From Liolophura sinensis (taxonomy: Eukaryota; Mollusca; Polyplacophora; Chitonida; Chitonidae): DNA of 64,000 nt. Both the position numbers and the translations under genes were made by a program. Location: NCBI RefSeq assembly GCF_032854445.1, contig NC_088300.1:60362984-60426983 (forward strand). Direction: 5' to 3'. Position 1 is the stretch's first letter; each line of letters starts with the position of its first letter. Positions 1-64,000 of this stretch are shown here, in pieces. The notes below the pieces were generated by a model. The model had not been told where the DNA came from, made no database searches, and was given only the letters and a program-made list of their open reading frames with translations.

Positions 1-99
1 AGAAACTTGATCCCTTTCTGTTAAAGTTTTAATCTATCGTCCCTTACCACGGCGGCTCAGCTGAGGTTTAAATTCTAATCAGGGGCGATGATGTAGACT

Positions 100-175
100 C
101 CGGTTTCTTTGCCCATAATCCTTACCGATGTCGCATTAGTGAAACGTTCTTGAACACCAATCAAATAAATAAACC
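100..175 (+). repeat. Old SINE 3' remnant just upstream of exon 2 of gene A
   Basis: The stretch keeps CCGGTTTC, CATAATC, ATTAGTGAAA, TTCTTGA and ACACCAATCAAATAAATAAA in the order found in the 3' half of the window's abundant SINE, with about 12 bp of the SINE core missing. It ends about 12 bp before the exon 2 acceptor. Similar remnants sit at the same place in genes B and C. Confidence 0.7.
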
Positions 176-186
176 TATATTTGTAG

Positions 187-3100
187 TATCTTCCTTATAT
201 GGAGGACGCCATATTGCGCATGACAGACACTGACAATAATGGTGCCATCAGTGATAATGAGATTCGAATGTTCCTGGCCACACCGGGTGTCCCCGTGTTC
301 CTCCGAAACGCTCTGACAGAGGACAGTGTACAGGCCGCTGATACAAACCAGGACGGACAACTGGAGAGATACGGTAAGTGTTCATTTATCTTAGACAGTA
401 CGTAACTAAAGTGATATAGAGGTAGACAATTATCTGTTGCTCTCCACATCGGATTTCACGCAACTGACTTGAAATTTGTGCAAGAACTGCTTTCAAACCT
501 CAAAATTTAGGCGGGTGGTGTTATAAGGTATGGCGATTTTGTCTGTCTGTCCGTCCGTTTGTCTGTGCGCCCGTACGTGCCTATGTACGGGAAAACAACT
601 CCAACTGTTTTGCATGTATAGCTTAATTGATGCATGTCGCCCTGGTAACCAGATTGCTAATCTCCCTCCATGTGTACTATATACATGTAGATAAGCATGG
701 TCCCGAGCTACAGCTCTGCAGGTGTTTTGTATAGGTAGTTTTAATTGTTGGTAGATACATAAATACAGAGAAAATGAAATGTGTCATTTTTCCTCGGTGG
801 TTATGGTAACAGATTGCCAATTTCCCTACGTCTGTAATATGTAAATAGCAATGTATTATACTTCGGGCATATATATACCGTTACTCTAATTACGTTTGTT
901 TAGCATTTAAGCAATGCCATGTTGTTAAATGAAAAGAATTGGTTAACATTTTATCAGGTCTATTCACTTTTGAGGTTCCATTAGAAAATTATAGCACATT
1001 AGTGTGTTTAAGTGCACGGCACAGGATATAAAGATTGTTAAACTCGCTTATATTTATTTGCAGAGCTACAGGTCATTTTAATGGGAGCATTTTCTCACAT
1101 AACGTTTCCACCCATTTATGCCATCGTCAATGTTCTGACATTTGAAACCAGACAGATGGTCCAAAGAGGGGAAATAACTGTGCCCCAGGTAAATGTACGA
1201 GTAGCTTTTAAATGAGATACCTGTTTCTAGTGCGCATGACGAGTTTTTGCTCAAGTGGACTATATTAAAGCATTGTAATCATGGGCAGTCAAATACAAGA
1301 CTGGATATTTCGTGGATTTTAAGTGAATCTTTGTGACATTCTTAGATTTTACATGTACTCGAGTAGAGTTTCATGTCGAAAACTTAGAAAAATGCACATA
1401 AAAAATTCATAGCGAGTTAAATACGGCGCTGTCGTCCAAGTCGATCTGTAATGTTGTGGAATTTACTTGCATAATAGATCCAGCGTTTGGTTTATTGCTG
1501 CACCACTCGGAAGAACGTATCTAGCTTATATCTGTTCTGTTGGAATTTTGGTTATTAACTCTTCTACTGATCTATGATTTTATTGGTGTTTATAATGACC
1601 TATTGAAGAATTTCTTTCTTGCGACAATGGTCTTAAGATTGACTAATTCTTGGGTTTTTTTTTTTTTTTTTTTTTTTTTTCATTCATTGAGACTCCAACG
1701 GAAATCGCCCAGACCGCACTTGACGTTCTGGACACCAACGACAACGGCAAGCTAAGCAGAGATGAAGCGGCTGAGTTCTATAGCGTAGTTGCCAGTCAGA
1801 ACTTCTGGGAAGATTTAGTTAATACCGCTACTGCCCTTGACGCTGACAGAGATAACGAGCTAGATCTGCAAGGTACGATTTTGTTATTAAATACACGAAA
1901 GTTACCTCTGATAGGCCTACATGCAGTAAAGAAAAAAGATCACATATTGCATTTAAGGAAGGCCAATTTACACCGCAAAAACAAAGGTTAAGGTTTTTAT
2001 TTCATCCCAAATGAGAGCAAAAAAGCTCCAGCAGTACGACAGAATAACAGTAATGAATTTCGGTGAAAAATGTAATCATTTCTATACGGCCGGACGGCGT
2101 TTATTTTATTTATTAATTTGTTTTGTTTTTTTGTTTTGTTTTTGTTTTTTTGGAGCCCTGGACATACCACTGGGCATTTATTCAGCTCTGCCAAAAGGCT
2201 TGTTCAAGGATTTACCTCCCTTGACGAAAAGGTATCGGTCTATTATCTTAGTATTAAAGCATATGGAAAATATTGTCGTTTACTTGGTCAGTTTGGCAAT
2301 GCACAGAAGCAAATTGCAATGATTTTACAAGAAATTTTACCAGCGGATTAGCCACAGCTGATCACTGTGCTTATTTAAATTCCACCCTTCATCCCAAATG
2401 CTAACAGCATAGGAAAGTTGAAGTGATACCTTCCGTTAAGGGGGAATAATCCATGAAAATGGAAGTAATTTATGTATGACGAAAGGCCGGAATAGCTTCC
2501 ATACATGAGCGAATGTTAAACATTCCGAAGAAACATCACTAAAGCTTTTTGCAAAGTTCTCTTAAAAGGTAATTAATTTGTTTGTAAATGTGATTTTTTT
2601 TTCATTAGGCCTAGATGGTAAACGGTTTTCTTCAACGCTATTAAATCGCTTCGTTAGAGAGTGACTTTAGGTATAACGAACGTAGGGTAAGAAATATTAT
2701 ATTTTACTCGGAAAATACAATTTAATATTTATCTGCGAAATATAAAGATTTTTATAAATCATCAGCCATCTTTTGGAAATCTCACCTCCACTGCGCCATA
2801 TCATTTTATAAAAATATCTCAGTAAAGTGACCAACTCTATCTCACACTGATTAAGAAATAAGAAGACAATAATACAACTTCGCCAAAACATGAGTATTAT
2901 TATTTTATGGAGATAATCAGATAATAGGTCCAGTGCATCCTCATTTATTGATTTTATTCATTTATTTGATTGGTGTTTTACGCCGTACTCAAGAATATTT
3001 CACTTATACGACGGCGGCCAGCATTATGGTGGGAGGATACCGGGCAAAGCCAGCGGGGAAACGCACGAGCATCCGCAGGTTACTGGAATACCTTCCCACG

Positions 3101-5590
3101 TACGCCTGGAGAGGAAGCCAGCATGAGCTAGACTTGAACTCACCTCGACCGCACCGGTGAGAGGTTCCTGGGTCCAACTGAGCCACGGAAGCCCCCTATC
3201 AGTTCTCCTGCCTAATATGATAAAAATGTGATAAATATAAAGATAGACCTATATACATGTATCCGAACAGAGGGGTTAATCCATTATTAGTAAGTGTTTG
3301 CTAGACACGAGTCAAAAATAGATGAATACGTCAAATCAGTTTTGTCAGCTTGATCCCCGTTTCCTTAATATAAAACAAAGGTGTAGGAATAGTAAGCCTT
3401 ATTCGCTTACTTTCGCTTTAGTGAAATGCTTTTGAGAATGATGTAAACTATTGTTAATGTTACTAAGTGGGTTTAAGTTACATTGTGATGTGATCAATAT
3501 AAATCAAGTTTGACTTTGATATGAGGGATGCATATAAACTACGGGGCAAAAGAAACGTATAACTTTTAAATGCAGTTTTTTCTATGGAAAAATAAGTTGA
3601 ATAAGTTTGAACGTTGTGCGAATACGTTTGCACATAAGCACCCTGTGTACACGTCACTTTTTAACGAGATTCATTGAAATTGGTCTAAGACATCATGAAA
3701 AATCGGAAGAACAGAGTTTCGGGCCCTGCTGAAAATTCTCGATAATGACCGCCGTATAAATACCGATGTAGCACATGGTAAGGGTGCAATACCATAAAAA
3801 ACATCTAAGAGATGCCGAGACTCACACAAGCAGAACGTGATAGAGCCACTGGTATGGCCGACATGGGGGCCAGCCAACACCACATTGCCAGAATATTCAA
3901 TTGCAGTCAAGCCACCATCAGCTGACTGTTGGGTCGTTACTGCCTAACAGGCAGGACACAAGATCGTCCAAGATCGGGCAGGCCAAGTGTTACAGCGCCT
4001 GGTGAAGACCGGTACATCCGCACAATCCACCTGCGTAACCGGTTTGTGACGGCGACGTCAACGGCGGAAACGGCACTGGGACACCCCATCAGCAGACGCA
4101 CAGTCTTACGACGACTCCGCGTGAGTGGTATCAGAGCCTATCGCCCCTTCCGTGGAATGGCATTGGCTCCTCTACACCGTCAAAACAGGCTGCGTTGGGC
4201 AAGAGTTGTACGTCGATGGCAGCGACGAGACTGGGAAAGGGTGCTGTTCACTGATGAAAGCCGATATAACCTCTTCAGAAATGATGGTCGAATTCGTGTG
4301 TATCGACGCAGGGGAGAGCGATTGGCACAAAACTGCATTCAGAATGTCCACCATTTTGGTGCTGGTGGGGTGCTTGTATGGGGCGGAATTCGTGGGCAGG
4401 TGAGAACAAGATTGGTCATCATCCAGGGAAATCTGACTGGCCAAAGATACCGAGATGAAATATTGGAACCTGTGGTGGTGCCATTCGTGCATCAACAGCA
4501 AAGGGGTATCCTTTTGCAGCAGGACAATGCACGACCTCATACCGCCAGAGTTGTACTAAATTATCTGGACACCGTTGATGTCAACGTACTGCCTTGGCCA
4601 GCACGATCGCCAGACATGAATCCCTTAGAGCATCAGTGGGATCATCTTGATCGACGTCTGAGACAACGCGTCCCTCCCCACAAAACAGGCAACAGCTCGA
4701 ACAGGCTTTATTTGAGGAGTGGGACAGAATTCCTGATGACGTCATCCGGCGGCTGACGACTTCCATGAGGAGACGTATTTTGGCTTTAATTGATGCAATG
4801 GGTGCTCACACAAGCTACTAACGATCTGTCATATGACATGATAGGACATTAGGTACACCTTTTTAAGGGAGTCCCTTTATTTGCATTTGTGTAATTTTTC
4901 AGATTTACCCCATGCCTTGTTTACTCGGCCTGACAGCAGGTGTAATATCCATTTGGCTTTGAATTTTTGAACAGAACTTGGAAAATTGTTTATTGCAATA
5001 TAATGCTTATCATGTTGATACTGTCTGTCTTTCTTTCTCTTTCTTGTGGTGCTGAACAAGGTTATACGTTTCTTTTGCCCGGTAGTTTATATATGTGCAT
5101 TGGCAAATATAGCTACAACACAGTTCTGTCTTATCGCCAGTCAGTGTGTGCTGACAGCAGTATTACATTGATGTTGCACGATCTACATACACCACATGCG
5201 TAACTCCCGTTTTAAAAATTATTTTATTATTCGCTTATATGAAACTGATTTAAGTAGGCGCGGGTCTTTTGTTTATGAAAAAGGATCTGGAACCAACTGC
5301 AGCTCCAGTCAAAATTCGTTGGACTTGGGATTTAATCAGGGCAGCCATATCAGTGAAACTTAGAGTACGACCATGACTAAAGTAAACATCAATCAAATAG
5401 ATTAATGGATTTCAAATATTTCCAGTGATATATTATATTGTATTCATCAAACTCTGTATCTGTTGCAGAAATTATCGCAGTGTACGAGGCACAAGTGGAG
5501 AGGTACGGACCCTTGAATGTGATGCAGCTTATCTTCTATGGACGACTGAGATCTATCTTGGGGCCAGTATCACTCGACATCCGCCAGTGA
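187..5590 (+). CDS. Secreted four-EF-hand protein, paralogue A (exons 2-5; exon 1 lies before the window)
   Basis: Exons are 187-373, 1064-1188, 1692-1872 and 5469-5590 (stop TGA 5588-5590). All have AG/GT borders and join in one open frame of 204 codons. The protein is inferred to bind Ca2+ in the secretory pathway or outside the cell, because paralogues B-D begin with a signal-peptide exon. Four canonical 12-residue EF loops are visible: DTDNNGAISDNE, DTNQDGQLERYE, DTNDNGKLSRDE and DADRDNELDLQE (the last has Asn instead of Gly at position 6). The final Glu of loops 2 and 4 is encoded across an intron (G|AG and G|AA). The helical exon 3 carries the family motif FETRQMVQRGEI, and exon 5 has YGRLRSILG. 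Intron 4 (3.6 kb) holds a SINE and a dead Tc1 element. A LINE begins about 20 bp after the stop. I recognise the EF-hand architecture but no named family; a role in a calcified matrix is only a guess. Confidence 0.85.
374..1063. other. Intron 2 of gene A
   Basis: No coding signal or recognised repeat in this 690-bp intron. It has a consensus-like donor (GTAAGT) and a TTTGCAG acceptor. Confidence 0.6.
1655..1680. repeat. Poly-T tract before exon 4 of gene A
   Basis: An uninterrupted run of about 26 T ends about 11 bp before the TTGAG acceptor of exon 4. It serves as an extreme polypyrimidine tract, and its length is likely to be polymorphic or misassembled. Confidence 0.8.
2956..3195 (-). mobile_element. 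tRNA-derived SINE, near full length
   Basis: Read on the minus strand it runs from the tRNA-like head (GGCTTCCGTGGCTCAGTTGG) through the body to the tail near 2956. Plus-strand marks are TTTATTTGATTGGTGTTTTA and GCCGTACTCAAGAATATTTC. The reading frames over it are SINE sequence, not genes. It lies in intron 4 of gene A. The head has a short deletion compared with the copies at 17606 and 57182. Confidence 0.85.
3533..5091 (+). mobile_element. Tc1/mariner transposon, inactivated
   Basis: Both ends carry the same inverted terminal sequence: left GGGCAAAAGAAACGTATAAC at 3544-3563, and its reverse complement at about 5061-5081. The match extends outward through TATAAACTAC. TA dinucleotides adjoin both ends, as expected for TA target duplication, although the exact outer border is ambiguous (3533 or 3542 on the left). 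The single gene inside is a Tc1-type transposase broken twice. The element sits in intron 4 of gene A in the same orientation as the host gene. Confidence 0.88.
3812..4821 (+). pseudogene. Tc1-like DD34E transposase, one stop and one frameshift
   Basis: The natural start ATG at 3812 opens with the N-terminal helix-turn-helix region (MPRLTQAERDRA, then GASQHHIARIF). An in-frame TGA at 3923-3925 interrupts it, and the same frame continues straight on with GRTQDRPRSGRP. The catalytic triad is visible: D in FTDESRYNL, D in LQQDNARPHTA and E in SPDMNPLEHQWD. At the C-run 4676-4679 one base appears lost. The expected C-terminus (RRRILALIDAMGAHTSY, then TAA 4819-4821) continues in the neighbouring frame. 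The restored length would be about 335 residues, normal for Tc1 transposases. The catalytic core is intact in sequence but no single reading frame covers the protein, so it is non-autonomous. Confidence 0.9.
5300..5405 (+). repeat. Degraded SINE 3' remnant upstream of exon 5 of gene A
   Basis: The stretch CATATCAGTGAAACTTAGAG followed by ACATCAATCAAATAGATTAA resembles the end of the common SINE. It is heavily diverged. Confidence 0.4.
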
Positions 5591-5610
5591 TTGAGGTTGT
5601 AATTGTAAGT

Positions 5611-8160
5611 CTTTATTTGTTTATTGAGGATTTCCCACAGCTCTATAGCCACGAGTGGATCTCCTCAACAATAAAATCAACGTATATACATAAAATAACA
5701 TAGACAACAAAGAGAACAAATGACATGTACATGTACAGAATAAAGTGATGGGAACAAAGAAAGATCAAAATCCAATCATTTTAATGCTGGGCTTGAATGG
5801 TGAATCTATTGGACATGATTATAAAATTATGTACAGATTTTAAGATCAATTGATTATTATTCACGCTTAGTTCAGGTGAGCCAAATAAGAGTATGGTACA
5901 AATGTTTTAGAACAACTAGTCAAATATACAGTAGGGTGAACTCCAGGAGATATAATTCTAAAGATACTTTTTAGCATGTGCTTTGTATGAGTGGCATAGT
6001 CAGGGCAGTCAAGGAAATAATGAGATGCATTTTCACATTTATGTTTACATTTACTACATGACTGACCGTCGATAGTGTTATATTTAAAGGGGTCACCGTG
6101 AAGAGCGCTCAGTCCCATTCTCATTCTACAGAGAACAATTGAGGGAAAGATGAATTATACACAGATGTTAGATCACGGTTAATACTGTCTTGAGAGTACA
6201 AAAAGTTCTTAATTTTTTCCAATGAAGAGTTTTGGATATGAACAGGCAATGAATTTCATTCTTTGGTAGTCTTGGCAAAGAAGGAAGAAGAGAAAATCTG
6301 AATTCGGCATTTAAATAATCGAAAGTGATGTCTATATCTAAGATTGTAGGCATTTGTTTCGCTGTTATACCTTTGAGTTGGTAAGGTCTTTAGGTATGAA
6401 GGAGAGAGCCCATTGACGATTTTATGATAAAACAGAATGCGCTTGGATCTACGCCGACTGTATAAGGGTTCCCATTTTAGTTCATTTAAAAGAGATTGAT
6501 ATAAAGTTCGACGTAAGCCCTCTGTACTTAACAATGCTGCTCGGCGTTGGACATTTTCCAATGAGTTGGATATTAAAACGCTGCAGTTGTCAAATAGAAA
6601 ATCTCCGCATTCAATAGAAGACCAAGCCAAAGTACAGTGTGATCATACACTTTCTAGTTCACCTGTTCACCTGGCTCCACTAGTCATATCCATATTACTT
6701 TTCTTAACTATAGCTCTTACATGCTCATTCCATTTACCATAGTGTTGCAGAATAATTCAGAGATATTTATGGGGCTGAACGCTCTTCACATCTACGTCAT
6801 CTAAATACAATCTCGGATGTGAGGGACTATTTTTCAATGATATTAAGAGATAAAAAGTTTTTGTAGCATTACATGAAACAAGCCATTGACTCGTTCAGTT
6901 GGACAGAAAATCACGATTAAGTTTAGCCTCAGATGTTGCTAAATCTAAAATTTCTGCAAATATCTTAATATTACATTCAATATTCCTACTGACAAAAATT
7001 AAGAAGAGAAGTGGACCCAATACAGAGCCTTGTGGGACACGAGCATATATTGGATAAGTTTCGGACTCTTTGCCGTTCAGGCCTTCTGTCACACAAATAA
7101 TCTTTTAACGACGCAAGTAGAGGATCTTCAATACCCAAATGCTCTAACTTAAACAGGAGACCATCATGCCAGACTTTATCAAATACCTTACTGACATCTA
7201 AAAATAATAAACGGGTGTCATTTCCATTGTCGAGACTTTTGTATATGTCATGAACAATTTTTGTAAGCTGGTATACAGTCGAATCCCCACGTTTATATCC
7301 AGTTTCTGTGGTATAGAAAGATTATTTGACATACAATACTCACACAGATGTTATACACGACCTTCTCCAAGACCTTAGAAAGAGAGGGTTGATCGATAAT
7401 TAGAAACGCCATGTCTATCTCCTTTTTTAAATACAGAGCAGACTTGAGAGACTGCTGCTGGAAAGACAGCTGTCTGTAAGGAATAATTAAAAAGATTCGT
7501 TAGGGAAACTGCAATACAATCAGCAGGATTTTTAAGCATGGAATTGTTTATACCATCAGTACCTGAGGCTTCCCGTGTATTCAGAATCTCAAGGAAATGT
7601 TTAATCTCATTTTCACAGGCCTGTTTACAACTGAGACGTGATTCTGTAACATACATAAAAGGTGGTAAGACAGGTACTGTGTGGTTAGGGGCCGACTGAG
7701 ATGCGAAAAATTTACAGAATTCATTCGCCTTTTCAGCGTGATTTGACACGTTTTTGCCATTGACAGCAAGAGGAGGAACAGGCGGTTTTGCTTTCGATCC
7801 TAGTAGAGATTTCATTATCGACCAGTATGATGCAATCAGCACTCTTTTATTATGCTGTTCCACCTTTATCCATAACATCTCACTGACATTCCCTATATCC
7901 TTACGTCTAGTAATATTAAGAGATTCCTTGCAGTAAATTGTCAACCCTCCTCCGTACCCACCGTGCAATACCCACCACGATTAACAGTATCATCAGGAAT
8001 ATCACCACTAAGCCAGGTTTCGCTCACTCATATAACATCATAATTATATTCCATTGATAATAGTGGACATTTCGTCTAACTTAAAATAAGACGACAGCTG
8101 ATCATCACCTTGGGTCAATAAACTCCGGGCATTAAAATGACAAATAATATAAATTGTGCT
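5611..8160 (-). mobile_element. Non-LTR retrotransposon (LINE), degenerate, antisense to gene A
   Basis: Read on the minus strand, an endonuclease remnant comes first (ICHFNARSL near 8150, then VSETWLSGDIPDDTV, GGLTIYCKESLN). After an internal loss come the pre-reverse-transcriptase and RT regions (FDKVWHDGLLFKLEHLGI near 7180-7120, VPQGSVLGPLLFLIFV near 7040). A thumb-like region follows (ENVQRRAALL, YNLRYRHHFRLFKC), then a zinc-knuckle-like C-terminus (CSKCKHKCENASHYFLDCPD near 6050). The 3' end near 5611 is an A-rich tail (AATAAACAAATAAAG on the minus strand). Stops and shifts split it into at least four pieces. The RT box that should read F-A-D-D is reduced to IKIFAE, so it cannot be active. 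It is CR1/L2/Jockey-like; I cannot assign the clade further. Confidence 0.85.
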
Positions 8161-10940
8161 GATCTGGGGGTCCCGGGTGTCTATGTACGTCACCACACCT
8201 CATTAAGATTGCCATATATATAACTAATGAGAAATGCAGATTACATAATGTACTCAGAACAGAAAAATAAATATACCAGTAAGGGATTCAGTTCACAGGA
8301 ATATAATTCGCAAGTTTTCAAATAATGTAAATAATTTTCGAAGATGTATACTCACACATATAACATATATAATTATGCCATGCACCAGTTGCCACTCTGT
8401 ACTGACTTATGTTATCCATGATGTACCGGTAATAAACAAAGAGATAGCGAGTGAAAGCACATGCACTAAAACCTTCACGTAAATACCCAGTTCCTCAGAC
8501 AAACACATAATGAACTTTTTCATGATTATTAAATGTATCTGTAACTGTTTATCCAAAATACCATTATTTCTTGACGAAATTAACCGATATGATCCAACTG
8601 ATTGTTCCCTTACAAAACAAAGTAACACAAAATAAGAACATAATACTATACAGAGCATGAGTTAGGTGAATACCTAAAGTATGGCATAACAAAGGGAGGA
8701 TTAATTTACTATGAGGATGTAAAATCAAATTAAATTAGACCATCAATTCCTGCGGAGAGAACCTAGAGAGAAGAAACTCATCTTCATCCAAAGTTGATAA
8801 AAGAGATTGATAAATATGACAGGTGTAGTATTTACATTCAGTTTAGATGATCCTGACATGAAGACACATTAAGATGCCTGCCTGACGCCGGAGCTTTCTA
8901 CCAAAAGAGTGATCCATTTTAAAGTTCACTGGTCAAATTGGGCACGATTATATAATATAATAACAAATATTATATTGAGCAGTATATACCCAGAGCAAGG
9001 TTCCCAAATAGATTTTTTGTTTAGCTTTTGCACTACAAAAGTCATACGGAAAGTATATTTAAACTTTTTTAAAAAATCGACAGAGATTGGTAAGTGCACA
9101 GTAATTATGTGTACACCATGTGATCCAAGCAACCATGCCACAGCAGTGGCAAATCGTATAAGTCAAGCAAAAAATTTGTGATATACATGTATGTTCATTT
9201 GCAACAAATGAAAAACCTGTATGCCAAATGGCTTGTGGACCCAATTAATGTTCCATAAGTGACAGTGTTAACGTTTAGTGCTGTAACTCTAACCCAAAAA
9301 TTCTATGACCAATAAGCATTGGCGCCTACCTTGCCCAACATGTGAGAAAATAGCCGTAAAAATCTTGACATACTCTGGCTGTCAAAATAGGTACCTGCTT
9401 ATGCTAGCAACTACATGGGAGGTTACCTAGCGACATCATTCGGAGTCTCATCACTACCTTGTACCATCTCGCCAAGAATTTCAAACTTCTTGGCGCAAGG
9501 ATGTGACACTGTATACCGATAATAAATGACTACTTCACTGAGTATAACAATAACACAATTGTCACAGAGATGAGAATGGGTGGCCAGAAAATCTCGGCTG
9601 CGACTCATCACAATGCTAATGTCAGACACGGTGCTTTTGTGGTTGCTCTGCTGCTGAAACCTTTATACTTCCACCATTTTCGGAGCCATTGTTGTAGAAG
9701 TCCGGTCTATGGCGTTCCTGTGGAAGTTTATGTGTTCTGACATGAAGTTTTTCGGGAATAAGCTGCCTTCCACCAAGAGACACATCTATATGTTGGTCAC
9801 ATGTAGCAAAGTTTGTCAGTTACTTGTAAAAGTCTTATGGTTTACTCCGGCCAATCCGGTTTGCTCCACAGGTGAAAATGACCACTGCAAAAAAAACTTT
9901 TGAATCTAGGAGTCGAAAAAGCACTCTATACCATCCGTCAACCATAGTTGACGTTCCGGGTAAATAATCGCAAGATCAGTTTCCAAAAGAACTGAGGAAC
10001 TGAGAAAGTCGTGATATTAGTACGAAATCAGCAAAGACTGATGCCAAGAGAAGCAGGCAAGAGTTTTTAGTGATGATAGAAAGACGCAAAGATTGTTCTA
10101 AGGTACAAACAATGAGAAAAGACGCAAATAATGTTCTAGGGCACAAACAAAGAGATAAATTGTCGATAATCACAATATCTCATTGTGCTTTGATTGCAAC
10201 TGATCATTTATACAACGTGGCGATCAAATTCAGCACAATGAATACACGACCTTCAGCCCCAGGTTATGTGGAATTAGACACTGTTATGAAGCAGAGCCCC
10301 TGAGATCCTAAACACAACGTTCATATTTACTTACAACAGCATTAACTACGTACTTATTTCTAAAAATTTCAGAAACTTAGAGCGAAGCCGTTTGGTGGAA
10401 TATCCTTTACACATGTATTAGTGGGTACAGTAATAACTTGTGATGTTGAATGAAATCATCACAACAAGTGCTACAAAGCGAGATATTTACACGCCATATG
10501 CAGAGCCCTTTGGTATAATACTGTCCAAGTAAGGATAATTTACGATGTCAAAATTGAAACGATCCAGGTAAGACGTATCTGGGGTCTGGAGATTTCATGT
10601 GAGATTATGCATCGATATACGGTCCGGTGAATCGAGTTATCAGATCGAGTCTGATAAAGTTTACTCTTTAACAACGATCGCATTCATACGAGAACAGGTA
10701 TAGGTCTGCCAAAAGGGGGTGGGGTGTGGGGAGGTTCCCATTTGTATCCATCGGAACTAACTATATACTGTCGATAAATTGCCTCCCCGAATTTCACACA
10801 AATGTTATTAATATGAAATTCAAGCAACGCTATGAACAACAACGGGACAAACATCCCGTGAATGCCAACACCTGTGTGTCGTGGAACTGAAGACGGCTTT
10901 GTTGCCTTTGACGTTAATCGACTGGTGACCGCTTTTACGT
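8161..10940. other. Intergenic, no supported gene
   Basis: AT-rich spacer between the LINE and the repeat-bearing SINE. Open frames are short, lack family motifs and have no consistent splice signals. Nothing recognised. Confidence 0.5.
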
Positions 10941-11388
10941 TTTTATTTATTTGATTGGTGTTTTACTCCTTTCTCAAGAATACTTCACTTAAACGTCGGA
11001 TACCACCATTATGATATGAGAAAACCTGACAGAGCGCGGGTAAACCCCTCACGACCATGCGTAGGGGGTTTACATATTGACATATTGCAAATGACATCAC
11101 TGCATTGTTTACATTATTGGGCTAAGGTAATGCATGGTGCTCCTGTATGTGACCGTGGTGCGTTTTGAGCTGGTACATGTATGGGATGTGAACGTGGTGC
11201 GTTTTGAGCTGGTAAATGTATGGGATGTGAACGTGGTGCGTTTTGAGCTGGTACATGTATGGGATGTGAACGTGGTGCGTTTTGAGCTGGTACATGTATG
11301 GGATGTGAATGTGGTGCGTTTTGAGCTGGTACATGTATGGGATGTGAACGTGGTGCGCAGGCGTGCTAAACCCCTCGGCCACGGAGGC
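10941..11388 (-). mobile_element. SINE split by a tandem array
   Basis: The minus-strand SINE tail and core are readable at 10941-11066 (TTTATTTATTTGATTGGTGT, then TCAAGAATACTTCACTTAAA). The tRNA-like head reappears at 11360-11388 (reverse complement of GCCTCCGTGGCCGAGGGG). Between them lies a 39-bp tandem repeat instead of the usual SINE body. Confidence 0.6.
11123..11360. repeat. 39-bp tandem repeat, about 5.5 copies
   Basis: The unit contains CGTTTTGAGCTGGTACATGT followed by ATGGGATGTGAACGTGGTG. Unit starts are at 11161, 11200, 11239, 11278 and 11317, exactly 39 bp apart. Because 39 is divisible by three, open frames appear on both strands. These are repeat artefacts. Confidence 0.92.
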
Positions 11389-11911
11389 TGCTGGACACTT
11401 TGAGGACAGTGCAGGCAACATGGCCAACCGATCTGAGGGCTCGGTATATGTAATTCTGTACTATACAGGACAAACATGAACTGCCAAACCACATAAACGT
11501 GATGGGGACGTCTAATAATCCAAAGGGAACGCATCTGACCAGAACCAACTTCCATTCGCAAACTTACGCGATTATCCTTTCACTACATGTACATGTGTCT
11601 TCATGTGCAACCACTGTTTACAAAGACGTGAATTTTTCTTGAGGTCTAGAATATTGAAAACTCTTTTTTTTAATCTTGAGCGTTTAGACAATGTGCGATT
11701 AGTTGTCAGGCAATTTGTCAAAAGCTCACGGTTATCACTTTTCTTCGTGTTTCTTATAACTAGTCATAACGCTTCCAAGTTGCGGTTTTTATCTTTGTAT
11801 CAGGGACAGTAAAAGCATATCGAATTTGTTCCGAGCATAACCATTAAGCTTCTACAACAACTTGTATTTACATGCCTGATTATCAAACACATATATGCAT
11901 ATCTGTCTAAA

Positions 11912-12120
11912 TTTATACGGGGTTGACATTAAACATTGTTTGAAACCGTTTTGCCGGTTAAAGGTCAGGCTAATTTTCGAGAAATAAATCACAAGAGTGA
12001 ATGTATGAGCTTAAAACCAGATGTTCCCATCGAGAAGGACGGTGTGAATATTCCGTGCTGCGAATTTAAGTTTTCTATATTTTGATTCTTGATGCCTGCT
12101 TCGTGCGATAACTTAAATTG
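11912..12120 (+). promoter_or_regulatory. Putative promoter and non-coding first exon of gene B
   Basis: This block matches 21649-21866 (upstream of C) and, less closely, 33077-33279 (upstream of D). Shared landmarks are TTATACGGGGTTGACATT, CATTGTTTGAAA, CGAGAAGG..GTGTGAA, TTTTGATT and a final AACTTAAATTG followed by the donor GTGAGTAT at 12121. The coding exon of B starts with a TTTTGCAG acceptor 13 bp before its ATG, so a 5' UTR intron of about 3.4 kb is inferred. The transcription start is not visible; the exon may begin anywhere within the block. Confidence 0.6.
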
Positions 12121-12645
12121 GTGAGTATATATAACAATTTAAGATGCAACTGTTTCAAATATGACTGAGATCTATGTGTGACGTGAATAAGGCATGCTTA
12201 TTTTACATCGCAAATATAAAAAAAAAAAAATCCTGAAAACAAATGTAAGGATTATGTGCATGTACAGAGGAAGAGAAATATGCCTCTGTTTCAAAACTTA
12301 AAGACATTCTGGGTTTTTGCGAAAATTAAGCTATTTAAGTAAGTGCCACATCGATAATGTGTGAAGTCTACCAAATCAAGTACAACCAGCGGGGAAGCTA
12401 TATTCAATAAATTTTTGTAGATTGTTTTTGTTACGTCGCAATAAACGCATACACTTCATAAAACATTGCTGTAGCGGAACGCGTATGTTTGTGAACTGTG
12501 AGTGTACATTAAGCAAACCTCTTGTATATCTGTATGTTTACGGTGCGGCCTAGAATACATCTGGATCTCCACGCTGCCCTTCTTCCATCTATCTTTACAC
12601 GACAGCCTCTTGTATCGAAACCGTTTTCACGTTACCTAATTTTCA

Positions 12646-12750
12646 CCGGGCACTGCGTGGTTTCCTCCCACCATAATGCTGGCCGCTGACATATAAGTGA
12701 AATATTCTTGAGTACGGCATAAAACACCAATCCAATAAATAAATAAATAC
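12646..12750 (+). mobile_element. 5'-truncated SINE
   Basis: Contains CCACCATAATGCTGGCCGCT, AAGTGAAATATTCTTGAGTA and an AATAAATAAATAAATAC tail. It lies in the inferred 5' UTR intron of gene B. Confidence 0.8.
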
Positions 12751-15529
12751 TAATCTTTTTATCACCATTTAAGCCTTGCTTGATACCCGAACAACACTTT
12801 TGTACCAAAGTGATAACTCATAAATCTTCCTATTTTAACTGTTCTTGAAAACAAAGACTAGACGTACTGTGCAAAACACGCCCAAATGACTAATTCACGA
12901 ATTATAATACCATTAAATAAGGTTTAGAGGAAATGTGCTTGAATGAATGAAATAATATTTTTAACAGAAGAAATCAAAGAGTCCCATTAAATAGCCAGTC
13001 TACATTTTCTTAAACCTGTCTTATCGGAAGTTCGTCCTTGATAAAGCCACCTATTTCAATTTCACAATTATAAGATTGGACCTCTGAACAATACCGTAGT
13101 GAAATTGTCAGGAATAGTAGCCGTATAGTTTTGCGCATCGGCTGCAAAGGAAACTGCCCGACCAAATCTGCTGAAACTTTGGATTTATATGAAAACCCTT
13201 TAAGAATCTTTGTCCCTTTAATCACCAAACCGGTTTTCTTCAAAAATGACACAAATGACTATGGTTAGGGTGGCAATTAAACGTCTTCATATGAATCCTT
13301 TCCAAATGTAAATTAGGCTTGGGCTGGCCATGGAAATAGTGCAGAAAAGTAGGTCAACTGTAAAAACTGCACAACTGGATCGAACAAAAACATCTGAGGA
13401 TTACAAATTTCAAAGAATTATTCCCGTTCAGGTTGTGTTTTTCACGTCACTGCCAAAGAACTTACAGCGCGGGCTTTGTGTAAAGCTGCATGAAACTTAT
13501 GCAAATTCTGCTATAGCTAAAACTGGGAATAAAATTAATCTGATTTTAATGGAACAGGTACGTTTTAGGGCATGCCTGAGCAGTTTCATGTAAAATGTGA
13601 AATTTAATTTTTTTTAAAACGTCCTTTTCACAAGAACTAATGAACTGATTGTTCTAAAATTTTATATTCTTTACAATCACGCTAGGTACAAGAAGTTTGA
13701 GAAATGCGTCGAAATTCGTTTATATCTCACCATTGCTTGAAAATATGACATCACAAAAAGTTTTGAATTTTGAAATAACATTGTCGTATTCTGATGTATT
13801 TTCATTGTACTCTTAGTTTTTCTCCGTGTGGAACAGTTTTCATGAAATTAGCAATAAAAGTTCTCAAAAGCGTTTGAATTTCTCTCCTCTTCTTGACAAA
13901 CGGACTTTGTGAAAGACTCCGCGAAATTGTCACTGGAGTTTACCGTGCGTGGGAACTGGCATCAAGCTTACAACAGTGCATTCTTTCTGTCTTTTGTTAT
14001 CGTCTATGAGCAGAAGATCAAAGACACACATAATCATCACCTTGATTTACGGAGCCCTATTAGGCCTAAATCTTCAAAGTTCTGAACTTTCATTCATAGA
14101 TATGCTATTCATGGTCCAATCGGATTTCACCTTAGTTATTGACACTGAAAGGAGTTCAAAACAACAATGAATGTGGCTGTAGTGAGAAGTATGCGGTGGA
14201 TGGAATAACTTTATTTCACACTCGACGTAAATGTACTAGCGCCAAAAAGTATCCCTGAAGGTCGGCGTGTTAAACGTTACTGGGAGGAACGCTCACTGTG
14301 AAGCAAAATAGGCTTGATATAAATTCAACAATAACAACAACAACAACAACATAAGTAGGCTGTTCGGCCTCTTTCGCTATCACCGGTAAGCCTACTGCCT
14401 GACACCACAGAGGCTTACCGCTGCCTGTTCGTTTCAATAAAACCACACCGGTCAACGTTAACAGCACTGCCTATTGCTGTTGTATAATGTTGTGCGACGA
14501 AAAAATCGGATCCAAACGCATAGGCATTTACTTCGAAACAAAGGAATACAGGCTTTAAGGGGCGATCAATGATTGGCTGAAATTCCCCTGGCTGCAATGC
14601 CATTGGCTGTCAAAGGAGAGGTTTCTGAAGGCTTTTACATGTACAGTAAAGCAAGGGTGATCACTAAGCCTATAGCGCGGTATGAACCTTGCTGGTATGA
14701 AGATGGCACAAGTCCCATTGTGCATGATACCTGGCAGTTTCGGGTTCCAATCCAGAACATTTTCCTTTGCATTTTTCGCCTTTTCCCTCCTTTTTACAAT
14801 AATTATCATTACTGTTACTACTGTAATGTATACACAACGTACATAACCGATCCCCGGAATTGCTGTCCTCAGCAGCTACATTTTTACTTTGTTTTTTGTG
14901 CAGTCAGTGCCTGTACTGTGGGTCTAATATGTTACATTTGCATGTTAACATTTAACTTAGCTTACGTTATAATGCTAAATAATGTAATGCTTTTCTTTGT
15001 GTGAAAGTTTATTATAGACAATATATACAGTAAGACTTGTATAAACCGACCCTGCCCTGTACCGCGACAAAATGTCGATTTTGACAGTTTCTCGGTTTTC
15101 GGAGGTTCTAAAAAAAACAAAAAACAGGTGTGTATGCATGTAGCAGTATTAAAATCACCACTGATTGAATATATGACGTTACAAAAAGTGCATTTACCGA
15201 TGCTGGAAGACATTTATGAAACTTTGTTTATCAACTGGGGAATTTGTTTCATGCTGGCCAAGGTACAACTACTTCCGTCGTAGAACATCGCTGCCTGTAG
15301 ATCGTCCAACATTGAACTTTTATTGAAAAAAAGCTGTGTCGGTTTCAGGACAGTCTAGTGAGACTGAGTGTCGGTGTTGGCAAGTTTGACTGTATATGTG
15401 ACGAACTAATTATGACTGGAGCAGTAGCTTTGGGTGTTACATGAAAAGGCAACGAACAGTAGAGGCCAGCAGAAAGTTGAATGTATATATATGGGAGAAA
15501 TAATTTCCTCAGAATGTTATATTTTGCAG
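12751..15529. other. Inferred 5' UTR intron of gene B, no gene seen
   Basis: No supported coding sequence. An (AAC)n microsatellite lies at about 14325-14350. Confidence 0.45.
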
Positions 15530-16043
15530 AGAAAAGAACACAATGAAATCTTTCCTTCCAGTTTTTGTCGCCGCTGTCTGTCATCATCTTAGTGGCACAA
15601 ATGGCCGTGTATTTCTCAGAAGCCTACTTAGCTCTCTCTCAGAAGACCGATTTGAGGTTAGTGGATATAGTATTGTCACTCACCTCCAAAAAGCTCTTTA
15701 TGTATCTACATGTTTCTGTTTCCGCTGAACTATTTTTGAATGTCATTTTGAAAATCGGTTTCTGAAAGTTGCTGAGTGACGAAAGGGCACTTTGAGAAAC
15801 CAGTACCATTTGTCGTTAAGACGGGGAAAAATACTTGGAAAATACACAGTTGTGTACACAAAGGTGTATTTTGTTTAACATCTTCGCTTTGCAAAAATGA
15901 CATAAGAACAAACGTAAAAGATCGATTGCAAAGGTGTACAACCACAAGGTTAACTCTTGTATGGTCCTTTTCTCGATTGATTTCTTAAAGTCAGGCTGTT
16001 CGTTTTAATCCGGGTTCAGCGCTCCACCCAAAAGTCCGAATAA

Positions 16044-16090
16044 CATTGTATAAGTAATAATTGTTTGAATACGGCTTTTGAATAAATATA
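16044..16090 (+). repeat. Old SINE 3' remnant upstream of exon 2 of gene B
   Basis: ATTGTATAAGTAATAATTGT, TTGAATACGGC and GAATAAATATA follow the order of the SINE end (TCGTATAAGTGAAATATTCT, TGAGTACGGCG, AATAAATA). It ends about 12 bp before the exon 2 acceptor, the same position as in gene A. Confidence 0.5.
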
Positions 16091-17605
16091 TTATTTTCTA
16101 GTATCTTCCTGATATTGAGGACGCCATCTTCCGTATGAGAGACTCAGACAGTAATGGCGCCATCAGATATAGTGAGATCCGTAGGTTCCTGGCCGTACCC
16201 GGTATACCCGATTTTATCCGTAATGATCTCAGGTTGACACCGGAAGCTATCAAGGCAGCTGATAATAACCGGAACGGACAGCTGGAAAGACATGGTAAAA
16301 TGTTCTTACCGGTATCCCCCCTTTAGCTGTACTTATCGTATACAGTACGTCTGTCACTAGATGTATACAATAATCTTTTGTTTGTCCGCATGAGATTTCA
16401 CGCTTGTTTTATACTGACAGTTTACCTGAATAAAGGGACTTAATTTGACGCAATTTAAAAGTTTCTGGTACAACAAAAAGCACTAACAACTTTGCTCCAA
16501 GCTTGATTCAAATGTTGTTTGCATAAAGACAGTATCTCTGAAACAAAATCACATCTAAGACTTTTGAATATAAAAACCAGCGTTTATTTTACAGAGGTAC
16601 GTGTCATTTTGGAGGACGTATTGAATGCCTTTCCTTCGATGCTGCCATCATTATGGTAATAACATTGGAGACCAGACTGATGGTCGACAGAGGAGAACTA
16701 CCTCAACCTAAGGTAAGTGTGCAACGAAACAATCTGAACAGTAATATTCTGTTTATTTACTTTGTTTGTTGATTAAATATTGCACTGATGCTATTTTATT
16801 GACGCACTAAACTAGTTTTTCACTCGAAGTTCACCTATTCGGCCTTGAAATTATTCAAGGACTATGGCTGTCTGAATTTTGAAATTGATACCACACGTAG
16901 AATATCGACTGTACTCCCTGCATGTATCATTGGAAACTGTTTAGACTGCCTCTCTCTTACATTCTGCAGACTTTATTTACAATTTCTAGTCTTTCTTGCA
17001 TGTTCTTTTGGAACTAGTGTTTGAGCTTCTTTTGTTAAAGGGTCTAGCCGTTATCGACTTCGAAGTTCGACTTTTATGGTTTACGAGTGCTATACGAATG
17101 TTGACTTAACGCTTACATTTTCATTGCTCCTCTGATTATATTGGGTTATTTACTTCTTTACTCTTTCATCTTTTTGATTTATAAAACGAGCTCATGTGTG
17201 CTGAAATAATCCGAAGTCACAGTAATAATAAGAAGAATCAGTTTCTTCTTCCAAATCAGTTAAATCTTCAGCTTAGCATGGGCAAACCTGATTTTTTCAC
17301 TATTTCCACTGTTTCTACTGTTAATTTTGAGATTATGGCTTTTTCTTATAATTTATTAAGCTTTCGTTCTTCCCTCAGACACCAGCTGACGTCGCCCAGG
17401 TCTTATTGGACATTTTTGATAGTAACAATAACGGCAAGTTAACCATAGATGAAGCTGCTGAGTTGGAGAGAGTAATTGCCGATGAGGAATTCTGGAATAC
17501 TTTAGTTGAGACCTCGTCTGCACTAGATACTGATGGTGATATGGAACTGGATCTGCAAGGTACGAGCCCATCAGTAAAGACATAAAACTTTCCTCTAATA
17601 CAAAT

Positions 17606-17853
17606 ATTTATTTAATTGGTGTTTTAAGCCGTACTCAAGAATATTTCACTTATACGACGGCGGCCAGCATTATCGTGGGAGGAAACCGGGCAGAAACCCA
17701 CGACCACCCGCAGGCTGCTGAGGGACCTTCCCACTTACGGCCGGAGAGGAAGCCAGCATGAGCTAGACTTGAACTCACAGCGACAGCATTGGTGAGAGAC
17801 TCCTGGGTCATTACGCTGTGCTAGCGCGCTAACCGACTGAGCCACGGAGGCCC
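17606..17853 (-). mobile_element. Full-length tRNA-derived SINE with target-site duplication
   Basis: The minus-strand head reads GGGCCTCCGTGGCTCAGTCG and the box-B-like stretch is GAGTTCAAGTC. The tail adjoins CTCTAATACAAAT on the left (about 17593-17605), matched by CTCTAATACAGAT on the right (about 17854-17866). This 13-bp target duplication has one mismatch. It lies in intron 4 of gene B. Confidence 0.9.
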
Positions 17854-18176
17854 CTCTAATACAGATAAACTGGCGAAGTATAAACAATTGATGTTCCATT
17901 TCGGGTACGTTACACTGCCTATCAGAACGTCTTGTTTTATGTCTGAACCAGCCGTAATGTTATTACAAAGTGAAAACCTGTATTAAATGGAAATTGTGAC
18001 AAAAATGACATTTTATAAAATAATGGTATGAAATTGGGGTGAAAAGTAATGTAATTTTGGTCTGGAATGAACAACCGAAATTTTCATAACTGTCATTTAA
18101 GAAAAATTTCAGAAAAGTTAGAGTATATTTCAATCCGGTGTTACTGACGCTTTTGCTAATTTCCTTTGCGAAGATT

Positions 18177-18386
18177 GTAAGTCCTCTGGCCGATTCCACA
18201 AAGCCATTTCTGACTGAAGTCAAAATCTGACATACAATCTCCAAGCTAATTTTAGGTTTAAAAATTCAAATTTTGTACCCCTCAAATGTGTCCAAATTTC
18301 ATCTTCCAATACCAAAAATTAGGCATCTTAAGAAGTTTTTAAAAGTCAGAAAGGGCTTTGTGGAGTCGGCCCCTGTAGAGACTTAC
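18177..18386. repeat. Imperfect inverted repeat in intron 4 of gene B
   Basis: The left arm (18177-18215) has GGCCGATTCCACAAAGCC and TTCTGAC. The right arm (18345-18386) has GTCAGAAAGGGCTTTGTGGA and GTCGGCC, ending AGACTTAC as the complement of GTAAGTCT. Arms of about 40 bp flank about 130 bp, as in a small MITE or hairpin. Confidence 0.65.
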
Positions 18387-19039
18387 TAACGTGGTATTTT
18401 AAATAAACCCACGGAGACACCTCTCTTTACATATGCAATAAAATGATTACTCTTGCTCTATTAAACCGCCACTTTCTACACTGAAAATTCGTCCATCAGA
18501 TTACACATACATTGCAAGTGTGTGCAAGTCATGAATTTCTTTTTGTGCTGTATTTTTTTATCTTAAGAACGTGTTTGACCGACCAGTGTTTTAGGTTTTC
18601 ATGACATTCTAACTTATGTCATTTACACGAGGAGATCAGGAGATACCAGGCGAAGGGCTGGGTTTCCCCCATCCATAAACATGACCCACGTTCGGACAGC
18701 AAAATCTAGATGGCGACTTTAAACGCCAGTGAAATTAAAAAGTGTACAGTCATCAGTTGTTTTATATTCCAGTGTGACTTTATATTGCTGTTGCAGAAAT
18801 TGGCGTTGTGTACGAAGTTCTGGAGGAAAATTACGGCCCTCTAAGCCTGGAAGAGCTATTCTTGTATGGACGAATGAAATCAGTGCTGGGACGAATCCCC
18901 GGTACCTGGAATTGATTGTGGCTCTCAAACACCCCTGGAATGTTTATATTACACACCTGTCAGCGATTAAATAATATGCGCCATCTCAACGTAGATTGTC
19001 TGCCCTTGATACAGTGAAAAACTTACGATTTATTTTGTT

Positions 19040-19090
19040 GATTTTGTTTTGTTGACGCACTCAAGAATATTTCACATACGGGAAGGTTAA
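19040..19090 (-). repeat. Short SINE fragment
   Basis: GTTTTGTTGACGCACTCAAG and AATATTTCACATACG match the SINE 3' core on the minus strand. It lies about 125 bp after the stop of gene B. Confidence 0.5.
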
Positions 19091-19307
19091 CGGCAATAAG
19101 TGCGAGTTCTCTCCCCTACCTGTGAGACTCGCTTCAAATAAAACCGTATAACGTACAACACAAAGTCTTCTGCCTTACTCATAAGCCAGTAAAAGATTGT
19201 TGATAGCTCGGTCTACAGTGCTTCAGCAAACAAAGAACAAAGAGCACACACCTACTGTCCTGTAGCCAATTCACAGTTAATATATTTAACACCTTTAATA
19301 TACAATA

Positions 19308-19500
19308 AAAGACTTACAGCACAGAGAGTAAAACCAGACAGTCACGACAGGGTGAAAATAGGCAAATGGACACACGTCAGTGAAATACTGTCGCTTGTCA
19401 ATTTACCTCGGTTAAGACTTTATTCTAGCTGTTCGTGTAAATACTGCAACATAGTTGCAACATATATATCCCCTAACACCAGCCTTTTCATGCAGATTTA
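19308..19500. repeat. Unnamed dispersed repeat, copy 1
   Basis: Begins with TACAGCACAGAGAGTAAAAC and continues through CAAATGGACACACGTCAGTG, TTGTCAATTTACC and TAGCTGTTCGTGTAAATACT. It aligns over about 180 bp with 60241-60422, and its first 40-80 bp align with 22449-22516 and 32309-32382. No coding potential or terminal structure was recognised. Confidence 0.65.
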
Positions 19501-20995
19501 GCATCATTCCGTGAAACGACATGGAACACTGGCGATTTATGTCAACATTTTCATGAGGAGACTTTTCTAGCACCAATTTCTGAACTAAAACTTCTGTTGT
19601 ATTATCAATAAAATTCTTTCCCAACTTTGTCAAGAGCTTCAGGCATTGATTTGGTAATGGTACCCGGTCTCTGCATCAAATTTCTACATCAGACGTCAAT
19701 ATCTGTCATTGTGGATAAAAAGCTTGAGTTTTGAGTGTGCCACTCTTGACATTTTCTGCCGCACATCTAAGATTATATCAGAGTATAACAAATAAAATTT
19801 ACTCGCATCTGACTGTACAAAGCGTCTCTTGGGAACTTATTCTGTCTTTTTCACACTCAATGTGTTATGTCTTTTTTCGATCCACAGTAATGAGGTAATT
19901 TCTCCGGTGATCTGAATGTAATATATAGAGCATGTTAATACAGGGCCGAATAGTTTCTAAAATGCTGGCTATATCTTCGCCAAACAGCAGGTTGGTGCTA
20001 ACACTTGCCTGTAACGGCTAAATACCTGTTACAATTAACAGTTTGTCACCAGACAAACTGTAGACGTAAATCTTTCTATGATTTAATAATCTGGATCTTC
20101 TACTTTTTTGTAATGCCTTCTGACATAATTCTTAATTCGTATCACTGAATTAATCGCGAACAATAAAGATGGTATCGTCACAACAGACACGAATGTAACT
20201 GTCCCATCGAGACCCAAACTTCTCAAATTGCTGTTTTTAATGGAGTTGGTTGCACTCTGCATCGTTCGGAGAAAGAAAATCGTGGAACATTTGGATTGAA
20301 ACCAAGGAAATGTACACCAATAATATAATAGTGACAAAAGTTAACGTGGTTGCGAGTCTTAACTTAAAATTAATATTTTTTAAATTATGAACAGAAGCAA
20401 CTAATGGCAACAATTGTGAAATAAGAAAATGGCTTGTCGGTTAAATTTGTGTTTATTGTACCTTTCTGGTCTTCATTATTCACCGATAATGAGGTGAAAT
20501 GAATTCAGAATAACTTCAAGATCGCCAAAAACTTTTTTTATTTTGAAGAGCACATTGCTTTGACATTTTCGGGACCGTGCAAGCCAAAGGACCTACTTAC
20601 CGGTCAGTGAATGTAACGATTCATGGCGGTTAATGTGGCGGAAGGCTGAGCTGGGAACATGACCAGCTCTCAGAGCTTCACTGCAGAACCATAAGCGAGG
20701 TGATGAAGAACATAAAGGTGAAAAAGCTTTATTTGACTGATTGAGCAGATCTTCAGCGATTTCTCAAATATATATATAATATATACAGTTAACAACAGCC
20801 GTAACAATGACAAATGGTCATATCAGACGTCTTCAGATGGGGTACCCTTGTTGCATTTTGCAGCATTTCACTAGTCATCAATGGATCTGCAAAGAGGTTT
20901 TCACGCTCTTTCACATGATTTTGGAATCCCTTTTAAGGTTTCGTCTCCTTCAAGTCCAGTCCATGCTGGCTACGTCTCAGGTCGTGAGCGGAATA
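19501..20995. other. Intergenic, no supported gene
   Basis: A minus-strand 84-codon frame (20083-20337) has a hydrophobic stretch (TFVSVVTIPSLLFAINSVI) flanked by basic residues, but no homology I recognise and no splice context. I do not call it a gene. Confidence 0.4.
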
Positions 20996-21135
20996 GTCTG
21001 CCAGTAACTTGCGGATGGTCGTGGGTTTTCTCGGGTTCCTGCATACACGGTTTCCTCACACCATAATTCTAGCGCATCGTCACATAAGTGAAAAATTCTC
21101 GAGAACGCCGTAAAAGTCCAACCGAATAAATGAAC
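20996..21135 (+). mobile_element. Degraded 5'-truncated SINE
   Basis: CTTGCGGATGGTCGTGGGTT, CGGTTTCCTCACACCATAAT and TAAAAGTCCAACCGAATAAA follow the SINE order with many substitutions. Confidence 0.7.
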
Positions 21136-21648
21136 ACCCGATCTCTTTGTCCATGCTTGTCGTGGCTTCTATTCCAAATGCCTCCAACTCTTGTCAGATT
21201 CACTAAAGGCTCTGATTGGTGTGGACGAGTATTAGTTCGTATGGCTGATAATGTCGTATTATTGACTTATCAAATAGTATCACCTCTCAGATATCTCTAC
21301 TTTAAATTGAGGGACAAATATGATTTAACTATAGTTTAGATTACTGGATTTGTGACTAGATTGACAGAGGGATTTGAGTCGTGTTTACTGAAGAACTGGT
21401 TTCAGTTCAAGGTAATTCCCCAAGGTGACGGCACTAGCTGAGAAGTCGAAACGCGATTGGATGGGTTTCGTGGTCATTAAATACACATTTGGCTAACGAT
21501 AAAAAACATCTCCGTTATGTATACTTGGTATATATTTCGTTACCTAACGTTAAAAGGCTATGAAACTTGCTGTATAACTTTAAAGCTCCTCCAACAGTTT
21601 ATTCTGATATCCCATGTTATCACCACATACATATATAGATATGAACAG

Positions 21649-21866
21649 TTTATACAGTTGACATTCAACAATGTTTGAAATTGTTTTGCTTTGTAAAGGT
21701 CACACTAATTTTCCAGGCGTAAATCTTTATTGCGAGGAGTATAAGTTATTAGCTCACAAACCCGACGCGTGTTCACCGAGAAGGCCAGTGTGAAAATCCT
21801 GTGCTGTGTATCCAGCTTTTCTGTATTTTGATTGTTTATACCTTCTTCATAACGTAAAGTAAATTG
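21649..21866 (+). promoter_or_regulatory. Putative promoter and non-coding first exon of gene C
   Basis: Homologous to 11912-12120. Shared landmarks are TTTATACAGTTGACATTCAA, CAATGTTTGAAATTGTTTTG, CACCGAGAAGG, TTTTGATTGTTTATACC and GTAAATTG followed by donor GTGAGTAC at 21867. It is followed by an inferred 1.1-kb 5' UTR intron ending at the TTTTTCAG acceptor at 22991. Confidence 0.6.
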
Positions 21867-22054
21867 GTGAGTACATTTGCCAATTATAATTATGGTGCCG
21901 TTAGTCTAATTTTATTCTCCATGCTGTGGTCTTTTGCATCACACATCTTTGTAACATGCGACTGTGTTAAAATATCATTATGTCTCATGTCTGACATCTA
22001 TTTTACACTTTACTACAACACTCTTTCCTGTAACAGCTTGAATTAAACCTGAAA

Positions 22055-22061
22055 TCAGTCA

Positions 22062-22145
<84 letters not shown>

Positions 22146-22152
22146 TGACTGA
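22055..22152. repeat. (TA)n palindrome
   Basis: About 78 bp of TA repeats are bordered by TCAGTCAG on the left and CTGACTGA on the right, so the whole 98-bp tract is self-complementary. It should extrude as a hairpin and is length-unstable. Confidence 0.9.
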
Positions 22153-22448
22153 CTTCGTGTTTATATATAAAATGTATCACAGAGATATTTTTTAGAAGTT
22201 TTAAAACCTTACAAGATGCCACTCAACATACGTTGGAGAAATGGCACTGAACAACAAGTCAATCCGAGTATAACATACTTCTTCTTTAGGAAATAATTCA
22301 AATTTAGTGATTGACTATGTTCACTTTAATATAACTTTTTCTCTTCAGCATTTCCTCATACGCGTGTATCCATTTCTGGTGCTATTAACGAAATCGTTAT
22401 TTTGATGTCATCCAGCCGATTAAAGTTATGGTTGAAGGATTTACCATT

Positions 22449-22516
22449 GAAAATAAGACGTACAGCATAGAGAGTAAAACCAAAGTAGCGACGACAATTG
22501 AAAATGGCCTTGCGTA
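22449..22516. repeat. Unnamed dispersed repeat, copy 2 (partial)
   Basis: TACAGCATAGAGAGTAAAAC followed by AGCGACGAC and a ..GTAACCAGTGAAATA end match copies at 19308 and 60241. Confidence 0.55.
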
Positions 22517-22528
22517 ACCAGTGAAATA

Positions 22529-22640
22529 TTTATTTATATTTACTTATTTGACTGGAATTTTACGCCGTACTCAAAAATGTTTCACTTATACGACGGCGGT
22601 CAGCATTATCTGGTGAAATACGGATGCTTCTCGATTTACC
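22529..22640 (-). mobile_element. Degraded SINE
   Basis: TTACTTATTTGACTGGAATT, TTACGCCGTACTCAAAAATG and TTATACGACGGCGGTCAGCA are in SINE order. The 5' head side is unrecognisable. Confidence 0.7.
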
Positions 22641-22786
22641 CATGTCGTTCACACCCGGATTTGAACTTTGGAAGCCAGTAGTCTATCAACTGAGTATAAG
22701 CGCTGAAATGCTACTTTTGTTGCTCCGGAGGTTGACGTGGTACATATACACATACATGGAAATGAGGCAGAGAAATACATGTATGT

Positions 22787-22880
22787 GGCAATAGCGAATA
22801 ACCATGGTAATCAATGTGGCATTACGAATAACCATGGTAATCAGTGTGGCCATTGCGAATAACGATGGTAATTAGTGCGT
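22787..22880. repeat. About 30-bp tandem repeat, three copies
   Basis: The unit GAATAACCATGGTAATCAGT plus GTGGCATT recurs at about 22796, 22826 and 22857. It lies just upstream of the coding exon of gene C. Confidence 0.8.
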
Positions 22881-22991
22881 GCGGTGGTAGTTTGGAAGTC
22901 TTCAATTAAAATACAACAAACGGTAAATACGAACACTAAGTTGGATGCCTACATCTAAACAATTATAACGTCCAAGTGATATGTTTTTCAG

Positions 22992-25900
22992 AGAAAAGGA
23001 CACAATGAAGTCTTTCCTCCCTGTTTTTGTTGTCTTAATCTGTTACCAACTTAGTGGCACAGACGGTCGTCTGTTGCCCAGAAGCCAGATTACCATTCAC
23101 TCGGATGACCACTTTGAGGTTAGTACCAGTAGTTTTGCCCGTCATCTTCGAGAATCTCTGACTCAATTTTTTTCATCTGCATAATGTTTCCTGGTTTTCT
23201 ATGTTGAATATGAATTTCTATAATATTGCTATTAAATTTATTTATTTATTTGATTGGCGTTTTTTGCCGAACTCAAGAATATTTGACGTATACGAAGGCC
23301 AGCATTATGGTGGGACGAAACAAGGTAGTGCCCGGGGGAACCCACGACCATCCGTAGGTTTTTGACAGCCCGTCTCACGCACGGCCGGAGAGGAAGCCAG
23401 GATGAGGCTGGACTTGATATTTCTATTAAAGGACAGTGTTGATAGACCAATATGATTAGGCATGTAAAATAGAAAAACTATTGAGTTCGGAAAACGCTCT
23501 GTGTTCAAAATCAGAGGAAACGTAAAGTATTGTTCAATAAACAACCATATCAACAATTTTCCCAGTATGATCTTATATCGAGCTAAGGCCCCGGGTAGCT
23601 CCACACATACAAGCATAAATTAGTTTACATGTCGACCCCAGGTAGCTCCTTTTGGTGTCTTGGTATGCAATAAACCAGTGAAACCACAGTTTCTAATCCA
23701 GCGCCCACCATCTCGACTGAGGCTTGGAGTAATGCAGAGGGTTTGTTAGGTACCCTGCGAAGGGCGGTAACTCACACTGGGTTCTCAGCTTTCTTCCACC
23801 CATGCATATGCCTTTCTCCCGTCGTATTAGTAAATTCAATCAAATAACTAAATATAAATCTTTTCTCTAGTATCTCCCAGATATTGAGGACAGCATTTTG
23901 CGCATGGCAGACTTAGACAATAGTGGCGCCATCAGCAACGATGAGATCCGAGTGTTCCTGGCCACACCGGGTGTCCCCGAGTTCCTCCGAAACGCTCTGA
24001 CCAGGGACACTGTACAGGGCGCTGATACAAACCGAAACGGACAACTGGAGAGATACGGTAAAATGTTCATCGGTTGTGCTTTTACCTTACTATAACTTAC
24101 CTGTATTTATCTTATAGGGTACATCCTTCACACTGATTTGAATTCGTTGGCTCACAACCTTACTTACACTTTGCGGAATAATTCACTGGCAGGTACTTAC
24201 ATGTATCAACAATTTGATTAAAATAGGAGGAAAAAAGATGTTCTACATTTTAGTAAAGCATTCGATACAATATGACAAAATGGCCTTGGGCAAGAGTTAT
24301 TAGTACTTAGTACATTAGTACATTTATTAGTATAAATGGAACAATGCTGCATGTTATATGAATTCTATATTGTGGTATCGCCCTGTAATTCACATTTTTG
24401 ACCTGTAATATTGGTGCCCGCCATTGAACGATGTGGAGTGCTTTATACATAAACAAATTTAATGAAAAAATTGTTTATGCATTTATTTATGCAGATGCAT
24501 TAATCAGGATTAAACACTACTGTGACAAATGGTAGACTTAATTAAAGCATATGAATCCAAAACAATTGTAATTTGCGTTAGAAATGCTCCTTTTAATTAA
24601 AAACGTAGGTACTGAAAAAATTGAAATTGTTGAAAGTTATATCAAAATATCTTTGCTTTTTCTTTTTGAAATTAAGAAGCACTGTTACCGCAATATTAGG
24701 CGTACACTTCTTTTTTTTTTTTTTTTTTTTTTGGTGGGTGGGGGGGATTTGGGGTATAGGAAATATAAAGATAGTGGAAAACTTTATGGAGAATTGGGCA
24801 AATACCATATTGTAATTTTCGTGTCGTCTTCTCATTGGGAGCCAAATATCTATAAGCTATTACATGTACGATGTTGAGTTCTACTGTCAGATGTGGACTG
24901 TACTATACACCAGTACTAACTGGTTCTGTCGGCTGGGAAGAGAGTTGAAGACATTGGTCTGAACTTTCTCTGGCTATCTCAGAAGCAAACAAGTTGGACA
25001 AAGATTGAAAGATCATTATTACCAACAGTAGCTCCATTAATGCACAAGTTCCTCTAACGGAGATTTTCATTCCAAATTTGAAGTGACATGGTCTCCCAAA
25101 TATTAGGTATATATTTTAAACTTCACACGTTTCTGACCCTTACTTTAATGAGAAGATTATTCGTAACCTTTTCTGAATGCTGTTTAAGCTGCTGTACTCT
25201 GCGTGTCTCTGTGTGTACGCCGACTTATCGAAAGTTGGTGTCATTGGGAACTTTCCGCTCGCTGCGCATATGATTTGGGCCCTTCCGGTTGAATATTAAT
25301 GAGGCAAAATGGCCCGCCCTCCTGTGTTGAATTCGAATAACGTTTCGAATTTCAACGTGAGTGATTTAGTTTATGACGCTCAGAATTTGTTTAGAAATCA
25401 AACTTTTGGGCGACCATGTCACTTTAATTAGCTTATCTGGTACAAATAGTTAGCTAGTATGAAACTCCCTTCTACCAATCACAGAGTTCCTGTAGAGACT
25501 GACCGCTGGGGCAACATTGGTAAAGGTCAAAGATTATGTGAATTATATGACCTTAAGATACTTGGTGACGGACATCATAACCTGGCTCCCTTCTCTACCC
25601 TCGTCTCTCGGCTCCATGGGGATTATATTTGAATGGTTAGTGCATTTCCTAGTACACAAAGGGCAATGGATCGACCCCTTCAGATCTATATATAAACCAC
25701 ACACAGTGAAGGTTGCAAAAATTTATAAATTGTTTTTTTTTTTTTGTTTTGTTAAAACATCAAAATGTTAAAACAAAATGTTTTAACAGATTCAAACACA
25801 CAATGTGATAGTCTATAGCCCAATCTGTATTTTAAGGGAAAAGAAAACAACTGTGACACCTATCTCTGATTCGAAAATATTCGTGTATAAAGTAAGACAA

Positions 25901-28900
25901 TGTTTACAATCGAAAGAATATCACATGGGACCTAAAAGCTATCAAATTCTGTGTATTGGAAAGGTGCAAGAGGAACCATTCTATCAGTGGGTTAGAATGG
26001 ACGTGAAATCTAACACTCCAGGTAATTCAAAGGGGATGGGCCCAATATTCAAAACAGGAAATAATCGACTAGAGGTATGGTCTGGAAGATTGAAAACTTA
26101 GGTAACATGCTAGGCAATAAAAAAAACAACAAAGACAACAACTTTGATAGAGATGGCGATCTATATAAAGATCAATGGTGAGCTGACTACTGTACAACGA
26201 TAACTTGCTCCTACATGTGAATCAACCTGATGAGCATCTTTACCATGTAGTTTGACCGTTTTCCCCATATCTCACAGACGGTGAATGGGTGTAACAAGCT
26301 TGAATCTGAATCTGAAAATCTGAATCCCTTTCCACAAAGGCTGTTTGTATACAGCCAGTGTCCACTGTATGTATGTATGTATGTATGCATACATGCTTGG
26401 GATTTTACGTCGTACTAAACAATTTTTAGTACTAAACACATAACGACGAGCAGTCATTACGCGAGTGTGTACATATACTGTGTCTTCATGTGGTAGGGCG
26501 ACTCCATGCCGCCAATGTTCTGCCGCCACTGAAGTATCATACAGACTCAGACATAACACTCAAAACAGTCACATTATACTGATACCGGCTAGCCACTCCA
26601 GTGTCGTTGCCCTAACCGCTCAATGCTGAGCGCCAAGCGAGACAGCAACAAGTACCATTCTGGATCGCAGCTCTCCCAACTTCGAGGCGGACGCTCTAAC
26701 CATTACGCCACCGAAGCGCTTACTTAACAAATTAAAGCACAGCTTATATTTCTTTGAACACTTACGAATGTTTAGCTCGCATATGTTTTCAGAGCTACAG
26801 GGAATTTTGATGGACGCCTTGAGTACCTTCTCATCCAGCCTAGCCGTCGTCAAAATACTTTCATTTGAAACCGAACAGATGATTAACAGAGGGGACATAA
26901 CTCTTCCTGAAGTAAGTGTGCGATGAAACAATATCAGCTCTGTTTATTCACTTATTTTATTGATACCGTATTTACCGAGGCAGTCAAGATTTTTTTTTAA
27001 ATTACGATTTTGTTTTATATTTAAGTATATGTTTTTTAACATACCGTCACCGATGTTTCTTTTTCGACTTAGACATCAATTGAAGTCGCACAGACTTTAT
27101 TGGACGCTTTGGATAGCAACAACAACAACAAGTTAAGCCTGGACGAAGCGTCTGAGTTCTATAGCCTAGTTTTCGATCAGAGATTTTGGGAAAGTTTGGT
27201 TGAGGCCTCTGCTGCTCTGGACGCTGACAGGGATAGCGAACTGAATCTGAAAGGTACGTGTCCATTATTTAATACATGCCAAACTCCTCTCGTACGCCTA
27301 TTCGTAAACGGGCGCATGTATGCTGCGATTACATGTCACTATAGCCTATTTCTTTTCGAGAGTCGCCTATATTCAGATGTCTGTCAAATCAATACTCGCT
27401 ACCAAAATTGCCTTCAGTCAGTGATGTGTAACAGCACAAGCTGTACACATGGATATGTTGGAAGTCCATATTCTTGCAAAAAAAATCAAACTAGAACACT
27501 TTTTCTAATTCATGATGTTATACTTCATAAGATCGGTTTCGATGCCAAGAGCCCATTGCCTCGGGTGACGTCATAAGTATTCAGAACCAAATTGCATGCT
27601 GGGAAATGGGCGTTGAGGGTAATTTTTTTACAATAGCCGGACTAACATGCGGCTAGAACAAACTCCACCCAGTAACACGGTCTACAGTACATTCTCAGTG
27701 AATTGAGTATATTGCTTTTTATAACAAACTTTCCTAACATCCAGCTGTAAATCCATACTGCCGTGAGATCGTATACTACAACAGATACTATCAAATTCAT
27801 TTATTAAGGTTATATCATACTAAGACTCCGCCCAGTATCCAGCATGCCACTGGTTTGGGAATAATTACGTCACCCGAGGCAATGATTTCTTGCCATCGAA
27901 ACCGAGCTTATTGACTTTAACATTAAGAATTAGAAAAAGTGGTCTGACATAATTTCCCTTGCAACAATGTGAACTTCAAACATATCAATGTGTAGAGCTT
28001 ATGTTGTTATGTGTCACTGATTAAAGGCAGTTTTTGTGGCGAGTATGACTAATTTTACAGACAGCTGAATATAGGCGACTCTTTAAAAATAGACTATAGC
28101 CCCAGATGGCTGTTCCATAGGCCTACATCTGTTTATACTGGACTGGCAATGTATCGTGCTGTGTTTCAGATCCTTAAGGTGCGTTGCATTACATAGATAA
28201 AGTCTTGTTTTACTTATCGGCAGTCCCTATGCCAAAACCAGAAGCAAAGTTTTAGAAAGCGAAGTCCAGTTTCCTCGCAAACAAAAGTACGGTCCAAACT
28301 TTTCATTAAAGCTCTCTGTGATGAGTTGATATTCATTATGTGTGTCTCTTGTCAATGGGAATGAATTGAAAATGTGACAAAACTGGAGCGTGTACATTAA
28401 CTTTTTCCAAAAAATGCTAATAACAGCAACGAATTGCGGCAAAAAAAGGGTCATGGTTTAATACCTATTCTGTTTCTGTTATGAAATATAGATTCGAATT
28501 GTCTGTCGTGGAGGGAGTAGAATAACAGCAGCCGTGATGAAAAAGAACGTTAGCAGTCATTTATAAAATTGTCCGTGATTCTAAAGGTTACGCAAAGTTG
28601 CGTTGTAAATATCATTTTTTTCATGGGTTTTTTATTCGGCCTAGCTACAGGTCTCTTGCTACATTTTTCAACAGTTTTCAACAAATACAAATGTAAAAAG
28701 ACTGAAGGACTGTCATTGAAATCTTCTGAGTATGGCATTAAACACCAATCAGATTGGATTCTTGTGGTATCTATTCAGTTACGGTTAAAATGGGACGAAG
28801 AAGCTGCAGGCTGAATTATATAATATCGTAATAATATACAAAAGGTCTGTTTATTGGTTTTCCTTTGCTATACTAATTACACTGCAGCTGTTTACCAATA

Positions 28901-29194
28901 TTTGACAAGTAAAACTTCAAATAAGTAAAATAACTGAGAGGCAAAGCGACAGAAAATGTAGGGTTGTACCAGTATTTAAACTAGGTGTACATAATTCAAG
29001 CGATGGACGTCGAATACCTGTTATATAATTCCAGCCTGTTCATTACGTGGCCTGTATTAACTGTATCTGTTGCAGAAATTGTCGAAGTGTACGAGGCACT
29101 GGGGGAAAAGTACGACTCTATGGACATGGAACCGCTAATAATGTATGCCCGAATAAAGTCTGCGTTGGGGGCATTCCCAGAGGTTGAAAATTGA
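22992..29194 (+). CDS. Secreted four-EF-hand protein, paralogue C (complete)
   Basis: Exons: 22992-23118 (ATG 23005), 23871-24057, 26793-26911, 27073-27253 and 29076-29194 (TGA 29192-29194). Together they give 720 coding nt, 239 aa. The signal peptide is MKSFLPVFVVLICYQLSGTDG. EF loops are DLDNSGAISNDE, DTNRNGQLERYE, DSNNNNKLSLDE and DADRDSELNLKE. The first two are canonical; the last two lack the position-6 Gly but keep the D1, D/N3, D/N5 and E12 ligands. Exon 3 has the motif FETEQMINRGDI. The C-terminal exon ends with YARIKSALGAFPEVEN. Donors and acceptors are all GT/AG. Candidate poly(A) signals AATAAA lie at about 29573 and 29586. A fold-back element sits in intron 4 and SINEs in introns 1 and 2. 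The nearest relative is A by exon 2 sequence. Secretion and Ca2+ binding are inferred from sequence; the biological role is unknown. Confidence 0.9.
23237..23418 (-). mobile_element. SINE lacking the tRNA head
   Basis: TTTATTTATTTGATTGGCGT, ACTCAAGAATATTTGACGTA, CCAGCATTATGGTGGGACGA and GGCCGGAGAGGAAGCCAGGA run in SINE order on the minus strand. It is in intron 1 of gene C. Confidence 0.85.
23789..23851 (+). repeat. Old SINE 3' remnant upstream of exon 2 of gene C
   Basis: CTTTCTTCCACCCATGC, CCCGTCGTATTAGTAAAT and CAATCAAATAACTAAAT are ordered as in the SINE end. It stops about 20 bp before the exon 2 acceptor and corresponds in position to the remnants in A and B. Confidence 0.6.
24058..26365. 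other. Intron 2 of gene C, mostly featureless
   Basis: Contains a poly-T run followed by a G-rich stretch (about 24711-24750). A small hairpin lies at about 25749-25793: TGTTAAAACAT and its complement ATGTTTTAACA separated by about 20 bp. No gene seen. Confidence 0.5.
26366..26717 (-). mobile_element. Second tRNA-derived SINE family, full length
   Basis: On the minus strand the head reads CGGTGGCGTAATGGTTAGAG then CGTCCGCCTCGAAGTTGGGA, a tRNA-like A-box region. The 3' end contains GTACGACGTAAAATCCCAAG and a CATA-type tail (plus strand TATGTATGTATGTATGCATA at about 26370). It ends about 75 bp upstream of exon 3 of gene C. Confidence 0.75.
27339..28099. mobile_element. Fold-back element with arms of about 270 bp
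   Basis: The left arm (about 27339-27612) and right arm (about 27829-28099) are imperfect reverse complements along their whole length. Examples are AGAGTCGCCTATATTCAG on the left with CTGAATATAGGCGACTCT on the right, and CATTGCCTCGGGTGACGT with ACGTCACCCGAGGCAATG. The middle is about 215 bp. No open frame spans it, so it is a non-autonomous foldback or MITE-like element in intron 4 of gene C. I see no clear target duplication. Confidence 0.8.
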
Positions 29195-29845
29195 ATGTGA
29201 TTTCCATATGGAAATACGTGGCTGAAACCAACTTCTACAGTACTAAGCAAATTTCAGTGGCCGATTTCACAAGACTTCTTGAAGAAATTTTTTGTAACTG
29301 CTTTCGTATATGGCGTTGTCCTGGTTATAGCGTCATAAATCGACGTGATTGACGAGGAAAGCTACGAAAAATTGACCTACGAAATTTTGTGGAAGCATTA
29401 AAAGGTATTTGTAATTCTCGGAAGGTTTATCCAGACAGTTGTAACAAACTACAAAGATCGCAAGTCTACAGAAACTATATGTAAAGGTGATGAAACGGAC
29501 CGCATGAAGGCCAGAGGCTTCCATCAATACAACGAATCTGTGAAAACAGGATGGTGAATTCATTTGGTTAAAAATAAAAGAAAATAATAAAATTAAACCA
29601 GTCTCTATGTCTAACACATTTTGTGTCACTCTAAACACAGGAAACGGATTTCCATTTCATGTCCGGTGTTTTGTTGTTTTTTTTAAGCTATTACCTTAAG
29701 GCTTGAAGTCTTTGTGTCGTAATCATTTATATATTACATTAACCCAAAAAGCAGTAAAAGCATAAAAGCCAATCATGAACTTACTTTGTTGAGTTTGTAA
29801 TATTCAAGTGACCGTTACTATCCTTTCTCTTTAATGACTTAATTC
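29195..29845. other. 3' flank of gene C
   Basis: Probable 3' UTR with AATAAA at about 29573 and 29586. The motif GGCCGATTTCACAAGACTTC at about 29259 resembles the arm of the inverted repeat at 18177 and the stretch at 52441. Confidence 0.5.
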
Positions 29846-30002
29846 GGCCGTAAGTGGGAAGGTCTGTCAGCAACCTGCGGATGGTCGTGGGTTTCCCCAG
29901 GGCTGTGCCCGGTGTCCACCCACCATAATGCTGGCCGCCGTCGTATAAGTGAAATATTCTTGAGTACGGCGTAAAACACCAATCAAATAAATAAATAAAT
30001 AA
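29846..30002 (+). mobile_element. 5'-truncated SINE with target-site duplication
   Basis: Contains CAGCAACCTGCGGATGGTCG, AATGCTGGCCGCCGTCGTAT and the AATCAAATAAATAAATAA tail. The sequence TAATGACTTAATT flanks it on both sides (about 29833-29845 and about 30000-30012). Confidence 0.88.
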
Positions 30003-30474
30003 TGACTTAATTTACCTATGCGTGCCCTCCTTTCTACATATGTATTGTTAGTTGATAGTTAACCCTTTTCAGCCTTCTTTAATCTGATATGTTCTTTGTA
30101 CATGTAGTTCAGCGTTACACTTGTCCACTCTACTTTAATTGCATGTTCTTGCTTTGATTTTACCATTGCATCAATTCCACTTGGTCTCCGGACCGAATAC
30201 TCTATCCATGTTCTTCATTTGAACGTAAACATACATTGTAAAATTATTCGCAAATCACACAGTATATATCTCACCCGTCCTGTTCATAATTACCATTGTT
30301 ACCCATGTGTATTAAGCCTGTGCATTCTTGTTACTCGTATATTTCGTGGCGATGGCTACACAGTGCGCCTAAATATATAGAGTAGGTTATTAAAAAATAA
30401 AGACGTCGATATTCGGAGCTTCACTCATTTTGTTCTAAGCAAAACGCATCTGTTGTACATTTTGCTATGGTTTA

Positions 30475-30550
30475 ATTGGTCAAAAATATTGCTGGTCGCA
30501 GCTGTTTGACTGGTTATAAATAAAAGCCTGACCACAGCCCCATGTTTCGC
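30475..30550 (+). promoter_or_regulatory. Possible TATA/CCAAT-type core promoter
   Basis: An inverted CCAAT box (ATTGG at 30475) precedes TATAAATA at 30515-30522. A start would fall near 30545. No convincing gene follows: the 117-codon frame at 30611-30964 has no recognised domain. It lies 2.5 kb upstream of the conserved block of gene D. Weak evidence. Confidence 0.25.
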
Positions 30551-32300
30551 TCCTTGCATCCTGCAGTTGTCTGTGTACAAATATATTGAGGAAATCTTAG
30601 CAGTGTACGAATGTCGCGTTACTTAAAAATACCTGGCACAATCTTCAGGCGTACATCTTTAACAGCGCGATTAAAGGGAATTTGTACAGATTGCCCAGCT
30701 CTTACTGTTCGTTCCGTCTTGCATGGCGACACTAAGCTGTCGACGACGCACGATTGGTCGTTTGAACCGTCGGACGTCGGACATATAATAATACGTATAT
30801 CTGTGTCTTCATTCCATATTCCTTGTCAAGGAGGAGAATGGCCGTGGGTTGAAAAACAGTCATGCTCAACCTGTCGTCCATACTGTACTGGCTGCGATCA
30901 GAAGTGCTTGGTTCACACATCGAGAAGAAGGACACAACCGACCAGAAGAATGGGGCAAATATAAGATGTAAAACTGGGGATGTATGACTGATCCATAATT
31001 CGATGGCCACGTGTATGCATGTCGTTATTCCAAAAGATGATCGTGATTTTATTACGGTTCGCATGACTTTTTTTTCAAAAGTTCCCCGCTTATGTCATAT
31101 AGTTGACCCGATAATATGCTTATAGGCCGTAGGGCAATTTCTGTACAGTTAAAAACACAGGTACGGTCTTTCATCTTGATTATCTGTAAGTTCCTGTAGT
31201 GGAACGCCACTCTGCCTCAACAGGTGCGGCGGCCCTCAATACACAGTATTTGACTCTCCCTTTATGCTGAGAAATGAAGCAAGGAACTGACTTCATGTCA
31301 TATTGAGGTATCACTATAGCCTGGCTTGTGTTTTTCCACGTGATACGTTTTAGGTGACAGGAGCATTCAAGTCCTTAGGCATACGAGTGTAAATTTCTTT
31401 CGGACAAGATAAATCTACGATAAAAGAAAATAAAGATTGTCCATTTCGTTAGAAAAATCATCTGTGCTGTCTGGATTTGATCGATCAAATGCAGAATCGT
31501 GCAAATCAGATGTCTTAATTCTTTAGGGACGCAGTCTCAACGAAGGCTTTATATACGGGCAATTCTGTTTTAGGGTGGTAAGTACAAAGAGCTTTGGGTT
31601 TAAAGCCTTATAGGTCTTTATGCGCGTTTACCAAGCCAATGACCGGGTCAGCGCAGTGCAGTTCACAGTTCACGCCCTCTGCTGGATACCAATACAGCTT
31701 CTAGTAACTCAATATACAATGACACATCGTATGGATAGTAACTTATATGTTTAGGTTAAACTGAAGAAAGCTTGGTGACTTCTGACATTAATGCATACTA
31801 AAGAGGCCTGTTTTGGTAAAGACCGATACAGCTAATGAGGGAATTGGGTCAACTAAATTCCGGAGAGGGAGACGGCAGTGTGGAAAGAAGAAAACTATTT
31901 CTGGTCTCTGGATAGTATATTTCCGTCGCTTTTCCTCCGTTAGAAGTCTCGAGCTGCCAGGAATCCATTTACAGTCAACGGTTGAGATTTTGGTAACAGT
32001 CCACACTTACTTTAATTAGCTGTGAACAGATAATATAGCCTAGAGGAACCAGTATGCGTTGAACGAAATGTTAGAAAACGTTAAAGAAGCAGCATAAATA
32101 TGAATTATAAATTTGCATCCAGGGTAAGGAATATGTTTTCTTGTAATTTAGATGATGGACTGGTCTTGTAAACAGTACTCTGCGTTATTAAATGTACCAT
32201 ACAAAGGATGCACCTTATTGCTGCTAATGTTTGTCCATGTCCCAGGTGTATTATAATCGACAGATATAAAATATATTATTATATACATATATTTATTAAT
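30551..32300. other. Intergenic, no supported gene
   Basis: Short open frames only, without motifs or splice structure that I can support. Confidence 0.4.
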
Positions 32301-32308
32301 ATGTAAAG

Positions 32309-32382
32309 GACATACTGCATACAAAGTAAAACCAGAGCAGCGACGATAATATGATGGTTGGCAAATGGTCACAGGTAACAGG
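32309..32382. repeat. Unnamed dispersed repeat, copy 3 (partial)
   Basis: CATACTGCATACAAAGTAAA, ACCAGAGCAGCGACGATAAT and GCAAATGGTCACAGGTAACA match the start of copies at 19308 and 60241. Confidence 0.55.
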
Positions 32383-33076
32383 TAAAATGTGTATGTATAT
32401 ATAGTACATGTTATACCAGATCTGTTTAAAGGAAGTTAAAGCATACATAGGCAGACTTCTCCAGTCTTACTGTCTACAGAAATATTCCAAAAATTTACAT
32501 TGTTATACGTAGATATGCGACTCTCTGAAAATATCTGCTAACCGAACAAAGGAAGGTTTTGCAGATAGCTTTTAAGTGCCACTCGGAAAACCAGAAAACG
32601 AGCTAAAGTGTGAATTTCGTAATAATCTCTTCAAGATGAATGGAAAACATAATTGAGTAAACACATTTAAACTGGCGAGCCCATATTAAAACTTATTATT
32701 GTTGTTTCTGAGCTACCAAGCCATTCGTACATTAAATTACGTGTTATATAGTGAGACCTGGAAAGTACGCTAAATTGTCTAAAACATTGTCTCAATTACT
32801 TAAGAATTAATCAGGAATATAGCACATGTAGTTAATTCATGTTCCTATCGACTGATATAGTCACTTATTTTGCTTTGCGCGTAGCCGTTGACTTTTCTCT
32901 TTCTATTTAGTACCTCACGACCTTCTCTGTAGGCGCCATTAATAACTATGTTCTGCATAGTATATCGTTAATAAGGCCTGTGTCTAGAAGGGGTAATTTA
33001 TCCCTAAGCAACCGTAATGTCACAACAGTTCAGGCCATTGTTTTACCAGGTGATTAGCCCCATTATTATGGCTGAA

Positions 33077-33279
33077 TCTATACAGGGTAGACTTCGGAGA
33101 ACTGTGTCAATGGTTTACCGGAATAGGTCGAAATAATTTCCTAATGTTTTTGAGTGGAGTTGTTTTAGCTAATTTGAAGTTTATGAGTTAAACACTCCGG
33201 CAACTGACCGTCTCGGCGAAGAGGTGAGGTGTAAAGTCAACGCTACCATAGTTTCATAGTTTGTATCTTGTACGGTAAC
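33077..33279 (+). promoter_or_regulatory. Putative promoter and non-coding first exon of gene D
   Basis: A diverged relative of the blocks upstream of B and C: CTATACAGGGTAGAC, GTTTACCGG, CGGCGAAGAGGTGAGGTGTA and GTAACGTAAGTAGATGAGTA. The base aligned with the +1 G of the donor in B and C is A here, but a good donor GTAAGT lies 14 bp upstream at 33280. The acceptor before the coding exon is at 33632, giving a short inferred 5' UTR intron of about 0.35 kb. Confidence 0.5.
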
Positions 33280-33632
33280 GTAAGTAGATGAGTATATCCA
33301 CCATTGTTTTTCTCTTGATTTATTGCTATATCAGTATATGTAAGGCGTTTATCGATATAAAATGTATTTTACTTTTTTATAGGTAATGAAGAGACAATTT
33401 ACCAAGCACTAGTAAAACCTACCGACATGCTTTTGAAACTTGCCTTTAACTTCCATTTAAAAAATGGAATCATGTCAAAATTGTTCTTCTTGATTTTTCT
33501 TTTTCGGTTGTTTTTTATTCGGTGTAAAACACACAATTCAGGTTTCTTTTACGAAGCTCTTGTAATCTACGCTTTAGAAACTTGGGTTCGTGTTTATAAA
33601 AAGGAATCAAGTTAAAATTGTATTTTTTTCAG

Positions 33633-36600
33633 TGATAAAAAGAAATTATGCAGGTTTTCCAGCATTTGTTCTTAGTTGTCGTGGTCTGTTGTCGTGTCAG
33701 TCACGCCGCAACAACCACTGCATCCCCCAGAAGCCAATCTGTCAACCCTACCCAGCAATCAGTTCAGGTTAGTCAATTTTGTGATCGTTGTGCTGCCCCC
33801 CTAGGGTATCTAGGGTTTCTTGAGCTTATAGCTGGAGTACTGGCTAACTAAGCAGCTCACTTAAAGATGAAACATTAATTTTTCTGGGATTATGACGGGA
33901 AAAACTAAAAAACAAAAACCAACAGAGAATGAATAGACAAGCAAGTCAAATTACAAAATTGCCATCACTTATTAAATAATAATTTCGTAATAATTACCTT
34001 GGGAATTTATATACATATATATTTTTTTTTTCAAGTATCTTGCTAATCTCGAGGACGCCATTTTGCGCATGGCAGACTCGGATAACAACACCGCTGTCAG
34101 TAGCGACGAGATTCAGGAGTTCCTGGTCACAACGGGAATCCCCGAGTTTCTCCGAAATGCCCTGACACCGGACGCCATTGAGGTTGCTGATATAAACCGG
34201 AATGGACAGCTTGAGAGGCAAGGTAAAAATGTCGAGCGGCTGCGTTTTATCGTTTACGTGTATCTGTATGACAACTGTATTTTATACCGTAAATTTCCCC
34301 GTAATGACTTTTTCCGCCAGGCAAATTTAGTTTTATACAGACAACATAGTAAGCAATTATTTACCACAGCCCAAAACAAATGAAGTCGTGTGTTTCCTGG
34401 AAAGTCCATGTTGGCTGACGGCTGATATACGAATGTCTGTTTTGAGGCATAGATCCATAGTATTTTTTCAGTCCCTTTGTAATAAGTATGAAATGATTGA
34501 TAGACATGTGAAAGTACAGGTAAATTACAAACAAACAAGACACGACGACATTTTATGAAAAAGGAATCAGGCTGGAACATTGTATTATAGCATTGTCTGT
34601 GGCTTTTCAAAGGATCAGTTCATTAGGTTACCAAGTTGCTTAATAACCGTTTTGTTTTTCCTCCGCCTAGCAGGCAACTTCTCTTTACTAATTTTACTAA
34701 TTAACGATGGTCCCATAAAACACTAGCAGTGGGAGCTCAACGGCTGGAAGGATTACAGTGGCTCCTATCGGAACCAGTGAGGTCACAGATTCGAATCCAG
34801 CTCCTTCTGGTTCAGTTAGGACGGCGAATGTTCTTATTTATCAACTCGATCACTTTCATTTTTTGGTCTATTTGTTTATTGGATTGAAGTTTAACATTGT
34901 ACCCGAGATTTTTTCTTACTTTAACGAAGGTGGTCGGTTTTGTGAATTGAAGAAACGGGGATATTTATGGTATACCATCAACCTTTAGCAATTTATACTC
35001 TGACAGCTTACCTGTTGTGTGATGAACAGAATTGCAGGTCTTACTGGTGGAAGACAAGTGGTCTCAGACGAATGTGAGACTGCGCAAACGACCACACGAG
35101 CCCCGTTTACCACCTGTTTTCATCAATGCTCCCTGAAAATCAGAGCGAATCTCGCGTGTCAGCTGATTCATATGCCCTAATTCTTCTAATCTTTAGGACA
35201 GATATTAGTAGTGCTGAAAGTAAAGAACTACATTTCTCTCCCAGTTTCTTGAAAAGTAAACATATAGATGGATGTGAAAAAAAGAAACCAAATATTCCTG
35301 CTGCAATTACATGTATATTGACTGAGAAGAGCAGACCAGGTGTTACAAAAATTAGAAGAATAAGGGTACGTAAAATATTCTGAAGTAGGGCCTAAAACAC
35401 GTTTAATACACATATAAATGTATTTTTGTTATAATACTACAGTTATAATATCGATAACTGGAGGCATGTATATTTACAGAGCTTGGGACTATTTTGAGGA
35501 CAATGCTGACTACCGTTCCACCTGGTCGCGCAATAATCCAAACTCTGGGATTTGAAACCATACTTATGATCAACAACGGCGAAATAGATGTGCCGAAAGT
35601 AAGTGAGCGACAACGTTTTCTATCTGTCTGTCTGAACTTCCCCACAGAAAATGTTTTTCCATGTTTTGATCACAGCAGACCAGATAGCAGAAAGTGTCAT
35701 TCAAATGGCGGAACAAGCATGAAACTAAGCGTCTGGAGATCGGGGTGGTATAGGTGAGTGTGTCGTCTATGTGCATGTTTAAAACGGTGTTGAATCTAAC
35801 GATTCCAAATGATCTTTTATATACAATTATGAAATACAGCCACTGAACAAATCCCTTTTTTGGGAGGTCCAGTTAGATTCAACCAAATATCAACACTTTC
35901 TTAAAAGCATGTATTTATAAATGTAAAAATGGAGAGAAACAGCTTGCTGTAAAGAGGTTTGATTGTAATTGGGTCATAGATCAGATGTACTTCCCTTCAA
36001 AAGAAAACTGTGGTTAGGAAGTTTTAGTTGCTTAAAGTACGTCATGGGCTTCGTGATTGTTTAATGTTTGTGTTATTAAATATGTAGTCTTTGCGCATAC
36101 TGAAAAGCTTTGATTGCACCTACTTCCGGAATATTTTATGTGATTATGAAATTAATTTGAATATATAGATGCGTTGCTTGGACCCTAGTTGTTATTCAAC
36201 CACTTTATACGTACAGCGTTTCTATGTGAATACCAAGGCTTTATTGAACCAAGACTTTAATACCAAGACTTTATTAGCGTTCATATCATCGGGCGGCTTA
36301 CAACCCAAGCATACATACTGATACCACTGTACGACGCAAAACCCAAGCTTACATACAATCTACATATAGTGCCACTGAACGACGTAAAACCCAACAATAC
36401 ACACATTCTAGTACCATTGAACGACGTAAAACCCAACCACGCATATATTCTGATACCACTGAGTGACTTAAACCCCAAGCCTACACACATACTAATACCA
36501 CTGGATTATACAAAACCCAACCATGGATATATTCTGATACCACTGAACGACTTAAACCCCAAGCCTACATACATACTAATACCACTGGACGACACAGAAC

Positions 36601-39486
36601 CCAACCATGCATATATTCTGATACCACTGAACGACTTAAACCCCAAGCCTACATACATACTAATACCACTGGACAACGTAAAACCCAACCATGCATACAC
36701 ACTAGTACCATTGGACGACGCAAAACCCAACCATGCATACACACTAGTACCATTGGACGACGTAAAACCCAACCATACATACATACCAGTACCATTGAAC
36801 GACGAAGAACCCCAGCATACATACATACTAATACCACTGTACGACGCAAAACCCAACCATGCATATATTCTGATACCACTGAACGACTTAAACCCCAAGC
36901 CTACATACATACTGATACCACTGGACAACGCAAAACCCAACCATGCATACACACTAGTACCATTGGACGACGCAAAACCCAACCATGCATACACACTAGT
37001 ACCACTGGACGACGTAAAACCCAACCATGCATACATACCAGTACCATTGAACGACGAAGAACCCCAGCATACATACATACTAATACCACTGTACGACGCA
37101 AAACCCAACCATGCATATATTTTGATACCACTGAACGACTTAAACCCCAAGCCTACATACATACTAATACCACTGGACGACGTAAAACCCAACCATGCAT
37201 ACATACCAGTACCATTGAACGACGAAGAACCCCAGCATACATACATACTAATACCACTGTACGACGCAAAACCCAACCATGCATATATTCTGATACCACT
37301 GAACGACTTAAACCCCAAGCCTACATACATACTAATACCACTGGACAACGCAAAACCCAACCATGCATACACACTAGTACCATTGGACGACGCAAAACCC
37401 AACCATGCATACATACTAGTACCATTGGACGACGAAAAACCCAACCATGTATACATACCAGTACCATTGAACGACGCAAAACCCAACCATGCATAGATAC
37501 TAATACCACTGTACGACGCAAAACCCAACCATGCATATATTCTGATACCACTGAACGACTTAAACCCCAAGCCTACATACATACTAATACCACTGGACGA
37601 CACAAAACCCAACCATGCATATATTCTGCTACCACTGAACGACTTAAACCCCAAGCCTACATACATACTAATACCACTGGACAAGGCAAAACCCAACCAT
37701 GCATACACACTAGTACCATTTGACGACGTAAAACCCAACCATGCATACATACCAGTACCATTGAACGACGAAGAACCCCAGCATGCATACATACTAATAC
37801 CACTGTATGACACAAAACCCAACCATGCATACATACTAGTACCATTGGACGACGTAAAACCAAGCATACGTACATACTAGAGCCATTGGATGACATAAAT
37901 CCTAAGCATACATACATACTAATACCACAGATGGCTAGAAACTGTCCGGCAGACAAAGGACGTAAGGAAGATGGACACGGATGGTCGTGGGATTCCCCGG
38001 TCTCTGCCCGGTTTCCTCCCATCATAATGCTGGCCACCGTCGTATAAGTAAAATATTCTTGAGTACGGCGTAAAACTCCAATCAAAAAATAAATAAACAA
38101 ATGGCTAGAAACTGTCCGGCGGACAAAGGACGTAAGGAAGATGAACACGACAGTAGTTGTACAGAAGAAACGGTCTAATGCGACAGTAACGATAAGTTTT
38201 AAACTACATATAAAGACCAACTCACAGTAAAAGACTTCTGGATGTGGGTTTGCATATTGTGTTCGTGGATTTTCATGTTAAACCCACGTTATTGTGATTC
38301 CGTGAATAATCTAAAAAAGAACTACTTGACTGTTGCATTCTCTGTCCATTGTTTAATATGCAAAAGGTGGACTTTCTTTATAAATTTAGCGTTTAATCTT
38401 GATTTAGGACGCCAGCGATGTTGGAGTCATCATCCTTGACATTCTGGACACCAACAACAACAGCAAACTGAGCATGGAGGAAGCACATGCCTTCAGCCAA
38501 GCAATTGATATTGATGGATTCTTTGATGATTTAGGTCTTTTCGCGTCTATTCTGGACACAGACGGAGACAGACAACTCGATTTGCAAGGTACGAGTTGAG
38601 CTCTAAATGCATGCATTAAAGTGTTTCGCTTGTTTTCATGAAATAGTCCAATTTCGACTGCTTAAATTAGATATACATTGCTGTACCAAATAGATTGGTG
38701 GCTGTTTATATCTCGGCCGTTAGCTTTACATTTGAAATAAAAATCCGCATTCGTGGAAAACAGATTAATCGTACGTGGTGTAGTATACGAATACGAATTC
38801 CCTATACGAATAGGGAACGGGAACTTACAATTTAACAACTTTTAAAATCACTTTATAGTGATCTTTTTGATTGATTTATAAACATTTATCTTGAGTGATT
38901 AGATGTGTTTTCTAGACAAATACGAATTAAATGCTGTTTTTCCTGACTCGACCGTGAACTCATCTATGAAGCTTTTTAAGACAACGAAACCTCACTTACA
39001 TAATGCAGGTGAAATAGCCAGAAACGTTTGTCGAAGTGTGACTGCTTCTTTGCCAGTCAAGCTGAACGTTTAAGCATATAGCTCTGAGAGTGACTTTATT
39101 TTGCTTTTAAATGCTCTTTTCCTAGATAGGGTAAGAAGTTAAAGTTTGTTTGCTGTTGTGGGCGACTCAAATAGTCAAAGGGACACAATTTTACATGGAG
39201 GATCCAGATATTTCACTGGCTTATTAGAACGGCAAACGTATGACAAATGTTTTTGTACACCGCATGTATTCTTCTACACCGACGTTGTATGCTCTAAACA
39301 TCAGTAAGAAAATTTTCCGTCACTGTATATTATTTTCTCTGTTTGCTTTTTACAGAACTTACCGCTGTATACAAAGTGCTGCAGAGAAAATACGACTATA
39401 TTACTGCAGAACCATTCATTCTTTACGGGAGAATAACAACATTACTGGGTGAATTTCCCACATACGAAAAGACACCTTCATTTTGA
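33633..39486 (+). CDS. Secreted four-EF-hand protein, paralogue D (complete, most divergent)
   Basis: Exons: 33633-33767 (ATG 33648), 34036-34222, 35480-35598, 38408-38588 and 39356-39486 (TGA 39484-39486). Together they give 738 coding nt, 245 aa. The signal peptide MQVFQHLFLVVVVCCRVSHA is followed by a Thr/Ser/Gln-rich linker unlike the other copies. EF loops are DSDNNTAVSSDE, DINRNGQLERQE, DTNNNSKLSMEE and DTDGDRQLDLQE. The position-6 Gly is lost in three of four, while acidic ligands and Glu12 remain. Exon 3 keeps the family motif as FETILMINNGEI, and exon 5 has YGRITTLLGEFPTYEK with a longer tail. All splice sites are GT/AG. AATAAA occurs at about 39814. Intron 3 (2.8 kb) carries the 42-bp minisatellite and a SINE. 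Probably a diverged calcium-binding role; function unknown. Confidence 0.88.
34740..34985. repeat. Degraded SINE-like sequences in intron 2 of gene D
   Basis: A box-B-like stretch AGATTCGAATCCAGCTCC lies at about 34787. A minus-strand SINE-core-like segment (TTTATTGGATTGAAGTTTAA, ..ACGAAGGTGGTCGG) spans about 34867-34945. Both are heavily diverged. Confidence 0.4.
36290..37927. repeat. 42-bp minisatellite, about 39 units, with higher-order structure
   Basis: The unit reads approximately ACTAATACCACTGGACGACG, TAAAACCCAACCATGCATAC, AT. Unit variants recur in a six-unit (252-bp) order, for example at 36649 and again at 36901, then with four-unit and longer steps. Because 42 is divisible by three, both strands stay open for 375 codons (+, 36369-37496) and 453 codons (-, 36506-37867). 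The plus frame would read PLDDVKPNHAYILI repeats. It lies inside intron 3 of gene D, has no signal peptide or independent promoter in view, and is best taken as non-coding. Confidence 0.92.
37979..38100 (+). mobile_element. 5'-truncated SINE flanked by a 49-bp direct duplication
   Basis: SINE sequence from GATGGTCGTGGGATTCCCCG to CAATCAAAAAATAAATAAAC. It is bordered by ATGGCTAGAAACTGTCCGGC plus 29 further shared bases at 37931-37979, repeated at 38101-38149 with three mismatches or fewer. Confidence 0.88.
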
Positions 39487-42443
39487 ACAGAATGTTGCTG
39501 ATACCACCGGAATGGGTCTAAAGCATATTATAAAGATATATATTTCTTGAGAGATATGAATGAAGCAAAGTTGTCTGACTCGTAAGAAAAGCTTTATTCG
39601 AAACATTTAGAACATGCTGAGAAAGCTACAACATCAAGTTTTGGCATAGCAAAAAATTATAAGAGCCAGACTGTGTGTAAAGTAGACCCTGAAGTACTTG
39701 ACAGCGAGGATCTTGTCGACTGTAATCTGGTCATTACCTCGATTCTCTGTCTTCGGACTTCCACTTTACATGGAAAAGTATTTTGTTTGAGTCGCAGTCT
39801 ACTTTTTATAGTTAATAAAATGTATGATAAAAACCAATTTCCAAATCTTAATTATTTTTTTCCAACAATATGTACTATACATGTTCATACGTTCACACTA
39901 CGTGTTAAGAACTCCAAACACGTGTTTTAAGGACCTCTTGGATCATGGCAACTCGCCAGTTTGTAATGTACATGTGAGACATTACCTGTCGAGAGTTGTA
40001 TACAATGGAAATGAAGTAATAGGTCAAATAACATGAAAACTGAAGGTCTAACCAAAATGTAAGCAAGTTCTAAATTGTTTTTCATTGAATGCATTATTGG
40101 CATGGCAAACAGGAGCCACGTCCGTGAATTGTGCTAAGGAGAAGAGGCAGAGAAAAAAAAACAAGAAAAACAAAGCAGACAGCTGAAATTGATGCAATTT
40201 CATAGACAATATAATATACATGTATGGAAGAGTGTCAGTGGCTTTGCGCAATTGTTTTAAAACTGGCTCGATTGGAAAGTGAATCGTTTAAAGTTGAGTG
40301 ACATTTGAAGTGTACCAATCCGAGGTAGGCTATTGAAGTGGCGACATATTATTAATTTCAACGACACATGCGACGTCACGCTATTGCCTGAGCAGTCGGT
40401 TATTTTTCAAGAATCCACACTAAAGACTCAGTTGTTTGAGTGGTGTTGGATGACGGCTTGTAGCACCTGAGTGCGCCTTCCTACTGTAGAGAGTACTCAC
40501 GAACACTTGGCTATTTAAAAAAAAAAGTTTCGTCTATTATACTAAGCCACCAGGGAAGAACGTAAAACCTGTTCCTATTAGACGATTTTAAACGTTTGAT
40601 GTGATTGTATCGACTGCGTGTATTCGCGACTGTATTATACGAATCTTGTTCGCATCAACAATCACACTGAATAAGCTCCACCAACAGGTTTGGCTCTGGA
40701 AATTCACGTCGCCTTACACCAATGACTTCATTTGCGCTCTATCAAGACACGCCTAGCGGCACAACAGTTACGCAATGCAGGCTTCAAATGCAAAATGTCT
40801 TGGTTTCGTTTTATATGAAGGATGTCCGTTTAAACACGTTCCATAGAAATCTGGCTTATCGCACTCTTTAAGAAATCATATTGTTATGCGGGTAAAAGGA
40901 TATACATAAACTCTCAGTTCTTGAAAAATAAGGTACCATTATGGGATGGGGCTATTGTGTCGTTTAAGTGATAGAAAGCATTCATATCTCGTTTAAGTGA
41001 TAGAGAATACTGGTAACAGTAGATTAATGACAAGGAATGAGCTCGGCGCTTCGCGTCTCGTACATTATTTTTCAAGAACCTATTGTTACTCGTACTTTCT
41101 CCACTACACAGTGTGTAATACCGGTCCTTCATAAGACTACTGTCACATTTCATGGAAAGATTTACAAGTGGTAGCAAATAAATTATGCTACATCCTGAGA
41201 GGAAGACAGCAAATACTTATTGACGGAACAACATACAGACCTATGTATACAAGTTCTCTGAAAGTTGTCAGGCTTTAACGGTTAGCATTCACATACATAT
41301 ATCCAGGACCAGGTCCGTTATACACTTTCTAACATGGTTTTCGACATTATGATATAAAATGACTTCTCTTAAATAGTAATAATCTTATAAACAGCACACG
41401 GAAATGAAATACAAACTATGTACAATAATAATATAAAAAGTATTAATAATAAAACCATCAGTTTTGATTCAATTTTCATTCATGCACAAAAATATAATTA
41501 AACGAGTTCTAATTTCGGTATACATTTTATCAGTCAATGCACTCAGAGTTACCAAACATGTCTTTTTGTAAATTGCAACTCTTTTTAAACTCCAGTAACA
41601 CATCATTCCTGACTATAAACATTTAAATCCATAAATATTCTGAACATTTTTCAGGAAGTGGTACGTAACAATTTCCAGATCTGCACAGCTGCAATTCGGA
41701 ACTTCGTCCCACGTTATATGCGTGTAAAATTTTAATAACATGTCAACAGCTGCTTCCGGTTATGGTCACTGTCATATTCACGCAGTTGATCAATTATGCA
41801 TGTATGTTTGACAGCAAATCCGAACATGGCCTTTGTCTGTGGTCGAATACAAACTATGTAGTGTTGTCGATCATTGGATTATTCAGTTCACTGGAATTGT
41901 TTGCCACGATATGACTGACGTACTGCCAACACGGTCTTCGTCTCTACTATCCATATCCAATTCTACGGTGTCGTTCATTAAATTTATTGGTTCATTTCAC
42001 TGAAATTCAAGTCGACACATGACTCCATTCGTATATACAGTCGCTATATGACCGCTAACTGCCTAACTATGGCAAAGCCATACTCTTCCATTTATGGATT
42101 TATTGGGGTTTGATGTGGTATTGCGATCAGGTCCGGAGAAACCTCTTGATAGGGGCCCCAGGCTTTGGATTGGACAAGAAAACCTCACTGATTGAAGGCC
42201 GACGGGTTGAGTCAAGAGCGACGCGTTAGGTGAATGAGCCAGTGAGAACCCATTGTATACTGGAGTGAGTACATTATTACTCACCAAATGTTTTGTTTTA
42301 ATCGCTGGAGATTAAAACGTGTTCCAGGAACTGTTCCACTGCAAATACGTCTCGCCAATAGCCTTTAGGTAAGAAACGTTTTGGAAGAACACTGTTATCA
42401 TGGAACCAGATTGCTGGGCTTTTTTTCTTGATCCCGGTGTCTG
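39487..42443. other. Intergenic between gene D and the reductase-like gene
   Basis: No supported gene. The two genes converge here. On the minus strand AATAAA (plus-strand TTTATT) occurs at about 42099 and 41981, 340-460 bp beyond the stop of the reductase-like gene, so the nearest few hundred bases may be its 3' UTR. Confidence 0.5.
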
Positions 42444-45400
42444 TTAGAAGAGCAATACTGCACACACGGCTGTGATGGTTAGAGTCAATATTGACAGACA
42501 GTATAAGATAAATAACGCTGAGAGCATGGTGGTGGGCTTGGCCAATGACTTCTCGTCCAACTGCATCTGGCTGGATAGCACGAACGACCGGATGTCCCGT
42601 CCTGTGGGGAAAGAAGCAGACTTATTTATGTGACTTGTTTACCTTTTGAGTTGTAACTTTGAAATATTTTACCACTTTTATGGCGGCAACAAATTTTATG
42701 GTTAGAGGAAAATGGTAAGCTCTTCCGAAGTATCAGATAAACTAAAAAAGACTAGGCCTCGATTCAGGATCCATGACGGTGTCTTCTTGAAGAAGGCTCG
42801 TACAAATGCTCTTGCACATGATGGGAACTGACAAAGATACCAAGATTAGCCCCTGTCTTGACAGCAGACCCGGCAAGTTACAGTATACTGGCATGACACC
42901 AGATACATGTACGACACGCCAGCAGTCAAAGTATAATGACACATGACGCTCTACACAGTTTTAGTATACTGAAGACACCATACGTGACACCCGTTCATTC
43001 GATGCATACTGATGTGACACAATACGTGACACCCCACAGGGTCCCAGTATACTGACTTGACACCATACGTGACACCCCGCTCATTCAATGAATACTGGTG
43101 TGACATCATACGTGACATCCCGCAAAGTCCCAGTATACTGACTTGACACCATACGTGGCACCAGCTCATTCAATGAATACTGATGTGACACCATACGTGA
43201 CACCCCGCCCTTTCACAGTATACTGTCTTGACACCATACGTCACACCCCGCTCATACAATGTCTACTGATGTGACACCAGACCTGTCAGCCCGCCCTTTC
43301 ACAGTATACCGACATAACACGAGATATGAAGCGCCGCTCAGTCAAGGGATACTGACATGACTCCAGACATGACACCCCACCCCCTTACAGTATGCTTATA
43401 TGATATCAAACATGACACCCAATCCAAGATTTTTCCACTCAAAAATCTTAGGTTAGACCAAGTTTGGTTGAACCAGGTTTAATTGGATAGGTTTTAAGTA
43501 CTTTAGGGGAAATAAATGCAGCGTACGACTTTTGTGCATCCATCCCGACATTCCTGCAGAATATGAGCACTGTTTTTGGATATGTTTTGGAAGACTGACT
43601 GTATTTCTTATCACAATAATACCAGTGTATTATATTAACTGAACTCAGGTACATTTACGAGTCCTTACTGCATTCTAAAGTTCAATCATATACATGAACA
43701 ATGGCGTATACTTACTCTCAACGATACATCTGTATATATCTAAGCCGATTTCCCAGGTGATTTGAGTCACGATCCATACAGCGATCACCGGTAAACCAAA
43801 TTCCCTCATGGCAAGGGGCAATAGCTCTATCTTAAACGCCAGTATGAATTCTACACCTGATAAGGAAAGGCAAATGTTCAGTTTGGTGTTGTTGTGAATG
43901 TGAACAACATAAAGCTGGAAATCAATTTCTTATTTACAGCCATGAAGCATCAAGCGGTTGTCATTTATCGTCAACAGTGATCCCATCCGATATGATTTTA
44001 TTTACTTGATTGGTGTTTTATGCCGTACCCAAAAATACTTCACTTCGGCGGCCAGCATTATCGTGGGAGGAAACCGAGCAGAGCCCGAGGGAAACCCACG
44101 ACCATCCTCAGGTTGCTGAAAGACCTTCTCACTTACGGCCGGAGAGGAAGCCAGCATGAGCTGGTTTCTGGGTCATTACGCCCATCCGATGAAACCGTTT
44201 TGTTTGATTAGTGTTTAGATCCTAAGGCCTATTCACGAACTTTTCACTTACATGACGGCGATCAGTTTCATGAGTGGAGGAAACCCGAGTGCCCGAAGTA
44301 AACCATCTCCTTTCGCTAGGTAACCTATAACCTTATAACATAATCCAAAGCTGAAAGAGCAAGAGCTGGGTTCGAACACGTGACTTCATCGGACAACGGA
44401 CTGACGAACCAGGCGTATAATCATCTGAGACTGTAAGACCCACCATACAATGAAGACAAGTTGTACATTACACAAGAGATATAGCTGTTTACAATACTTA
44501 TTACTAGAGTAAAAGTGATTCATTGTGAAATAACCCACACATCAATCTTATTTTCTAGGATAATATTTAAAGTATGTATATATGCATATTTATACCTGCC
44601 AATATATGTGTGACTTTTCCCAAGATCCTGTGCAACCAAACAAAACAAGGCCGATAGGGGGCGTGTTGGGCTGGTCGGAAAAGTCCCATGATCAACTGAC
44701 CAATAGCTGCGGCTGTTATAATGATGCCAAGGATAGCGTGCCCTGGGGCTGCCTGTAAAATGAGAAACCATTGGATTTAGAACAAACTTACTGCTCAGTG
44801 ATAACAGTTTCAAGCAAATAGACGTGTTTTTTTATTTAAGTTTTATTTATGTATTTATAAACCGTTCAGGAGGCCTCCGTGGCCGAAGTAGTTTAGAAGC
44901 CTCTCACTATGCAGTACGTCGCTGTGTTGATGTTCAATTCATGTTGGTTTCCTCATCTGTCGTCGGGAAGGTCTTCCAGCAATCTGCGTATGGTCGTGGG
45001 TTTCTCCCGGGTTATGCCCGGTTTCCTCCCAGCCGGAGGTTCTGCCCGGTTGTATATGTGAAATATTTTTGAGTACGGCGTAAAACACCAATCAAGTAAA
45101 TCAATAAACTGTATACCCTTCAGAAGATATTTTACAATGGAAACTTCATCATTTTACACGCTGAAGTAAGGTAGGAAGTATTACCTCTGAAAACCGACGC
45201 ACCCCTGCCAAGATAATGACAAACCCGAGAATGGTGAAGCCGAGGGCGAGAATTGCAGCGAAGCGGTGAAACTGCAGGAAGATAAAACGTTGAGGATGAT
45301 GACTATAAAGAAGAAGTAATATTGTTTGAAAATCAATGAAGTAATGAACCAGTCCAAAATGTCACATGGACAGCTCACTCAAAAACGTTAATAGTGATCC

Positions 45401-48400
45401 AATAAGCTATTTTTATAAAAACCGATTTTACCATTTGAGATCTGCATAAGAGTCATTTCTGTAAGTTTCCTCTTTCGTTCAGCAAATAGAAAAAAATCAA
45501 TGACACAGGGATATACAAAGCTGATCAAACATCAGTAAATGAACAAAATAAATGTCAATATCAGTCAAGTCCAAATAACATACCTGAAACCATATTTTCA
45601 CGCCGAAGAGTTCTCTGGCTCCAAAACCTTCCCGGAAGTTCCTTGACACTATCATCCCCACACTAGCGAACAGCATCCAAGCTAGTATCATAAAACAACC
45701 TAAAACGGAAAAACGTAGTAAAAAAACAATATTTTATTTGTTTTCACGTGTATGTTTAGTTCAAACCTGTTTAGAACAACCTGTGTAAATTTCTTTAAAC
45801 ATATATTATTAAATGCGATGGTAAGATCGTAGACATTTATTTTATAACGTACTAATGCCATGAGTTAAATGGGCGATCAAAGGGAGGAAGACCTTCCCTT
45901 AAAGGTGTTAAGTTATGATCTAACACCCGCTGAAACTGTCATTAACGAAGATTCCGAAATGACGTCACCTAATAGAGATGTAAGACAGACAGTGTTTTTC
46001 ACACAGGAAAATCTTGGTGTTTCATGGAAGTGTCCCTAGGTTTGAAATCACCATCCTGGTTCCCTGGTCTGGCTACCGCTGGCGACGTTATGGGTGATAA
46101 GAAGTTCGGGAACCAGGATGTGAAATCATTATCATCACAAGCTCGTATTTCACGGAAATACATATCAACAACAACATGCAGGATTCTACTCAAGTAAAGA
46201 GTCGAAGTGTCTATATTACATTTTACTAATGTTCTAATTATATACTTTACCGTGAGCTTGTATGGCCACAGAAATAGAGCGTCCTCTTTGTACGGCAAAC
46301 TCCTTGAAGTCGACCTTCTCTGTCGTCATTACCGGCAACTCATCATGTTTATTAATCGCGTCTACACCTGTGCGTGGAAAGTGTACCCTCTGTGAATGCG
46401 CTCAACTGGAAAAAGGGCATTCGTCGGTTTTTCCCCACCATTACTGTTTAGCACCATACTCGAGAATTGTTTGTACCCGATGGGAAGTAGTTCTATGGGT
46501 GGAGGAAACCGCTTGTTTGGACTAAACCACCAACCTTTAGCAAGTTATATCTACAAAGTTTTTCACGAGTGACATAATGTCGTATTGGTGCAGCAGCAGA
46601 AAGCGCGCTTAGTTGACTGGGGTAAGCTATGCACAATTTTGTTAGTACAAAGCACACATCCTGACCACCAATGAGCATGTATAAAGAATGTACCTTTAAA
46701 AGTGTTAAATGTAGTAAATCGGCCTTTCAAAAGTTTTTGAGTCTCTACAACATATTTATCAACACAACGCAAATATTTTGGCACATATAGCCACCACGCA
46801 GCTCAGTAACCTAAATGTAGCTATATATTGGTTGTTGCTATAGCCGTCTGATGCAGGCTTCCTCTCCGGCCGTACATGGGAAGGTCCTCAAGCAACCTGC
46901 GGATGGCTGTGGGTTTTCCCCTCTGTCCGCTTTCCTCCAACCATAATGCCGTCGAAAGTGAAATATTCTTGAGTACGGCGTAAAACACTAATAAATAAAT
47001 ACAGCTATCTGCTAGCTAGCTTCTATAGTTGATGTAAGGTCTTCAAATGCATTTTACTAAAAACTATTCTTCGTAGTGAAATGGTTGCATGGGCGGAAAA
47101 GAAACAGCAGTTCTTGGTCTACCGGCTGACAACTTTAAGTTTCAAATTAACAATGTTTTGCGATCATGTGATATTCAGCTTACAGCTTGAATCCTAATAA
47201 ATAAATCAATAAAGCTGCAAAATAGAATACACGCGTAAATACAAGAATTCTTTACCGTCAAAGGTATATCCCCAGGCTAGCTGGATATACCAATCACGAC
47301 GAAGGTCAAACACCTTCTCGGTAATTTGCGGTGGGTTGGTGTTAGGCGTCACAAAAATTGACGTCATTCCTACAGGACGAGAAAACCTGCAGTACACTTT
47401 TCCGTCCTTTTCCATTGTTGCCATATTTTTAATTCCTGCCTGAAATACATAAAAATACAGTAATGTTAATAACTTAATCTTAATCAGCCAGTCACAGATC
47501 GTTTGCTATCAACAGCCAATATGGCAGCCCCAGACGAGCATCTCTCACAGATAACTACACGTTTGACCAGGTTTTAACATGAGATAAATAACTTGTATTT
47601 TAAATCAAGAACAGGATTGCAATGATTCTGATGGACTACACAGGTCAATTCCAGCCTGTTTTAAAAACGCATCTCTCTCAGCTGCCACGCTGCAGTGCTT
47701 CTGAACTATTCATGTACCTAAACGTCTTCGCTTGACGAGCATACTTAGGTCTATACAGAAACAGTCACGCACTAGACCGATTTATTTTAGGTTCACAATG
47801 CATTTCCCATTAAAAACGAGACAGGTTATTAATAAACAGACTTCAAGAGACATATATGGACTAAATAAAAACAAAATACAAAATACAGAAAAGATTTTCT
47901 CTTGGAAAATTTTTTTTCTTTCCACCAATTTTTTTTTTTTCACCATGTAATTTTTTTTCTCTCCCAATAAATATCTTTTTCAAAATACAATCACGGCTCC
48001 GTAGATCAGTGATTCTCGAGAATAATTTTTCTTACCCGCCATATTGGAGAACTATTGAAAGTTTGTCAGGCTTGTTTTATACGCCAACTGGTAGCCAAAG
48101 GGATTTAATGGTGAAAAGTGTAAGAAAGATTATAGCAGTGATACACGGTGTTTTCACAAAACGACAAAAAGCAGTTTTCAGACAAGAATAAGAAGTAGTC
48201 GAAGCAAAAAAATAGACAGCTTTCAGCTTTGAAGCCTAAAAAAATAATCTTAAGAAAACAATTTTTCCCTGGAAAGCTGGAAAATGTGGAAGTTATCAAA
48301 GATCTCGGAAAGTGGATTGTCTGGGGATTTTCATTTGTTTTAAATTAAATTCCTTTCCCATCATAGTTATTAAATAAAATATTTGAATCTTACCGTGTAT

Positions 48401-51400
48401 TGACGCTCATAATAGTAGGCCGGGTTGTAACCGTGTTGTATTGAAACTCGGCTTTTCTGGACGCTACACAAAATGACGTCATCGTCTCCCTGTTTGAAAA
48501 TAAACAATTTTTATGCGACGAATTAGAGTCCCTATCATGATCCCCTCATCATCTAAGTAAATTACTAAACATTCCAAGCCAGAAAGAAGCAATCTGAAGG
48601 AATATTAGTTGATTGTTGTTTGAAATGTCAGAACAAACGTGACAAATTTATACAGTCGAATTTTGTGTTTACCAAAATGGAGTTAATTTAAGGTCGTAAT
48701 GTCCATATTTGCATATTTACATATTTAATATACAATACTTTAATTAATATTTAAGTCGCTTTGGAGATATTACTTTTCAGAAAACATCCGATGGTGGGTG
48801 TTTTTGCGCATTAACCCATACAGTACTAATAGGACCGTCTGGCCCTCAGGCGCCTTGATTATTTCAAAATGGACGTGAAATAACTACGATTAACTCACCA
48901 TATTCCTGTCTTCAGACAACCCCAGTGCCATCCAACCTTCAGACACGCCCATCATCTCAAAATGGACGTAATTTCCGTCCATCTGGTAACTGACAGCTGC
49001 CACACAATCACTTCCGGTACAGGTGTCTGGGTGGAGGAAGCAACCTTTGACCGCACCACATTCTTCCTCAAAGTTGAACGTAATTGACGTGTTCCTTGCC
49101 TGTGTTAAAGTGATATTCAGAAAATATTGCGATAGACTTGGCTAAAAGAATGTAATTTCTGCCGAACTCGGAATTGCATTCTTAAGACGGACAAATGCGC
49201 TTTGTGTCCAAAGCTAATGTACGACGAATACCCTGCTCATCTGGATATCAACTAATATGCGAATAAAAGGTGGGCCTTGATAGATCAATAACTATCGAAA
49301 GACATTCGGGAAATTGGTCAATTAATCAATTCTGTATTTTCTTAGAAAGTTACAATTCTATATTTTTGTAAGAAACTTACATTCTCTAGGTTTCCAAGAT
49401 CTCCTGACCCGCTGGCATCCCGGACAGGCTGTGATAGAATATGTACCCAGAACTGTGTGAATGACACGACCACGGTGGCTCTGGAGGGAAATATCATTGT
49501 GTATATAATACAGTATTCATCACAAACCAAACACTGTCTGTCTCTACTCTTATTGTACTCTTATTCCCTTCTTCAACTGACTGCTACGTGTCAGAAGAAA
49601 TGACTTGGCTGAAAAAAAAAAAAAAAAAACTCTCACTGAATTATTGCTTGATTGATATACATCATAAGTAATAGGATTTGTACCTGTGGAACTTTTATAC
49701 CCAATGCGGATTTATACCTTTTGGGCATATTTGTAAATTGATGCATGTTGATACATTGTAGCATACTGACACCTTTTGTAGATTATGGCCTATATAAACA
49801 TTCATTAATATATTTATACAGTGCTGAATATTTATACGTTAACCAAATGGTAGAGTTGTCAAACTATTCATTTTGTTTATATTTATTTGTTTATTTGATT
49901 GGTGTTTAACGCCGTACCCAAAAATATTTCACTGATGCGACGGCAACCAGCATTATGGTGGGGGAAACTCATGACTATCCTCAGATTGCTGGCAGACCCA
50001 TTTTGTTTATAAACTTTGTTATTACACACGCGGTGAGAATTCCATACGGTCAGCAAAATGTTTAATAACAAAGTTTATCAATCTATTTTATACAGATCTA
50101 TTGTCAAGCTGAATAATTCAAATGTTAACATTGGAAACTTCAACCATGTGCAGAAAATAATGCACCCGGTCCATAGAACATATTATTTCGCTCTATACAC
50201 AAACCTGTAACAGTGCATAAACATAAATATATTATAGTCTACACGCTTACATCACAATATAGGAGACATTTTCCGTTTAATACGTGACGATGAATATTTT
50301 CTTACGTAAACATAATATCGCCAACAGCATGGTCAGGGGCTTTCCAGGCCAGTGTCACGTTTGCTTTGGAACGATGGTTTCTCTGAGTTATGAGATTCTG
50401 AAATAAAACAATAATATTGATGGTAATGACAATAAAAATAATAAATAAGTAAATATAATCTTTATTTAAACTCGATCTCTCCCAGAGACCGGCCTATTTT
50501 CATGGGGGTTGAATGCATTCGTTAGTTAACGTATTGCCGTCTAATAACGCATGATTTATTTGTTCTGCTCTATATTTGTACACATATTTGTACATTTATT
50601 TGCCTAGAATTTTACTTCGAAATGAAGAATGTTTCGTTCATATTACGTTTCGAAAATCAGGCTGTCGGTGGGCAGAGCGCTAAGGTGCAATCACACCTCA
50701 CCGGGAACCTGACAAACTTTCTGACAAAAATATAAGCTGGAGTTGAACACCGGATGCCATGATCAAGGGCGACAACCCAATAAACCTTTCGACCAGCAAG
50801 GAGCCATATCTGGCCGGTTTTTGTGATGTCATAGCTGCAGGTTAACCATGACAACAAGAAATAAATCAGAATACAGCGTCAAATTGTGCATATGATTTGT
50901 CAAGTGTAGGTGTGGAATTTCGTGTTGCGTCATAAATTTGAAAACTGAATGTACTCACAAAACATAGACTTTTTATGACAACTCTTTATTATATACATCT
51001 GTATTGTCAATCTCATGTTTTACAGGAGTTGTTTTTTATGTAATTCAGCTCTTATTTAGATGTTGATGTGGAGACGTTATTTCCCTGATGAGTCACGTCC
51101 CCAATTTCACACAGTGGCCAGGGTTATTGAGTCACGTCCCTCATTTACGGCCAGATTTCGCGGTATACCTTGTTTCCTCCCAGGCAATTGTGAGCTTGGA
51201 CCAGTTCAGACGGCATGGACACAAAGGTTCCCAGGATCTCCTCAGTGTCACCCTTCACCCGACGGGCCGCAGAGATAGGCCGGTGAAAGAACGTGTACCA
51301 GACACGTCAACTACAAAAGGGTGGGATAAATTATGTATATCACCGGTTATCAGACACATACTTTACACCACATTCTCAAACCTAGCCGTGAAATTTGTCA

Positions 51401-54400
51401 ACACTTTTTTTTAACCTTTTAAGAAACCCCTTATGTTTTCATCCATGTTTGTCTGTTGTATTTATTATAGCATATCGCTAAAATGTTATATGTAATATCA
51501 GTGCGCTAAGATTTGGCGGATATATCAGAATCCAGGTTTAACTCTGACAGCAAAAAATCAGTTTCTTTGTTACCACGATGTCTGGAAATATCTTATCATT
51601 ATATTTTGATGAATATTGATGAAAATTTATAGATCTTCCAAAACAAGGACGAATAGGCCTATTAAACCTTGGTGTAGGCAAAGGAACAGTTTTTGTTTAT
51701 TTTTGTTTTGTAAGTACGTTGTGTCAAACATGTGTCAATTCATACTTCAATCAATTTTGTTCACGTGAGAAAGAAAATGTATACTAGTACATTAAATAAT
51801 ACATTACGTTAGATATCTATTCGTTATAAAGATTTTTACCCTAATGGTGTTATATGCTCGAAAACTGTGTATACTTGGGATAAAAGATTCATACTAGTTT
51901 CGGTCTCGTGTGACTTGTATACTCACGTGAGATTACCTGCCCAGGGGAGTAGCGGAACTCGCGGACCGTATCGTGAAGGGACTCTGTGACGTCAGCGCCT
52001 CGGCGTAGTGATTCGGAAACTGGGAAATACATGTGGAATACGGCGCTCCGGAAGAGTAGGACGATCCTAAACCATAACATTGACCAAATAATCAAAACTA
52101 CAGTGACAGCAAATGTCACACAAATAATATATGAAAACAAGCATGGAGCTGGGAAATAAGATGGGTTATCAAAATTGTAAATATGGGCACAGCAAAAAAG
52201 AAAAGCAAGCATCACATAGGCCTATCTATGGGACATTTGCAATATTGAGGTGGACACTGAAAAACAGAAGCTTAACACGCTAACCACAAACACACACGAT
52301 TGGGATAAAACCTATATCAGACCGGAAAGAAGGGGACTCGAATGTATACACTGGAGCCTAAACGTTTGCTTTGTCTACCTCTGTATAAAGTTATGAAAAA
52401 AGACCACAAGACCTAGACCTACAAAGACAAGAGGTTCAGGGGCCGATTTCATGAAGCTTACTCAGCGTTAAGTTGCCTTTAGCTAAGTACACTTTATATC
52501 TCTACAACATACGGTGCCATGGTAGTTAAGCTAAGTGAGCCTCATGAAACATGCTCCAGGCATAATGATAGCTACGTTTGGTTGCATTTCTGGGTGGGAT
52601 GTAAAATCCGTCAAGTTCGTCGATGTACAGTGGGGTTATCATGGCTAATATTTCTTTTCAAAGAAGCCGCGTGAATGAGAAGTCATTTACCTGATGAGAG
52701 GTTCAGTTTGGTGGTTACTGAGCAGATTAGGTCAGGAGTAACTACAAAGTCTCATTAACACCTACAGTTTTGAAATAACTACGTCTTTCTCAAAAATATA
52801 GTTTAGGATATTCATTAATTAAATTGGCATTATTCTCCGCTATGGCCTTCGTTGTCTTTACCCTCAATGATCCCTTTAGCAATGGGCTCGCGCTGCTATT
52901 GAGAAATTTTTACTTGTGTCCCGACGCTTAACACCATCCATTCTAACCCCTACCTTCAACTCAGTCACAATAAAAACACTCCCGTCCATTAAACATCTGG
53001 GTCTCACGCTGTCAGAAAATGGCACTTGGAACGAGCATATAGACAATATTATTTCTGGTTCATGTAAAAAGATAGGGATCTTTAGAAGTCTTAAATACAT
53101 ACTGGACAGGAAAAGTTCAGAAATTATGAATAAAACCTTTGTTAGATCTTCCCTTGAGTGTGCTGATGTAGTATGGGATAACCTCACGGGACAATAAATA
53201 AATTGAATTGAAATGTTTCAAAAAGACGCCTTGAGAGCTATGACTGGTCTTACAAGAAGTAGTAAAACTGCACTGTTGTATGAGGAATCTGGGTTTTTGT
53301 CCTTAGCAAAAAGGCGTCTCATCCACAGACTTAAACTATAAAATAGTTTTTCAAACACCAACTCATGTTCTAAATCGTCTTATCCCAGACTTTTCTTCTA
53401 ACAGAAATCCCTATCCGTTGCGCTCTGTTGGAGCAATTACCCCTCTCTTCTGCCGAACAGAAAGTTCAGAAATTCATCCTTCTCTCGCACTGTTCGAGAT
53501 TGGAATGCTCTCCCCCCTCATGTGAAAAACTCAGTGATCCGTCCCCTTTTTAAAATCTAAGCTCAATTTACTGTTTCAGTCAACAAAACCACCTCCATGG
53601 TACTACTCAGAATTTTAATATGCCGACTTCGAAATGGCTGCAGTAATCTCAATGGCGATCTATTTGACAACTTACTTTCGGATTCTCCAAAATGTGCCTG
53701 TCGCCACAAGTATGAAAATGCTAAACATTACCTGTTAAAATGTCAGCTGTATGATGCACAGAGGGCAAAACTAATGGATGGTGTAATTGGTTATACTGGT
53801 GTTATTACGCCTGTTACGTTATTTTGGGGGGACAGCACATTTCCGGCAAAATCTAATGAAATAATTATGCAACATGTGGGTTGCTTTATTTATGAGAGCT
53901 GGAGATTTAATTTAACAGTGTGTATCTATATCATCAATCTCAGGCTTTATTCCAAGAGACAAAAACATCTGTAATCCTACTTGCATATTTAGCTGTGTAA
54001 TTTTAGGAAATTTTCCAAAATATTGTTCCTAGATATCTGTCAATTTTCCTATTTATTCAAGCACATTTTTATATTATATCGTCCATTTTGAACTGTTGAT
54101 ATGTATCCCATTCAGCACTGCACATTCCCACTAAAAGCGCTTTCTCTTGCACATGTAATTCGCCAGTCTGATTACATTGTATATATATATACACACACAC
54201 AGTTATTTATCTGTCAAATTGTTGTATTCACCAAATAGGCCACAGTATAAGTCACGGCTTATTGTGGCCCCAAAGATTACAAAGTAAAGCCTATATAAAA
54301 AAATGTCCAGGTAAATAAATAACAAATAGATGAAGCAGAGTGGCTATAAATGTTTTAAAGTTAAGTAATCTCCTATTCCAATTTGAAGCTACTAGAAAAA

Positions 54401-55553
54401 AAAACAGGTACTGCATCAGCTGGTAAGCCTGCAGTTATCCTAATCGGATTATAGACTGCAGTCAACTTCCGGTACCTTCCGAAAGTAAATGGAGATGTAA
54501 ATCACGCGGTAAATCTTACCGGGTGAAGCACTTTTTTTTACAACATTTTTCACCGATACAGAAATCTTCAATTTTACCTGGGGATTTTCTAACTGCAGAA
54601 ACAAGGGAATTCCCATCATGGATAATCCATCCATTTGATAGGTTATTTGTGAAAGGACTTGAGAACTTATGTGATTGTTTCTCAGTATTAGAATTATATA
54701 AAATAATAAGTGGCGATATCTCTTAATTCATTACCTAACTAAAGACAATCCGGCATCTTCCGGCCATAAACCTGACCGCCGTCCTATAAGGGAAAAATTG
54801 CTGAGCACGGGATTAAACACCACTGAATCACATGAAATGAGACGGTAAATCATCACTCAAGAGTCTCAAATGTAGTTTTGTGAATTGCAGGTTGGTTTAA
54901 GTATCGTCCACGAGGTGACGGGGGAGGGCGGCTGCTTAGGTTACAGTTTTTGTGGATGGAATCGTGCCTAACACGCCTCTTTGCAAAGAGGATTTTGTAG
55001 CGACCTTCTGTCTACATGAAGACTACAGCACGTAGATTAAACCAGAGTAGCATAATTCAAAATTTGCTGCTTTTACTTCCGCAGCCCAAAGTAAAAGCAA
55101 TAGCCATGTCCTGTCTAGCTTATAACTTAACGTAAGATCTAGAGATGAATTTGATTACGTTAACTCTTTGGTTCAGGTCTAAGTTTCGGGTATTCGAGGG
55201 GGTCTACAGTCGTCGACTGTCAAGGAAACCAACAGATTTCCGTCCAAGTGAGAATCAGAAACTTAGGAAGTTTCGAGGGGACAATTCATGGTCATGACAA
55301 AAGAAGGTTAAGTATACAATAGTCCATTAGGAGTTGTTTGTACTAATATTACTTCACCCTTATAAAAATTTAAACGGACAATGAAACTTAAGTTTCTTAT
55401 GAAAAGCCATTGTCATGATAATAATGGAACCTTAAAACCTTTATTAGGTTTAGACCTTTTTAAATATTTTCTTGAGACAAGCAGGATAAAACACTGACAC
55501 CTACCTTTGGAAATCACGCTAAAAAGCGTCAGTGCAAGGATGTGAAATCCCAT
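42444..55553 (-). CDS. FRRS1-like: Ferric-chelate reductase 1-like protein (Reeler-DOMON-cytochrome b561), 14 exons, two frameshifts
   Basis: Exons in transcript order: 55505-55553, 51927-52066, 51169-51310, 50306-50397, 49381-49480, 48899-49099, 48394-48489, 47256-47439, 46251-46367, 45584-45699, 45185-45271, 44596-44752, 43716-43856, 42444-42601 (TAA 42444-42446). Splice sites are GT/AG and phases fit. Signal peptide: MGFHILALTLFSVISKG. Reeler, exons 2-5: YSSGAPYSTC, YSPGQ, GTFVSMPSEL, NCLGGNK, LAWKAPDHAVGDIMF. DOMON, exons 6-9: VHFEMMGVSEGWMALGLS, VYCRFSRP, WYIQLAWGYTFDG. Cytochrome b561, exons 9-13: AHGCFMILAWM, WFQFHR, GHAILGIII, FVWLHR, with the expected histidines; exon 14 adds a last membrane segment. 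Predicted 593 aa, close to vertebrate FRRS1. Likely a membrane haem protein moving electrons across the membrane. As given, single bases are missing near 51970 (exon 2) and 51270 (exon 3), both in the Reeler domain; the other exons are open. Symbol assigned by architecture. Confidence 0.88.
42860..43430. repeat. About 43-bp tandem array in the last intron of the reductase-like gene
   Basis: Units alternate between AGTATACTGACTTGACACCA + TACGTGACACCCC and a sister form AATACTGATGTGACACCATA + CGTGACACCCCGCTCATTC. About a dozen units decay toward the right end. It lies between exons 13 and 14. Confidence 0.85.
43999..44172 (-). mobile_element. SINE with target-site duplication
   Basis: TTTATTTACTTGATTGGTGT, GCGGCCAGCATTATCGTGGG and GGCCGGAGAGGAAGCCAGCA run in SINE order. 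CCCATCCGAT flanks it at about 43983 and about 44182. The head is internally deleted. Confidence 0.85.
44203..44418 (-). mobile_element. Diverged related SINE
   Basis: The minus-strand head includes a box-B-like GTGTTCGAACCCAGC. The core CATGACGGCGATCAGTTTCA and GAGTGGAGGAAACCCGAGTG resembles the common SINE core. It sits beside the previous SINE. Confidence 0.6.
44866..45110 (+). mobile_element. Full-length SINE, diverged head
   Basis: Head GGAGGCCTCCGTGGCCGAAG, body CTTCCAGCAATCTGCGTATG, end TTTTGAGTACGGCGTAAAAC and ACCAATCAAGTAAATCAATA. It lies between exons 11 and 12 of the reductase-like gene. Confidence 0.85.
46452..46545 (-). repeat. Diverged SINE core fragment
   Basis: CACCATACTCGAGAATTGTT and GGGTGGAGGAAACCGCTTGT resemble the SINE core seen at 44203. 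It lies between exons 8 and 9 of the reductase-like gene. Confidence 0.45.
46856..47003 (+). mobile_element. 5'-truncated SINE
   Basis: GGCTTCCTCTCCGGCCGTAC, CAAGCAACCTGCGGATGGCT, AAATATTCTTGAGTACGGCG and an ACTAATAAATAAATAC tail. Confidence 0.85.
49880..49999 (-). mobile_element. SINE 3' fragment with target-site duplication
   Basis: TTTGTTTATTTGATTGGTGT, GCCGTACCCAAAAATATTTC and CCAGCATTATGGTGGGGGAA. CATTTTGTTTAT flanks it at about 49869 and about 49999. Confidence 0.85.
52905..54330 (+). mobile_element. LINE 3' fragment in intron 1 of the reductase-like gene
   Basis: The plus strand encodes the downstream part of a non-LTR polyprotein in several frames: SIKHLGLTLSENGTWNEHID, RSSLECADVVWDNL, DALRAMTGLTRSSKTALLYE and a zinc-knuckle-like CACRHKYENAKHYLLKC. 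It ends with an AATAAATAACAAATA tail near 54325. It is 5'-truncated and broken by stops and shifts. It resembles the 5.6-8.2 kb LINE in layout but differs in sequence. Confidence 0.8.
54765..54830 (+). repeat. Degraded SINE 3' fragment
   Basis: CCATAAACCTGACCGCCGTC, CTATAAGGGAAAAATTGCTG and AGCACGGGATTAAACACCAC follow the SINE end with many changes. Confidence 0.6.
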
Positions 55554-57181
55554 CTTATCTTTAGAACTCCTCTATTTTGTGTCCAAGTATACTCCCTCCG
55601 CTGCTGATTAAATTGGCACCATAAGAACTGCAAACGGATATTTCTCTTCTTGAGTGTGTCAGGTGGTGGGCTGTGGTAGAGATGTCCACGGACGGATTTG
55701 TTCAACCTTTGTTGAACAAAATGTTATTATGATGTGACGAAGAGTTCAGCAAAGAGTCGTGTCGCGATGATTTGTTTTAAACCCTGCTGAGATGCTCACT
55801 ACACTACAATGAAGAGCTGCTGACAAGCGTCATATCCTTCCATATTGCCCTTGTATTTGTGGTTCGCCGTTCAGGTGAGACGTGACCGATAACTTGTGAA
55901 CCTACTAGACGTCTCCAACCATCTAGTAGGAGTAGGATTGAGAACAACTGTATAAGAGTTCTCGCTATTCTAAGTGACCAATCTTATGTGATTGTTTCTT
56001 TCTTGTCTCTGGCACTGTTAGTCTCAGGATGCAGCGATAGAGATACTAAGAGAGTAAAGTAGCGAGATGTAACAGTCGTAGCTCTCATCCCCTTTTTTAT
56101 AACCTTCCTATGTAAATGAGGCCACCGAGTTGATCTACTTTATCAGCGGTGGTAAGGCTCACCGGCGATATACGTCACTGAAAACTGTTGGGCTCCCGAT
56201 ACGCAACATCCACTCATCAGCCTCCTTTTCGAAATCGCAAAAGTCTCCTCCTTTGTTTTTTCTTTTTTAAAAGCAACATTTTTCATCCAATCTCTTTGAT
56301 GATGAAGAGTACAATGTCTTCAGAGCGTGCTCCGACCTGTTGACTGTAGATCACTAGGCCAGCGGGAGGACGGGATGTCCAGTGGATGTATGACGTGTAA
56401 AAGCATGGAGAGGGAACACGTCAATCACATCACAGCTCCGATGTACAGAGACTGCATAGCTTACATTCTCTGTGGTCTCCCGCTCGGAGCTTCAGATTGT
56501 CCATCGGAGTCGTGACAACGGTAGCCTTCACCAGGGGTCCACTACGTGAGCTCTGTCCACCTCGTAAGATATTTTCATGACGTCTCTTATATTAAGTGAT
56601 GGACAGTTTCTGCAGCCTCAACAAATCGTCTTCGTTAAGTAGGCCTAATCGTCTGTGTTTTACACAGTGTTTCGTCTGCTTCAGAAGACGGTCTCACGTA
56701 GAGAGCTACGCATGCACCCAGTGGCCTTGATCTATGTAAACTGCGAAGTCAGTTCTTCGTGTTCATTCGTGCCCCGGCTATGTAGAAGTTAAAACCGCAG
56801 TTTACATGTTATTACATCACCAGTCATATACTTGGCGTTGCTTACATCAGGCCGATCAGGAAAATAAGGGATCTCCTGTAGTCAGTATATTAACATATAA
56901 GTCATTCAGGCAAGAAGTGAGATCCCATTACAAGGAGGACCAGATCGGCGGGGATACTTGTAAAACACAATTCTGCTCTCCGAAAAAGATTTGTTTTGGT
57001 TCTAAAGCGAGCTTGTACAAAGCAACCTTTAACGGAATGTGGCCCAGTTTATGCTATATTGTTCACTTGTTGCAATTTGTTTTACCTCACTTGACCAGCA
57101 ATCTCACATTTACCCATTGCTCGAACTAGGCTATACTTATTAATCTTGTTGGGGGTTTAACACTGCATTTAAAAGAAAAGA
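55554..57181. other. Upstream flank of the reductase-like gene, no supported gene
   Basis: Should hold the 5' UTR and promoter of the minus-strand gene. I see no clear TATA box and no other gene. Confidence 0.4.
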
Positions 57182-57445
57182 GGGGCCTCCGTGGCTCAGT
57201 TGGTTAGCGCGCTAGGGCAGCGTAATGACCCAGGAGCCTTTCACCAATGCGGTCGCTGTGAGTTCAAGTCCAGCGTATGCTGGCTTCCTTCCGGCAGTAC
57301 GTGGAAAGGTCCCACAGCAGCCTGCGGATGGTCGTGGTTCCTCTGGGCTCCGCCCGGTTTCCTCCCAACATAATGCTGGCCGCCGTCGTATAAGTGAAAT
57401 ATTATGAGTACGGCGTAAAACACCAATCAAATAAATAAATAAAGA
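57182..57445 (+). mobile_element. Best full-length SINE in the window
   Basis: The tRNA-like head GGGCCTCCGTGGCTCAGTTG continues with GTTAGCGCGCTAG, covering box A. Box-B-like GTGAGTTCAAGTCC follows. The body has TGCGGATGGTCGTGGTTCCT and the end GAGTACGGCGTAAAACACCA, then AATCAAATAAATAAATAAAG. This copy defines the element boundaries used for the others. The open frames over it are not genes. Confidence 0.92.
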
Positions 57446-58350
57446 CAAGAAGAGAAACCAAAAGCCTATATGTATCGATAAAGTACACAATATGAAGTTT
57501 AAAAAGCATAACCTTTTTGCCTTTGTCATTTTGCATAAGTGAGATATCGCAGTTTAAAGTAAACAAAATCGTACATATTGATAATATGGCGGCACTTTCC
57601 AGTTTCTCAATTTTGACCTATCAAGTGCTAGTTATCTTTATAACCCGAGAACGCAGTTGTTTCCGCCCGAGCCTTGGTTTTAACCATATGTGCGTGGGGT
57701 ACGAGAGACGCCACAGCATGTTTTCGGATGCTTTAAAAATTCAAATTGAAAATTTGTTTATTGATTTACCAAGCACATCAGAAAAAGTGGCTGTTGCCTT
57801 TTTGGTCTGTGTTTCCACCCCTCTTCTTGTAAAACTTAAGGAAGAACTTCATTAAGAAGGAGTTCTTAAGGGGGAGAGGGGGGGGGGACTTATATAATTT
57901 GTTGTAAGAATATCAATACGATATTTATTTTAAGAATATCTTACTGACACAACGGCGGTTAGGCTTTTCCATGGAAAAAAACAGCCGCCTTGAAGTCGTC
58001 AGACAGCTGACAAACATGCCAGATGAGACAGCTATCTGGCTCTGTTTCCAAAGCTGGCACCTGCAGAATAAAAATGAATTGTGGTTCATACCAACTCGGC
58101 AAACAGACGCTATACGCCATAAGCACAGTAACTTCACCACACGTTTGTATAAATACAACAAATTTGTTGTCTCAGTTTTAATCGTGATCAGCTAGAGCAC
58201 ATATTCCTTTAAATACCCCTAATGCATTGATGCTTTCTTGTCTCTGACCCTTCAAAATGCTGATATGAGAATACACTTAACATAACACCACAGGCTTGTA
58301 ACAGCGACAAGCAGCACTTTGTGTAACATTTTTAAGAGGCATTTAGAAGT
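57446..58350. other. No supported gene
   Basis: A 112-codon frame at 57517-57855 has a weak hydrophobic stretch but no recognised domain. A G-run lies near 57877-57887. Confidence 0.4.
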
Positions 58351-58359
58351 TGAGTTAGA

Positions 58360-58476
58360 TAACATAACGAGATATATGGATATATATCAAGCATGCTTGA
58401 TAACGGTATTAGTATCTATACCGAAACGTCGCTTCCAAATAAATAGAAGTTGTTATCCATATATCTCGTTATGTTA
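58360..58476. repeat. Perfect 23-bp inverted repeat with an inner palindrome
   Basis: TAACATAACGAGATATATGG + ATA at 58360-58382 is the exact reverse complement of 58454-58476. The loop contains the 18-bp palindrome TATCAAGCATGCTTGATA at 58385-58402. Confidence 0.92.
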
Positions 58477-60240
58477 GCTCTTTGTGTAGCTCTGGTGAAT
58501 TTGACTAACCAATCAACACACAGAACTACAGACAATGACAACTTTTTCTTCACCACTGTATTCAGGTCTGAATAAACTTCTTGTGAACTTCACTTGTGCA
58601 ATGTATTCCTGCGCACGAAAAAGGGAATCTGATTTTAAATGCGTTTTTGTTTGGCTGTTATAAAGCTAGAGAAAACGTCGATGTCTTTGGCCAGCTAAAC
58701 ATTGTCATTATCGTCGAACATCAAGCCTACCTTAAAATCCGAGCACTTGATTGCATTTAATTAAGTGCTGGAAAAGATCCAACAAAATATGTAAAAGTTT
58801 CTTCAGACACACTTTTAATTGTCATCCTATTTCATTGTTTTGGATTCATTCCCTCTAACGTGAGCATGTCATTTTGTTTGTGACAGGAGAATGGTCCCGC
58901 GGCCTTTCTGAGGAATCCAATCTGTTTAATCTTATGTTAACTAATGAGCTAATTGTATCATTTGATGTTTACTTAGGGCCAAAAATGTAATTGATATCAC
59001 AACACCACCTCAACAATCATTACCACTGATAACAATGATTATCACAAGAAATACTTTCATAACATTCGATATGTTGACAAAAATTCGACGTCATAGTGTG
59101 CTTCGGATCAGATTAACAGTCTTTGCCATTACTGTGACTGGAATTCGATCTCTTTTCTTTTCTTTTAAAGTCTATGATTACAGCCTAATTTCGACCTACA
59201 AGATGTTTGAGCGTATTCGTTAGTCATACACCGCTCATTCGCCAAAATATTTGTTTTGTCACCCAAACCTCATTTTGCTTACATTATACGCGGAAATTTT
59301 TCACTAAAGTATGCCAAGCAGAATAAAAGTCAACATGTTGCGTGTGACAGCGTGCGAATAAAATAAAGGATCAAAGTAAATACATGTATGTCATACACTG
59401 CCATGTGATTATGAACAGCCAAGTGGTTATATACAACTATGGGAATCGTTGCAACGTGGTATATTCACAACAGATGTTTATGTTTCAAATCCATGTATAA
59501 ATTTTTACAAAATCAACCCGTGCTGGTGTTTTGTCGTAGAGGAATTTATCACTCACCGACATCCCTGCGCCCCCCGTAGAGAAACTACATCTTCACATAA
59601 CTTGACTTTTTTGAAGACGTGTGCTTCTGATTGCTTTGAAATGCTTTCGGAACGTGGTCAACAAAATAAGGCGCTCTTCAGGGAGTCTTACACTTCCTTT
59701 GGGGCTAACACACAAAAAAGCGACAGATCTACACAACATGACAGCAACGTCCACATGTTGACAGTGCCGGAAGTCGGCTTGTATTCTACACTGAGTCACG
59801 TACACGACAACCGAGTAACACTTATTACACCCAAATACATAATAGGGTAAAAATATGGCGACTACATAACGGTCTGGGTCGATCAAATTTTGTTATATTT
59901 AGATCTTTTGTAGATATTAATAAAATACCAGTTGTATCTGTGCCTGTGCACTTTTCTACTCTGTTCTTTGTTTTAACGTTGTGGTTATATACGGATCATC
60001 ACGTCCAGAAGGCGTGACGCTCAAAACAGTTTTCTGACCCATTTGTTTTAAACTTTAAAAGAGTCATAATTATAAGTATGTGAATTGTTAAAGCATTCCT
60101 CTACGGAGAAGATCTGAAGTTGTTATTTTTAAAGATTACCTGCGGTAAACCAGAAGTAGACTAAAACTACACGAATCGCTAACAAGAGGTAAGGGGTTCA
60201 ATTCAGGGTTAAGTCAATTTTAAAACTTTTGCATTACAAA
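58477..60240. other. No supported gene
   Basis: The longest frame (59449-59850, 133 codons) has no recognised motif. Nothing else identified. Confidence 0.4.
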
Positions 60241-60422
60241 ATGCTACATCATAGAGAGTAAAACTAGAGCAGAGACGACACTGTGCTAGCAGTCAAATGG
60301 TCAGACGTAACTGGTGAAATACGTACTCTTGTCAGTTTACCCCAGTCACAGGGTTTTATTTTAGCTGTTCATGTAAATGCTTAAATTGTAGCGACCTACA
60401 TGTCCCTTGGCACCGTAGCTTA
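60241..60422. repeat. Unnamed dispersed repeat, copy 4 (long)
   Basis: CTACATCATAGAGAGTAAAA, CAAATGGTCAGACGTAACTG, CTTGTCAGTTTACCCCAGTC and TTAGCTGTTCATGTAAATGC align with the copy at 19308-19500 through the terminal GGCACC/AACACC. Confidence 0.65.
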
Positions 60423-60728
60423 AGTAGAGTCAGGCAAAAAGAAATGCAGTGATGTTAACGGTTATTTATTAGAGGTCATAGGTCCAGAATTACTCAAAAT
60501 AGTATGTTGACATCACATGTAATAAACAATCACATGGAAACAAGGTAAAAGGGTTAGGCATCAGGGATGCTTTGTAAACTTAGTCTTAGTTTTAGTTAAA
60601 TTTTCAGACAACTTTATTAAGTTTTGTCAAACATTCTCTGAAAGATTTTGAAGGCTATTGTAAAGTTCAGTGTGGGGATTACAGCGCTCATTGTCACTTA
60701 ATTTGGTTTGCGATATATTGTTCTGTTC

Positions 60729-60990
60729 TCCATAAAGCGTGGTGCTGTGAAGTAATTATGGGAAAAAGAACCATTTTTCAGATACGAAGTGTGCTGCTAT
60801 GACGTCATTGTATCAGAAAACATTGTTCTTTTCCTTATAAAGTGTAAAGCTGTGAAGTAGTTATGGGGAAAGAACGATGTTTTCTGATACACAGTGTGCT
60901 GCTATGACGTCATTGTATCAGAAAACCTTGATTTTTCCTTATAAAGTGTGGTGCTGTGAAATAATTATGGGAAAAGCTTGATGACGTCGG
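60729..60990. repeat. About 105-bp tandem repeat carrying TGACGTCA boxes
   Basis: ATAAAG..GTG..GCTGTGAA recurs at 60732, 60837 and 60941. The units contain ATTATGGGAAAAAG / AGTTATGGGGAAAG and GTGTGCTGCTATGACGTCAT. TGACGTCA lies at 60800-60807 and 60905-60912, and TGACGTCG at about 60982. About 2.5 units in all. Confidence 0.85.
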
Positions 60991-63590
60991 TACTGTTATT
61001 ATCAGTTAAACAGATGCCTCTTCGTTATACAACAGGACGCATGTCTCCCCTGTCAAGAAATAATAATTTTGACATTTCAGGAAATGTTTTACGTTTTGTT
61101 AAAGTGAGAACAACAAAATACAAATAAAAATAAACATAAACGAAACGTCTTGCATTCTTTCTCGTATAAATTATTGTTTTTTTTAGACTGGATTTTGCTC
61201 ATATTGTTAAGGAGTATGTTAATCAATAAGGAGCTGCCATTTTGTTAGACATGCGGTTTCATCATGTTACTATTTGATTGTTAGAAAAACAGCAAAGAAT
61301 TATCTAAAAGATCAAATGAATCATGCCTCAAGGGAGTATACAATCCAATTTTAAAACAAGGGAAAGAGTCCATCAAACAGTCTAGCAACACAACATTAAC
61401 CGTCAATAAAAAAGCACATGCAAAAACATTTGACAAACTTTGCAAACACTTTATTTCTCCCAAACCAATATAACACATATATATAATTTAATATATCTGG
61501 AATAGCACAAAATACTGCGTCAACTGATAGATTTGTCAGATGTTATGTGTTAAAAGGCTTTGAAGTTTTGGAAAGACAATAGAGCTTAAATAGACGGAAA
61601 GAAATATAGTAGTTGTTGCATGTGGCTTTAAAGCGCGTAGCAGGGCAACATTTAGTCTTTGCTGGCATCCAAAAATTTAAAAAAAAATAAAAAAAACAAT
61701 GATTCCAAATCATTGTCTCATGAAATAGCGCACACCCCCTGCTGGTATTCATGCGCAATAGAATAAACAATGCGTTGTATGATTGTAGTGAGTAGGCCCG
61801 TCGGCACACATAGCGTGCGATGACGTAAATGGGACCAGGAAGTATGGGAGAAATGAAGTTCATTGATCTGTAATTTACCCGTATTATATTATACATATGT
61901 ACGCCAGACCTCGCATTTATATTATTTGATATTGACAATGAAACTAGAAATTCAACTTGTAAACATTTAACAGGGTGAGGTGTTGTCTTAGGAAGGTTAG
62001 TGAAAGAGTGGGTGCTTGGGGTTTAACGTCGTACTGTTAGTTAAAGATGTGGTTTACTTTAAGTATATAGCAGCAAATTGCTGGTAAGATAGTTTGCATT
62101 CGTGTACACTGTAGTTACAAACAAGTATGCTTTGGGATTACATATGTGCAAGTGTCTACAACTGTTCAAAATAAGCACCATTTTATATTATAGAAATGAA
62201 TGTTTAGGCAGCCCCTGGTGCCGGTACAAGCGTGTATGGAGACAACATGACTATAGTTTTAATTTCTAATCAAATTTGCAATTGTAGGCGTACTCGGATA
62301 TTCATATATTCACCTATTGGTAGACATTTATCTTACGATGTAAATTTAGCGGGAAAAGTTGCCATTTCATTTTCACAAATCTTTTGTTCAGATCAGACAA
62401 CGTGGAATCTGTTTTGACGCTGTTTTATTTTTTGCTTTTAACTTGCCGTTTATTTGACACAGTTTCGTTTAACATATAAGTACATGCTTTCTGCTATCAA
62501 TAATGAACATCAACGTGCTACCCTTGACGTTTGAACAGCACACGACAATGCCATGGTTTTGTGTATCAAAAACAAAAGTGGATATGGTTAATAAAATAAC
62601 AAATCTATTCATACAATACTTCATTTGACTCCTACAAACAATATTTTTATACTGGACTGAATATATATTTAAAAGGCATGGCTTGCATACTATTTAATCT
62701 AATCACAGCATGCATGCGTATATGTCTTTCTTTAACCACTGGACTGGTGTATATAAATATGCTTAAAAAAACTATATCATAGAATATTATCACAAGAGCA
62801 AAATCTAGACCTGTGACTGGTCAATCCACCAATCAATATCTTTTCTTGCCTTCATTTTGATAAGAATTCTAATGATTGAGCAGCTAACATTTCTTATGAA
62901 CGCATTCAGCATTTAACAACAACATATGGAAAAATCCTCTTGTGACATCTTTTTGAGACAATTAAATTGCACACCTTTTCAAACTGAATCAGAAATGACT
63001 AACTAGCAGTTCACCGAAGACAAGTATTTTTCTCTCAGCTCAACCAAGGGCCTCATCTTGTATCATGACATCGGTCTCCGTGTATTACCGGCCGCACAGC
63101 AACAAAGCGCCAGTGAAGACACAGTGAGCGTTGGCTGAAGTATCGGTATTAATTCAAGAAAATTGTCGGTAATGCTCTTTATTGTGATACATCCGTTATA
63201 TCATCTGGTTGCGTGAGTGTACTGCCTGATATTTCGTCTCGATGATTAATTTTTCCACGCGTCCTCTGGGTTCGTGAAACCATTGATCCTCTCGATGAAA
63301 TATCAGGCGGTATATCCACGCAACACGCTGCTATAACATGCGTTGCTGATGACATTTCTGACTAAATATTATAACTATAATAAGTAAATTGCAATGAGGC
63401 AATCGTAAAAGTTCCCGGAAAGTTATAATGCATAGCATATGCAAATTTCATGTTTACATAGGTAATTGAATGCTTCCGTTTAAAACCGTTAGCTAAAATA
63501 TACCGTTCTCAAATGGCGTATTATATGTATTATTATGTATACAAGAGTTGTATATTTGTACAAAAGTCTGAGCAATAAAGGTTCCTCATT
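60991..63590. other. No supported gene
   Basis: AT-rich spacer. A short fragment near 62015-62032 (CTTGGGGTTTAACGTCGTAC) matches the 3' end of the second SINE family on the minus strand. Confidence 0.4.
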
Positions 63591-63594
63591 CAAA

Positions 63595-64000
63595 AGATAA
63601 CACATAACTCACACTGAAGTTGATGTGTGTAAAAGTGTATAACAGTGACAACAACAGCAATAAAATGTGTTGTAGAGTAAAAATAAAACAAAAGGGAACA
63701 TAGACACAACAAGCATAAATTAGTTGAAAAGTTACACATAATACTCACTGGTATCGATGTGTAAAAAGAACAAAAACACACAACAAAAAAAGCTGAAAAA
63801 GTTACACATAATACTCACTGGTATCGATGTGTAAAAAGTATAAAAACACAACAACAAAAAAAAGCTGAAAAAGTTACACATAATACTCACTGGTATCGAT
63901 GTGTAAAAAGTACAAAAACAAACACCAAAAAAAGCTGAAAAAGTTGCACATAATACTCACTGGTATCGATGTGTAAAAAGTACAAAAACACACAACAAAA
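63595..64000. repeat. About 70-bp tandem array running off the window end
   Basis: The unit contains GTTACACATAATACTCACTG, GTATCGATGTGTAAAAAGTA and an ACAAAAAAAGCTGAAAAA linker. GGTATCG occurs at 63750, 63820, 63892 and 63962. A diverged unit is at about 63598-63640. Each unit holds an 8-bp inverted pair TTACACAT / ATGTGTAA. Confidence 0.92.

What the first reader, a model, noticed from the sequence alone, without database searches (positions are those of the whole stretch)
187..39486. Tandem cluster of four secreted EF-hand genes with one exon plan
Four paralogues in the same orientation share exon number, near-identical exon sizes (187/193, 118-125, 181, 119-131 nt) and intron phases. The combination of signal peptide, four EF loops and conserved non-loop motifs (FET..M..RG-I in exon 3, YGRi.s.LG in exon 5) does not match a named family that I recognise. 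It may be a lineage-specific family of extracellular Ca2+-binding proteins. The window's left edge cuts gene A, so the cluster may extend further.
Basis: partly seen in the sequence, partly recalled or inferred. Interest (0 to 1): 0.75.

Follow-up and report, generated by a model that had tools for sequence, protein, structure and literature searches.

The report
Chiton cluster of secreted calcium-binding genes
A chiton genome carries four neighbouring copies of a gene for a small, probably secreted calcium-binding protein related to calmodulin; one copy looks damaged, and the proteins' job is unproven, although calcium handling outside cells is the likeliest.

Summary
Four same-strand genes share a five-coding-exon plan with phases 0,1,0,1. 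All 20 coding exons were located, including gene A's first exon just left of the window (-354..-244). A, C and D are open (241, 239, 245 aa). Of the two acceptors tried, only the second AG keeps B open, and it loses loop 2's last Glu. Genome searches found no match with E below 0.5 outside this 40 kb. The assembly is that of the chiton Liolophura (published as L. japonica, corrected to L. sinensis).

Predicted mature A, C and D are ~25 kDa, Cys-free, pI ~4.2, without an ER-retention tail. The only Pfam match over its cut-off type is EF-hand. The new point is anatomy: introns 2 and 4 both split codon 12 of an EF loop in phase 1, the place where calmodulin-type genes of this genome are cut in their last loop; calmodulin's loop 2 is cut at codon 4. 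Both halves may derive from a calmodulin C-lobe-type exon pair. Likeliest role: extracellular Ca2+ buffer or matrix protein; no expression data. New member of a known kind.

The parts
187..5590 (+). Gene A, open, 241 aa: coding exons -354..-244 (left of the window, in L001), 187-373, 1064-1188, 1692-1872, 5469-5590
15543..18915 (+). Gene B: exons 15543-15656, 16102-16294, 16595-16712 (118 nt, frame-breaking), 17379-17559, 18797-18915; open (240 aa) if exon 3 is read from 16597
16595..16712 (+). Gene B exon 3, one base short of the 119-nt type; tandem AGAG at its acceptor
23005..29194 (+). Gene C, open, 239 aa: exons 23005-23118, 23871-24057, 26793-26911, 27073-27253, 29076-29194
33648..39486 (+). 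Gene D, open, 245 aa, most diverged: exons 33648-33767, 34036-34222, 35480-35598, 38408-38588, 39356-39486

Best explanation
A four-gene tandem family in a chiton encodes small, acidic, probably secreted proteins, each with two EF-hand pairs. SHOWN: four paralogues, exon plan, loop residues, three open genes, one lesion, no other copies detected in the genome. INFERRED: the signal peptide sends the protein out of the cell, where up to four Ca2+ ions bind reversibly. Coordinating positions are kept while the loop glycine is often lost, above all in loop 4, which may suit low affinity at millimolar Ca2+. The protein would act as an extracellular Ca2+ buffer or carrier, or as a Ca2+-dependent matrix component; I think the calcifying fluid of shell plates or girdle sclerites is the likeliest site. 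INFERRED origin: both halves descend from a calmodulin C-lobe-type exon pair, because each has the phase-1 intron in codon 12 of its second loop; the gene then gained a signal-peptide exon and was tandemly duplicated.
For: Exons and junctions; reversed-sequence control. N-terminal hydrophobic peak in A, C and D (11-residue Kyte-Doolittle 2.21, 2.76, 2.90 at residues 5, 3, 7; next best beyond residue 30: 1.74, 1.71, 1.95), no Cys in mature A, C, D, pI 4.15-4.21, C-termini SLDIRQ, FPEVEN, EKTPSF (cleavage sites set by eye). Counted by eye: ligand positions 1, 3, 5 and 12 acceptable in 16 of 16 loops with B read at its first acceptor; Gly at position 6 in 9 of 16, and in 0 of 4 fourth loops. dN/dS over exons 2-5 is 0.26-0.49 in six pairs, B's exon 3 left out. 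Calmodulin-type exons of this genome end with a phase-1 donor in codon 12 of the last loop: 3 of 3 in L004/L005 and 20 of 20 exon ends, one of which (L012) is an L004 exon again, so 22 of 22 distinct; the 20 were chosen because their Pfam match stopped near there. Calmodulin loop 2 is cut at codon 4 (donor seen in L004, matching exon starts in three genes). Molluscan EF-hand proteins tied to mantle or shell: Hdh-SMP5 (PMC10741955, passages), PFMG1-like genes (PMC3120837, passages), EFCB1/2 of Lottia (PMC4094399, passages).
Against: No expression, proteomic or biochemical data, and no trained signal-peptide predictor. The main texts of a chiton tooth proteome paper (PMC6351634, listing, passages) and of the Acanthopleura genome paper (PMC7850002) do not contain 'EF-hand'; supplements were not available. 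The two halves resemble each other only weakly (Z 3.3-5.9), no more than they resemble calmodulin lobes and far less than calmodulin's own lobes resemble each other (Z 21.4); C-terminal halves prefer the calmodulin C-lobe in 2 of 3 (D: 1.9 against 2.6). Exon 2 folded alone gave a poor model (pLDDT 58, pTM 0.30).
Confidence: 0.5

Rival explanations
1. Secreted EF-hand proteins whose role is not calcification: haemolymph Ca2+ carrier, mucus, seminal fluid or egg protein.
For: Same sequence features; a tandem family with dN/dS of 0.26-0.49 would also fit reproductive or mucus proteins.
Against: The molluscan EF-hand proteins found in print here are tied to mantle or shell, but my searches asked for shell terms.
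Confidence: 0.35
2. A secretory-pathway resident protein (CREC-like), not released.
For: Hydrophobic N terminus and EF-hands.
Against: No HDEL/KDEL-like C-terminus in A, C or D, and four loops, whereas CREC members have six or more (recalled).
Confidence: 0.07
3. A decaying array: B is a pseudogene and the others may be following.
For: B exon 3 frameshift.
Against: A, C and D are open with GT/AG at all their introns; dN/dS below 0.5 in all six pairs (dS above 1 in A-D, B-D and C-D, so those ratios are rough). B's other exons and splice sites are intact, so a recent lesion, an assembly error, or use of the second AG remain possible.
Confidence: 0.08

Closest known systems
Calmodulin and calmodulin-like genes of the same genome
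   Same: Two EF-hand pairs; last intron phase 1 in codon 12 of loop 4, as in 22 of 22 distinct calmodulin-type exon ends read (most were chosen for ending near there). N-terminal halves of A, C and D score higher against the calmodulin C-lobe than the N-lobe in 3 of 3.
   Different: Signal-peptide-like N terminus, longer linker and C-terminal tail, loop-2 intron at codon 12 instead of codon 4, low similarity.
Molluscan EF-hand proteins of mantle and shell (Hdh-SMP5; PFMG1-like; Lottia EFCB1/EFCB2)
   Same: EF-hands; a signal peptide in Hdh-SMP5 and in some PFMG1-like proteins; Hdh-SMP5 is Asp-rich. EFCB1/2 are only named in the passage seen.
   Different: Hdh-SMP5 is 134 aa with three EF regions; here ~240 aa with four. 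Sequence homology was not tested, as the sequences are not held.
Sarcoplasmic / aequorin-type EF-hand proteins
   Same: The best PDB match is aequorin (E 5e-5, EF-hand stretches only).
   Different: Those are not secreted (recalled). Four EF-hand frames of sarcoplasmic-like look read elsewhere in this genome run uninterrupted for 174-202 aa.

Membership tests
EF-hand superfamily | 12-residue loops with ligands at 1, 3, 5, 12 and a hydrophobic residue at 8 | tested here: met
   16 of 16 loops by eye (B read with its first acceptor); Pfam EF-hand_1 in 3 of 3 proteins scanned, best E 4.2e-14
Calmodulin | ~149 aa, no signal peptide, loop-2 intron at codon 4 | tested here: not met
   239-245 aa with a hydrophobic N terminus; loop-2 intron at codon 12
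CREC (calumenin/reticulocalbin) | Six or more EF-hands and an HDEL-like C-terminus (recalled) | tested here: not met
   Four loops; C-termini SLDIRQ, FPEVEN, EKTPSF
SPARC extracellular Ca2+ domain | PF10591 match and disulfide-bonded EF pair (disulfides recalled) | tested here: not met
   PF10591 in 2 of 3 members, best E only 0.052; no Cys in mature A, C and D
Molluscan SMP5 / PFMG1 / EFCB EF-hand proteins | Sequence homology to the named proteins | not testable with these tools
   No mollusc proteomes held; only architecture compared through passages of papers
Secreted protein | Cleavable signal peptide | tested here: inconclusive
   Hydropathy peak at the N terminus of A, C and D; no trained predictor available

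The most novel reading that the evidence does not exclude
Chitons made their own extracellular calmodulin-like family from two copies of a calmodulin C-lobe exon pair behind a signal-peptide exon, loosened its loops for millimolar Ca2+, and use the tandem array in plate or sclerite calcification. One copy keeps its frame by using the second AG of a tandem acceptor.
Probability: 0.12. Interest if true: 0.5.

Novelty: new member of a known kind. Interest (0 to 1): 0.3.

Why it matters
EF-hand proteins recur in molluscan shell studies, but how they arose is unclear to me from the papers seen. An intron in the same codon and phase in both halves, which is also calmodulin's own, gives a concrete and testable route from an intracellular sensor to an extracellular Ca2+ protein. 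The genes are ready targets for in situ and proteomic tests in chitons.

Tried and rejected
Tried without result: alignment-based search of the genome (not accepted); Pfam and NCBIfam for a full-length named family (EF-hand models; DUF7151 in 3 of 3, best E 1.2e-5, but 18 bits against a cut-off of 27 for C; NCBIfam XopAW in 3 of 3, 32 bits against 120 for C; LanM in 1, a deiodinase-related model in 2); PDB sequence search (EF-hand stretches; best 60 of 211 rows shown); structure of exon 2 (pLDDT 58, not used further); five paper searches for chiton or molluscan EF-hand families and one on EF-hand intron positions; one search was for the species. Rejected: that L004/L005, fetched because their hits looked like the same exon plan, belong to this family; they are calmodulin-type. 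Not supported: extension of the cluster to the left. Left open: gene conversion between A and C in exon 2 (third positions 51 same / 11 different against 84/53 in exons 3-5, Fisher p 0.003, the lowest of five pairs tested, uncorrected), since A-D shows the same trend weakly (p 0.03) and constraint could explain it.

Full report
Where it is. The window is C6:60362984-60426983 of a 609,464,459-base genome in 632 contigs. Contig lengths C3 27,489,247, C4 25,057,479, C9 37,343,639 and C12 31,077,156, and C1 96,433,062 and C11 32,819,725, equal scaffolds listed for the chiton Liolophura japonica in PMC11068029 (passages: 609,495,693 bases, 632 scaffolds). C6 and the total differ slightly (82,489,547 against 82,493,220 for C6). 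A correction renames the species L. sinensis (PMC12441733, whole text).

The four genes. Exon queries from C and D, run over the window, 20 kb to the left and 10 kb to the right, recover all five coding exons of all four genes on the + strand. Introns are GT/AG with phases 0,1,0,1 throughout. Open proteins are A 241, C 239 and D 245 aa. Identity to C is 61% (A) and 46% (D). Against the reversed sequence the best E is 0.065; same-exon matches between paralogues run from 7e-29 to 3e-3 for exons 2-5; the best matches elsewhere in the real sequence are 0.018 (exon 2 against exon 4) and 0.025 (no exon). Exon 1 of D is not significantly similar to the other first exons; it shares size, phase and hydrophobic character. 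In all four genes an acceptor-like sequence lies 13-15 nt before the ATG (by eye), which suggests an intron in the 5' UTR; this is inferred.

Gene B. Exon 3 has 118 nt where C and D have 119 and A has 125. With the acceptor homologous to the others, the frame breaks and runs into stops. All four genes have AG directly after the acceptor AG in B's position or its equivalent, because codon 12 is G|AG. In B a splice at this second AG leaves a 240-aa open frame, but loop 2 loses its final Glu and the following stretch is changed. B's other exons and splice sites are intact, and its dN/dS against A, C and D is 0.38, 0.48 and 0.27 without exon 3. A recent lesion, an assembly error and the shifted splice cannot be told apart here.

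How many. Genome-wide searches with C (20 of 20 candidates scored, 20 matches at E up to 10) and D (15 of 15 scored, 14 matches) return, at E below 0.5, only exons in C6:60362629-60402466; the only matches outside are two C3 frames at E about 1, one of which (L011) is a sarcoplasmic-like EF-hand frame. The C search recovered 18 of the 20 cluster exons at E up to 10, missing D exon 1 and B exon 3, and true short exons scored as poorly as E 6.6; so a diverged paralogue could be missed. The EF-hand pair search scored 150 of 508 candidates and did not list the window's own exons, so it says nothing about the family's size.

Protein features. Predicted mature A, C and D are 24.5-25 kDa, pI 4.15-4.21, with no Cys and no ER-retention tail; two N-glycosylation-type sites occur in D, in loops 1 and 3 (cleavage sites set by eye). 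Ligand positions 1, 3, 5 and 12 are acceptable in 16 of 16 loops, position 8 is I/L/V in 16 of 16, and Gly 6 is present in 9 of 16 and in 0 of 4 fourth loops (by eye; B with its first acceptor). Loss of Gly 6 with ligands kept is what I would expect of loops working at high Ca2+; this is inference.

Gene anatomy and origin. Introns 2 and 4 both interrupt codon 12 of the second loop of a pair, in phase 1. In this genome's calmodulin-type genes the exon ending in loop 4 stops at exactly that place: 3 of 3 read in L004 and L005 and 20 of 20 exon ends, one of which repeats an L004 exon (22 distinct). The 20 were picked because their Pfam match stopped near that point, so they show how common the position is, not that no other exists; donors were judged by eye. 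Loop 2 of calmodulin is cut at codon 4 instead (donor in L004, matching exon starts in three genes). The simplest reading is that both halves come from a calmodulin C-lobe-type exon pair. Sequence support is weak: N-terminal halves of A, C and D prefer the calmodulin C-lobe (Z 8.0/5.7/6.7 against 4.1/4.5/4.7), C-terminal halves do so in 2 of 3, and the two halves resemble each other only at Z 3.3-5.9, no more than they resemble calmodulin, while calmodulin's own lobes stand at 21.4. Independent gain of an intron at the same place remains possible. Abalone calmodulin genes have five exons with identical intron positions and phases (PMC6171432, passages; the figure with the positions was not seen).

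Selection. dN/dS over exons 2-5 is 0.49 (A-C), 0.39 (A-D), 0.26 (C-D), 0.38 (A-B), 0.48 (B-C) and 0.27 (B-D), with B's exon 3 left out. dS exceeds 1 in the three pairs with D, so those ratios are rough. Exon 1, left out of these figures, is faster (A-B dN 0.19, dS 0.22). Purifying but fairly relaxed selection is indicated.

What it is like. For A, C and D, Pfam reports EF-hand families plus weak matches such as DUF7151 (3 of 3, best E 1.2e-5; 18 bits against a cut-off of 27 for C); NCBIfam gives XopAW (3 of 3; 32 bits against a cut-off of 120 for C), LanM (1) and a deiodinase-related model (2); PDB matches cover EF-hand stretches. In print, EF-hand proteins of molluscan mantle or shell include Hdh-SMP5, 134 aa with a signal peptide and three EF regions (PMC10741955, passages); PFMG1 and five EF-hand relatives, some with signal peptides (PMC3120837, passages); EFCB1 and EFCB2 of Lottia (PMC4094399, passages). 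The listings showed no paper whose title or abstract start describes a four-EF-hand secreted family in chitons; that covers only this open-access library, those terms and the rows listed.

Verdict. This is a small single-cluster gene family of a known kind. The intron symmetry is the most informative new fact. Function is a reasoned guess until expression is known.

Noticed in passing
36310-37928: 84/252-bp tandem array inside intron 3 of gene D, strongly skewed and open for over 400 codons in two + frames and one - frame; a repeat, not a gene.
   Followed up: partly
3926-4756 (+), 6986-7321 (-): Tc1-type transposase frame inside intron 4 of gene A (PF13358, PF01498, over cut-off), and a reverse transcriptase fragment between A and B (PF00078, 29.1 bits, just under its cut-off of 29.6).
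   Followed up: partly
48890-49141 (-), with hydrophobic frames at 45149-45361 and 45497-45733 (-): DOMON-like exon (22.1 bits, below the Pfam cut-off of 32.7) and possible transmembrane exons without a Pfam match of weight; could be a ferric-chelate-reductase-like gene, by recall only.
   Followed up: partly
L006 (C3:1.15 Mb), L007 (C4:17.7 Mb), L008 (C6:74.8 Mb), L011 (C3:11.2 Mb): EF-hand genes with uninterrupted frames of 174-202 aa, sarcoplasmic/calexcitin-like by eye; PF13499 hits with similar open frames cluster around these places, most of all on C3:1.15-1.55 Mb (4 of 6 fetched loci read).
   Followed up: partly
158-385 and 23837-24070: Genes A and C are 82% identical around exon 2 but 69-75% in exons 1, 3 and 4 (exon 5: 87% over only 54 nt); gene conversion or constraint.
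   Followed up: partly
2946-3174, 17605-17809, 23230-23417, 22527-22610: An interspersed repeat of up to about 200 bp occurs in introns or flanks of A, B and C at 76-88% identity.
   Followed up: no
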